Shown here in pieces: positions 1 to 64,000 of a DNA stretch of 64,000 nt. The notes under the pieces were generated by a model. That model had not been told where the DNA came from. It made no database searches and saw only the letters and a program-made list of their open reading frames with translations. Each line of letters opens with the position of its first letter. Position 1 is the stretch's first letter. A program made the position numbers and the translations under genes. The stretch covers positions 18,042,001 through 18,106,000 of the forward strand of contig OX579639.1 in the NCBI GenBank assembly GCA_951230915.1. Direction: 5' to 3'. This DNA comes from Antitrichia curtipendula (taxonomy: Eukaryota; Streptophyta; Bryopsida; Hypnales; Leucodontaceae).

Positions 1-187
1 ATCATAGGGTAATTATTGTAGGAAGTATAATGCACCAATAGAAGGGGGGGCAATCATGATTTTAAGGTTTACATAATGTTGTTGACCAATGCTAGGGGGG
101 CTTCTTAGTGCTCTCCGGAATGAAGAGGCTTTGTGTAGGAATCATTTCTAGCAAGTCTAGTGAGAGAGACTTGTGAATCACTCTTAA

Positions 188-1092
188 CCTCTAAAGTCCC
201 AATTCACCATTTTTCTATCAAAGAACACTCAAATCTACCATTTTCAATGCAAACAACAAAAAATAAAAACATTCGGGTTTGTGGAGGATCTCGCACTCAG
301 TGAGTATGAAAATGTCTGGAAGAAATTTTATAAACTTTGATTGTATTGACAACAAGATATAATTGTTTGAAGTGAAGAAAATGAATTCTTTTGTTTTTAA
401 CCTAACTAGATTATAAGGCTTGAATCTTCTTAACTTAAAACTTTTGTTCTACAAATTGTAAATTAATTTTTTTTTATGTTGGAGAATTGAGTCGAGGGTT
501 CAAGATTTTCTTATTTCAAAAAAAATGTAGTTTTCATTCTTTCAAAAATTGTTAACTAAGTTGAAGTAGATACAATATAGAAGGAAAACTAAATTGATGA
601 TAGCTCTAAGGTAGAATTGAAAGACACCATTCTCAACAATGAGATTGTTCTAGAAAGCAAACTAAACCATGTGAATCTTTTTTATTTGAAAAATTGTTAA
701 AATTGAGTTTAAAAATGGATAGAATGTTTTATTTTTTCAAGAATTTGCTAAGATTGCCCACAAAATAAGAAGCTAACCTTCACATTACTTATTCAAATAG
801 AATGAATCAAATCTTTCCATTTACACAAAAGTATAATCTATAAGAGAACCGTTTTTAAAATTATTTAAAATTTTTGTGGATTTTTTTTGTTGCCCACCTT
901 CTCATGTTTGGGGCATATTGTGGCATAATTTTTGCTTTGAGATAACAATTGAAACAAAAATTAGAGTCCTATAAAGCTAATCAATTTTCCTATCTTTAAA
1001 AAAAAATTCAAAAAATCTTGTCAGAAATTGAGATCATAGGTACTTGCTTGAACCTTCAAGCATCCTTGAAGGGACTCTTGGCACTCTAGGGG
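188..1092. mobile_element. TTAA-bounded non-autonomous element
   Basis: TTAA stands at 184-187 and again at 1093-1096. The inner ends are imperfect inverted repeats: the left reads CCTCTAAAGTCCCAA and the right, on the opposite strand, CCCCTAGAGTGCCAA. The interior is AT-rich and has no open frame of note. Its middle part (about 330-840) resembles sequence at 32.03-32.26 and 33.64-34.11 kb, so it belongs to a dispersed family. A TTAA target with CCC-type ends is the habit of piggyBac-like elements, but no transposase is present and the class assignment is inference. Confidence 0.5.
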
Positions 1093-1220
1093 TTAAATGA
1101 ACTCAAGGTATCTATGGATAAATATTCTTCTGCTATGAATCATGGGGGGAGGAAAGAAGTGCTTACACAATGTTATGTAGGGAGACCATTTCAAACATGC
1201 CACCCACAATTGAAACTTAA

Positions 1221-1459
1221 CCCCTTAAGGATGTTGCCCTCCAAAAGAGTTGGCGTATGTTGTCTATATATTAAATTTATTTGATCCTCCCCAAACACTA
1301 AAAAATTCCCCCCCCCACACCAAAACTCTCAGTTGACTAGTAGTATGTTTGTGACTTGGTCTGAAATTTACAGCTTGGATGGGATTCATGTGCTACTCAA
1401 TTTTCCCTTCTGTATACAACAAGGGAGAGAATATAAAAAACAACAACATCCTTGAGGGG
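1221..1459. mobile_element. 239-bp TTAA MITE with clear inverted ends
   Basis: This is the cleanest small element in the window. TTAA at 1217-1220 is followed by CCCCTTAAGGATG, and CATCCTTGAGGGG is followed by TTAA at 1460-1463. The ends are inverted repeats with one mismatch in 13. There is no coding capacity. The TTAA could be a target-site duplication or part of the inverted repeat, and only an empty site would separate the two. Confidence 0.6.
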
Positions 1460-1463
1460 TTAA

Positions 1464-2081
1464 TGTGCAACAAAAGTCAATACTTTGGGTTTAACTATCA
1501 TCAATTTGCTATACATAGAATGAAAAGTCAAATTAATGAACCTATTGTAATGTCAAAAAATTTAGAGTAAATATTTTATCCATAATCCACATATTTATGA
1601 AATGTAAATAGCTTCATCACTCTAGTCAAGAAAGCAAATTACAACTACTGCAGTTTCAGGGCAAGTCATTGGAGAAAAATATCCATAGATGCCAAAATTT
1701 ATGTGAAATTATTTTTTCAAAAAAATGAATTTCTAGTATGGAGAATAAAATTAAAGACCGCTGCAAAAGATTTATTTATTTAAGCATGTGCCTTTCCTTC
1801 TTTTTTAACTGAAAAGTACAATATAAAAATTTCCGACAGCAATGTACCAATCCTGTCCTTGACTCAGGGGTACCTTGGGGAAATTGAAGATTAATAAAAC
1901 CCGCGACCAGAACCCACTAATGAAACTGCACGGCTATGGTACCAACAACTTCACGCAAGGCACCAAAGTAAGGAATTCGTCTCCACAAGGACATTTGCAA
2001 TTGAAGTTTCCGTAACGAAGTTCACTTGCTTTTGTAATTGTAACCAAACTAACCAAGTTAGTCCTTGTCTAGTACAGAATG
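1464..2081. other. Intergenic, no gene seen
   Basis: AT-rich sequence with only a short chance open frame overlapping its left side. No splice pattern, RNA gene or repeat boundary was recognised. Confidence 0.5.
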
Positions 2082-2126
2082 GACCCCGGGACCCCGGGGT
2101 TCCGGGATTCCGGGGGTCCCGGGGTC
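2082..2126. repeat. GC-rich hairpin of repeated CCCCGGGA-like motifs
   Basis: A 45-bp block made almost wholly of G and C lies in AT-rich DNA. The first 20 bases pair with the last 20 at 17 of 20 positions, leaving a loop of about five bases. The motif CCCCGGG also recurs directly inside the arms. No gene adjoins it and the function is unknown. It is interrupted by a few A/T bases, so it is not a simple G-run artefact. Confidence 0.7.
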
Positions 2127-2129
2127 ACC

Positions 2130-3568
2130 GCAAAATTGCAAACCTATTTATTTTCGTAAACTTAAGTTAGCGTGAGTTTGGATGTGGCACGAAGCTGTCA
2201 ACTGCTGCGAGTTGACAGTTTTTCAGTTGCCCACATGGAGTTGTGGACCTATTATTGACAGCACGTGTGCACAACTATCAAAGGATTCCAAAACTACCGT
2301 AGGAGTCCATAACCATCGTACGATTCTACAACTAATGTAGGATTTCGAAACTTCTCTTGTGCCGCATTCGCATTTTATTAACCTTTTTAGTCTCTGAAGT
2401 TCTTTGACTACGTTTCACCAAAAAAAACCCACTTAAAATGGGTTGTTTTGATGGGCGAGGCCCCTTCAAAAATGACAAATGAAATCTTGTTGTATCTTAC
2501 TGTAAGATCTAGTGGTAGACGAAGGTAGTGTGCTCTGAAAGCGCCCATCTTCTTCAAATTGCCCCTATTTTTAAGGTGGAGAATGGAGATGGGGTGATCC
2601 TTACATGGGATCAATTTAACAGTTGAATGCATTGAGGAAAAATTGTTCTTAAAAGAAAAAAAAACCCGTTGAACCCACACCCTTCCAATTTTTAAATAAT
2701 TATTCAACAAAAATGTGCCAAAGGTGATCTCATTCTACAATACCGGTATATGTCATCATTTCAAGGCAAAACTGATGATGAATTTCAATATGAATCTCAG
2801 TAGAAAGAACCGTTGTCCACGACGACCTTCGTACAAAAAAGAATCTTCAAATTGAAAATGAGCAAATGATTTTCAAATATCTGCAATTTGATGTGAAGTG
2901 AGTCATCGTGGCAAACCTCCAGATGGCAGGACAGGACAACGACAGACTTGAAAAAAGTAAAAAGCAAAAAGCAAGTCGAAACAGCTTAGCGTATGGTTGC
3001 AAACTCAAGGCCCAGTTGCCTAGTAATTGAGCTTGGAATGATTTTCCGGAAATTTTAATGGGCCCGGTAAAGGTGAGGCCCGTATCAATTCAACCGTGTC
3101 TCCGCCATGAGTTGGAGTTTTTTTTATTAGTATTGTTTGGTGGCATCCTATTGTTCCATTTGAATGTGTGGAAGAAAAAGCATGTTTAAGGTATGGCCCA
3201 TGTCGAGCTTTTTTGGTGGTCCATCGAGATGCCATGTAACTTAAGTTCGTACCAGTGGTATTTTTCGGCGGAACGGATAGATAAAATGGGGGCACCGTTC
3301 AAGCTTTTACTGAAAAGGCTAGTTGTAGCAGCCCTGTACCAGTGGCCCAGTTTTTTTCATGATGAGATTTTTTCATGCTTTTATTTTTTTCATTTTATTT
3401 TTTGAATTATTTATTTATTTTTGGAATACAAATAACTCAAGAATTCATAACTTTCACACCGTACGTTCAAACAAAGTAGAATTTTTTAACGATATAATGA
3501 ATATGACACGAAGACGTACGGTCAAGGAAATCTCACTGTGACAAACAAAACAAAACAAACAACCTCAT
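2130..3568. other. Intergenic, one arm of a distant inverted repeat
   Basis: No gene was recognised. Sequence at about 3258-3302 recurs in inverted, diverged form at about 3909-3953, inside the next element. Short open frames on opposite strands at the two places therefore encode similar peptides, which reflects the repeat and not coding selection. Confidence 0.45.
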
Positions 3569-3572
3569 TTAA

Positions 3573-4650
3573 CCTGTAAAGTCCCAAAGTCCGTATGGGG
3601 GACTCTTGGGATTTGGGGTAGGGTAAGTGTGCCCTTAATTTTTGACATGATTTTTTAGATTTTTTTTTGTGGGTATGTAGAAATGCAGTAGCTTCGTCAC
3701 ATGGAAAACAAAAACATGGTTCCACCCCACAATTCAAATGTTATGAGTATTTTTTTTTCTACCAAAAAGCAACTAAAGGGGTTGTTCAAGGGGTTGTTCA
3801 AGCAAGGAGAAATTCATTGACTTCCGTAGGGTAGGGAAGGGGCTGCTCTGGTGATTTGGAAGGGACAATGGGTGCTTCCCAGGAATTTTTCAAAAGGAGC
3901 AAGGTTGTTTTGGGAGGGTGCCCCATTTTGTCTATCCATTCCGCTGAAAAATGAACAACCGTTTTTAGAAGGCATGATTTATTTGCAAGGGGAACAATAT
4001 GGGAACAACTTGAAACTACTCGGGAACAATGCGGGAACACAAATGGCCCCATTATTCAAGCACTACCCACTTTCTTTGCCTAATTGGAGGTCAAATTAGG
4101 CTTCAAGAGCTTCTACAATTTTGAGATTTTGAATTTTTTCTTAAAAAGAAACCATAGTTTATAATTATGATGACATGTTTCAATCCACTTTTGGGATTTT
4201 TTATATCTAAAAATACATAATGGAAAATTTGATTAAAAATGGCTCAGAGTATTGCCAGTTCTTGGGACATTGTGGCAACACAAGATTTTTTTGGATGTAT
4301 TTCATGTATTGGATTGCCTTGAAAATTGGCATGCATATACCTAACATGATTTCCCATGTGAATTTTTTTTAATTCATGATCTTTAGTGAAAAAAATTCAG
4401 TAAATGACTGTCAAAGGCATCTAAAATTCTTGGGCACAGTGAGAGAAAAATGGACTTTGAATGCAAATATCTTTCAGTCTATACAAGCAAATGTTACAAA
4501 AACTTACCACATAATCTTATACAAGTTAAGTACACGATCCTATCATTACATTCTCAAAAAATATATTTTGTTAACTTTCTCAATCAACACACTAGAAATG
4601 GCAGTTTTGAATGATTTTTTGAGCTAGAAAATGCCTTGGGACTTTAAGGA
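3573..4650. mobile_element. TTAA-bounded element, about 1.1 kb
   Basis: TTAA at 3569-3572 and 4651-4654 encloses inverted ends: CCTGTAAAGTCCCAA on the left and, read on the other strand, TCCTTAAAGTCCCAA on the right. The first 150 bp resemble the start of the element at 58825, including AAAGTCCC, a TTTGGGTAGG-like stretch and CATGATTTTTT in the same order. No transposase was found. Confidence 0.5.
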
Positions 4651-4739
4651 TTAAGGTATAGATTTTGTCATTTATTATGCCATGGTCCACCGATTTTTCT
4701 TTTTAGTGAGTGGACAAAATTTTGTGTCATTGCAAAAGC

Positions 4740-4990
4740 AGGGAGAGAGGTAAAGTGGGTGCACCCTCAACCAAACCCTACCTAAAATTGCCATCATTAC
4801 TTTGTGTGCATCTTCATAATGAATGTGTACATTGAAGAAATGATTTTAGAAAATCTACCCAAAAAACTTTGACCAATCATAACTTTTATATACAGTATCT
4901 AAATGTCATGTTCTTTGGTGTGTTGGAACCTTCTTTCTCTTGTTAACCTAAAATTATGAAAATTTGATCAATCTAATCATAATAACTAGG
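4740..4990 (-). repeat. Dispersed repeat, inverted copy of 10.83-11.03 kb
   Basis: The run GGTTCCAACRCACCAAAGAA with its neighbours occurs here on the minus strand and on the plus strand at about 10.85 kb. A further diverged copy lies near 48.31 kb and a weaker one near 12.55 kb. Noncoding. The rest of 4651-5515 shows nothing else. Confidence 0.55.
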
Positions 4991-5518
4991 CACACTAGCA
5001 AGAATTGGTGGTTTAGAGGGTACCAACACTACACCCTCAAACAACATTATGTATTTTTGTTGTACATTTGATGTGTCTAAATGTACAATTTAGGTAAAAT
5101 GACAAACAATATTGAGTACACTTTGAATAGACTCATCTTCAACATATAATCATCAACAATCCATAGTTTCTTTTTAAGAATTGAAAATTAGGTATGATAA
5201 TACACAAACTTGTACAATTGCATGCAAAGCTATACATTATATTGATAGCAAAAAGGTGTGCAACAAAACCAAATGATAAACTATGTAGAAATTTTTAATT
5301 TTGTTCAAGTTCATTACAAAATCTTTAGTAATTGGTCTACTAACCCCTACTCTTCAACAATACAACAATTCTTCTTGGCATGCTCTTATAAAAACCATGC
5401 AATCTTCTTTATTAAAATTGGAATACACAAACCATACACTCCCATAATTCTTAAATATATTTGGAAGTGTTAAAAATTCATTTAAGTACCTTTTCAGAAG
5501 TTCTCCAAAGTATCCAAT

Positions 5519-5624
5519 AGGATCTCGGAGAGTTCACTTAGAGTATCCATTAAAAAAGCACGTGCAAACAAAACTTCAGCCCCCCTACATACTTTTTGCA
5601 TTTTTTTAACAATTTTTTTTAATA

Positions 5625-5663
<39 letters not shown>

Positions 5664-6145
5664 TTTTCTACTTTAAAAGTTTATGTTTTGAATTACTGAT
5701 ATTTTTATTTGTTAACAATAATTAGTTACAAAATTTTGAAGTAAAAATATACATTGTAGAACTAAAAAATAACTTGCACACCCCTATATTATATAAGAAA
5801 AATTGTCTACAAAATTAACAAAAAATTCCTAAAATAAAATCTCTATTGAAAGCTTGGGGAGGTCACTTAGAGTGTCCATTAGAAACCATGTGCAATCAAA
5901 ACTTTGGACCCCCTATTTACTTTTTGAATTTTAAATAAAATAAAATGAAAAAAATATGAATAGATTTTCCTACTTTGAAAGTTTATGTTTTGAATTATTG
6001 ATATTTTTATTTGTTAATGATAATTAGTTACAAATTTTTGAAGTAAAAAGATACACTATAGAACTGAAAAATAACTTTCACACCCCTATATTATATAAGA
6101 AAAATTGTCTAAAAAAGGAACAAAAAATTCCTAAAAACAACTCTC
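5519..6145. repeat. Direct tandem duplication, two units of about 290-335 bp
   Basis: Two diverged units abut. Landmarks recur in the same order in both: CACTTAGAGTRTCCATTA, the words TTTATGTTTTGAATTA, and CACCCCTATATTATATAAG. The first unit is longer because of an AT microsatellite. Noncoding. Confidence 0.7.
5628..5657. repeat. AT dinucleotide microsatellite
   Basis: About 15 uninterrupted AT repeats inside the first unit of the surrounding tandem duplication. The second unit lacks them, so they expanded after the duplication or were lost there. Confidence 0.85.
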
Positions 6146-6404
6146 AAATGAAAGCTCATTTTGAGTTGAATATTGATTCAATGGTCATCTAAATGTGTTC
6201 TCTATAATTATTTGAGTTGAAAAACATGCCCTTTTAGTTCATTTTCAACCTCTTCTAGAAATCATTTCGTATTTTATTTGAGCTTGAAATTTTGGCAATA
6301 GAAACCTATAGTCATTATTAAACAATGCTCAAAATTTTAGGTTGAAATTATTGTTTATTAGAAACCACTTGTTCGCACGTGGTTTGTTGTAGTAGAACTA
6401 AGTG

Positions 6405-7215
6405 CACCCCCCGAGAATAGGATTCAAATCTAGAGATTGAGCAACCCATCGAAGGAACAAAAATGGTTGTGATGCCAACCACTCTTGCACAGCCTTGCTT
6501 GAATGCTTAGAATCAGTATCATGTTGAAAGACCAACTTATTTAGAACCAAATTGTATTTTTATATAGTAGACCATTAAAAAATTCTAAAATAAATTTGTA
6601 TAGGTGTCTATTCATCCTGTCTTTAATTTTGTACCATGTTCTTGGCCCAAAAACTGTCATATAGCTCCAAATCATCATTGGTCAACCACCATGCTTCATG
6701 ATTTAATGGACATGTTGTCCAATATGTTCACCATGACCTATCATTTGAGTTAAATCTATTTATTTTTGTCTCATCACTAAAAATCACACATTTCCAATCA
6801 TCAACAATCCAATTTTCATACCTTTGAGCAAACCTCAAGCATGCAAGAACATGCTTATGACTCAAATGTGGCTTTATATGTTGCACTTGTGCACCTAATC
6901 CAACCTCTCTCAAAGCACACCTCACAGTGTTGTCATACAATAATCACCTCTTTCAAAACGAAGTTGTTTTGCTGTCTAAGATGTAGTTCCAAGTCGACCT
7001 TTAGTAATGAGAGTGACACAATGCCTCTTCTCTTAGTCTGTAAAAAACTTTGGACACCCTTCTCTTTGTCTCTCAATCTTTGTTCCCTATATCTTTCATA
7101 AAATGCGCTATAGAAGATTGATATATGCCTAGGGAAGAGACAACTTTTTGTGTAGATACACCACTATGAAGCTGCACCCAAAATTGGCGCTTCTACTCTT
7201 GTGATAAAAGAGGCA
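6405..7215 (-). pseudogene. Broken Tc1-like (DDE) transposase
   Basis: Reading the minus strand, pieces of a Tc1/mariner-superfamily transposase appear in the right order but in shifting frames. First comes a helix-turn-helix-like segment (STQKVVSSLGISQS, about 7.13-7.10 kb). Next is an open frame at 6728-6940 with TVRCALREVGLG and WKCVIFSDETKINRF, which holds the first catalytic Asp. Then come a KHGG..MMIW-like stretch, QHDTDSKH with the second Asp at about 6.50 kb, and LDLNPIL at about 6.41 kb, where the family has NPIE. Stops and frameshifts separate the parts and the third acidic residue is not seen. About 270 codons of the usual 340 can be traced. The copy is dead, and convincing terminal repeats were not found. 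Confidence 0.85.
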
Positions 7216-7414
7216 TATGAACCTAATCTCACTAAAGAAGAAATTAGAAGAAGACATACAAATTAGAAGAAGACTCAAAACATAGATTGGAAGAGATTCA
7301 AATTGGAAGAGAGAGATTGGAGCAACATCAAAGTTGGCAGATTAGTGGCAGAAGGTGACAAACAATAGTAAATAGAAGAGCCTTAATTGTTTTGAATTTT
7401 TTATTTTAGAATCC

Positions 7415-7960
7415 TTAACCCCTAAAGGTTCAAACACCATTTTTGGCAACATAGCAATTTTAGATAGCTCCTTACAAATGAAATTTTTATTTATTTTTCT
7501 TTGAAATTTTCATACAACATGTGCCCGAGGAGTAGTGTTAAGGGGCAAAAAATTTCATAACTTTTGGCTACATGGTTAAAAAGTTATTGCATGATATGTA
7601 ATATTTAGTGTTTGGCAGGCAACCTCGATAGCCCCCAAAAATTCTTAAAAAATCACTCTTTTAAGAAATAAAATTTTAATAATATATATATACATGAAAT
7701 TATATATATGTGAAATGCCTTTTAATCATTCCATTTTGTTTAATGAGATGAAAATTATGAAGAGTTTTAGTTTGTGGGTACATATGGCGTGCAAAGATTC
7801 TATACCTCCATCCGATAAAGGTTCTATGAATACAAAAAAATCTCGTGAAGACAACTTATTTCTAGTTCATAACACCACATGGCCCTTGATAGTTTCACGT
7901 ACTTTACGACCACTACCACACCTCCACCACCAGATTCAGAATCCCAAGGAAGTTAGTTTG
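7415..7960. other. Left end of a TTAA element, family of 32.2-32.5 kb
   Basis: TTAA then CCCCTAAAGGTTC begins here. The following sequence (TAGCAATTTTAG, TTTGAAATTTTCA, TGCATGATATGTAAT in order) matches the minus strand of about 32.32-32.52 kb, where it ends in the mirrored TTAA terminus. No right terminus was found here. No gene. Confidence 0.45.
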
Positions 7961-7966
7961 CCTCTG

Positions 7967-8185
7967 AAATTCCGCCCAAACTGAGGAGGGCCACAATAAT
8001 GTCAAGGTACAACAAACGGTGAATAAATAAATAAAAAGATCTCCTATTTTGTGCCATATTAATTTTATTGTTAACACCATTGGTAGCTAACTCGGGGCCT
8101 CCGATTGCAAATATGATCTCAAAATTTGCAAATAAATAAATAAATTTGTGCAACAAATAAAAGGTTCCTGCGTTTTCCGGTCGTG
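7967..8185. mobile_element. Miniature element, internal type shared with 9.7 kb
   Basis: Contains the internal signature of a small family: a TTTTGTGCC-like block, GCTAACTCGGGGCCTC and GATTGCAAATATG. The same order is seen at 8190-8416, 9665-9903, 9915-10130 (inverted) and 25476-25664. Ends are poorly kept and the boundaries are approximate. Confidence 0.45.
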
Positions 8186-8189
8186 TTTA

Positions 8190-8416
8190 TAGTAGTGCAA
8201 GGTCCAACCAAGGGTGAATGTAAAAAAAAGGTGACCCTATGTTTTGTGTTGTATTTAATTTACTGTTAACACCTTTCCTAGCTAATTTTGGGCCTCTGAT
8301 TGCAAATATGGAACTCACAATTTGAAAAAAAATAAAAATTTGCAAAGCAAATAAAAGGTTCTTGTATTTTCTCCACGGGTAAAAACAAGAACCTCCACAC
8401 GAGGCTCGTTGCACTA
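8190..8416. mobile_element. Miniature element with TAGTGCAA/TTGCACTA ends
   Basis: Same internal signature as its left neighbour (GCTAATTTTGGGCCTC then GATTGCAAATATG). Its ends are short inverted repeats, TAGTGCAA at left and TTGCACTA at right. It stands in direct orientation behind another copy, so the two form a local pair. Confidence 0.5.
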
Positions 8417-8429
8417 AGGTAAAAAAATC

Positions 8430-8870
8430 CCATTACGGACCTTTTACCCATTACAGACCGCTAAGAATGACCCCATTACGGTTTTGTATTAGTGATTGAG
8501 ATTTGGGCCACATTCCATGTCTTCGCTAACTGGAATGGAATGATTAGTGACTACAAATAGGAACTTTCAGTTTGTTAGTGTTAGTTCATTGTAGGAAGTG
8601 CCTTTTTTCACGTCTTCTCTGTTAGAAAATATTGTGACTGCAATAGGTGAGTAAGATGAGCGTTACGGGTCAATTTCGGTTGGTTTTGGGGGTAGTCTAC
8701 AGACTCTCTCTCTTAGGCCATGGTGGGCTAAACACTTCAGAAATTCACAAAAATTCACACTTTGTCAAAAAAAAATAGTTTCAAATGCTCTCACCATTTC
8801 TATCACTTGGCTTTTTCTCTGGAAAAAAAAAGTAGAAAAATTTCAGAAACGACAAGTGGGCAAACTCCCC
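8430..8870. repeat. Dispersed repeat, second copy at 17.64-17.97 kb
   Basis: From about 8540 on, words such as GGAATGATTAGTGA, TAGGAACTT and GTGACT-rich blocks run in the same order as at 17.64-17.97 kb. The left part adds a short tandem of CCCATTACGG-like words (8430-8490). The copy here is the more GC-rich one. Noncoding. Confidence 0.55.
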
Positions 8871-8879
8871 CCATTTGGT

Positions 8880-9660
8880 CCGTAACGGGCTGTTTTTAAC
8901 CTTGATACAGCGGACTTGACCACGTTTTCACTAAGGATTAAAAAAACAAAACCCGGGGCAAAACCGCCTCCACAAGATGGAGGCTCCGTCGTCGAACGAA
9001 CTACTGTAGACTCGACTATGGGCCTCAACAGGTGGTTGTGGCTGTTGTTGGGGGAATCTGAAGCCCAGACATTGTGCGACAAGTGGCATGCATGCGTTGG
9101 TCGGTTGAGCAGGAAAGTCAAGTGGGACGAATAGTACACTTGATCCAAGGCTTTGAATAATGAATATGCTGCATGGACGTTAAAAATGTTTAGGGTGGTG
9201 CAAGCACGTTGAATTCACATGCTGTTTTTAAAAACGGAACTCCATGTGAGGCTCACTGAAGGACGGGAGCAGGCATGGGGGGCCCGCCGGGGGGTCCAGG
9301 GGGGAGGCCCTGCGGGTCCGTCGTTTCATTTCATTTGTGGACCCCACCACCATTTTGCAAAAAACAAACAAAACAGGGACATTACCATGTTATGGTTTTC
9401 ACTGGCCTCACTCAGCGGGAGATGGTTCAGTTGAGATGCGGGTGGTGAGTGAGTGGTCCCCCCCAAATGGAGAGAAGGAATAATATGAGCGAGCAGAGGT
9501 TCCATGGATTCCTGGCCCTGGATGGGATGGCGTGGGGAAGAAAATGACCGTCGGTGGTCCCATGCATGCAGGTGCGGGTTTTTTTAGTTCCCGGTGCCCC
9601 TAGTCCCCAGAAAATCAACGTGAACTCCATCGTTTCCCCATGTGTGGGTATCTATATATA
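8880..9660. other. GC-rich island without a recognised gene
   Basis: This stretch is clearly richer in G, C and CpG than its surroundings. Open frames on both strands (for example 8843-9148 minus and 9219-9434 plus) match no family I know, and no donor/acceptor series supports an exon chain. It may be a decayed gene end, a promoter relic or a young insertion. Confidence 0.4.
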
Positions 9661-9664
9661 TGAG

Positions 9665-9903
9665 GGTCGGGGTGAACTGGCCCCCTCGCTCGTCCTGCCA
9701 AAAGTCCATCCAGGGGTGCACATAAAAAAAAGCCCCCTGTTTTGTGCCGTGTAAAATCTATTTTCTGTAGTTTCCCTCGCTAATTTGGGGCCTCTGATTG
9801 CAAATATGAATTCAGAATTTGCAAAAAAAATTGATGCATGAATTTTTTTTTTAAATTCAGGATTATCCTAGGGGGACGAGCGCGGGGTCAGATCACCCCG
9901 GCC
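9665..9903. mobile_element. GC-ended MITE with 9-bp target duplication
   Basis: Begins GGTCGGGGTGAACTGG and ends, inverted, with ATCACCCCGGCC. The inverted ends run about 30 bp including a CGCTCGTCC block. ATATATGAG flanks it at 9656-9664 and again just after the right end. A 9-bp target duplication with long inverted ends suggests a Mutator-like origin; hAT (8 bp) is the alternative. Confidence 0.65.
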
Positions 9904-9914
9904 ATATATATGAG

Positions 9915-10130
9915 GGCCAGGGAGAACTGACCCCCTCGCTCGGCCCTGCGGGCAAACCTTGTCTTTTGCACATTATTTTTTTTGCAAATTTTGAATTCAT
10001 ATTTGCAATCAGAGACCCCAAATTTATTAAATGAAGTCCACAACATACCCTGGAACGGCACAAAATAGGGGGATTTTTATTTACATGCACCCCTGGTAAG
10101 GCCGAGCGAGGGGGTCAATCCACCCCGATC
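9915..10130. mobile_element. Second GC-ended MITE, inverted, abutting the first
   Basis: Starts GGCCAGGGAGAACTGACC, ends TCAATCCACCCCGATC, and carries the family's internal signature on the opposite strand (CATATTTGCAATC). Its left flank ATATATATGAG is also the right flank of the first element, and ATATATGAG follows it at 10131. The second copy therefore appears to have inserted into the target repeat of the first. Confidence 0.65.
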
Positions 10131-10142
10131 ATATATGAGGGA

Positions 10143-10666
10143 GTGAATGAAATGAAACAGAAGGAAAGAAAGTCATATGAGTGCTTTTGTTCCTTCGGAA
10201 AACAATTGTCCCCCAAAGGTAACAGGCCCTGGAATTGCACGGGCTTTAAAACCGCCCACATCTTCAAATGTACACACTGTGTACATGTTGCTTTTTTCAG
10301 TTGCCTTCAGCAATATAGTTACATTTTTAGGAGGTGGGTGATTTCAGAGCCCTATGCCATCTCAACTTCAAAATTTTTTAACTAAGTCCTCAAAAGCTTC
10401 AAAAAAATATAAAACGACTTAGTTTAGATGTCAATTCCACTTAAATTTCTTTCTAGGAAAACTTTCCTGAAAATTATTTTGAGAAGCTTTGCCCCCCACC
10501 CCCCACCCCCCAAAAAAAAAAATTCAGTTTCAGTTCCACATGAAGTTGCCATGAAAATGAAGAGTGAGACTTGGAACTGAGTGGATATGTTCATAAGGTA
10601 CGTGCACGAACTTTCATCCCACCATGTGACTTGTAAAAAATGATTTTGACTTCTAGGTTCTATCAC
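10143..10666. repeat. Dispersed repeat shared with 47.5 kb and 62.9 kb
   Basis: ACCGCCCAC, paired TGTACA words and GGAGCCCTATGCCA-like text at 10250-10370 recur upstream of the HPAT gene at 47.53-47.66 kb. The following part (TTTTAGGAGGTGG, TAGATGTCAATTCCA) recurs at 62.9-63.05 kb. The three copies differ in GC content. Short frames here are not believed to be genes. Confidence 0.55.
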
Positions 10667-10704
10667 AATTAAGGATACCTCTACAAGATATTTTTGGTAT
10701 TTAA

Positions 10705-12493
10705 TCTCTTAAAGGACATTTCATGTATGGACTTGGTCAAACTTCATTAAAGTACATACACACGAAACCGCCACTATTTGTTACTAAGCCTAGTTATTAT
10801 TATTAAACTGGTCAAATTATCATATGTTCTTGTTGGCAAGTGAAAGGAGGTTCCAACGCACCAAAGAACATGGCATTTGGATACTGTATGCAAAAGTTAT
10901 TAAAGAACAAAGTTTGGTTCTAAAAACGTTTCTTCCACACAAGTACATAACTTATTTTGGAGATGTACACATAGTATAGATGGCAATTTAAGGCCAGTGG
11001 CACATTTGGGTGTACCTACTTTAGATTTCTACATTAAAGCGTACATTTCAAAAATTTGATATGTTTCACATATATTAATACATGTTTAAAATATAATTTA
11101 TTTTTTTTACAATTAAAAACATAAAATTGATTTTATAGAATTAAAAAAAAAATCTTAATAAAACTTACACTAATTACAAAAACGATTAAAATAATCTAAT
11201 TTTTTAAACAAAAAATAGAAATAATAGTAACAAATATTTTGATGTAATTGGTGTAGTCCTTGAGTGCATACCAAGAAAAATTGAATGGAAAAGTTCAAAA
11301 GTGGAGTTTTTGAAGCTTTCAAGATGCTATCTTCAAATATGTTACAAAAATTATAATTTCAACAATTAAAAACAACTTAAAATGGAATAAAAAATAGATC
11401 ATTGGAGCTGTATTTTTTCACTGAAGCTTTAACCCCTCACCGCCCAAGGGGCCCAAAAGTGGCCTCACACAATCTAGCAGTCGACTTCAAAGTGCTGTAA
11501 CTTTTGCGTCCGGTGTCCAAATTTAATAAAACTTATTGGAAAAGTTGCGCATACTAGACTAGTTTTTGTGGTAAAAATTTCAGATCTATCTAAGATGTAT
11601 TGGATTTTTAGAAGCCATTCGAAGTTCGCAAATTCAATTTCAATTCACCACACTGCATTGAGATGGCTGCAACTTCGGGGGCTTGTATCTTTTTCATCAA
11701 ATGTTATTTTTCAATAAAAAAATTTGGGTTTTGTTCCCCATAAAGTCTACTTAATGTGGGAAAATTTTCATGTCAATCCAAGTTGTTTCGAATGCTTGGG
11801 AGCAATTCGAAGTTCAAAATATAGACATTTCTGCATTACAGTGAACTTCGGCAGCTTATAACTTCTTCAAACAAGGTTCGATTTCAATAATTTTTATTGG
11901 AAAAGTTGCGCATACTAGTCTAGTTCTTGTAGTAAAAATTTCATACCAATCCAAGAAGTCATGATTGACTGAGAGGCATTTTAGTAGAGGTAGGTTCAGC
12001 AATAGATGTGATTTTTTGCTACTTTTTTCACTGTTTTTTGACATTTCAAAACAATTTTGCAAACGCAATGAGTCAATTGAATGATTTTTTTTTCCCACCA
12101 AAGTGTTTTTCTTTTGGTTTTGAATCACTTTTTAGTTCAAAGTTTTTAAATTTGAGTAGGTTTAGAAATCGAATTTCACCTCGAATTGTGTTTTGAGGAC
12201 AATTTCAGCATCTTTTTTCAACACTAAAACATTATAATCTTTCAATCTATACGGTCAAATGACCTCAAATTTGATTTACACCATCTACAACATGCACACT
12301 ACAATATTGTACGGTTGAGATTTTCATACCTTACTCACATTTAGACTTATAACACTTGAAAAGGAAAATTGTTTTTTGACATGGGTAGGCCTTGGGCGGT
12401 GAGGGGTTAAAACGTTTAACAATCAAGAATTATGTGAAAATTCAAGTTTTGACTTTCAAATTGCCTATTGGACTTACAATGTCTTTTTAAGGA
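10705..12493. mobile_element. Outer TTAA-bounded element hosting a nested one
   Basis: TTAA at 10701-10704 with TCTCTTAAAGGACATT, and on the other strand at 12494-12497 TTAA with TCCTTAAAAAGACATT. Removing the nested element at 11433-12406 leaves about 0.8 kb, similar to other members. It also contains the repeat found inverted at 4.74-4.99 kb. No transposase. Confidence 0.45.
11433..12406. mobile_element. 974-bp TTAA element with 17-bp perfect inverted ends
   Basis: TTAA then CCCCTCACCGCCCAAGG at left, and CCTTGGGCGGTGAGGGG then TTAA at right. The 17-bp ends are perfect inverted repeats, so this is a young or well-kept insertion. Inside, AAAGTTGCGCATACTAG occurs twice (about 11.54 and 11.90 kb) as part of a direct repeat. 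No long open frame, so it is non-autonomous. TTAA plus CCCC ends fits piggyBac-like elements. Confidence 0.7.
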
Positions 12494-12497
12494 TTAA

Positions 12498-13731
12498 AGA
12501 TATAATGGTCTAAATTGATATTTGATGCTCCATCACTTCAAATTTCAACAATTCATAGCTTATTCATACAATATCCAAATAACAAATATTTTAGCATGTT
12601 GAAAATGGAGATAAGATTCACTAAACAAATTTCATTTTAATAACAAAATAATTTAAAATAGTTAAAAACCACTAATTAATTCCATTTACACAAAATACAC
12701 AAAATATTTTACATTATAATTTTCTACTAAAATAAAATTTCTTTTCAAAATTTTAATAAATTATAGACAAAAAGGCATTCTTCTCTATTTCCAATAGTAA
12801 TTATTAAAATAAACAACAAATCTAACAAAAAACTTACAATATTAAACAATTAGTGTACTTCTACTAATTGAACATTAAACATGACTCAAAATTCATATGG
12901 ACCTTTGGAACCATGCTCTTGCAATGTAGCTTAAAGCCGCTTCAAAACCACCTTTCTACTACACTAATTAATTTAGCTTATTGGTGTCACCCTAATTTAC
13001 CCCCAATCACACTATTTGTAAATATGTTTTAAATTATAATACCAGGCTAGAGTAGTATAGCGTTGTCCTAATTTTACAGCCTAAATAATACGATAAATCA
13101 GAGTAGTGCAGGATTATGATCCCACCTTGTGTACAACAATCTACGTTTAGAATCATTTGCAATGAACAAGCAAGCTTGAAAAACAATCTTCAGCTTCTGC
13201 TGTTATCATGAAATGCTACACCAAAACTAGGCAAGTTTAAACGCCCAAAAAAGGCTTTCAGGAAAATAACTGCACAGCACTTCTCCTGCCGCAAGCCGAG
13301 GCATTCACCTCAGAAGGAATTTCGGCAAATGTGCTAAACTAAAATCACAAGTCAGCAGACCGGTACCGTTGAGTTGCTAATATCAACAGCTATGCCCAAC
13401 AGTCAGCTTAGAGCCGAAAGGAATGTCGTGAACCACAAGGTAGCTTCTCCACCACATCTAGAGCTCAATTTAACTAGATATATAATGTGCCTTTCAATCC
13501 TTCATGGCAACCCCAACATCACAAAGACAGTTTCAAGCTAACCATTGCCTCACTGAGGTCATAGTTTAGAAAAGGAATCACCTTAAGAGATGGACAACGA
13601 TTGAAAGTGGAAACAACCACATGAGAAAATGTGGAGCCTTCGTGTTTCTAGAAGCCTTTCTACCTTTGACAAGCCTAATAAGAGGAGGGGAAAAAATGGA
13701 GAGAGGAAAAAGGAAGAGGGAAATAAAAATA
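12498..13731. other. AT-rich spacer and probable SEC11 3' flank
   Basis: The left part (to about 13.05 kb) is AT-rich with a weak dispersed-repeat match near 12.55 kb. From about 13.1 kb the base composition rises, which would fit the 3' untranslated region of the minus-strand SEC11 gene. Open frames here run through that gene's 3' end in wrong frames. Confidence 0.4.
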
Positions 13732-16700
13732 CTACTCTTTTGAGGTGATGACTAACAAGCCAAGAGCTCCAATTAAAAAGTACTGCACAGAGAAACAACA
13801 GTTGCACCATTAGGAAACCAGAACACAGTTTCAACAAATTCATTGACTAAAAAGCACAGATTCGGAAACTCATCCACCCAAGGTTCAGCTCCACAGCATT
13901 CACTCATGAAAAACTGGCAAGCTCGATGAGGGACATCAAATTCATGACTAAGAGGAAAATGCCAAGAGCAGAAAGAAACATAAAATTCACCTTGATGTAG
14001 GGCTTCTCTGTCATTATAATGGTAACCCATCCAACATAAGGTAGAAACCTGCAGACAAATATTTCCAACTTTAAGCCTTCAATAAACTGCTTGACATTAA
14101 AAAAGTCCATGTTCGGTAAGAACTCAGAAAATTAGAGTGTATAATAGGGGATGCAACGAATAGTTCAACAACTCACCCAACTGCTCGCCCCATAATGTGA
14201 TGCCGTTGTAGCCATAATTGGTTTTGAGCATAAAGAAGGCGATCATCACCGGTGTTGTTGTCTCCTGCGGAATCAACACAATTTACAAACCCTCTTTCAG
14301 TATATCACACTTGGGGCAAAGTAAACTTCTTCTAAAGCACAGTCAGACCTTGAGAAATTCATTCTCGAATACATAACCTGAATTGTCGTATGGGTATGTA
14401 CTCACAACTGCAACAAGGAAAGACAATCCTAGAGCAGTTTATAAAATCATACCTTTTGTGAGAACCTCAAAATCCCCCTTCTCAATGTTCTCATGCACCT
14501 GCAATGATACGCCGAGTCACTTTATCAACAACAGCCATGGAGTATGGACTTCAATAAAAATTTCCACTGCACTGATGCTTCAACATTGTTCTCCAGTAGA
14601 GTCCAGCTGAAGAATGTGTTCAAAATGCAGTAATAATCCGACAAGAAAGCCGGCAGATCAATCGATTGATGCAAACCAAAGAAAGTAATAGTAATAGATA
14701 TCAGTGCTCCCAAAATGCAAGACATCAATTTATGCATACTGGGAACCCTACAGGTCACACAGCCACATGCAAAGTATGAGACATGCTCACCTTGATCACT
14801 CTATGCACAATTGGTATTTCCCGCCCCTGCAAAGTTGTACCAAACATAATTTTGCATGACAACCATCAGATAGGATTTTAGTGCCATGACTGCATTTCTT
14901 TATTTCATTGTTACGCATTTATGGATCTCCAAGCTGGTCTTTAACCCTAACGCATACTCGTGAGAAACCGTTGGAACGTTGCCTCAATTCCAACCAGAAC
15001 TGTGCATGTTGCAGCTGACCACAAAAAACCACAAGCTTAGCATCGGTTGTAAACTCACTTCAACGTGGAAAACCACGATTTCTCCAGCTCGAATTGGTGC
15101 TTTCCCCATGTGAAGAAAGAGGATATCTCCCTATGAACCATGAAAAAACAAGTAAGTTCAATATCTGAAAACAACTCTAGGGCTAAAAATGTATAGAAAA
15201 TAGTATCTAAGGGCAGTCTGAAGGCTTCGAATTCTGATTCCGCAACATACTTAGAGGCCCAAAATTGAGTAAAATCCCCAAACTGTCACCTACAACCTGT
15301 TTAGAGTGTTTAAGGTCAGAAAAACCATGAAAGACTGTCAGATTAGATGCATACCCTTCTAAAACCAGGCTCCATACTGCCTGACAGCACAACAACGACA
15401 GGAGATTCACTCCCCGTGAAGCACATTAGCCCTTTCCATATGATCAAAGCTGACGTCACGATCATTCCTGAAAGTCGATAATCAAACCACCTCACGATTA
15501 CTTAATCAAATCCGTTACTGAGCTTTCAAAATATCAGGAAGAATATGACCCGAACAAAATTCTTCACGACCACGAAAATCTAGATAGCAATAATAATACC
15601 CTATATACAATTGAAGAGCTACAAAACACATCATCACAAATTACGAAGGCATCTAACCAGAGCCCACACTAGGCCTCCGGACTGACTCAAAACAAAAGTT
15701 CGATCCGATTCATCCACTTGCAACAGAGTCCATCACCTCGAGGTACCCCAAAATGTGCATCGCAAAGGAAACAATACCTCTCTTCAACGATTTGCAAATA
15801 CTTCGAAGCAAAACCCTAATCCACATCACCAATTGGAACACGATAAAAACAAGCAAGCTACCAAATTCGTTACTGTGCTTTCAAAACATCGAGAAGCACA
15901 AGATTCAGACAAATCCTGTACTAAAATGAAAATCTCGATAGAAATAACGCCATAAATCCAATTTAAGAGCTACAGGGCAAGTCATTAGGCCCCGCACAAA
16001 AAGCTCAACCCGATTCGTCCACCTTTGCAACAGAGTCCATCAGCCCGAGCTACCTCTAAATTAAAATCGCACACGTAAAACCTCCTGACAATTTCCAATG
16101 AAATCCTAATCCACATCACCAATCGGAACGCGGAAAGAACAATCAAGCAACCAAATCCTCCCCTCAGTTTTCTAAACATCAGGAATCACACAATCCACGC
16201 ACATTTCTTCACTAAAACAAAAATCTAGATAGAATCATAGCACATTATACAAATCCACGAGCTACAACAAAGACAACATCCAACCAAAATTCCACACTAG
16301 ACCACCGCGCTAACTCAAAACAACACCCGATCCATCCACCTATAATGCAAATCGCACATGAAACCAAATCCATTCCTCAGCTTTCAAACATCAGCCAGCA
16401 CACAATCCAGACACAATTCCATCACCCTGAGCTACCCTCAAACGCGAATCGCACACAATATGCCCCCAATTGCAACCACTCCCAACCATTTTGAGTAAAA
16501 CCCTAACCCGCATCCAAATTGCAACACGGAACAAACAACCAAGTAACCAAATCCGTCCTCAGCTTTCAAAACACCAGGAAGCACACAATCCACACACAAT
16601 TCCATCACCCCGACATAACCCCAAAACACAAATCGCACACGAAACACCCCCCATTGCAACCATTCCCACCGATTTCGATTAAAACCCTAATTCAAAGAGC

Positions 16701-16800
16701 TAGCAAGCAAAAGAGACATACCGAGACTGATGGCCTGCAATGCCATGTGGCGAATGTTGGTGGCCTTGATGGCCGCGACGGTGTCGCCATAGCCACCCAT
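13732..16800 (-). CDS. SEC11: Signal peptidase complex catalytic subunit SEC11
   Basis: ER membrane serine protease that removes signal peptides from secretory proteins. Eight exons on the minus strand: 16800-16722, 15467-15355, 15130-15059, 14826-14791, 14498-14453, 14264-14177, 14048-13991 and 13782-13732, all with GT-AG introns and matching phases. They sum to 543 nt, 180 aa, the usual plant length. Residues about 20-50 include the N-terminal membrane segment ([13 protein letters not shown]). SGSMEPG holds the catalytic Ser (S57), [10 protein letters not shown] the His (H96), and KGDNNTGDD the Asp region (117-123). [15 protein letters not shown] and a hydrophobic tail ending VITSKE close the protein. 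The ATG at 16800 is the first after an in-frame stop and gives the family N-terminus. Intron 1 (1254 bp) is filled by a diverged tandem array. Family identity is near certain and all key residues are present. Confidence 0.95.
15500..16720 (-). repeat. Tandem array in SEC11 intron 1, about five units
   Basis: The landmark GCTTTCAAAACATCAGGA (plus strand) recurs, diverged, near 15.52, 15.87, 16.17, 16.38 and 16.56 kb, giving units of roughly 180-360 bp. Neighbouring words recur with it, such as CCAAATCC, AAAACCCTAA and GAGCTACMMAA. On the gene's sense strand four of the five units contain GGATTTG shortly after the landmark, and the fifth has GAATTTG. Short frames across the array are not genes. 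Confidence 0.75.
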
Positions 16801-17195
16801 TGCGTGATGCCTGATGCGCTCGCGATTCTCCTTCTCGTCCTTGTTGTGTGCACAAGCAGCTGCGGAGCTTCACGACGATGAGCTGATGAGTGCTGATGGC
16901 TGTGCTGGAGAGTCTGATCAAGTTTCCGTCTGGTAGTCGCCGTCCGGGGGAGGTGGTCTCCGTCCGATGGTCTGTGGGATTTGGGACGAAGTCCGGGGTT
17001 GCAGGGGGGGAATATGTCACGGGCTCTGTATCGTCCTATCACGTGTTTTCAGAACGTGACATGTCGGAGTTGTCCAATCATATGACTAAAAAGTCCCATC
17101 AAGGACTCTTGGGGATTGATCCATTAAAGTCTTGCATTAGTCTATGAGAGATTTTTTTTAATAAATGAGATTTGGGTTACATCAGGTCGAATTGA

Positions 17196-17599
17196 GGCCA
17201 CTTCACACCATGGCCCAAAGTCAAAAGGCCGTGGATTTTCACCAATCAAATTTCAAGAAACCGAGAGTTCAGGCTCTCGATCTTTCACACTAAAGGACAT
17301 AAGTCCAAAGGCCATTGCCCTCCAAGTACCTACATGGCAATGGACTCTCAAAGGAAGTTTGGATTAGCTAGAAAATCCAAATTATGGTTGAAAGACCGTT
17401 GACTTATGACAAAATCTCAACCATTAAATTGATACAGGTTAGGATTTTGGACTTGGTCTTTGGAAGCTTCACACTATGGCTAGCCGAAGGCTCCAACATT
17501 TTCTTTCCTATTTATTGTTGGTTTCTTCGAACTCTCAACAAAGTTTGTCCACTCAATCCCACGGCCTCTTAGCTTAGATGGCCATAGTGTGAAGTGGCC
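17196..17599. mobile_element. Inverted-end element GGCCACTTCACAC
   Basis: GGCCACTTCACACCATGGCC at left and its diverged inverse GGCCATAGTGTGAAGTGGCC at right. The similarity extends inward to an AGGCCGTGG-type block, about 42 bp in all. A third partial copy of the end (CTTCACACTATGGC) lies inside near 17.47 kb. No clear target duplication and no coding capacity. Confidence 0.6.
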
Positions 17600-17639
17600 C
17601 TTAGTGGTTACAAGCAATGTCTTTGATGAAGGTGGTGGA

Positions 17640-17970
17640 ATGATTAGTGATTGCAATAGGAACTTCCACGTTTTGAATATGAATTCATCACATAAAGTGA
17701 CTTTTTTTGCCTTCATGTTGTAGCCATGTTAAGAATATTATAGCTGCTTTAGGTAAGTAAAATGATCATTATGGATTTTTTTTCTTAAATTAATTTGAGC
17801 TAGTCTAGATATTTTTTGGGGCAATTAGGTAGCACACTCCAAAAACTCATAACAATTTCATATTTAATTTGTGAAAAAAATTAAGTTTCAATTACTCTTC
17901 CCATTTTTCAAATTTGTCTTTATGTGAGTTTTATTTAAAAAATTCAGCAATGTCAATAGGACAAACTAGT
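17640..17970. repeat. AT-decayed copy of the 8.54-8.87 kb repeat
   Basis: Collinear with 8.54-8.87 kb (GGAATGATTAGTGATTGCAA, GTAAGTAAAATGA, CACAAACTC-type words) but with many more A/T positions. No termini were found. Confidence 0.55.
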
Positions 17971-18119
17971 CATAGGCTAGTTTACTTTATGTATTTTATA
18001 AAATATATGCACAAAAGTTAGGTCAAACCTCCTTGCACCTAGAATTGATCAAATTTTGTATGAAAGACAAAACAACTCAAAATTCAGTATGGAAGTGTGA
18101 ACTAGTTGCAAGAAGAGAA

Positions 18120-18635
18120 TCATAATTGTTGGTTGGTAAAATTTTGGAAGAAAATTTGTAAACAACAAAGAAGATAAATTTCTAATTTTTAGAACACTAT
18201 TTTTAACATTGAACTTGAACTTTTTGGTGGCTTTTAGTTAGACAAAAAGCCGAAGCTATTAATATAAGGTGGTTTCTTGCTATTCACCATTGGCAAAGGC
18301 AATATTGACTATAGAAAACTCAAAAAAATATTTTTGATTCTAAAATACCATTGAAGTTTGCTCTTAGTTTTAATTATAATTGTTGGTAAATTTTTGGGAG
18401 GAGATTTGTGAACAACAAAGAAGGTAAGTTTTTAATTTTTAGAATACTATTTTTAACATTAGGCTTGAACTTTTTGGTGTCTTTCAGTCAGACAAAAAGT
18501 CAAAGCTATAACTATAAGGTGGTTTCTTCTTATTCACCTAGAATTGAAAGCTTAGCAAAGGCAATATCAACTATATAAAACTCAAAAAAATATTTTTGAT
18601 TCTAACTTAGCATTGAAGTTTGCTCTTAATTCTAA
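18120..18635. repeat. Direct tandem duplication, two units of about 255 bp
   Basis: ATAATTGTTGG, then TTTGTRAACAACAAAGAAG, ACTATTTTTAACATT, GACAAAAAG, ATAAGGTGGTTTCTT and ATATTTTTGATTCTAA run in the same order twice. AT-rich and noncoding. Confidence 0.75.
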
Positions 18636-18639
18636 AGAT

Positions 18640-20900
18640 AAAAAAAAAATTCTTGAGTGACATCAACAAAATTTATCATAAAGTCATTTGTAGGTAGAAA
18701 TTATTTTTCATCAACATATTTGTATTTTACTCATTCAATTTTGATGATTTCATCTATATATCAAAATTATTGTTCTACATTTGACAATAAAATTTGAATT
18801 CCTGGATTAAAAAAAAGTCTTGAAATAAACACTATAAAGTATTAATAGCCTTTGGGCAAAAGAATTCCAATAAAAAAATTATTGATATCAATACCAGAAT
18901 GTAAGAAGGTGGAAGTAAAGGTAGAATATTTCTGAAGTAGTTCATATATGCTAAAATACATAGATAGTTTCAAAATTATTGTTTAAGAAAAAATGTAAGC
19001 ATATAAAAATCATAAATTAAAAACATCAACATTTTGGGAGATTTTTTTGTAATTTCAACGAGCTTCCAAATTCAACCTTTCAAAATAACCTTAAAATATT
19101 TTATATGTGCATGTTTAAAACACCTTCAAAAAGATCCAAAATTGTTCACGGAAAGCTCTATAAGTTTACAACCATGTAGCATCATGTGTAAAGTTGGAGA
19201 AAGGTAGGTGCATCTTTCAATCATTTTTAGAAAGACACAATATCATTTACCAAAGTGTATAAAGTTTCACAATAAAAGAGAAGACATTCTGTAATGACAT
19301 TTACATGAAACATTAGTAACATTAAAAAAATATATATATGAAAAAATTGTGTATGTGTTTTGAGGCACAAGGGGAAGGAGGGGGGGACTAAGAAGAAAAT
19401 TTGGAAGTCATTTGATGGCATTTGAATCAATTACTAGAAATAGAAAATAAGCTAAAAGATGAGATTTAATACAAATTGAACTATTCAATTGTATCAATAA
19501 TTCAATTTATCTAGAAAATGAACCATGAAACTCTTAACTATTGTTGTTATGAAAACTTATGAAAAAAAATTAGGGAGGGAATAGAGAAAGAGTTTCTCAT
19601 AGGCTTACAATGGATTATAATAAATGGAGTTTTTTAATTTTGTACAACAACCTTCAAGCGGTAGGGTCCATGTGAAGTAACGATTTGAAATTTGGATGTC
19701 AATCTAACATCTAAACTTTGTCAAACTCAAATACAACACCACTTTAGAGTTTTTTAGGAATACAAAAGATACAATAATGATCCTAATCAAGTAATCGGGA
19801 ATGCCATTTGTCACTGAATCCAACTTAGTATGAGGACAAACTTTTTTCACTAGTTCATACCTCAATTCATGGACCTTCTATGCTAAATACTCAAAAAACA
19901 TCATCTTGCAACCAATTGCTATACCTTTAAGGTTTAACCTTGTAGTGCTTGAATCCTTTCTTGATTTTTTGTATATTTTAGCTTATATCTTTACAAATAT
20001 TTATTATCATCTCAGTTTCATCAAATTCAACAAATAAAAAATGTGGTTTAAAAAAAGTCAAACATTGATTTGGATGAATCAAAAGTTTTGTGGTAAGAAA
20101 AGTCCCTACAAAGGGGCTAACCATTAAAGGACATTTGAGGCCATAGGAAGGCTTTCCCAACTTGGATTTTAGAATCTTTCTTAAAACAAGCATCATGTAG
20201 CTTGTTTAAATTATCAATCAATGATGAGCTTCCACATCCTCAAGGCCATGGGCAACCTTAAAGCCACTACTTATTTTTTTTTATAAAACTTTTCAATGCA
20301 AAAACTGTAAGTTCAAATTGTGATTCAAACCCCCAAGATTTAGATTGATAGATGCATCTTGTGAAGACAAAAAGAATGATATCCCCAAAGTTCACATGTA
20401 ATTGAATATTGTAGGAATTTTTTTAAAGATTCTTAAAAACGAGCCCTTTGGGTTGGGTATGTTGTTTAATCCTTAAAAGATGTGGACCTTATGCCCAAGG
20501 TAGTCACCCAAAAAATGCTTCAATTATTGAACCAATAGGTACATTTTTTTTGTTTCTACAGTGAACAATGAAGTCATCCATTGACCACTTTTTAGCCTCA
20601 ATGTTCTTCTAAGGTTAAGTTAAGGTAACTACACCTAATTTCTAAAGCCAACCACTACAGATTCTTGTCTAAAATGCACTCCCACTATTCATGAGAGTCT
20701 ATGGCTGATTTTAGAAACAATTATTTTCAACACTTTGAAAATCTTTAGTTTACTCATATGATGTCCAAAAAATGCATTCTAAGATAATCTGAAATCTCTT
20801 TTTGATGTCACCAAAAAGATTCAATAAAATAATGAAAATCATGCTGAATTGCTTATTTTTGCGATTTTAGGTGTAGATACCTCACACCATTTCTAAGCTC
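18640..20900. other. AT-rich intergenic region, nothing recognised
   Basis: No splice-consistent exon chain, RNA gene, terminal repeat pair or transposase fragment was found. Short frames at 19.2 and 20.0 kb look like chance. Confidence 0.5.
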
Positions 20901-20939
20901 TTTGTTAATACGAATGCTCAGAATTTTTTATTTTTTGGG

Positions 20940-21299
20940 CTTGGTCCCCCATAATTTCCAGAGTTCCCCGTTGGCACTTTCCAGTGGCAAATGGGCACTG
21001 CACCTGGCGTGCCAATTTCGCAGTTCAATAGGGAGGCTCCCCGTTGACGTCCTAGTTGGTGGCGCCAATGCAGCCTCTCCATCACTCAATCGCAGCCCTC
21101 GGCGGAGCTCCGCGGTGCGAGAGGTCTCGCAAGCCCCACGCTGGCTCCCCTTCTCCATCGCTTGCTGCCTTCGTGCGCACATCAAACAAACCCTAACGCA
21201 ACGCCCTTACGCCATTCCCTCCTCCTCCCCTTCGCCGGCCTGTCCGCTATGTTCATGGTGTAGCGCGCACGGCCACCTCCGTTGCTCATCCTCCACCAG
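20940..21299 (+). other. Probable 5'UTR exon of the DUF3067 gene
   Basis: GC-rich, CpG-rich block ending in CTCCACCAG before a good donor, GTACGTCT, at 21300. If spliced to the acceptor at 23078 the reading frame through this block meets a TGA at once, so it cannot be an N-terminal extension of the protein and is read as 5' untranslated. An AAACCCTAA telobox lies at about 21.19 kb. The exact transcription start is unknown. Confidence 0.45.
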
Positions 21300-21310
21300 G
21301 TACGTCTCTT

Positions 21311-22810
21311 TTCATGTCGCCTTTGGCCGCGCGCGCAGGCATCAAATTCATCTTTATTCGGAACTCCTCATGTGAGAATTGGCACTGGTAACTTGCGAAT
21401 TTTCCGCGGTTGAGGATTTTGTACGTTTAGATTGAGTTTTGAAAATGCTCCTGTGGAAATCTTTTTTGTGATTGGACATGAGAAAGGAGAACGGTTGTTG
21501 TTCAGTAGGAGCTTGAATTAAAATCTGGTGACAATAACGAATGAATTGCCCGAAGCGAAGAGACTGCCCGAGGCGCACCGAGGCTTTCTATAAGATGTGA
21601 CTTCATGTCGTCTTTGGCTGCGCGCACACGCATCAAATTCATCTCTGTTTTTAACTCCTCATGTGAGAATTGGCACTGGTAAGCTTGCGAATTCCGCGGT
21701 TGAGGATTTTGTACGTTTGGACTGAGTTTTGGAAATACTCCTGTGAACATCTTTTTTCTGGCTGGACATTGAGCAAGGACAACGGTCGTTGTTCAGTAGG
21801 ATCTAGGATTGAAATTTGGTGAAAATAAAAAATTTACTGCTCGAAGCGCATCGAGGCTTTCTATATGATGTGATTTCATGTCGCTTGCACAGGCGTTAAA
21901 AATTCAACTCTGTGTTTACTCTGCATGTTCTGGTAGCTTGCGAACTCCGCGTTTGAGGATTTTGTACGTTTACATTGAGTTTTGGAATGCTCCTGTGTAT
22001 ATCTGGGTGGACTTCGAGCGCTTATGAGGAAGGGCAACAGTTGTTGTTCAGTGAGTAGGATCTTGGATTGAAATCTGGTGACTATAACGTATTAACTGCC
22101 TGAAGTGCACCGAGGCTTTCTATATGATATGGTTTCATGTCGCTTTTGATCGCGCGCACAGGCATTAAATTCATCTCTACTTGTAACTCCTCATGTCATA
22201 ATCGGCACTGGTCGCTTGCGAATTGCGCGTTTGAGGATTTGTACGTTTACATTGAGTTTTGGAATGCTTCTGTGGAAATCTTTTTCTGGCGGGACATGAG
22301 GAAGGACAACGTTTGTTGTTCAGTAGGATCTAGGATTTAAATTTGGTGACAATGACGAATGAACTGCCCGAAACGCACCGATGCTTTCTATATGATGCGA
22401 TTTCATGTCGCCTTTGGCTGTGCGCACAGGCATCAAATTTTCTCTGTGTTTACTCTTCATGTCACAATTGGCACTGGTAGCTTGGGAAATCCGCGTTTGA
22501 GGACTTTGTACGTTTGGATTGAGTTTTAAAATGCTCCGTTGGTAGAACTTGTGGCTAAGAAACTTCAGAGGCCGGAGGTGATGAGTCGTATTATCCCATA
22601 ATTGGCAGCGCTTGAGGATTCGTGCGACTAGTGTATGGCACGATTTGAGTTTTAGAAATTTTTCTCTTGTTGTCTTTTGCTGGCTCGACATTTGGAGGTT
22701 CGTGTTATTCAGCGGAATCTTGGATTTAAATTTTGCGACAAGAATGAATGCATTGAGCGCACCGAGACTTTGTTATAGGATGTCATTTTAGTAGTGCTGG
22801 CGGTGATTTT
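21311..22810 (+). repeat. Tandem array in the DUF3067 5' intron, five units plus a remnant
   Basis: Units start TTCATGTCG at about 21311, 21602, 21876, 22134 and 22403. TACGTTT words in them lie at 21422, 21712, 21965, 22242 and 22509, giving spacings of 290, 253, 277 and 267 bp. Each unit has GCACTGGT, TTGAGGATTTTGTACGTTT and a CGAAGCGCACCGAGGC-like word. A sixth, decayed unit reaches about 22.81 kb. The array begins about 10 bp after the splice donor. Confidence 0.85.
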
Positions 22811-23111
22811 GTAGGCCAGGAAACTTCAGAGGCGAGAGCTTCGGCATTAGTTGTTGTTTTTCTCTGAAGGTGGGAGCTCACAAATGGCAAAGCGGTGCAG
22901 GATAAAGAATTTGCTTCCTGCCTGCTTTCATTGTCGCGTCGAAATGGAGTGTCGAAGCGCACGAAGCGCACCAATATGTAATTTCATTTCAGTAGAACTT
23001 GTGGTAGCTGGTTTCGTTGTCCTGTTGAAATGGAGTGTCGAACTGGATGAAGCTCATGTTTTTCGCTCTGTTTGACAGGTGATACTTTCACTCCACGACC
23101 TGGTAGAACAG

Positions 23112-24795
23112 ATGGCAACTTCCCTGACTGTGTCTTCAAAATTTACCATTACTTCCTATAGATCCGAAGTTTTTGGAGATTGCGGCAATGTGAAACAGGG
23201 AAAGCATGCCAAGAAAAATGTATCATTGTCAAATTCTTTGTTAGGATCAGGAATGTCTCGACATCGCCATGTACATAATCGTGTTGAGAAGAAAGGGCCT
23301 TCTCCATGCCAGGCTCTGTTCGGATGGAATGCTCCTAATGATGAGGATGACGCGGAAGATGACTCAAGCGACGATGACTCGAATAACAACGTAACTCCCT
23401 CTTTTCCATCCTGTTGTGCTTCATGTCAGCTCGGAGCACATTCTTGCTGCTGCTTGATATCAGTATTGGATGTTGCAACACTCGGGTGTTGAGATGATTT
23501 CCAAGGTCGACCCCACAGCTGTCTTCCGGGAGTTGTACTGACCTTGATTTTGTCATAAGCAAATTGTGGTCAACTTTTAATAGAATTACCCATTTTCCGG
23601 TCCACTTCATATAAAGTTTTTTTGGCAGTCATTTGCCATACTTGACATTGCCATTTGCGCTTACACGTGATTTTTGTCTTTTCATTCAGGTAGGCTCAGA
23701 GGCTTTCCGGGAACAAATGGAACGAATGGTAAACGTCAATAACAGTGATGATGTCTCTTTTCGAGGAATAGATTTGGCTACAATCATAAGAAAGAAATAC
23801 GGGAGATCTTATGATGTGCAATTTATTAAGAAAGTGAGTACACGACCTACGCTTTTGACATGTAACAGTAAACCGTTCGCCTATAGAGTGCAATAAGTTG
23901 TGAAGTTGGATTTCTTTCGAGGACAGACAACACTCAACAGACCTAACAAACACTCCCTCTTTATTTACGCAGGAATTCATGGGGCGCCAGCTCTTAGCTA
24001 TGAACGTGATGTGGAAGTATCGCGAGCAGGTAACAAGCAATATCTAAAGTGTTCTTCCGTTTATCCGTTTCTTGTAAGTTGCAGGGGAGGTGGAGCTTTG
24101 TTTCTTAGTGGTCGATTTAGTATAATTTACTCACTATGAAGAAAAATCTCAGAACGATTCCTAGTTGCAACTTTACAAATATGTCTGTTATTGGCAACGA
24201 TACCTGCTGCTTCTAGTTGCCAGTTCTCTATCATGTTTGGAATATTCAGAAAGTGAGGTGTGATTTGAAATCACTGCTGCATCATCACGTGGCTGTACTT
24301 ACTTCGTTTCCTCTTCACCTCAGCGCTCCTTTCCTTTAACAGAGGAGGAATACCTTCTACACCTAGATGACATTGCCAACAATTTGAGATGCTGGGGAGC
24401 TGTCGGTCTTGTCCGCAACAGTCTGGAGAAGACCAAAGAACGACCCCGTATTGGCAAGGCAAGCTATTGAATCACAAATATTCCAACCTCTTTGGTCATG
24501 TCAACTGAGTCTTCTTTTATTATCACGTGATGCGTTACCATGCTGTTTCCAGTAGCCTCGCCCCGTATCGAGAGAAGGTAGAAAAACTTGTTCCAAAGGG
24601 TTCAGTATGAATAAGTTCATCAATCTTCATAACCTAAGTCCTTATAGGACGTTGGTTTATCTTCTGGTGAGAGATATTGCGTTAGTAATCCTAGCTCTGT
24701 CGGAGGCTAATACCCGACTTTCCTTGCAGGCTGTGAGCATATTCATTAACCTAGACGAATCTGGAGGAAGAGCGAGAGAGTGGATAAACAGGTGA
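23112..24795 (+). CDS. DUF3067 family protein, probably plastid-targeted
   Basis: Five coding exons: 23112-23390, 23690-23833, 23973-24029, 24324-24458 and 24730-24795. They total 681 nt and encode 226 aa. All junctions keep phase 0. The C-terminal half (about 115-226) matches the DUF3067 family of cyanobacteria and photosynthetic eukaryotes. Visible landmarks are KKYGRSYDVQF, NVMWKYREQRSFPLTEEEY, the spacing LDDIANNLRCWG, RERPR-type KERPRIGKAVSI, and GGRAREWI near the end. The N-terminus is rich in Ser and Thr with few acids (MATSLTVSSKFTITSYRS), as expected of a chloroplast transit peptide. It is followed by a basic linker and an acidic run (about residues 77-93). The ATG at 23112 is the first in the exon opened by the acceptor at 23078. 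The biochemical function of DUF3067 is not known to me. The last intron is GC-AG. Confidence 0.88.
24459..24729 (+). other. GC-AG intron in the DUF3067 gene
   Basis: The exon ends GGCAAG and the intron opens GCAAGC, closing with CCTTGCAG. No GT in the right place would join the conserved RPRIGK to AVSIF without breaking the frame. AAG/GCAAG is the usual form of the rare GC-AG class handled by the major spliceosome. Confidence 0.8.
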
Positions 24796-25470
24796 AGCTG
24801 AACAAGGGGGGCTGCAATTCAGGATTCTTTTTTCATTACACAATTGGTACTATATATTGAAGATTTGTTGGTTGTTCATCTGTGGGGATAACGATGTTTA
24901 TTACAGTTTTCCGCTCTGAGAGGTGTTCTAGGCAGTTGGAGAATCTTGTGGGGATTGATTTTCCTGAGGGCTTCTGCTTGTATGTACATGTACGTTTTGA
25001 TTAACCAGAAATCCTTCAATCTGAGGGTGAGCTTGGATATTCGGAGACTAGTGTTCTGAATTGGTTACTTGTGCTGATTGACCGCCGTTTGTCTCTTGAT
25101 ATTTTCTGCGTCGCTGGTGTTTCTACCATGTTTTCAGAGTGGTGAGCCTCCTTTTCTCAGTGTGGTGTCCTTATACGTGTCTATTTGTTGATGCGGTGAT
25201 ATAACCTTCGAATCTTGCTTCTGGGGAAATGACTCCACCTAACCTCGAAGAAACTCGTCATCTGGACGCTGCTCTTCAGTGACGAATCGATACCAGTACT
25301 TTTGTGGCCAGGGGTAGGGATCCGCCCCTCTAGACCATATATTTTGAAATGCCAACAGCGGAATGAAAAAACTTTGGGCAAAATTAGATGCAGGGAAAGG
25401 AAGGATCCTGTCAACAATATGGATCTGAATAAGCGAAATCTCCGCGCTCTGCTGGCGAATGACGGTCATT
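24796..25470 (+). other. 3' flank of the DUF3067 gene
   Basis: Moderate-GC sequence that probably holds the 3' untranslated region. Open frames at 25.2-25.5 kb run into the next miniature element and are not supported as genes. Confidence 0.4.
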
Positions 25471-25475
25471 GTGAG

Positions 25476-25664
25476 GGTCGGGGTGAATTGACCCCCTCAC
25501 TCGTCCCCCCAAAGTCATTCCAGGGGTGCATGTACAAAAAAGATCCCCTATTTTGTGCTGATTGCAAATATGAACTCACAATTTGCAAATTTTATCATGC
25601 ATGGGAAATAAAAAAATTCAGCGTTTTCCATTGGGGACAAGCGAGGGGGGGCAATTCACCCGGC
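25476..25664. mobile_element. GC-ended MITE, third full copy
   Basis: Starts GGTCGGGGTGAATTGACC and ends GGGGGCAATTCACCCGGC, the inverted form. CATTGTGAG precedes it and AATTGTGAA follows, a 9-bp target repeat with two mismatches. Internal text (CCCTATTTTGTGC, GATTGCAAATATGAA) is that of the 9.7-kb copies. A short open frame across it is a by-product. Confidence 0.65.
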
Positions 25665-25679
25665 AATTGTGAAGAAGTT

Positions 25680-27140
25680 GGGAATAGTTGTTTTCAGAAA
25701 AAGAAATGAACATTGACTTGAAACAAAGACACATTTGTGCTTTTCACATTGAGATCTTCCTTTGATCACGTATGTAAATAATAATTCATGAAGTACACCC
25801 CACCATTTTAGATTGGTTTAGCCCCCATGGATTTAATTTTTTAATCAATTCAAATATTGTAGGTGTAAAGTAAGAGACATTAAGTTGGAAGTTGATCATG
25901 AATTCATCCAATTTTGGAAGTTCTATACATAGCAAATAAAGTATATCTCATTAGATTAGATGTAATCCTCGTAGATTCAAATGTACTTTTTATAAAATTA
26001 TAAAACCCACTTATAGTATTAGAGTCTCTATTAATCCATTTTTAGATGGAAAGAAGAAGAGTTGAACAATATGGAGCATATGATTTGAGTTTAGATGCAA
26101 AGTACATCCATTTTTTTGTGATTTGGTACTAGTATTGCTGTATAAAAATTGGATCTTATTACCACAATTGTTTTTGTAATGATACTTGCCATCAAATTAC
26201 TTACCACGGTCAATTTCAAAAGTACTCATTTTTCAATATTGGTTTAAAAATCATCAATAATATTTTAATTTTGATCCTTTCCTTTAATCCCTAAGCACTC
26301 AAGCAACTATTTCTTGGTTGCTATCCGGCAATTTTGGGCAACATTTTCAGGCAAAAAGAAAACTTTTTTTATTATTTATAAAAAATAAAAAATAAAAAAT
26401 ATTGAATGGTCTTTCAATCAATATTTATATTCAAAACTATGATTGCTACGGTCAAACAAAAATTATAAGAGAACTAGCACAAAGTGTTTAGAAATGGATA
26501 TTGTTGAAAAACTTACTATTTGAAAAAAGTGTTAATGTTCTCATTACTAGATCTTATGCATTTTTTCGCAAATCAATAGAAACCACAATTTTGACCAATA
26601 AAAAAAATTCAAATGGTAAAGATAGAAATTATATTTTTGATAAATTTTTGAAGTTATATCTTCAAAATTCATTTGAAGAGAATCTAAAAATAATTTTGAA
26701 ATTTTGACTATATGCAAGATACTTTCTAATTTGCATGCTTCACATTATCTTCTTGGATGCAAACTCTTCAAAATGTTATAAAACTTATATTTTATAACAC
26801 ATTTGTGTTTTGTCCAAATCCCTTAGGTTTTTAGGAGTCAAAAGACAAGGATATAGTGATCTACCTATATATCAATGCATTACTTGGAAGATATATGTTG
26901 GTTAATTTTACAAATTGATTTGACCAATCACTTTGGCTTAGAGGGTAGTTTTGATTTCAAGTAGGAACTTAATTAAATAGGTGAACTTTTTGATTGAGTA
27001 GGTGAACTTTAAATCAAAGATAGACTACTTGTGAAGAGTAAAAATGGAAAAAAAAGGCCCAAATTAAGACCTATACATCTTCTAAATAATTTCCCTTTCA
27101 GATATTGAAGATTAACCATTACAAATCATGTAGTATGAAC
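25680..27140. other. AT-rich intergenic region, nothing recognised
   Basis: No exon chain, RNA gene or paired termini seen. A TTAATCCCTAAGCACTC word near 26.29 kb resembles a TTAA-element end but has no partner. Confidence 0.45.
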
Positions 27141-28059
27141 AAACTAAAATTGACAAAATGTATTATTCATTTGACAATCTTAATGATTAATTATATGCTT
27201 TTTAATCCACCTTTGGTAACCCTTTTTTCCTTTGATCACATTATGTGTCTATAGATGGTAGTCCTACCATTGTCAATATTGCTCTATTCCATTTTTTTGG
27301 ACAAGTTCATTGCACATACCATGTGCCTCTTTGTTTTATATTACTCCTCAAGTTCATTCAATTAGTTCAACCCCTTCATACAAATTTAATTAAATTTGGA
27401 TGAATATGGTCCAATCCTTTGCAAATATTTGGATGAAAGTTAAATAAAAGCTAATAAAATTGAATAAAAATTGTATAATAACCACACTATTTGCAATTTA
27501 GTATCAAAATAGTAAAATTCACCTTGCAAATTCACATAATTTTTATATAATTGTGAATTGGTATTACTACTACATGGTGCACTATGTGATTTAAACTCTA
27601 TCAATAATAATGTGAATTTCCATATTATTGCACCTTGTAAATTTGCATAATTCCTATCTACTTGTAAGTTAATGTTATTAATATATAGTGCACTAACTTG
27701 AATATTTTGTTGTTTCAAAATATTATTGCCCTTCGTCCAAGGGTCTCTTATCTTAAAACAACATATCCAAACCCAAGGAGTTCGATTTTCAAAGAATCTT
27801 TACGAAACTCCACTAAAGTACTACATATGAACTTCTTTAGTATCATTATCTTATCTTCACAAGACATATCTATCAATCTAAATCTTAGAATTTAGATGAA
27901 TCACAATTTGAACTTGTAATTCTTGCATTGAAAATTTTCATAAAATTTTTGAATAGTCACTTTCAAGTTGCCTAAGGCCTAGAACAAGGCAGAAAGTCAT
28001 TATTGATTGGTCATTTGAACAAGCTTCATGATACCCATTTATGAAAGGATTCTGAAATT

Positions 28060-29076
28060 CAAGTGCGGGCAGACCTCCCAAGACCTCAAGTGTCTTTTTA
28101 GGGCTAAAAGAATGAGGTCAAAAAAACTGTAAAATCTCGTAATTGATGAGACCAAAAAGGATGTGATATAACAGAATGTGTTAAAAGAATCAAGGACGTG
28201 AGCCAGAATGAGAGCCACATTCAATGCACCTGCCAGACGTCCCAAACAAGTAGCTGCATCCCTCGTCTCCTTCGCCCTCAGACCTGCAGCCATGTGTTCA
28301 CCATAATCTTCAACAGTGTAAGTGTGGGATCTCACAATCCCACTCGGTCCAACTGGCACCGCTGTCCATTTTTGAAGCATCTCTCGTTGGCTCCACTTGT
28401 AGTTGAACAGAGCAAACATACTTTGAAAAAGAATAATGCTGTAGTGAGCAAGTCCCCTTCTCATTCCACAAGTCCAGACCTTGGTAGTGCCAAAGGAGAC
28501 GACGCAATTCAGAGTCTCATTCCAAAAGTCTAGTCTTCGGTGCGAGAATTAGGAGTGCCTGCAGAAGAACGAGGAGAGTTCAAAACTTCTGTTCCAAAAT
28601 TACACAAGGGGGCTGCTGATTTGGAGCAAGAAGAGCCGCGCTGTGTGCAACTTGGTATCAAATCGTGGGGAAGGAGTTTGCAAGGTATGGCACACCCCAG
28701 TGATCATTCTGAATTGAAAAAGCAACACTCCATCCTGCACGGCTAAAGTGGCAAGCTCTTCGATCTTTTATTGAGATCTGAATATTTGGTTGATTAAGTG
28801 GGTTAGTCCTTGTCATGAGAGCTGTGATCCCTTGATTGGTTTTGAAGGATAGGGTGTTCTTATTGAGCTCAAATCAATTGCTTAATTTGAATGGTAAGAG
28901 CGCATGTTTCAAGCACCAGAGGAGTACATTTCAGGGAGAGGGGGGTTCTTCTAAGCAGCGCTTGTCCCGGTTTGAATTCCTCTGAAATCTTACTTTCATG
29001 CAGGTCCAGGAGCCGGTGAAATTACCTTAGAAGAAGAATTGCAGTCCATTCTCCGTCGATTGCTGATTCTGCAACC
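28060..29076 (+). promoter_or_regulatory. TauD copy A 5' flank with a probable UTR intron
   Basis: The block is kept in copy B (41.62-42.79 kb). A donor, CAAG/GTATGG at 28685, and an acceptor, TTTCATGCAG at 29003, are present in both copies just before the ATG, which suggests a 5'UTR intron. A 141-aa minus-strand frame here is not conserved in frame in copy B and is rejected as a gene. Confidence 0.45.
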
Positions 29077-30443
29077 ATGGCACTGCAAATCACTCCTCTC
29101 ACGAAAGCCTTCGGCGCCATAGTGGACGGCATATCACTAGCGGACCAACTGCAGCCAGACCAAGAAAAAGCCATCAACGACGCCTTGCTCCAGTACCAGG
29201 TAAGAAAAGTGGGCAATTCTCTGTTGAAATGGAAAAAAACGTGTGCAGCAGTACACAACCAGTGTCAAAAAGACCAGGACTAGCAAAATGAGCGCTTGCT
29301 CACTTCATTTACGCAATTTGAAAACTTGGCTATGGTGTTCAGGTGCTCTTCTTCCGCAACCAGTCGATCACTCCCAAGCAACAACACGACTTCGCCAAGC
29401 GCTTCGGCGACTTACACATCCATCCCCTCTACCCAAACTTCGGCCCTGAGCTTGAGGAAATCATGATCCTAGACGCCGACGGAGGTCACCCCGCGGACAA
29501 CGATCGCTGGCACACGGATGTCACCTTCATCGAGACTCCGCCCATGGCCTGCATCCTCAGCGGCAAGCTCATCCCGCCCGTGGGAGGGGATACCATATTC
29601 GCCAGCGGCATCGCAGCCTTTGAAGCACTCTCGAAGCCCTTGCAGGTACTGCACAAATCGCTAGAACAGATCATTCTTGGCTAATGGAGAGCGAAAACAG
29701 CAGCCAATACAGTAGGATTTGCTACATGATTTTGTCAAAATGAGCGAAAGGTGTACCAATTGCTACAATCTACACAATCGTACTTACAGAATCGTATATA
29801 CAGAATCGGCGAATTTTGCTCATTTTGTACATTTTGAAAATATATAAAGAGCATCATTGATTGTCAGCTGCATTACCAGAAAGGGAAATAATTCGTAAAA
29901 ATTCAGGATTCAGGAAGGAATTCCCGGTACCTTACTCTAACTAAATCAATCGAATGGCATGAATACTAAGGAACGCAATAGTGTACATATACATTCGTAC
30001 CTTGTTGCTAATCCACAATTTTGCAGGAATTCCTCCTCAGGCTCCACGCGGAGCACAGCTTCGTCAAGCGATTCTCCGCACCGCGTTACCACTTCTCCGG
30101 TCGGGGCGACCCCACGTCCCTCTGGCAAAACGGCGTGAAGAAGAACCCTCCCGTGGTCCACCCTCTGATTCGTACCCACCCCGTGAGTGGACGGAAGGCG
30201 CTGTTCGTGAGCGAGGCCTTCCTGACTCGGATCGTGGACGTGACGAAAGCCGAGAGCGAGGCTTTGCTCGCGTTCCTATTCGCGCATGCGACCAAGCCGG
30301 AGTTCACATTGCGGTGGAAGTGGCAGAAGGACGACGTTGCGTTTTGGGATAACCGGGTCACGCAGCACTACGGAGTGGCAGATTACCTCCCGCACCGAAG
30401 GGTCATGAACCGCGCCACGATTCTCGGGGACAAACCATTCTAA
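29077..30443 (+). CDS. tauD-like: TauD-like taurine/2-oxoglutarate dioxygenase, copy A
   Basis: Fe(II)/2-oxoglutarate dioxygenase that in bacteria hydroxylates taurine and releases sulfite. Exons 29077-29199, 29343-29645 and 30027-30443 (phase 0, GT-AG) give 280 aa, close to the 283 of Escherichia coli TauD. WHTDVTFIETPP supplies the metal ligands H98 and D100, and WDNRVTQHY the second His (H256). R267 and R271 before ATILGDKPF match the arginines that hold 2-oxoglutarate and sulfonate. H68 and N94 match substrate contacts, so taurine-type specificity is likely. Similarity to the bacterial enzyme runs the whole length and ends at the same DKPF motif. No targeting peptide is visible, so a cytosolic place is expected. 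The introns show it is a resident nuclear gene, and a bacterial origin by transfer is inference. A near-identical paralogue lies 13.7 kb downstream. Confidence 0.93.
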
Positions 30444-30449
30444 GAGGAG

Positions 30450-31090
30450 AGGGAAGCGAGACCTTGAAGGCGTCCGAAAACAAACCCTAATTTCGGGTGA
30501 TGGCGCTTTCGTGGGCAGATTTCAGCAATCCCTGAAGGCGTCCCAGAAAAAACCCTAATTTCGGAGTTAGGCGCTTTGTAGGTCAGACTGTTGCAATCTC
30601 AGAGGCTTGCGACTACAAAACCCTAATTTCTGGCGTTTCGGAGAGAAGAGAAGCATTTATATTACAGACTACTGCAATGTTGGAGGCTCGAGACTACAAG
30701 CCCTAATTTATGGCATTTGGGAGACAAGCCAAGCATTATATAATAGACAACTGGAGCCTTGGAGGCTTGCGAATACAAATCCTAACTTCTGGCATTTCGG
30801 AGAGAAGACGAGAATTTATAGAACAGACTGCTGCATTTCCGAGAAAACGAACCCCAATTTCAGACAAGGCGCTCTCTGTCTAGGACAAACTACTGGTCTA
30901 CTGCAATCTTCAGAGGCTTGTGAATTCAAACCCTAATTTTCGGTATGTCAGAGACAAGACAAGGCTTCAATGGACACACTGCACTGCTGTGAAAACACGA
31001 AAACAAACCCTAATTTCGGGCATGTAGGAGACGAGCCTTTCTGGGACGAACTACAGCAATGCCGAAGGCTGTCGAAACCAAACCCTAATT
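30450..31090 (+). repeat. Telobox minisatellite behind TauD copy A, about nine units
   Basis: AAACCCTAATTTC-like words recur near 30.48, 30.55, 30.62, 30.70, 30.78, 30.85, 30.93, 31.01 and 31.08 kb, a period of about 65-80 bp. Between them lie diverged GGCATTTCGGAGACAAG and CAGACTGCTGCAATC words. The array starts within about 40 bp of the stop codon, so it probably lies in the 3' untranslated region. Confidence 0.8.
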
Positions 31091-34000
31091 GAATGTGTGA
31101 GATTCTCGGTGAAGAAGGTTCAATTAGCATTAGCTTTAAAAGTATGAGCGCTCTTTTAAGTATAATCGTTCAAAATCCTATATGGACCAAAGTGTTGATT
31201 TTCTTACCACATTAGCCTAATTGAATGTTCCTTGAAGATGTCACAAATGTTTTTGGAATGTAAATAATCATTTCTACTCAATAGTAGGATTGGCCGGCTT
31301 TATGAAGAAGCTTTTAATTTCTTTTACAAAAATGTAAAGCAAAGGTTGTAGTTTCATTGTATGTCCGCAAAGTTTATAATATAAACAAACTTTGTCACTT
31401 GATATAGAAGTGCCATAATTCTATTTCATTGCACTTATGAACCTATTTGCATCCAAGGATTATTCATTTAGTCATTTGAAAATGTGTATTTTTGTAGTAA
31501 TTTATTAATTTCATTCATTGTGAAAGCTAGAATGATTGCCAAGTATTCCCTCAATTTTTTTTGTATTATTTTTCAATAAACTTTTGCTAACAAGAGAATC
31601 TTTGCTCTTATGAATAGAAGTTGTATATTAAAGGTAAAAATTAAGAGGATTCAATTGTAAGAACGACTAGCAATAAGGTGTAGCTACCTTAAAATTTATT
31701 TTCATTTGCTGAAAAATCTTTAGTCCTTACTGGTAGGATTTTAGATATAAACTTATTAAACACATGTATAGTAGTAGACTTCTTCGTAATTGCCCAAAAT
31801 CTTCTTTTGGGCCTTGCAAAAAAAAAAGGACAAATGCACTTCACAAGATTACAATTGTATAAAAAAATATCCATTTTGGTGGCGCTTCTTTAGATTCATT
31901 CTTTAAGCCAAATTGGCTACATGCTTAAAAAAATTTTAATCATTTGGAATTATACAACATCTAGGAAAAAAAATAGTAAGTAGAAAGAAGTAGAAAATGA
32001 TTCAAAATACTAAATTGTTAAGAACTCAATTATGGAAATGAAAAATGTCAATTTCAATAGTTGTAATGTTGTAATATACAATCTACATCCTATGAATTTA
32101 TTATTTTCAGAAAGTATTGAAAATTGAGTTGAACAAAGGACTTCAAAGTTTATTTTAGAGTAGAGAATCCATACCTACTTGCAAAGCTAAAACTCCTCAT
32201 AACTTTCATCTCATTAATTAAAATGGAATGATTAAAAGCTTTCCACATATATATAATTCTAAAAAATAATTTCTAATTTTTGTTTCTGAAAAAAATGATT
32301 TTTTTAATCTACCCAAATTGCCATGTTTAAAAAAAATTACATATCATACAATAATGTTTTAATTATGTTGTCAAAGTTATGAAAGTTATCAAAAGAAAAA
32401 ACTTGTCCACATGTTTTCTGAAAATTTCAAAGAAAAAAATAAAAAATCCACTCATAATGAGTTGCCTAAAATTGCTATATTACAAAAAAAGAAAAAGAAA
32501 GAAAGAATGGTCTTTTAGAGGTTAACATTTTGAACTTAAAGAAAAAAAATTCTTGAAAAAATCACAAATATCCAATCTACAACAAATTTTAGAAGGACTT
32601 ATTAATTTTTTACTTCAAATTTTATTGAAAAATATTAGTGTATAAAGTAGTTGATTTTATTGTATGACTATAGATCATATCTTATAACTATTGTTTGAGA
32701 GTTATCATTAAATTATTATTCTAAGTTGCATTTTTTAGTATATCTTCACAATTTAGGAAATTTGGACTACCCCCTTATCCTTAAGGGGTTAAACTTGTTT
32801 GGAGTGATTTCCTCAAGTATGGACCTATTAGTGTGGATGCAAAAAAATTGTCACCTACAAAACTACTCATAGCATTGTATGTATAAAGTAACAACACTAT
32901 AAATGTAATTTTTCTTAATATATTTACACACATAAATTTGCAACGCTTCAAAAATTAACAATTTATTCATTTGTTTTTTCAAAAATACATGCAAAAAAAA
33001 TCTAAAATTCCTTTTAGACTTCAAATAAGATTCAATAAAAATTTATACAATTTAATAATAAAACCAAATCGAACAATTTAAGGTGTAATTATCTTACTAA
33101 TTAGCAAAGATTCACATGACACTATTGTTAGATCCAATTTTATAAGAAAATATTCCTTTGTGTGACTCAAATAAGCAAAGACACTTCATTTTTTTAGTGA
33201 AGAATATGTATTTTTAAATATCTAGATTTTCTTCAATTTAATAAGGACTATTCTACAACTAGAAAATAATACTTTATAATATTACTAAAAAATATTTGTT
33301 TTTGAAAATGAATACAATTTAACAATGTCAGAGTTTACTCCGTACATATTGATTTAAAATAAAGTGAAATTTGGTATAATATTGTCAAACATATTAATGG
33401 AATAACTCAAATTTTCTATAAGTAATTTTCAAAAAATGAATACACTATTATTATCAAATTAATCCCTATAGATTGATGATTATATTTCACTAATAAAACA
33501 TATCAAAATTGAAATTTTTAGTTCATAAATCTGTAGAAGAAAACATTCACTTTTTCAAATTCAATCATAGGATCTTAGGTTAGACTTGTATGGAAAATTT
33601 CAAAAAATTCAACCATGTAGATTGTAAGATATTAGTATTCAAAGAAAAATGAAAAATTTCTTGTTGTACCTTAGTGTTCTAGGTTTTTAGACTTTGAATC
33701 TTGTTAACTTGTTTTTTTCGCACCACAATTTTGGAAATATAATTTTTTACAGTAGAGGATTGAGTTGAAAATCTAGGATGAAATTTTTTCAAAAAATTCA
33801 AATTAATTTCTATTCTTTATGAAATTGTTTAAGAAGAAATAAGTATAATTTGTTAGAAAAAATTATATCATTAGTAATTCTAAATTGGAATTAAATATAT
33901 CAATCCTAACATTGAGATTGTTGTAGTAGGTAACCAACATCCTATGAACATGTTTGTTTTGAAAGATTGTGAAAATTGACAAGTCATTTTTTATAAGTTC

Positions 34001-35684
34001 TTCCTATAACTTGATTTTTAAGGAGATGCCTTAATTGCATGCTAAGCAAGACTCTTTATAACTTTCACATCACTAATAGAAATAAAATAAATCAAAGCTT
34101 TACATATAGATATAAATGAATTTTTTCTTAATTAATATTTTTATTCAAGTTTTTGTAAGTCTTTTTGTTTTTTGAGCAAAAGCATTTTGTACTTAGGAGG
34201 TCATAACTTTTTTTTATCACAAGCACTAATTAAAATTTAAAAAAATATTTATCTCCAAAGCTATTATATTCTTTAACTTTGATAATAGATTCAAATATAA
34301 TATAAAAAAATTTGACATAATAGGGATCCACACAAATTTTAGAATATTTGATAGATTAACAATTTTATTTTTGGGTTGCCTTGTCTTACATTGTTCTTTT
34401 GCACTTTGTAAAATTGGTGTCAAAATAGGTGAATACTGTATTTAAAATTCATTCATAAACTATAATTTATTATAATCTAAAATCACAAAATAATTATAAG
34501 TAATAAAATCCACTTAATTTGATAGAAAACTTTGATATGCATTGGAAGAACAATGTCAAAATAATTATTGAAAATGAAGCCAACAAATTCACTTAAAAAA
34601 ATAGTGAACTAGTATTAATAATTTTGAAAATTTGAAAATTCAATAAATAATTAAATGGTAAAAATAAAAATGAAGCAATTATTAAGCATGTTAGAAAGAA
34701 TCATCTACCATGAAAAAACATCTAAAATAATAATTCAAATGGTCTTCTAAGCAACTTATATTCTTCATGATAATAAATAAATAAAATATTTGTATGAATC
34801 CTTAATACATCTTCCTACTATTGCTGAACAATGTTATTGATAAATTAAAGATATGTTTTAAGGCTTCATACTTCATATTGAATAGTTATTTTAAATGAAT
34901 TTTTTCATTTTAACCTATAAAATCCTAAATATTCTGTCAAGGGACATTTGAAAGTTGAATAAAGTATTTATGATTTCAATCTTTGACATGACTTTCTTTC
35001 TAAAGAAAAAACAATAAATTATCATTATATAAATAAAATTTGTAATTATATTGGTGACTAGGAGAAAAAGCTATGCCATCCAAACTAATAATAATTGAGC
35101 CTAAGCAACAATTAAAAGACAAAAAACTTGAATTTTCAAATTTTAAATTGTTTGTCTTACAAATTATATTTTTATCTATGTAAAAGGATTTGATTTTTTT
35201 AATTTGGATTAGTGATAAGAAAGTCTTCAATTCTTCTTTACACAACTTCTTTGATGAAGTTTTCCAACAAAAATGATAATTATATTTGAAAATTATTTAT
35301 ATTTTAAATGATGAAAGGATATTTGTTTGTGTCAATAAAAAGTTACAGTACAATTATCAATTCAAGAATTCCAAACATCTCTTACTTTAATCTCATTACT
35401 AAAGCTCATCACTCAAATTGTCAATTTTCATCATTTAAAAATAAATAAAAACAAATTTGCAATTAGCATCTCAAAATATCATATTTTGAAGAATAAAATT
35501 TTATTTTCACTTCACATCTTTTCTATAGACTGTTGGGTTAATAACACACTTTTATAGATGAAGTTTTTTCAAAGAACCTTCAAAACTTATTATCACAGTA
35601 TAATTAGATTTTGGAAACTGAAGACCTTTCAACAATTTACAATCCAATTTCTTTTACTGTGACAAAGACGGGTTTAATTTGTAT

Positions 35685-35815
35685 CCTATCATGCCCTATC
35701 ATATTATATTCCATCTTATCCTATTATATTCTATCTTATCCTATTATATTCTACCTATCCTATCTATTATATCTTATCCTATTCTATTCTACCATATTTT
35801 ATCCTACCATTGCAC
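35685..35815 (+). repeat. TATCCTATTATATTC-type short tandem repeat
   Basis: A run of diverged TATCCTAT and TATTATATTC words, about 130 bp, with period near 20-22 bp in its cleanest part. It creates a spurious Leu/Ile/Tyr/Ser-rich open frame. Confidence 0.75.
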
Positions 35816-36558
35816 CAAAGTGTTATCCACAGTTTGAATGTAAGGTCTTGTATTCTTGTTGGTAGGATTTTTTTCTAACTATGTAAGTAAGAGCAAGCTA
35901 CTTCACATCCTCATTTGTCTCTTTGTTCTTTATTGCAAAGCTAGGTATTTTGCTCTTTTATTGAATACTAGTGATTGCAAGGTTAGCTCTTCCTCTATTT
36001 CTCTGTCTACTTTACAACTGGTAAGCTTCCTTCTTGTTCATTTTGATTCTCTTTTCATGAAGTTGTCTTCATTTTTGTAGCACATTGTGATTAATTCATA
36101 TAGATCTTTTATAATAAACCTTGATCATTTTCTATCTTTTTGGATTATTCTTTATGTTGCACACACTTTGATAAATAAAATTCTTGTGGATTATATTTAA
36201 TAGTATTGAACCTTATTAACATTCCTCTATAATCACACTTTTTGTTGCATCTTGGCACCGTGATTTGGATTGTTTTTTTGTATGTGTGACTATCTTCATG
36301 GATTATGTGTTTGTTATACCTTAGAAGGATGCTTTATGATTGTCTTTTCATTGTGTTACACCTTGATAGCACCGGATGATTAAATATGTCTTTTGTGATG
36401 CTCTTTCAACACACTTTACACATCACACAAAGCTTGTGAAGTTGAAGTTGAACTAACTAATTTAATATACTTGTTGCAAGTACATATACAAATCATCATG
36501 TTTAAGATGAGAGGCTTCTAATTTTTGCGGCGCTTGTATTTACCATTCTTGGAGAAGG

Positions 36559-36715
36559 ACGCTTAGTTCCAACTCCATGCTAGGATTTGCCCAACCTTGG
36601 ACTAGATTGCAATCCCCACAATCCCATTCAAGCACGTCTAGTTCCAACTCCATGTTGGAACCTACCCAACCCAAGGCCAGATTGCAATCCCCACAATCCC
36701 CATTCCAACAACTAT
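36559..36715. repeat. Two 75-bp direct repeats
   Basis: CTTAGTTCCAACTCCATG, then CCCAACCTTGGACTAGATTG and AATCCCCACAATCCC, run twice in order with about 75 bp spacing. The open frame across it is an artefact of the repeat. Confidence 0.7.
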
Positions 36716-37679
36716 GTTTCCTTGAAGTGTTTACAAAAAATCTTTTGTGTTAATGTACAACGTCAATTGTTAATAGCCCTCGTGGATTGTCTAGGATGGT
36801 CAATGTTAAAGCCTAGAAACTTGTAAATTATACATGGAGGATTAGCCAATGTGTTGGGCTTTACAATAATACCAAGTGAAACTATTTATGGACTCTTGAT
36901 AGCTTGGGGAGGATAGTGTGTAAAAAAACTAAAGGGATAAGTGCGAGCACCAAGTATTTTTTAGGAAGGTATTATTTTTTTATTTAAATTTTAAAACACG
37001 CTATCGTTATATAATTTCCTACTTTGGGTTATTAGAGAGGTAGGTTTCCCTTATGGTTTTGTATTGATTTCCAAGATTTTTATTATAGTGGAGAATTTTT
37101 TAAAGTTCATCTTTCACAAATCCACCTTCATTCTAGATCCCCTATCAATGATTTGCATTGGAGAATCACTAATTCATCTACATTCTAAAATGTTCATCTT
37201 TTTTTGAAATCTCTCTTCATATACATGCTTCTCACTTGTTTCGAAAATCGTACTTCCAAGACCCAACATAACCTTTACAAATAAAAAGTTTAAACAATAT
37301 TCATATAATTAATATGTGTTGCTACCCATTTTTTTACATTCATTATTTAAAACATGGTGCAACCAAAGGACCTAAAACGGACAAACTCCTACCCTCTAGT
37401 TACTACAAAGTCTACATTTTGAATGCCAAATATAATATATAAAGGTGATAATTTGGCCAAATATTATTTCATTCCATCCTATCTAATGCTTGAATATCCA
37501 ATAAAAGCAACCGCTTCCTTTATGATCAATTTGATGAAATTGAAAGAAAATAAACATATTTATTCAAAGATTTCTGTAAAATGTGCATGAATTCAAAGGG
37601 TTCATTGACCTAAATCCCAAAATAATGATTGACATTTCTTTTATCTTCTTACTTCCATCTTTAAAAAAATTTGGATTGT

Positions 37680-37965
37680 GTTGGTGGCACTTGCTCTACA
37701 CGCGTGCACTAACGGAACTATGTTATGCCGTTGCCGCTTTTCATCAAACACATGTTCCTTTCTGGCAAAGCATTGTCATCTTTGCCGATCTAAGACTTTG
37801 AATCCTCATAGTCTAATGCTCTTTGTCACTTTCAAATTTCTCTTTCAAAACTCTATTGGAAATACAACTATCTCCTCTCTAACTTGCTCTTATAATATTG
37901 CTAACTAAAGTAGATTTAGTATGTTGCACACGCATTAATTGGATCTTGTCACACAAGCGCAACAT
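37680..37965 (+). other. Orphan, decayed copy of the HPAT upstream region
   Basis: Collinear with 47.66-47.93 kb, which lies ahead of the intact HPAT gene. TTGCCGATCTAAGACTTTGAA here corresponds to CTGCCGATGTAAAGACTTTGAA there, and the GCGCATTAACTGG of the intact copy is CACGCATTAATTGG here. Many CpG sites of the 47.7-kb copy are TG or CA in this one. The match stops at the A/B duplication joint. Confidence 0.7.
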
Positions 37966-38499
37966 TAAACTTGACAAAATGTACAATTGACAATCTTAAA
38001 CATCAATTATATGCTTCCTAATCCATATTTACCTTTCACCTTTAATCACATTATACATTGGTGCATGGTATCCCTACCACTGTCAACATTGTTTTATTCA
38101 ATTTTTGTTTACAAGGTCATGGTACATACCATATGCCTCTTTGTTTTATATTACTACTCAATTCCATTCAACTAGTCCAATTCCTCACACCAATTAATAA
38201 ATTTTGGATGAATATGATCTAATTCATGTAAATATTTAAATGGAATTTGATAAAGGGGGATAAAAATTGGATGGCGATCAAACTATTCGAGATTGATATC
38301 AAAATAGTATAGACCAAATTAAATTTATATTAAATAATATAAATTTTCATAACACTGCACCTTACAAATTTATATAATTCCTACATGATTGTAAATTAGT
38401 GTTACTACTACTCAGTGCATTATGTGATTAAACTTGAACTTGTTGTTTTAGAATTTTATTGCCCTTCAAATTAAGGTCTTTAACCTTGAAATGTTGTTG

Positions 38500-41400
38500 C
38501 AAACACTAAATGTCCATTTGGATGACTTCATCTAAGATTGCATGATGGAAAAAAACATTTTTTGGTACCTATTTTTTGGAAGTTGCTTGAGTACATTTTC
38601 AGTGCATAGAGTGCATAGTATTGCAAAATCTTTCATTATGGTTTTATTGACTTTTATAAAGATGAAAATGCTTGATCCACGTATCACCTTTGTAGTATAT
38701 TTTGATCATTTACTCTCAATATGGCTTTTAATCATAAGTACAATGTTTTTGAAATTGACTGCAACTAGTAAAATAAAGCTTATCAAGAGCAATTTCTACT
38801 CCAATTAGAAATTTTAAAAATTCATTAATTTCAATTGTTTATGGCAATATGATCTCTAAGCCTGTGACCATGGTTTGTTGATTTTCTAAATTTTAAGTGA
38901 CATGATAACTTTGGCTTATACCATGATGTTATATGCTATAATGTACATCTTTGGTGAAATTTTGAGATTTTACAAGTGTATTTTGTGTTTGATAAGAATT
39001 TTCTTTATTTTTTTCTTATAATATTTGTAGTAGCTTCAATTTTTTTCCAAAAATTTGAATGTTATAAATTTATAGTAGATATATGACTTCATCTTTGAAA
39101 AATAAATATAAATATTTTCATTCAAATCAAGTTGCAAAATGATAGCAAACAAAGTGATGCTTAATGATCCTTGAAAGCAAGGACTATCTTTCCAAGACTA
39201 ATTTTATAAAGACATAGGGATCAAACCACATTCAAAGGTACCATTGGGATTACTTTGCTAGGACATGACTTGAGTCCTTTTAAAAACTTTTTAAGCTATA
39301 AATTACTTTAATATTGTCATTTTTATAAATAAAAAAATAGAGATGAATAGTATTGTAATGTGTCCCTTTAATAAGCTGGAGACAAAATTTTATGGAAAAA
39401 ATTCATTAAAAGGACAAAAATTACCTTTTTAAAGGCTAAATTTAGTGTCTTTTTTACAATGTAGCTCTTTAAAAGGATATTTTCATCCAATTTTTTTATA
39501 CTTCTCATGCATAAAATTATGCTTGTAAAACATTCAATTTCAATTATGCTTGAAATTAAACATTCAATTTCAAAAATATTATGCATGAATATATTTTTTG
39601 TTTTGACACAGTCATCAATTGAATTATTTTATATATTGAAAAAGACGTTCATGTATTTTTACTTCTATATATTATAGGAAATGAAAAAATGTCCAAATTG
39701 TAGCAAAATTTTTTTTTCTACTCTATCATATGATTATATACAGACATGGTTTTTTGGATTCAATCACATTATTATATATTAGAAATTTAGCCTCCTTTTT
39801 CTCATTGAAAAACTTGGCAAGTTGACACTTGAACTTCAATTGGAACTTTAGTAAAGAATTTTATTTTATTTTTATGAATAAAAAAATACAAAGCTTAACA
39901 TGACTTGAAGTACTAGTCAAAAATACTAGACTATCTATAATTAAAAAATTAGCTTTAAAAAACAATAGCTAAAAACAAATTATATTGTAGATTTTACTAG
40001 GTTTGACCCCTTTGTGGTACCTCTGAGTGTAATTTGACCTATAGAAGACCTTTTAGATTTGATGGATGACATCATTGCTAACTATAGAAACAAAAAATGC
40101 ACCTACTAGTCCAATAATTAGAGTATTTTGGTGACTACCTTGAGGTATGGCTACACATGGATTTAGCAACCGTTTTTGCTGCAATGGTACGTAACATTAT
40201 AGTAGGTGTTTAAGCAATCATACCTTTGTAATTTGTCAAACCTAGGTGGTTGCAGCGTTGGCAAAGGTTACAATCAATGTTTAATGGAGAAAATTTCCGT
40301 TAGTGTTGCAAGCACCTCCAATGATATGTGATTGATAATCAATTGATTTTTTTAATAGAGTCATAGTGAAATTATTGTAAGTTTAATGTATTAAGATCTC
40401 AACACAAAATTATTACAATTCATATAAAGAGTTTCTTCCCATAAGCATGCAAACTATAACAAATCTATTCAACATTTATAGAACCTTGCTTGTTTGGTAT
40501 TAATCTTTGTCTTTTTCAAACATAGTTCTATCAATTGCTCAATGAAGTCATACCTTGACTACACACAAGAACCATTACAAACAACAAATAAAATGGTTTC
40601 AAAATCCTCCTTAAAATTTATTACTCCCTCTGTCCCAAAATGATCTTATTTTTTGACAAAATGTTCTAGATTATAGCTAAAAATGACATTTAAAAATCCC
40701 ATTGTGCATTGTAAGTAGAGTTTGGTGCACTCCTAGTATCCTAAAGACTTTGAGTTTTAGAGCCTTTTCAAAGTGTAATTTTGAAATATTGAAAAGTGAA
40801 ATTTTTTGGACATTTTCAAAGAGCATCATTATTCATTTAAATTTTGAGTGTGAAGTCATCATTTTGTAAATAGTTAGTATAGGCCCAAGACCATGTATCA
40901 ACCTCTGTTCCACCTCCCAAAGCTTCATCTCCTTCAATTGGACAACACTCCAAAAGATGCAAAAAAATAAGAACAAACAAAGTTGATTGACCCCTTCAAT
41001 CATTTCATTTATCTTTTGATTGATGATTGGATGGATGGGGAACTAGAGCTTAGAGTTGTTTCGCTAGTCCCAAATAGCAATCAAAATCAAAATCTAACCA
41101 ATTCGCAATGTCACAAAGTACAAAAGAAAGATCATTTTGGGACTGAAAATTAAAACCAACAAGAAGATCATTTGGGGATGGAAAGAGTATGAAACAAGTT
41201 ATATATGTCAATTTCCAAGCTTGAGTTTGTTATTGTTGGCCCCAACAGCTTAACCCATAAACAAGCTTAACCAATAAACAACACGAAGGACATTTTCTGG
41301 TCAATGAATGACAATGAATTTCTCTGTGTAGGACAAAATTGCAACTATTCATCCTCCAAATTTTGTGTGAAAAGGGAATGTCTTCTACATTAGTTTGTCT

Positions 41401-41585
41401 TCCAATGAGTGCTTTTTCATTTTCTTAAGCCAACAATTCACACGGTATCCAAACAAATGATTTCCACAGTGACAAGCTCGTTGTCATTTAAGGATTAAGA
41501 TGCACTTGGAGTTGCACAAGTAGAGCAAGATGGAATAAATCATCCAAATCGATCACAAGAATCAGGAGCTGATCTTTTAAGATGA
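38500..41585. other. AT-rich insertion in duplication copy B
   Basis: Missing between the matching blocks of copy A. It contains the Stowaway-like MITE at 40624 and one arm of the TTAA fold-back family at about 41.25-41.47 kb (GTAGGACAAAATTGCAACTA). Otherwise AT-rich with no recognisable gene; frames at 38.5 and 39.4 kb look like chance. Confidence 0.5.
40624..41187. mobile_element. Stowaway/mariner-like MITE with TA target site
   Basis: TA then CTCCCTCTGTCCCAAAATGA at left, and TCATTTGGGGATGGAAAGAG then TA at right. Read inverted, the right end is CTCTTTCCATCCCCAAATGA. CTCCCTCYGTCCC ends with a TA duplication are typical of Stowaway elements mobilised by mariner-like transposases. A second internal copy of the end (GATCATTTTGGGACTG) lies near 41.14 kb. 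No coding capacity. Confidence 0.75.
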
Positions 41586-41619
41586 GTCTTTTGACAAAGT
41601 CTTAGGTGTGGCCATACCT

Positions 41620-42785
41620 TTGGTCATTAGGGGTCGTGTCCTTCCAGGGTTAAAAGAGTGAGGCCAAAACCCCTGTAAAATCTCCATGTTCGATGAGGGA
41701 AGAAAGGATGTGATATTAAAGAATGTGTTAAAGAGACTCGAGGGCGGCAATGCATGTACGTGAGAGCCAGAATGAGAACCACATTCAATGCACCTGCCAG
41801 AGGTCCCAAATAAGTATCAACTCCTTGGAACTCTAAGCTCCATCAATCGTCTCTGTCGCCCTCAGACCTGCAGCATGTGTCCACCGTAATCTTCAACAGT
41901 GTAGATCTCACATTCCCACTCAGTCCAACTGGCACCTGTTGTCCGATTCTCCACAAGCTCGGTCCATTTTTGAAGCATCTCTCGTTGGCTCCACTTGTAG
42001 TTGATTACAGCAAACATACTTTCAAAAAGAATTATGCTGTAGTGGTGAGCAAGTCCCCTTCTCATTCCACAAGTCCAGACCTTGGTAGTGCCAAAGGAGA
42101 CGACGCAATTCAGAGTCTCATTCCAAAAGTCTAGTCTTCGGTGCGAGAATTAGGAGTGCCTGCAGAAGAACGAGGAGAGTTCAAAACTTGCGGTCCCAAA
42201 ATTTCACAAGGCGGTTGCTGCTTAGGAGAAAGAAGAGCCGCGTTGGAGTGCAACTTGGTATCAAATCGTGGGGAAGGAGTTTGCAAGGTATGGCACACCC
42301 CAGTCATCATTCTGAATTGAATAAGCAACACTTCATCCTGCACGACTGAAGTGCCAAGTCCCACTCTTCATTCCTTTATTGAGTTGTGAATACTTGGTTG
42401 ACTAGGTGGATTCAGTCCTGGTCATGAGAGCTGTGATCCCTTGATTGGATTTGAAGGATAGGGTGCTCTTATTCAGCTCGAATCAAATTGGTTGATTTAA
42501 ATTGTAAGATTGCTATTCAGGGGACACCCAGCGTATGTTTCATGGACCAGAGGAGTACATTTCAGGGGGAGAGGGGTTCTTCTGAGCAGCGCTTGTCCCA
42601 ATTTGAATCCCTCATTGTCTGAATTGCAAAAAACAGTTGCACGTAGCCCAGAACTGCACCCAATGGATAAAAGAAATACAAAAATTTGAGCTGAAATCTT
42701 ACTTTCATGCAGGTCCAGGAGCTAGTGAACTTGCCTTAAAAAATAAATTGCAGTCCATTCTCCGTCGATTGCTGATTCTGCAACC
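41620..42785 (+). promoter_or_regulatory. TauD copy B 5' flank with a probable UTR intron
   Basis: Collinear with 28.06-29.08 kb. The same donor (CAAG/GTATGG at 42288) and acceptor (TTTCATGCAG at 42712) are kept. The intron is about 100 bp longer because of added sequence near 42.62-42.69 kb. Short minus-strand frames do not match those of copy A and are rejected. Confidence 0.45.
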
Positions 42786-44398
42786 ATGGCATTGCAAATC
42801 ACTCCTCTCACGAAAGCCTTCGGCGCCACAGTGGACGGCATATCACTAGCGGACCAACTGCAGCCAGACCAAGAAAAAGCTATCAACGACGCCTTGCTCC
42901 AGTACCAGGTAAGAAAATTGGGCAATTCTCTGTTGAAATGGAAAAAAAGTGTGCAGCAGTACACAACCAGTGTCAAAAAGACCAGGACTAGCAAAATGAC
43001 CGCTCGCTCACTTCATTTTCGCTATTGAAAACTTGGCGATGGTGTTCAGGTGCTCTTCTTTCGAAACCAGTCGATCACTCCCAAGCAACAACACGACTTC
43101 GCCAAGCACTTCGGCGACTTGCACATTCATCCCCTCTACCCAAACTTCGGCCCCGAACTTGAGGAAATCATGATCCTAGACGCCGACGGCGGCCATCCCC
43201 CGGACAACGACCACTGGCACACGGATGTCACCTTCATCGAGACTCCGCCAATGGCCAGCATCCTCAGCGGCAAGCTTATCCCGCCCGTGGGAGGGGATAC
43301 CCTATTCGCCAGCGGCATCGCAGCCTTTGAAGCACTCTCCAAGCCCTTGCAGGTACTGCACGAATCGCTAAAACAGAAATTCTTGGTTAATGGAGAGCGA
43401 AAACAGCAACCAATACAGTAGGAATTGCTTGTGTGAAATTCAGGATTCAGGAAACAATTCCCGGTATCTTACTCGTGTATTTAAGTAAATGGCATGAATA
43501 CTAAGGAATGCAATAGAGTTCAGATACAGATACACTCGTACGTTGTTCCTAATACTACACTTTGCTACATTTGGAACTACATAAGAACATCATCCATTGC
43601 CACCCGCTTAATAGTACTGCCAGTTAGCAAATGATTTTGTGAATTTCCATGCACCTTAAGCTCCTGTATAAAACCAAATGGCACGCATAGGAAGGAACGC
43701 AATAGAGTACATACACAATCGTACAATGTTGCTAATTTTGCTAACTTTGTGCATTTTGAATATATATAAATTTTGAAAATATATAAAGAGCATCATTGAT
43801 AGTCAGCTGCACTACCAGAAAGGGAGATAATTCATAAAAATTCAGGATTCACGAACGGATTCACGAACGGATTCACTGTACCTTACTCACTAAATCAAAT
43901 GGCATCAATACTAAGTTAACGAACGCAATAGTGTCAGTACATACACAGTCGTACCTTGTCGCTAATCCAACAATTTTGCAGGAGTTCCTCCTCGGGCTCC
44001 ACGCGGAGCACAGCTTCGTCAAGCAATTCTCCTCACCGCGTTACCACTACTCCGGTCGCGGCGACCCCACGACCCTCTGGCAAAACGCCGTGAAGAAGAA
44101 CCCTCCCGTGGTCCACCCCCTGATTCGCACCCACCCCGTGAGTGGACGGAAGGCGCTGTTCGTGAGCGAGGGCTTCCTCTCTCGCATCGTAGACGTGACG
44201 AAAGCCGAGAGCGAGGCGTTGCTCGGGTTCCTGTTCGCGCATGCGACCAAGCCGGAGTTCACGTTGCGGTGGAAGTGGCAGAAGGACGACGTTGCATTTT
44301 GGGATAACCGGGTCACGCAGCACTACGGCGTGGCGGATTACCTCCCGCACCGGAGGGTCATGAACCGCGCCACGATTCTCGGGGACAAACCGTTCTGA
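42786..44398 (+). CDS. tauD-like: TauD-like taurine/2-oxoglutarate dioxygenase, copy B
   Basis: Exons 42786-42908, 43050-43352 and 43982-44398, with the same phases as copy A, give 280 aa. About 15 residues differ from copy A (roughly 95 % identity). None of the changes hit the iron ligands H98, D100 and H256, the arginines R267 and R271, or H68 and N94. One change (R96 to H) lies just before the WHTD motif and another (A92 to P) just before N94, so a shift in substrate handling is possible but unproven. Exon lengths are identical, while intron 2 is 629 bp against 381 bp because a block was repeated inside it. Both copies look functional. The stop codon is TGA here and TAA in copy A. Confidence 0.93.
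43440..43975 (+). repeat. Repeated blocks in TauD copy B intron 2
   Basis: AATGGCATGAATACTAAGGAA followed by a GCAATAG..TACA..TCGTAC run appears, diverged, near 43.49, 43.68 and 43.90 kb. Copy A has one such block, near 29.95 kb, plus a remnant. This accounts for the extra length of the copy B intron. Confidence 0.65.
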
Positions 44399-44399
44399 G

Positions 44400-44810
44400 T
44401 GGAGAGGGATGCGAGACCTTTCAGGCGTCCGAAAACAAAACCTAATTTCTGGCGTTTCGGAGACAAGAGAAGCATTTATATTACAGACTTCTGCAATCTC
44501 AGAGGCTCGCGAATAGAAACCCTAATTTTTGGCATTTCGGAGACAAGACAAGCGACTGTAGAACAGACTGCTGCGTTTCCGCGAGAACAAACCCCAATTT
44601 CAAGCAAGGCGCACTCTGTGTTTAGGACAAAACTACTGGTCTACTGCAATCTTCAGAGGCTTGTGAATTCAAATCCCTCATTTCTGGTATGTCAGAGACA
44701 AGAAAAGGCTTCAGTGGTCATACTGCACTGCTGCGAAAACACGAAAACAAACCCTAATTTCGGGCATGTAGGAGACGATTCAAAACCAACCCCTGATTGA
44801 AGGCGTGAGA
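44400..44810 (+). repeat. Telobox minisatellite behind TauD copy B, about six units
   Basis: Same 75-bp family as behind copy A, with AAACCCTAATTT-like words near 44.44, 44.52, 44.59, 44.67, 44.75 and 44.79 kb. Two are degraded to CCCTCATTT and CCCCTGATT. Copy A has about nine, so unit number changed after the duplication. Confidence 0.8.
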
Positions 44811-45494
44811 TTCTCTGTAAACTGTAGGCAGAAGGTTCAGTTAGTATTAGCTTTAAAGTATGAGTGCTCTTTAAAGTATAATTGTTCAAAATCCTATATG
44901 GACCAAAGTGTTGATTTTCGTACCGTGTTAGCCTAATGGAATGTTCCTTTGAAGATGTCATAAATGTTTTTGGAATGTAAATAATCATTTCTACTCGACA
45001 GTAGGATTGGCTGGCTTTATCAAGAAGCTTAACTTTTTCACAAAAGTGTAAAGGAAAGTTTGTAATTTCATTGTATTTGAGCAATATTCCAAATATAAAC
45101 AAACTTTGTCACTTGAAATGGGAGTGCCACATTCAGGCCATTTCATTACATTAATGAAGCTATTGGCATTCAAGGATCATTTGTTTATTCATTTGAGAAT
45201 GTCTACCATTTTGTAGTAATTTAGTGATTTCATCTACTAAGAAAGCAAAAATATATTTCCAAGTATTCCCTCAATTTTTTTGGTATTATTTTTTAGCAAA
45301 TTCTTGCTAACAAAAGATTCTTTGCTCTCATGAATAGAAATTGTACACTTTAAGGTAAAAATTAAGAAGGATTTGATTCTAAAAATGAGTACCTACCTTA
45401 GAATTTTACTTTACATTTGTTGAAAAATGTCTAGCCCTTGGCAGTAGGATTTTAGATATATATTTATGAAGTGCAAGTACGGAAGTAGATTTCG

Positions 45495-47030
45495 CTTGTG
45501 GTTTTGTATTGGTCCCTAAGGTTTCTACTATAGTTGAGAATTTTAAGAAGTTCATCTATTCACAAATCCACCTTCATCCTAGATCCCTTCTTGTTGATGC
45601 ACATTAGAAAACCATTGATTCATCCATCTTTCAAAAATGACTCTTTTTTTCTTCCTTGAAACCTCTCTTTAATTTATCCATGCTTTTGACTTATTTCTAA
45701 AACCACCTTCTACAAATTCAAACCTAAAATGTAGACCTTCATCAAACGTCTACTTGAGAGTCATGGGGGCAATTCGAGATACACACATTTGTAACACTTT
45801 GAAAATTCATTGTATATTCAAACCTTATCCAAAAATACATTCTAAAAGAATCTATAATCCTATTTGACTACTGCCAAGATCTACCAATATTTTTACAAAT
45901 CAAGAATATAAATCATAATTGTATATATATTTATTGTTACTGATTACCTAACATTAATTCCTTAAAAATATGGTGCTACAAAGAAAACCCAAACAAACAA
46001 ACTATTAACCCCTAATCACTACAAAGGCCATATTTTGAATGCTAAACATAATGGTTCAAGGTGATATTTTGTCCAAATACCATCCTATTCATCCGTTCTA
46101 ATGCTAGAATATTAAAAAATATAAAAATCTTCCTTTACGATCAATTTGATGAAATTGAGAGAAAATAAACATATTTGTTTGTAAACAGAAAAGAAAAAAC
46201 GTGCATAAATCCAAAAAAGGTTCCAATATTAAAAAGAACAAAATGCCCAAGGCCTTTTTTGAATTTCTAGAAATTTGCTCTAAACTGAACAAAAAGCCAA
46301 CTTTTTGATAAGTTGTATCAATTTTTTATAAACTATAACCATACAAATTTAAACTAGACATATTTAAGATTGCATAGGAAAAGAAAACACAACATCACTT
46401 ATGGATTGAAAGATTATAATGTTTAATCAAGACGGTGTTAAAACTATAAAAGTGATTTGAAGTCTTTCAATCTTCTTTTCACATGTCAAATCTAAAAAGT
46501 TGGTCACCAAAAAAATATGAGTATAAAGGGCCTAACATGTATAACCCCGATCAATTTATGGCTTCTCAAAATCTATTCTACAATTTTTTTAAATAAATTT
46601 TTAATGTGATTTTTTTTCCAAGATCTAGTGTATTTGAGGCTCATTTCCAAGAGCCTTTAATACTACTGAAAAATCAAGATTGCAATGGACACCCTTGCAC
46701 AACATCTTGAATAGAAAAATCATAATCATTCATTTTGAAAATCGGATTTTTGATGCTAAAACTAGACTTCAAAAATAATCTTTCAAAAAATAATTTAGTA
46801 AGATTTAATTTAACTTCAAAGTTTCTTCGACATCGAGATTTGGTGCCTCGGGGCATTCAAAGGTTAAAGGACAAGGGAGTGACCTTAGAAATCATTGCTT
46901 TTCATTACTGTGTGAATCATCGGCTTAAAAAATAGCAAAAGCATTCATATAAATTACCATAGAAGACCTCTCCTTTTCACAACAAAATTTCAAGGATAAA
47001 TAGTTGTACTTTTTTCCTACATTAGGAAAG
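45495..47030. other. Copy B 3' part, no gene
   Basis: To about 46.22 kb this matches 37.04-37.58 kb of copy A. Beyond that it is AT-rich. At about 46.93-47.03 kb an arm of the TTAA fold-back family appears (AGTTGTACTTTTTTCCTAC, inverted relative to 54.12 kb). Confidence 0.5.
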
Positions 47031-47032
47031 TA

Positions 47033-47198
47033 CCTCAGTCTCATTGAAATAGTATTGTTTCAATGGTTTCATAGTCCAATATTGAAAATATATTATTACT
47101 GTATAAAACTATATTGTAACAATATAATACTACTTTTGTGCTTGAGTAATACACATTCATTATTGGAGTGTAAAACCATTGAAATATTATTGCGACAG
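47033..47198. mobile_element. Short TA-flanked MITE
   Basis: TA then CCTCAGTCTCATTGAAATAG at left; at right ATTGAAATATTATTGCGACAG then TA. GTTTCAATGGTTT and its inverse AAACCATTGAAA form the best-kept part of the inverted repeat. It interrupts a fold-back arm at the same site. Stowaway-like by target site and size. Confidence 0.45.
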
Positions 47199-47526
47199 TA
47201 CTAAGAGAGTAGAGGGGTTAGTTCCCGATGTACTACAATGGTTTCTTGTCATCCATCGGACATTTGGTGTCTATGTTAATGTTTGAGGATTTGATCTAAA
47301 CCTTAAAATAATAAATGACATTTTCTTCTCTTATAACCGGTTGTTGACTTTTTCAACTCTGACGTGGCAACCTGTCACCATGGCCATTACAAGTTGCAAC
47401 TTATAACCTTCTTTCCTTTCAACTTGCTTCTTACACCCTTGGATCACAAAGACCAAAAGTTGCAATTGAAAAATGTACCAACCGATTATGTATTAAGGTA
47501 AAAGGCTTGAGAATAGTTCGGGCATT

Positions 47527-48425
47527 AAGAACCGCCCACCTGTAAAAATGTACACGATTTGTACATGCTGTTTTTTCATAGCCTTCACTGATGTACAAAC
47601 AGTGTACATTTCAAGGGGGGGACGATTTTGGAGCCCTATGCCAGTTCAACTTCAAAATTGCTTGCTCCACACGTGCGCACCGACGAAGCTCCGTCTCGCC
47701 ATCGCCGCTCTTCATTTTTCTTCCTGTAACACACGGCTGCTCACCCGCAAAGCACCTTCGTCTCTGCCGATGTAAAGACTTTGAATCGTCTTAACCTAAT
47801 GCTCGTTGTCACTTCCAGATTTTTTCTTTCAAAGCTCTGCTGGGAAATACAAGAACTTCCTCTCACAGTATCGCTCGGTAGGTTTAGTACGTCGCAGGCG
47901 CATTAACTGGCTCTTGCCACGCACGCGCCGGACGTCCTTCGTGGTACAAACTGCAGAGATCACAACTTACACAAGCCGATCGTCGGGCGGATTGGGATCC
48001 CCGGAATCTCGTGCCCTTTCCGGGCGCATTTTCTTAGGGCTTCGGAATTGGTGGTCTCTGCGTTTCTCAGGGATTTGGAATTTGTAGACGCATAGAGGAT
48101 TGGTCTCAGAGTTTCTTAGGGCTTCGGAATTGGTGAACGCGTAGATGATTTGCCGTGGTACCCAGGGAGGGTTTGGGGTTTGGGTAGGGATATTTGATAG
48201 GGACAGTGAAAATCATTCGGCGCTTTTGCTGTTGAGCATAGTTCTTATTGTTCTTATTGGGCTTCAGGTCTTTTCTTGAAAACGGGATTCCAATGCACCA
48301 AAGGATTCGTGATTTGGATACCGTATGCGGAAGTTATCGAGGATCAAAGTGCTTGTTCTGAAATCGAGATTGGTCAAGGGATGTACTTGTGATTGAGTGC
48401 CACTTTGGAGTCCCTGCGAGAAGTG
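47527..48425 (+). promoter_or_regulatory. HPAT distal upstream region, built on a dispersed repeat
   Basis: 47.53-47.66 kb matches the repeat at 10.25-10.37 kb, and 48.29-48.40 kb matches 10.85-10.93 kb, so both ends derive from one repeat family. Between them lies the block duplicated at 37.68-37.97 kb, then GC-rich text with two copies of TTAGGGCTTCGGAATTGGTG near 48.03 and 48.12 kb. A 5' untranslated exon may lie here but no start or donor can be fixed. Confidence 0.4.
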
Positions 48426-48524
48426 ATGGAGATGGAACTTCGGGTATTATATTGTGCATTTTGATGAAGCCTTGAACTTTGGTGTGAGAGGTGATTGGAG
48501 AGCAAGGTGGGGTGACTCGTGCTC

Positions 48525-48945
48525 CACATTTTGGTGTGAAACCGTGAACAAGCAAATCCTTAGTTCACACCAACCTGAAATTAGGAAAAACAAGAGAGAG
48601 GGGAAGCCCTGCATTTACAGAAGCTACATTTACAATGTGAGGAAGTCTGCGTAGGTCGTTACTCAAAAAGCAAGCTGCAGTGCTACCAAATCCTCTGATA
48701 CCATACCTCCTTGTTTACACTCTCGCAATGCAGTGCCTTGTGATGTGGGATCTTGAACAAGCAGACTCTTAATTCATACTTGTTAATTCATACTTGGTAA
48801 AGGAGGAGCAGGAGAGGGAGCCTTGCATTGCACTGCATTGACAAAAAATACATCTACAGTGATTGTGAGGAATTTTGAGAAGATCGCTACTTAAATAGCG
48901 ACGCAGTGCTACCAAAGGCTCCCACATAGCTTACCTGCTGGTTTA
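48525..48945 (+). repeat. Tandem duplication just ahead of HPAT, two units of about 205 bp
   Basis: GTGAACAAGCAAATCCTTA / TTGAACAAGCAGACTCTTA, then GGAAGCCCTGCATT / GGGAGCCTTGCATT, and GCAGTGCTACCAAA with a CTTGTTTACAC-like word run twice in order. The second unit ends about 40 bp before the start codon, so the array covers the core promoter or 5' untranslated region. Confidence 0.75.
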
Positions 48946-48956
48946 CACATTTGGGG

Positions 48957-48983
48957 GAAAGAGAGAGAGAGACACACACACAA
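48957..48983 (+). repeat. GA/CA microsatellite in the HPAT 5' leader
   Basis: A GA run passes directly into a CA run ending a few bases before the ATG at 48986. GA/CT tracts are common in plant 5' leaders. Confidence 0.8.
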
Positions 48984-48985
48984 AG

Positions 48986-51900
48986 ATGGCGAGGGTGTCG
49001 TTCCCAGTGCTTCTGTTATTTGCCATTACGGCATTTGTGCTCACGTACAACACGATCACCATGGTTAACAGTTACCACCAGACCAAGGACGGGAATCCTA
49101 GCTTGGGGGAAGAAAACAACCACGGCGACAATATCAATGCGAATGCGATGGCGTTCGATCCGTTGGTCAAGATGCCGGAGGAAGTGAAACGAGGGCCCAA
49201 GCGCTTGTTTCACGTGGCGGTCACGGCCAACGACTCGCCCTACAACCGCTGGCAGTGCCGCATCATGTACTACTGGTACAAAAAGTTCAAGGACGAGCCG
49301 GGCTCCGAGATGGGGGGCTTCACTCGGGTCTTGCATTCGGGCAAACCCGATGGGTTCATGGAGGAGATTCCGACCTTTGTGGTGGATCCGCTTCCTGATG
49401 GCGAGGATCGGGTATGCGTGCTTTCGAAATTCCCTCTTCGGGTTGCTCGAACATTATCTGCATTGGTTGCATAAGTGCATAACCTGCGTTGTTGCTATGT
49501 TTTCGTTCTTGAACTCGAGATGTGAGTGGATTTGTGCCGTAGAGGGTTTCTGAGAGTTGGAGCATCCCGGTTGATTTTCTCTTATGCTACCGTTGAACTC
49601 GTTCATATGAACGTACTCGAATGCTTCATAATGTGCTTTTGCACTCTTCTTTTTTTTGGTCTTTGGGCTGCTCGAACATAACCTGCGTGGTTGCAGTGTT
49701 TTCGTTCTTGAGCTTCAGATGTGAGAGGATTTGTGCCTTAGAGGGTTTTTGAGAATTGGAGCATCCCGTTTGATTTTCCCTCATGATACCGCTTTTACCA
49801 TTTTAGAAGAATCGGAGTACGATGAACGTACTCGAATGCTTCATACTGTGCTTTTTCTGTCATTTTCTTTCGTCTTTAATTTGCACAAACATAACCTGTA
49901 TTGTACCAATGTTTTCGTTCTTGCACTTAAGTTTGGAGAGGATTGGTGCCATAGAAGGTTTCTGAGAATTGGAGTATCCCGTCTGGTTTTGCCCCATTCT
50001 TGTTTTCTTTCTCCTTCCCTCTTTGAATTTCACAACCATCACCTACGTTGGTGCAATGTTTTCGTTCTTGCACTTAAGTTGAGAGGATTTGTGCCGTAGA
50101 AGGTTTCTGAGAGTTGGCGCATCCCCTTTGACTTCACCTATGCTCCCGTATGGTCCCGTATTTACCGTTTTAGAAGAGTTGGAGTACTTTGAACCTATTC
50201 TAATTCCTCGTACATTTTTTTTTCTGCCCTTCTGTCTAGTCTTTGGGGTTTCAAAAACATCGCCTGCGTTGTTGCAGTGTTTTCGTTATTGATCTCGAGA
50301 TTTGAGCGGATTTGCGTCATAGATGGTATCTGAGGATTGGAGCATTCCGTTTGGTTTTTCCTTACGCTGCCGTTTTTCCCATTCTAGAAGAATTGGAGTA
50401 CGATGAACGTACGCTAAAGCTTCTCTTACTGTGCCTTTTGTGCCCTTTTATTTTGTCCTTAGGGTGCACAAACATATCCTGCATTGTACCAATGTTTTCA
50501 TTCTTGCACTAAAGTTTGGAGATGATCTGTGCTTGGGAAGATGTCAGAGGATTGAAGCATCTTGGATTCCCTGATTCTCCATTCAAATTAGCAGTTGAGC
50601 GCATGTTGTCTGCAGCTTCTCTTATGAAGTTCCTCCTGGTCCATGATTGTGTGGATATCAATCACATGATTCTGCAATGGCATCCCGTTTCTTTTTAGTA
50701 GTTTTGATCGACACATGCAGTGTTCTTCCCTGATTCCGTTGATATACAATTTGGCTCCGTCTGATGTATAATTTTTTCCAGTATGATCAATTGAGTTCGT
50801 CATTTTAGGGTTCAAGATTGGAGGTTCAGAACTAGGGTTTTTGTTTTCTGTGCAGGGTTACATCGTGTTGAATCGTCCATGGGCATTCGTGCAGTGGCTT
50901 CGAAAGGCAAACATCACAGAAGAGTACGTTCTATCTTTACCTACTATTTGGATCCAATTACAGATGGCTGGTTTGAAATACCTATATTAGATATTGCTGA
51001 GATCCCGTAATTTATGAGGGCATGATTTGGGGGTGGCGTTTTTCAGTTACATTATGATGGCAGAACCGGATCATGTGTTCATACGGCCGCTTCCTAACTT
51101 AGCGACGGAAGACATGCCAGCTGCCTTTAAGTTTTTCTACATCGTTCCCTCGGAACATGAAGAAGTTCTGAGAAAATTCTACCCCAAGGAAAAGGGGCAT
51201 ATTTCCAACATTGACCCCATAGGCAATTCCCCGGTTATTATTAAGAAGGTACTCAAACTCCCCTTCGTTGTTTTATCTTGGCTATATTCTCAACGTTTAG
51301 TACACCATTTACTGTGGACCACAGTAATTACCAGAAACTACTATACTTGTATATTTTCCAGTTTAATGGGGCACGTTTGAAAAGGTATGTAGTAGCTCAC
51401 AACCTTCTTGGTCGTAATTGTTGGGGTTCACATTAGTTAATTTTTTCAACTACTGCAATGGAACCCTACAGTATTCTGAGGAACTGACATCTTCATAAGG
51501 AGTAATTGCTTACTGAATGTGTGTTTGTTTGAGAATTTGCAGAGTCAATTGGAGAAAATAGCACCATCATGGTCAGATGTATCAATCAACATGAAAGATG
51601 ACCCTAAAACTGACAAAGCATTTGGTTGGGTTTTAGAAATGTACGTAAAGTTCCGAACCTGTTTGCTTGTGCCCATTTTGAGAAGCATAATATGATGCTC
51701 ATCACTTCATGTAATATAATTTAACTCAAAATTGGATGATTCTGGTTAAATCATTATTTAGGAATAATGCAGGTCAAATTTCAAGTAGCCAACGGGTTGT
51801 TAATAGATATCACATGCTTGAGCCTCAATTGTTGATAGAAAAATGTTTAGAAGAAAGGAAGATGACTCAAAAATGCGTGAAGTCTTCTTCAAAATGTCCA

Positions 51901-53471
51901 GAACAAAACTAGGAGTCAACATAGTGATTCATGAAATGACAATTGAAGTAATTTTCCCCCCAAATAAATAATTTGTAAAAATATTGACGGTCTAGATTTG
52001 ACAGAAGCTGACAGAATTTGACAGAATTAATTATACTTGAATCAATTTCCTGATGTTGGGAATGTTAAATGCTTGGTCAGGTATGGATACGCGACGGCCT
52101 CAGCTCTGCATGGGATAAAACACATGCTAGTGAAAGATTTTATGCTACAGGTGCATACTCCTCTCTTTCTTCTTAACTTCATACTTTTCATACCACAGGG
52201 TGAAACGCTATTTGCAACAAAGCTTCTTCTTTTGGGGTAATATTGCGACACATGGCATTACCATATTGGTTAATTCTCCATGGAATCTCATGTAGAAAAC
52301 CATTTGTCATTCCCCTGAGTTGAATCGGGGTCACCTTTTACTGTTCAGAGAACGAGTTGTTAAAATACTGACTCCCAACCTCTGTTCTTGCAGCCACCTT
52401 GGGATACCAACCTAGGAGACAAGTATATAATTCACTACACATATGGATGTGACTACAACATGCAGGTAAGAAACTCTATAACCCTAGACTCCTCAGCATC
52501 TCGGCTTTTCAATACTTGAGGAGTCTTGCTCGTTTGGGCACACCATGAAGCAACCTTTGAACCCTGTTTCTACTGGCGTTCATACATTACTCATCTTTAT
52601 TTTCTTATGCTATCAGGGGAAGTTGACGTATGGTACAATTGGAGAATGGCGATTTGACAAACGTTCATTCACCACAGGAGCTCCGCCCAGAAACTTGTCG
52701 TTGCCTCCTCCAGGCGTACCAGAGACGGTGGTAAGTGTAACTATTGGACGCAACTTGTGTTATCTTAACCCCTAAATAAGTACCCAAAACCAAAATAAGA
52801 AGTCCACTTTGGAAGCTAATACTGTACCTTACTAGCAGCTTCAGCAGAAAATAATTGTAATAATTCTTGCCTAATTTTTTAAAGAAATTATCCCCTTGTC
52901 TTGCCTAATATTTGGAAATTGCAATTGATTGAGGAGGAATCACGATATCCTTCTCTAGGGACATGTGCTTGCCATTTATGGCAATCCTATCTCAATATTC
53001 TATGCATTTTATGAACAAATAACCTCTTATTCTCTTTGAAACCATGAAATGAAATATCTAAACCTTGCTAGATGCCTATACCTTGTTCAATTTTGAATGG
53101 TTGCCAAAATAGCATAAATAAAATTCTAGTCTTGCCTAACCTTATTTTTGGACTTCAATTAAATACAAGGCACTTGAGTGCCTAAGCTGCTAATAAAGTA
53201 CGGTAGTTGATTATTCCAAAATGATTTCATCTTTCCCTTGGTTCATTTTGTTACCTTCCTTGAAGCTTCCTAATGATTTCTTTCAACTTCTATGAATATG
53301 GAAGTGACCACTTCCGGGTTGAGAGCAGCAGAGTTGAGAACTTCAATGGTTTTAGACTCACAGCTGGGTCATATTGATATGAGTCTGCCGTGTTGCATAA
53401 TGCAGGTTACATTGGTCAAAATGGTGAATGAAGCCACGGCTAATATTCCAGGATGGAAAGGAGGTGAATGA
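48986..53471 (+). CDS. HPAT: Hydroxyproline O-arabinosyltransferase
   Basis: Golgi type II membrane enzyme (GT95 family) that adds the first beta-arabinose to hydroxyproline of extensins and CLE-type peptides. Exons are 48986-49411, 50856-50923, 51047-51248, 51543-51640, 52081-52150, 52394-52465, 52617-52730 and 53406-53471, with GT-AG introns and consistent phases; 1116 nt, 371 aa, the family length. Residues 5-26 form the membrane anchor (FPVLLLFAITAFVLTYNTIT). Landmarks are RLFHVAVTANDSPYNRWQCR, YYWYKKFKD, GYIVLNRPWAFVQWL (143-157), the MAEPDH motif (169-174), KAFGWVLEMYGYA, IIHYTYGCDYN and GEWRFDKR. The exon 2/3 joint was chosen at the upstream GT because it restores the conserved EDY before MAEPDH. 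Intron 1 (1444 bp) carries a six-unit array. All family landmarks are intact, so a working enzyme is expected. Confidence 0.95.
49440..50560 (+). repeat. Tandem array in HPAT intron 1, six units
   Basis: TTTTCGTTCTTG recurs at 49500, 49699, 49912, 50059, 50280 (TTTTCGTTATTG) and 50494 (TTTTCATTCTTG), spaced 199, 213, 147, 221 and 214 bp. Each unit also has AACATAACCTGCGTTGTTGC, GAGAGGATTTGTGCC with a TAGA-GGTTTCTGAG word, and GGAGCATCCC-like text. The core GATTTG or GATCTG is present in five of the six units. Short frames across the array are noise. Confidence 0.88.
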
Positions 53472-54059
53472 ATAGAAAGGCCCTCTCTAAAGATTAATCC
53501 TCCGTAAGTGTCTGCAAGATTCCCAGCTGCAACTCGAATGTGTGCAGACTTTGTGAGCAATGAACATACACTTTCAAAGTTTTCCAGGTTAGGTTTTACC
53601 CTTGCAAGCCATATTGCCATCCACATTGTTAGCCGTGCCAAGCTGCAGGATCTGGGATTTAAATTCTTGCTGATGAAAAAAGAGAAGCCTCTTTGTTTTT
53701 ATTAGGCTCACTGTAGTACTGGGGGAGTCAACTCAGAGCTGTTTTTGGATCAATGCAACCAGATGTATAAAATGCATCGTTAAGTTCATTGTCGTTGTGT
53801 AATCCTCATTTTTCAACCCAATTCTAACCTTTCCAATGCCAATTCCCTAGACCGAGTTGTTATATTGAAAAGCTGTGAACAAATTTTACAATATGTGGAT
53901 GTCGGTGAAAAATTGGATCACAGTTGGGCTTTGGAGCAATTTTGGGTCTGCCTACCTTATTCATGAAAATGAAATTGAAAATGAATGTAGACTCCAACAT
54001 TTTGGACACAATCTTGAGCTCATGGTAGTCTTTGCAAAAAAAAATCCATTTTCTGTTGT
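53472..54059 (+). other. HPAT 3' flank
   Basis: Moderate GC to about 53.75 kb, consistent with a 3' untranslated region, then increasingly AT-rich. No other gene. Confidence 0.45.
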
Positions 54060-54063
54060 TTAA

Positions 54064-54607
54064 CCCATAAATGATGTTGTGGTCATTTTTTGGTTGATGA
54101 ATGATAGAGAATCTTTGTGTGTAGGACAAAAGTGCAACTATTCATCCTTGGAATTTTGCATGAAAAGGGGAGGTCTTGTATAGTAGTTTGACTTCCAATG
54201 AATGCTTTTGGATTTTATAAAATTAAATATTCACACAATGCCAAAATAGACTATTTTCATGATCACTAGCTAGAAGACTTTTCCTTTTCATAACAAAATC
54301 CCGAGGATGAGTAGTTGCACTTTTGTCCAATTAGATTGATTCTCTGTTATCCATTGGATGCCAAACATCCTCTTCATTGTTAAGGGGTTTAAAAGATGGA
54401 TTGGTGATCGTGGAAATTATCCCTTTGGATATCTTAGGAATAATTTGCTTAAAAAAATGCAAAAGCATTCATTGGAAGTCAAATTGATGTAGAAGACTTC
54501 ACCTTTTCACAACAAAATTTGGAAGATGAATAGTTGCACTTTTGTCCTACACAGAAGGACTATTTGTTATTCATTGGACATAAAATATCCATAGTGTTGT
54601 TTATGGC
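54064..54607. mobile_element. Fold-back TTAA element with arms of about 170 bp
   Basis: TTAA then CCCATAAATGATGTTGTGG at left; at right, read inverted, TTAA then GCCATAAACAACACTATGG. The arms continue with GTAGGACAAAAGTGCAACTA and TTCCAATGAATGCTTTTG on both sides. A further inverted arm fragment lies between them near 54.28-54.35 kb. Single arms of the family occur at 41.25-41.47 and 46.93-47.28 kb. Confidence 0.65.
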
Positions 54608-54611
54608 TTAA

Positions 54612-57600
54612 ATTCTCCTATCTCCATGTATAGTGCCCTACAATTCATTTACGAATTTTTGGATCCTCTTTGAGATTAGGAGAACTTTGGGAGGCCCGTG
54701 TGCGCTCAAAAATGAACAGAATTTTGAATTTTGAATTGAATTGGAATCACACTAAAGTCTACTTTATCATCATTACAAATACACGTATCTAATTGAAAAT
54801 CATATAAAGAGTTTGGTGTTTTCTATATACTATGTACTATCTAGTGTTGCCAACATTTGTGAAAATTACCTTTTGCATTCAATGGTACTTATAAAAAATT
54901 ATTCTTTACAGTTGCTTTAGAGATACTTATTTCATACCACTTGAATTGCTCATATGATTTCTTGCTTGTTCTTCACCCAAATGAAAAAAAAAATTTGACT
55001 CTTCTCTATGAAGTGGTAGATAGTGTATAAAAAGAATCCAAATAATTTTAAATTATTCATTTTTCACTCGCTACAAAGTTGAAGTGCTCTTCATTTCAAT
55101 TTCAACGCAATTTGCAATTTCAAAATGGGTTCATTTTTTAGCATGTTAGAGCTTTCTAAAGTTGCTGAATTTTTTAGTGAACATTGATTGAAAAATTCGA
55201 AAAAGAACTATAGGGCACAGTACAATATAATATTCTTCATGAGCTGGGAATGTTTAGTATTTTGTTACACTTTTAGGATTGAATTTTTTCTTAAATTCAA
55301 CTATCTTTACATTATGAACTTTAATATTTTAGTTCTTTAGTTTTCTAATTCAAAATTTTATAAATTTGTAAGAAAATATACAAATATATAATCAATTTTA
55401 TAGTTTTCAAAATTCTTTAGATTCTTAATAATTAAGAAAGTTTATTTTTTTTTATATATGAAAATAAATTTGTGCCATATATAACACCTCATTTTTGAAT
55501 AGTCACTTTTGAAAACTTGTTGAGTTTATTGGTGTACATGACTAATTAAGATCCAAGCATAGGTAAAAGAATAGAAAAATAGCTCTAAAACAACCGTCAA
55601 TTAAGATGATTTTGGATTATATATATACATATAATTGATAATAATCAATTTTTAATTTTTTCAACATACATTTATTTTTCAAAAGTTTTGCAATAAAGGA
55701 TGATAAATTTCTATAATCCTATTGATTGAAATTGTTCAACATATATGTATATCTTTTAAATTGTTTTTGAATAAATATAATTCAAGTAAGAATTTCTTAA
55801 TCAGAGTTGTTTTATGCATTTTTTTTGCATTGAGTAATATAGGTTCTACTCAATTTTGAGCAATTATAAGTTGTATTTGAAGTCAGGAGAAAAGAAATGG
55901 AATTATGAAGCAATATGACTAAAATTGGAGCCACAAGAATTGACACAATCTTTGTAAATTATTCAATCCATTAAGAGTTTGGATTTATCACCCTAACTTT
56001 TCTTTGGCACCCTTTGAAGTTTATGTTTTGGAGTTTGTCTCTTAGTTTGACCATAATGTGTTACAAACACCTAGATTTCTTATTATTCTTGGTAAGATTT
56101 GTAAAATGTATCTCATAAAACTTTGATAATATCATTACACATTAAGGAAAGTTTACACATTAAGTAGTGTACTAGTGTAAGACTTAGGTGATATTTCCAT
56201 TGATGATGACCTTTTGGATTTTTTTACAATTTCTCCACCCAAAATATTTGTTTATGGTGTGCCCTGAATTGTGCATGCACCCTCATATACCAAAGTGCAT
56301 CATTGAAAGGAAAATAATTCCTACTTCTCCAAACTAAAAATTATTTTTGTACTCTAATTTCCGTACAACAATATACTAAAAAATGTCAAAATCTCTAAAA
56401 GGATAAAACAAAGCTAAAAAGTTCAAAACCCTTAGTTGGCCGCCACTAGTTGTTTTTTTAATTTTTTATAAAGTGATAAAGTGGCGATATAAAATGTTAT
56501 GATGGTGCTCCAAATTTCAACATCAATTTACATATCGGATAGAAAATATATCACATTAGCACATGTCATATGTCCATAATTTTTTTTCATCTAGAATCTA
56601 GTTATTTCATCTAAGATTTTTTTAATTTGAAATCTTCTAGTAAAAAACTTTACGATTTGTTGCCATTTTTTAGCCAAATTAATTTTTTTGGGTGCAATCT
56701 AGTCTATTTCGCCCCTCCAAAATGCCCTAGTTGCTATTGATAGTATAGAAAATTCCAGAGTCCTAATATATAAAATATAATTTTAAATACTTTAAAAGAA
56801 ATTCTTAACATTTCTATCTTGTTTGCATATGTTAAATCACTATTTTGCAAATACACAAAATAGATGCTTAAAAGAGCATTGTCAAAATCATATATATTAT
56901 ATAGTGAAATAAAATATGGTTTGCATTAGATTTTTAAATTATTCACCAATTTCAAGTAAATATCATAAATAAAAAGGAATTGGTAACCAAACATAACACA
57001 TTATTTTTTGTTTTTATTTCATTCCAATTTTATATTGAAAGATAATAGTTGAAACTTTGGTGTATGAATGTACCTAATATCATGTATTTTTAAATTATAA
57101 CTAGATATGTGGACCTTAGAGAATCAACTACAAAATCATATACTGAAGCAAGTTGCAAATGTGCTGCACTCATAAAAAAACTCATTGAACCCTATAGAAC
57201 AAAAAAGGTATATAATTGCATAATTTGAATTATCGGGTTACTTATTTAATACTTACATTTGATGAGTCCCTCTTGCATCCACATCCAGTGTAAGTCTTTT
57301 TGACAACAAAAAGTAATTTTAATAGTAGAGTTGTGTGCTACTTGCCAAGATTAGTCCTCTCTTATTCCTCCATTTAGACAATCATCAATTATACTTTATA
57401 AAATCTCCAATTGACAACGTCAGCTTAACAGACATTTTCCTTTACAGACAATTGCCGTCACAAGATTGCCATCCTCTAATAATACTGAGATGGATAACAA
57501 TGACCTTACCATCTCTTTCCTTTTGTGAAGAATGAATTATCAAACTAGTGTGATGTGTGAAACAAACTTGGTCTACTCCATACTTCTTACTGTGAATTGT

Positions 57601-57770
57601 TTTCAACAATCTGCTTGGGCAATAGGCATAAGTAGACACAATCTCTAAATTCCACTAGCGATCTCATCTATAGACCAATAAAAAAACTAGAATGCACAAT
57701 TGCAAGTGATATTAGTGTATGAAGAAAAATATGATAGAAAAATAACATGAGAATAACATGATAGCTTCTT
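54612..57770. other. AT-rich intergenic region, nothing recognised
   Basis: About 3 kb of strongly AT-rich sequence with no exon chain, RNA gene, terminal repeat pair or transposase fragment that I could identify. Confidence 0.5.
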
Positions 57771-57779
57771 CCAATGGAT

Positions 57780-58140
57780 GAAAAAGAAAGAATTTACGAG
57801 GCAGTAGTTGTATCATAAAGACGTATAGAAGCATCATTGGAAATTTAGAGATCTTTGCTTCGATGGAAATCAAGTGAATTAATCTTTGCTATCAAAAGAA
57901 GCAGCAAACACAACAAAAAACAAATCAAGACTAGACATGTTCAAATGTGAAAAATCTTCTTGAATTTTTATATATTCTCAAGATAGATGATGCTTATATA
58001 GCCCAATGAATTCATTACAAAGTTTTAAGACAATATCATATAGCTACCAAGGGTAGCTACAATCCTTATTAGAAAATGTGCTACTTGATTGTGTTATATA
58101 AATTGATATGACCAATAATGTAGGGATTAGGAGTTGGTCT
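57780..58140 (-). other. Possible LTR-like fragment with a TATA element
   Basis: Read on the minus strand, GGGCTATATAAGCATC lies about 120 bp after a region of short repeats (CTACCCTTGGTAGCTA is a partial palindrome). It is followed by a leader-like stretch, an arrangement seen in U3-R parts of plant LTR retrotransposons. No TG/CA borders, primer-binding site or gag-pol remains are evident, so this is only a suggestion. The 58153-58494 frame next to it matches nothing I know. Confidence 0.25.
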
Positions 58141-58824
58141 TGATTTTCAAGGATGACTTTAATTGAATACTTGATTTTTATTTTCTTTATTTACAACTTT
58201 CAAACAAAACCATTCAAACACTTGACATCTAACATTGGATGTTTTGATGTTCACAATGTCCTAGAGGATCCTAAAATCATTTGGTGGCATAGATATATTG
58301 GAGTTTTTCCTACCATCATAAATAGACGTCTTTGTACCACCCATATTTTGATAGATTTGTGTGTTCTTCAACTTTGGTCCAAATTAGTCAACATTTTTGT
58401 CCCTATCATTCAACATCTACGCAAATGTTGTATGTCCCATTTGTCATCTAGTCAACCAAGGCCATTTGCAATAAATGTTGCTTTGAGAAGATAAAGGCAT
58501 AATTAGCCTATAGAGATGCTACGTCCAGACTTCCATTCATTGTCACAAAGTTGAGAAAATAGGTTTGGAATAGCACATGGCCTTTTTTGTAGAAATACTT
58601 TGAAAATATAATATCTTTATACCCCTAACCCTTCTAAATAATCCTAAACTTGTTCTCTAATTTTTTTTTCGCAAATCTCTATTGTATATTTTCCATGATT
58701 ACCTAGAAATTGTTATAGCTAGCTTTGATCTATTATAAATGCTAAAAATCACTCCAAATATCTTAAATCTTTGCCACAATGTATATCATCTTGTCAAGTA
58801 TTTATATATCAATTTTCATCTTAA

Positions 58825-59752
58825 TCCCTAAAGTCCCATTGTCTCCTTGGGGAACAAAAAGGATTTTGGGTAGGCTTTTACGGCCTCGATATTCATCATG
58901 ATTTTTTGAAACTTTTTGTGAAGATAAAAAAATACATTATCTTTGTGGAAATATGATTTTTATTTCAATTGGTGCCCGGGAGCAAAAGTTATGGCACAAA
59001 AGGTCTTTTTTTTGGTGCGGCAAGCAGAAACCTCTTCACAAAAAACAATTTTTTTTGTATTAAATTTTTGTATTAAATTCTTTTATATCATAAATTGTGT
59101 TTTTATCTATATGGAAAGCTTTGATTCATTCCATTTGGATTTATTTTGTGAAAGTTATTGACAATCTTATTTATTGGGCAAGTAGAGCATCTTCTTGAAA
59201 AAATAATTTCAAGAATAGGATTCATTTCTGAATGCAAGTTTTACAAGTTTAAAAAAAAATTGTTTGACAAGGTTAGGTTTTCTTGTTAGAAGAATCTTAC
59301 CACTAGAATTGTAGTGTTCAATCCCATCTTAGAGCTAGTAATTCTTTATTTTTTTTTATTGATCTTGGACCTACTTCTACATAATAATTTTTATAGAATA
59401 AAAATCAAGTTGTTGTTTTTTAATTTTTTTTTCTCAGACACTCAACTCAATTCTTCAATACAAATTTTTTTAATTCAAAGTTTGTATAGCAAAAAATTTC
59501 CACAAATGGCAATCAAAGTCATCTGAAATTGCATGCCAATGTTCAAAGAAATAAAATTTTCTAACTTTGAATGCTAATATAATCTAATTTGTATGGTCAA
59601 ACTTTATGAAATTTTTATCACATGATTTGAGACAAGTGAAGTAAAATATGATTAGATTTTTTTTATTTTTTTACTTTTTCTTTGTATAAATGCAAAAAAA
59701 CTGGTAGTTTTGAGTTGTTTTTGAAAAAAAATGGCCTCAAAACTTTAAGGGG
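58825..59752. mobile_element. TTAA-bounded element, same family as 3573-4650
   Basis: TTAA at 58821-58824 then TCCCTAAAGTCCCATTG. The right end, read inverted, is CCCCTTAAAGTTTTGAGG, where the bordering TTAA has become TAAT. Its first 130 bp follow the same word order as the element at 3573. AT-rich, with no transposase. Confidence 0.5.
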
Positions 59753-59756
59753 TAAT

Positions 59757-62700
59757 CTAAGGTATTGTCCAACTTTGGTGAACATTTCCTAGTACTAAAT
59801 TTTTGTCGAGTTATAGCCTCTACACCCTGATTGTATTTTGTGCATAACTCGTAGGTACCATATCCATTGTAGCCAAATTTTTGATATAAGGTAGTGAATA
59901 ATTTTTTTTCTTAAACTTTAAGTTTCATAGCTATATCACAAATACCAAATAAAATTAAAGCTTCCCAATACACCCTTTTTTGTTGCCTTAGATTCCAAAC
60001 ACCTCTACTTTGAAGCTTTGTATCTCTTCCATAATAGATCCTAATTTGAAAATTAATATCATTGTAGATTAACTATCCAAAAAGTCAATTCAAAATCTTA
60101 CCTTGATTCAATGCTTCATCAAAATACAAAACCAAAATCTCCTCAAATCAATGTTTCCTTCAACAATAAATTACCAACAAACGTACAACTTAGCATTTAA
60201 ATACATCTCACACCTCAAATCCACCAAGAACCAAGAGAAAGATAAAGGACAAGTCTTTGCCTCTAAGTAGCCAACTAGAATCCTACAAGGCTACCAACTA
60301 ATCCTCCCCCCTCCAAACCCTAACATCAAACAAGTATTAGTTCTATAACTAACAAGAACTCTCATATTGCGCACATCCTTTAACATACAACACTGTTGGA
60401 TATGATGCCATAGATGCTATATTTTTATTTTTATTTTTAAATAAAATGTAAATTATACATAAAAAGCAAAAAAACAAGCAAAAATCTAGTTCAAGACATG
60501 TGCATCTTCTAATTCATCTTTTTCCTAGTGCCATGGATCAACCAATTGCAAATCATGTAGCATGCACATACTAAAGTTGGCAAAATGTGCAATTAGATGC
60601 TTTCTAATTGCTTTCTAATTAATATGCATACAACTTTGACCTTACACCTTTCAAATAGTACATTTAAGAATTGTTGAAACATTTTTTGAATGCAATTCTA
60701 AAATGATATAACATATACATGTAGTAGAAAGTAGGTAGTCTAAATGTTGTGTACTGAAGGTTTAGGAGTGCAAATACAATGTTAGGTTTCAATAGAAACC
60801 TCAAAAATCAATTAATTTATCTAAAATAGTAAGTAATATGTATCTAGAATACATCTTTTGGGATGTAGCCTTTTACTTGTGGTAGGATTAATTGATTTTC
60901 TATTACATTATCATTGAATGTAGCCTTAAGTCATTAATTTAAATCTTTGTTAAAACATTAAATATCTCTACCAAGAGCTAAAAATTAACCAAGGATGAAT
61001 TGTAAATCCCTCAATGCTAGGGAGGCAACATCATGTTTCAACACAAGTCTTTTACAATTCTACAATCATGGTATGCTATATGTACATGAATATAGTAGGT
61101 AAGCTCATCTATACAAATGTATTTTCATCCATGATTTTTTAGGAACTTTCTTGGTGAAAGTCGATTGTTTCTAACTTAATACAATGCCCAACATTAATTT
61201 TTATACTTTTCAATTCTCATGAGTAACAATGACCAAAAATCCTAAAAGGATCGGAATTAGGTTCCACTAACTAAGGCACTGGACTTTGTGGACCTTTTTG
61301 GAAAAGTAACACATTGATCCTCATGCTTAGAGAGGATAAATTCCGGTTAATAAAATACTGGCATAACTAAAGAGTATTTTCATCTTGGGCCCCTTATCAA
61401 TTTCCAAAAGTCTAGGGCAAGTTATACTAAGACTATATACTTCTATGAAAATGGAAATGAAGACCCTCATGTTTACTTTAATCAATGGAAGGAGACCATT
61501 GTGTCAATTGGGCATAAACAATTGATAATAGTGTGGATGATTTTAAGGTCTAAAGGTGGAGTTAAGTGGGTGATTTGAGGGTCTATTGTATGACCACTCT
61601 TTCAAACTTCAAAGTCTTTTTTCTTTCCTCCCATTTTGCAACTATATGAATGAATACTTTATATTTTTTCTTAGAAATGTAATTACATGTCATCTATAAG
61701 TTGTAAGATTTTCAGTTTTTTTGTGAAAACTTGAAATTACTATAAATCATCGAATAAAAAGTGAAAAATTGTGTTAAATTCAAAAAATGCTTTAAAAATC
61801 TATATAGGTGTGTTTCATGGTTTTGAACATCATGATACAAAAAAAATTAACCATGTTATTTTAATTTAGAAAATTTGCATTCCATGGTTATAGGCCCAAA
61901 GTTCAAATTGCAATAAAAATATAAAATTTAGCGTCATTTTTAAATTTCAAAATAGAGCACAAACTATACTTGATTAGCTTTATTTCGTTCATTATTCAAT
62001 CTTAGACTCAAAAAAGATAATTTTATTGCAAAAATTTAGATTAAAAAAATAGGACAAAAATTGCCATTTGAAGACACATTACACAATGATCTGCAGATTT
62101 TCCATTTTCATATGCAAAGATATCAAAGTATACCACAAGGAAAAAATATCTAACCTTTTTCATTAAAGTACCACTCAGATATCCCCCTCCTAGATGGACG
62201 AAAAAATGTTTATTTGTATCCTTGAGGCCTCCTTGAAATCATCCAAAACATATAGAATGTTCTCAAGTATTTTAAAGCTAAAGAAAAGATCAAATACCAC
62301 TATACCAAAAATTGCAATGCCACTTAGTCATAAAATACTCTATGTTGTAATATCTTCAAATTACAATCAGAAAGAAATTTCTTTGTAATTTAGTTGTACC
62401 TACATTAGTTGTAATTTTTGGTGTAGTTAGAAATATTGGGTGTAATGACACCGAGCAATGTGATACTCAAAATCTAATGATTGTCCAGATAGCAAACTTT
62501 ACATCCAAACCTAAAGCAATGGATCCATCACCGTGATCATCAACCACAACAATATCTAATGACAAGATGGCAAGATGAAAATTATTCATTAGATGCTTTG
62601 AATCCTTACAAGGTTAAACTCCACATATATGAATTCAAAATACTTGTGATGACAGATGTAAATTTTCACTCACAATAAGTGGTTTTCTTATGTGCAATTT

Positions 62701-62880
62701 TTTGCCAATTGGCTACAACCACAAGATATTCTCTATTTTTTATAAAGGAAATTTACATTTTTGGGGTAAAAATATTCAGATTATTGCAATAGATATCCTA
62801 GTTTTGATATAGATAGGGTAGTCTACTCTAAAAGCACACATGTTCTAAAAAGCAATCATGACTCAGAGGTACAATTTGCT
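59757..62880. other. AT-rich region with one repeat fragment
   Basis: At 60.48-60.66 kb words such as CAAATCATGTAGCATG and TTGGCAAAATGTGCAATT relate to the first block of the segmental duplication (27.10-27.18 and 37.97 kb). A 43-codon stretch near 61.44 kb recalls retroelement gag text but is too short to support. Otherwise nothing recognised. Confidence 0.4.
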
Positions 62881-62884
62881 TTCT

Positions 62885-63070
62885 TCAATGTACCAATAGT
62901 ATACTCCATACATTTTAGGAGGTGGTCGCTTTTTGTGACCACAATATTTCAACTTCAAAAATTCATAACTAATCCCACAAAGGTCCCAAAAATACAAAAC
63001 AACTTGGATTAAATGTCAATTCCATTTTTCTTCCTACAAAAATTTACTGAAAATTTTGAGTTGGCAGTCA
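62885..63070. repeat. Dispersed repeat, third copy
   Basis: TTTTAGGAGGTGG, TTTCAACTTCAAAAATTC, ACAAAACAACTTGGATTAAA and ATGTCAATTCCA run collinearly with 10.33-10.48 kb. Noncoding. Confidence 0.6.
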
Positions 63071-63439
63071 TCTCTTTTTAAAAGGGCAGACTAGTTTATC
63101 ACCAAGTATCACATAAGTATTGAAGAAGCAAGTGGCTACTTCTTCAAAATGATTAAAAAAAAATTGGTCACAATAAGTGTTGCGTGTAAAAGTGGTATTC
63201 AAGTTGTACCTGTACTTTGTGTTCCTAGAAGTCAAACAAGGTCTAAAACCTCTTTCACACTTGACAAATTCAAGTTGTACCACATTCGTATGCAACTTTG
63301 TGACATGAACACCACAATAAGAAGAGAGAGTTCAGAGTAAGTTTTGAGTTACACAAACACATCAATTTCCGAAGGTTTGGCGAGAGAATAAAATAAAGGA
63401 TGTTAAATCAGAGGAGGTGAATTCAATGAGAGATTAAAG

Positions 63440-63800
63440 AGTTTTGGGTGTCGAGTGACGCAAAAATCTCCAAAATTCTATCATGACAGAGCATTTCTTC
63501 TGCACAAAGTCGATCAGAATTCCGAAATGACATGCTTGCAAAAGATGATAATTACTCTGTATGTTTCTCTATCTTCCATATTCTGCAGTTTATCACAAGC
63601 TTCCAGACAGTTTCGGCATCCATCAAAACGTCCTCATATCCGCCTGCAACATGAGCCACTTGATGTCCTGTGCAACCTCGAACCTTCATACAGGAAAACT
63701 ATCACTATGCTTCTTACAAGGAGAGAAGAGCAGAGCAGAGTATATACAGCTAATCTCAACACCAGCCCATATCCATGACTGTCCTGTATTAGTAATATAG
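63440..63800. other. Moderate-GC block, possible unrecognised exon or UTR
   Basis: Composition rises here and a 107-aa plus frame (63455-63778) is open, but it has no family resemblance I can name and no splice partners within the window. The minus strand also carries plausible untranslated sequence. It may belong to a gene lying to the right. Confidence 0.25.
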
Positions 63801-63809
63801 ATTACAGTT

Positions 63810-64000
63810 TACATTTGAAAGGAGGAATGTGATTCACATGTCACTCCAACTAGCACAAGCACCCTAGTGTAGAATTTCAAACAAAGACTAAATTCATATA
63901 AGAAGTGTTGAATTGAGTCTACCTTCAAAAGGAGGTACTACTAGCTTCCTGTATCGTTCCCACTAGCACATGGACCTTAGTGTGAGACCTTGAACAAAGG
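63810..64000 (+). repeat. Two diverged repeats of about 95-100 bp at the window edge
   Basis: ACTAGCACAAGCACCCTAGTG followed by GA..TTTCAAACAAAG at 63.85-63.89 kb recurs as ACTAGCACATGGACCTTAGTG then GACCTTGAACAAAG at 63.96-64.00 kb. A GGAGG word precedes each. The repeat may continue past the window. Confidence 0.6.

What the first reader, a model, noticed from the sequence alone, without database searches (positions are those of the whole stretch)
15500..50560. Promoter-proximal introns of three unrelated genes each carry a private tandem array sharing a GGATTTG-like core
SEC11 intron 1 (five units, 15.5-16.7 kb, minus strand), the DUF3067 5' intron (five units plus remnant, 21.3-22.8 kb) and HPAT intron 1 (six units, 49.4-50.6 kb) are all tandem arrays with units of about 150-360 bp. 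The arrays are not homologous to one another, and the later introns of these genes are array-free. On the sense strand most units contain GGATTTG or a close form: SEC11 4 of 5; HPAT GATTTG or GATCTG in 5 of 6; DUF3067 GAGGATTTG once and GAGGATTTTG three times. The Arabidopsis intron-mediated-enhancement motif, from memory TTNGATYTG, has the same core and acts from promoter-proximal introns. Inference: local duplication may have multiplied enhancer-like intron modules, as a genome-wide habit.
Basis: partly seen in the sequence, partly recalled or inferred. Interest (0 to 1): 0.75.

Follow-up and report, generated by a model that had tools for sequence, protein, structure and literature searches.

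The report
Tandem repeats in moss first introns
Three genes in this moss DNA carry old tandem duplications inside their first introns; the repeats are real, but similar duplications also occur in a late intron and beyond gene ends, and the proposed link to a known plant expression-boosting motif is not borne out, so this looks mostly ordinary.

Summary
The window is nuclear DNA of a moss related to Ceratodon. The arrays are real: SEC11-like intron 1 has 5 units, the DUF3067 5'UTR intron 5 plus a remnant, HPAT intron 1 has 6, and they are not homologous to one another. Tandem self-similarity covers 66.5% of first-intron bases against 6.4% of later-intron and 6.2% of other bases, yet only 3 of 5 first introns carry an array, the TauD2 last intron has 3 units, and the TauD1 3' flank has 9 short units. 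GGATTT is the best-shared 6-mer among the arrays, P about 0.04 after allowing for the choice of word. Strict TTNGATYTG occurs in none of the three introns and GATC lies below shuffled means; a 2024 study saw no clear GATC effect in Physcomitrium patens. Conservation around the word is unremarkable once its selection is corrected for (P 0.27). Best reading: local tandem duplications tolerated in long first introns; a G/T-rich sense-strand element remains possible but unproven. The genome-wide test could not be run.

The parts
15468..16721 (-). Intron 1 of a SEC11-like signal peptidase gene; array of 5 units at about 15490-16694
   Evidence: Exons join to a 180-aa ORF; self-alignment and unit HMM; Pfam Peptidase_S24 hit, Peptidase_S26 just under its cut-off
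21300..23078 (+). 5'UTR intron of a DUF3067 gene; 5 units at 21311-22549 plus remnant 22607-22783
   Evidence: Unit HMM, alignment; start codon agrees with the Ceratodon protein; Pfam DUF3067
49412..50855 (+). Intron 1 of an HPAT gene; 6 units at 49457-50575
   Evidence: Unit HMM, alignment, Pfam HPAT, 371-aa ORF
43353..43981 (+). Control: last intron (intron 3) of TauD2 with 3 units (43443-43561, 43645-43741, 43857-43974), no GATYTG
30468..31102 (+). Control: 9 matches (37-75 bp) of one repeat beyond the TauD1 stop codon; six AAACCCTAA words in the flank
44431..44778 (+). Control: 4 matches of a repeat beyond the TauD2 stop codon
48606..48947 (+). Control: 2-copy duplication, offset 224 bp, upstream of the HPAT start codon

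Best explanation
These are minisatellite-like arrays born by repeated local tandem duplication (strand slippage, unequal exchange or synthesis-dependent repair) inside first introns of a moss. They persist because a long first intron tolerates added length as long as the splice sites, which lie outside the arrays, stay intact. The GGATTTG-like word was one of the words in each founding unit, in G/T-rich or T-rich sense-strand intron DNA, and was copied with the unit. Shown: the arrays, their lack of mutual homology, arrays and duplications elsewhere in the window, and a difference in unit number between the TauD paralogues. Inferred: the duplication mechanism and the lack of function of copy number.
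For: No homology between arrays (nhmmer; consensus alignments P 0.93, 0.08, 0.33). TauD paralogues differ in last-intron matches, 3 against 1 (direction of change not determined). A 9-unit array lies in a 3' flank, and 2-3-copy duplications lie at about 8, 11.5, 18, 36.5, 48.6 and 54.3 kb. By self-alignment the arrays begin at intron base 11 (DUF3067), 32 (SEC11) and 67 (HPAT) and end 35 or more bases before the acceptor; the outermost HMM match, in SEC11, ends 22 bases before it. None of 16 units folds unusually (z -1.3 to +1.4), and no Rfam family reaches its cut-off in the window. Invariant columns do not cluster into blocks once truncated units are handled (P 0.06-0.48).
Against: Arrays are concentrated in first introns by coverage (66.5% against about 6%); as introns 3 of 5 against 1 of 20, P 0.016, though 3 of 5 against 1 of 4 among introns of 300 bases or more, P 0.36. 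GGATTT sharing remains at P 0.036-0.043 after look-elsewhere correction; the number of 6-mers present in at least 2 units of every array is 15 against 6.6 expected, P 0.004; GATYTG per unit joint P is 0.005. A neutral account needs a reason for the concentration: tolerance of length, open chromatin, or easier detection in GC-richer DNA.
Confidence: 0.66

Rival explanations
1. Intron-mediated enhancement by multiplied modules: each unit carries a GATYTG-type element that raises transcription from downstream of the start, and duplication raised the dose.
For: GATYTG in 5/5, 1/5 and 5/6 units, joint P 0.005; 18 sense to 2 antisense in the five first introns; copy number of TTNGATYTG acts linearly in Arabidopsis (PMC6760150, abstract and passages).
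Against: Strict TTNGATYTG in 0 of 3 introns; GATC counts 2, 4, 4 against means 5.3, 7.5, 6.8; DUF3067 GATYTG not enriched; four other enhancement words not enriched, CGATT borderline in SEC11 only; no clear GATC effect in Physcomitrium patens (PMC11525189 section 11); the only strict match among the 25 introns is in TauD2 intron 1, which has no array. All three arrays reach more than 1.2 kb past the start codon or donor; in Arabidopsis the effect was still substantial at +1095 but absent at 1800 nt or more (passages).
Confidence: 0.14
2. A moss-specific downstream element with core GGATTT(T)G, different from the flowering-plant GATC motif, sits in promoter-proximal introns and has been multiplied.
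For: GGATTT is the only 6-mer found in at least 4 units of each array, exceeds shuffles in each intron (8 against 1.9, 6 against 1.4, 4 against 1.1), and is 19 sense to 1 antisense in first introns against 3 to 1 in later introns.
Against: Look-elsewhere P 0.036-0.043; conservation after selection correction P 0.27; 17 of the 19 sense copies lie inside the arrays and are not independent; the two array-free first introns have 1 GGATTT in 744 bp.
Confidence: 0.1
3. Intronic non-coding RNA clusters (snoRNA-like) or structured RNA repeated in tandem.
For: Tandem intronic units of 130-360 bases are a plausible size, and plant introns are recalled to host snoRNA clusters.
Against: No Rfam match at gathering cut-off in the whole window; three matches in the array introns with E 0.24, 0.53 and 4.3, all far below their cut-offs; no unusual folding.
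Confidence: 0.02

Closest known systems
Intronic minisatellite / tandem duplication (VNTR-like arrays)
   Same: Head-to-tail units private to one locus; unit number differs between the TauD paralogues
   Different: Units are long (about 130-360 bp) and old (57-86% identity between units)
Intron-mediated enhancement motif TTNGATYTG of Arabidopsis (PMC6760150)
   Same: GATTTG core on the sense strand of promoter-proximal introns in SEC11 and HPAT
   Different: Strict motif absent from the three introns because the 5' TT is missing; GATT rather than the GATC of the most active tested version; DUF3067 mostly GATTTTG
Downstream GATC motif YVGATCBR (PMC11525189)
   Same: Position downstream of the presumed start of transcription
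   Different: 2, 0 and 0 matches in the three introns, P 0.125 or more; no clear effect reported in Physcomitrium patens

Membership tests
Intron-mediated-enhancement motif introns | Strict motif TTNGATYTG over-represented | tested here: not met
   0 of 3 introns, shuffled means 0.51, 0.32, 0.37
Intron-mediated-enhancement motif introns | GATYTG core enriched | tested here: inconclusive
   SEC11 P 0.010, HPAT 0.022, DUF3067 0.77; unit-level joint P 0.005
Intron-mediated-enhancement motif introns | Dose-dependent rise of mRNA from within about 1 kb of the start | not testable with these tools
   No expression data
Downstream GATC motif (YVGATCBR) | Motif over-represented just downstream of the start | tested here: not met
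   2, 0, 0 matches, P 0.125, 1, 1; GATC below shuffled mean in 3 of 3
Intronic tandem-duplication arrays | Head-to-tail units alignable within a locus | tested here: met
Intronic tandem-duplication arrays | Copy-number variation between individuals or relatives | tested here: inconclusive
   Seen for the TauD paralogue pair only; no second moss genome was reachable
Intronic snoRNA cluster | Match to a snoRNA family | tested here: not met

The most novel reading that the evidence does not exclude
Mosses, which lack a clear GATC effect, use a different sense-strand GGATTT(T)G element in promoter-proximal introns, and tandem duplication of intron modules acts as an evolutionary dial for transcription of housekeeping genes.
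Probability: 0.09. Interest if true: 0.65.

Novelty: new member of a known kind. Interest (0 to 1): 0.25.

Why it matters
If copy number of intron modules tuned expression, mosses would offer natural dose series for a mechanism known mainly from engineered Arabidopsis introns. As it stands, the case shows that tandem intron arrays inflate motif counts, so motif enrichment must be tested with the array, not the unit, as the independent observation.

Tried and rejected
snoRNA or structured RNA: disfavoured. Common origin of the three arrays: not seen. tRNA: none found (bacterial settings). Conserved-block evidence for constraint: one search gave strong autocorrelation for DUF3067 and HPAT and a joint motif-conservation P of 0.0023, but identity had been divided by all rows although end units are truncated; redone the autocorrelations are P 0.06-0.48 and the joint P 0.0041-0.0105, and with correction for picking the most shared word P is 0.27 (261 of 400 null runs could be scored). 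Literature: nine answered searches of the held library; in the titles and abstract openings listed I saw no report of tandem arrays in moss first introns, which says nothing of papers not held or not listed.

Full report
What the window is. The HPAT protein is 83% identical to a Ceratodon purpureus protein and 78% to a Sphagnum one, and the DUF3067 protein matches Ceratodon best (83% over its whole length; 87% in the alignment). The two Ceratodon loci are KC19_6G140600 and KC19_6G140100, so the window is probably syntenic with a stretch of Ceratodon chromosome 6 (inferred from the locus names). It is a moss but, at these identities, not Ceratodon purpureus itself. The name SEC11 is recalled: Pfam gives Peptidase_S24 above and Peptidase_S26 just below the curated cut-off.

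Observation. All three gene models splice to intact reading frames. For DUF3067 the start codon lies in exon 2 and agrees with the Ceratodon protein, so its array intron is in the 5'UTR; no transcripts were available. Self-alignment, unit alignments and unit HMMs searched against the whole window give 5, 5 plus a remnant, and 6 units. No HMM hits another array at E up to 10, and consensus-to-consensus alignments are no better than shuffles (P 0.93, 0.08, 0.33). Pairwise unit identities are 58-78% in SEC11, 81-86% in DUF3067 and 57-78% in HPAT, so the arrays look old.

Position. I measured tandem self-similarity (offset 60-700 bases, blastn E up to 1e-4) over the window: 3474 of 5221 first-intron bases, 354 of 5495 later-intron bases, 0 of 4735 exon bases, 3019 of 48549 other bases. 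As introns, 3 of 5 first introns and 1 of 20 later introns are arrays (P 0.016), but among introns of at least 300 bases it is 3 of 5 and 1 of 4 (P 0.36). Two of the five first introns belong to one paralogue pair, and arrays themselves lengthen introns, so neither number is clean. The 'other' class includes any gene I did not annotate, and DUF3067 exon 1 was set at 21000-21299 arbitrarily.

Counter-examples. TauD2 carries three units in its last intron, 43353-43981; its paralogue TauD1 matches the same model once, and by eye may keep a remnant of another unit, so gain and loss cannot be told apart. The TauD2 array intron contains no GATYTG and no GGATTT, so array-making and motif come apart. 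Beyond the TauD1 stop codon nine matches of a short repeat lie at 30468-31102, and four beyond TauD2 at 44431-44778. Two- or three-copy duplications lie at about 8, 11.5, 18, 36.5, 48.6 and 54.3 kb.

Motif. Against 1000 dinucleotide shuffles, GATYTG is 8 against 3.0 in SEC11 (P 0.010), 6 against 2.2 in HPAT (P 0.022), 2 against 2.7 in DUF3067 (P 0.77); GGATTT is 8 against 1.9, 4 against 1.1 (P 0.019) and 6 against 1.4 (P 0.004) in the same order; TTNGATYTG is 0 in all three; GATC is below the mean in all three. Because units are copies of each other, I shuffled the unit consensus and carried the alignment columns along: GATYTG is then in 5/5, 5/6 and 1/5 units (SEC11, HPAT, DUF3067) with joint P 0.005, and GGATTT(T)G in 5/5, 4/6 and 4/5, joint P under 0.0005. 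The second word was chosen from these data. Asking instead how often any 6-mer is shared as well among three such arrays gives P 0.036 and 0.043. Sharing of 6-mers at a lower level is also raised: 15 are in at least 2 units of each array against 6.6 expected, P 0.004, while for 7-mers it is 1 against 0.33, P 0.25. The word is better conserved among units than most windows (percentiles 0.98, 0.75, 0.85 for SEC11, DUF3067, HPAT), but top shared words in the null often are too (P 0.27). In the five first introns GGATTT is 19 sense to 1 antisense and in the 20 later introns 3 to 1, yet 17 of the 19 lie inside the arrays. SEC11 and DUF3067 first introns are skewed to G and T, HPAT to T. Of the first-intron words named in PMC8157754 (passages) I tested GATTCG, AGATCG, ARATCGA, TTTCGA and CGATT: none is enriched, CGATT in SEC11 being borderline at P 0.052; KCGAGAR and ACYCYRA were not tested.

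Literature. In Arabidopsis, TTNGATYTG acts linearly with copy number up to at least 20 and only near the start of transcription, and TTAGATCTG was the most active tested version (PMC6760150, abstract and passages). [quoted passage not shown] So the flowering-plant motif is a weak precedent for a moss.

Judgement. The arrays are real and enriched in first introns here; the motif coincidence is mildly better than chance; function is unshown. The simplest account is local duplication tolerated in long first introns.

Noticed in passing
30468-31102 and 44431-44778: 3' flanks of two TauD-family dioxygenase paralogues carry tandem repeats with the telo-box-like word AAACCCTAA (6 in the TauD1 flank, 2 in the TauD2 flank; the name telo-box is recalled).
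   Followed up: partly
29646-30026 and 43353-43981: Last intron of the TauD pair differs in the number of matches to a roughly 120-bp repeated stretch (1 against 3, spaced about 200 bp in TauD2), a natural pair for array gain or loss.
   Followed up: partly
15468-16721 and 50800-50855: TAGGGTT occurs 3 times on the sense strand of SEC11 intron 1 and twice in HPAT intron 1, there near the acceptor as read.
   Followed up: no
24459-24729: DUF3067 intron 5 has a GC-AG donor/acceptor pair.
   Followed up: no
54059-54612, 41267-41467, 46879-47021: Dispersed repeat in both orientations, with an inverted pair of about 200-bp arms at 54059-54266 and 54404-54612, like a foldback element.
   Followed up: no
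5657-6099: AT-rich 141-bp duplication at 302-bp offset with 92% identity, the highest among the near direct duplications listed.
   Followed up: no
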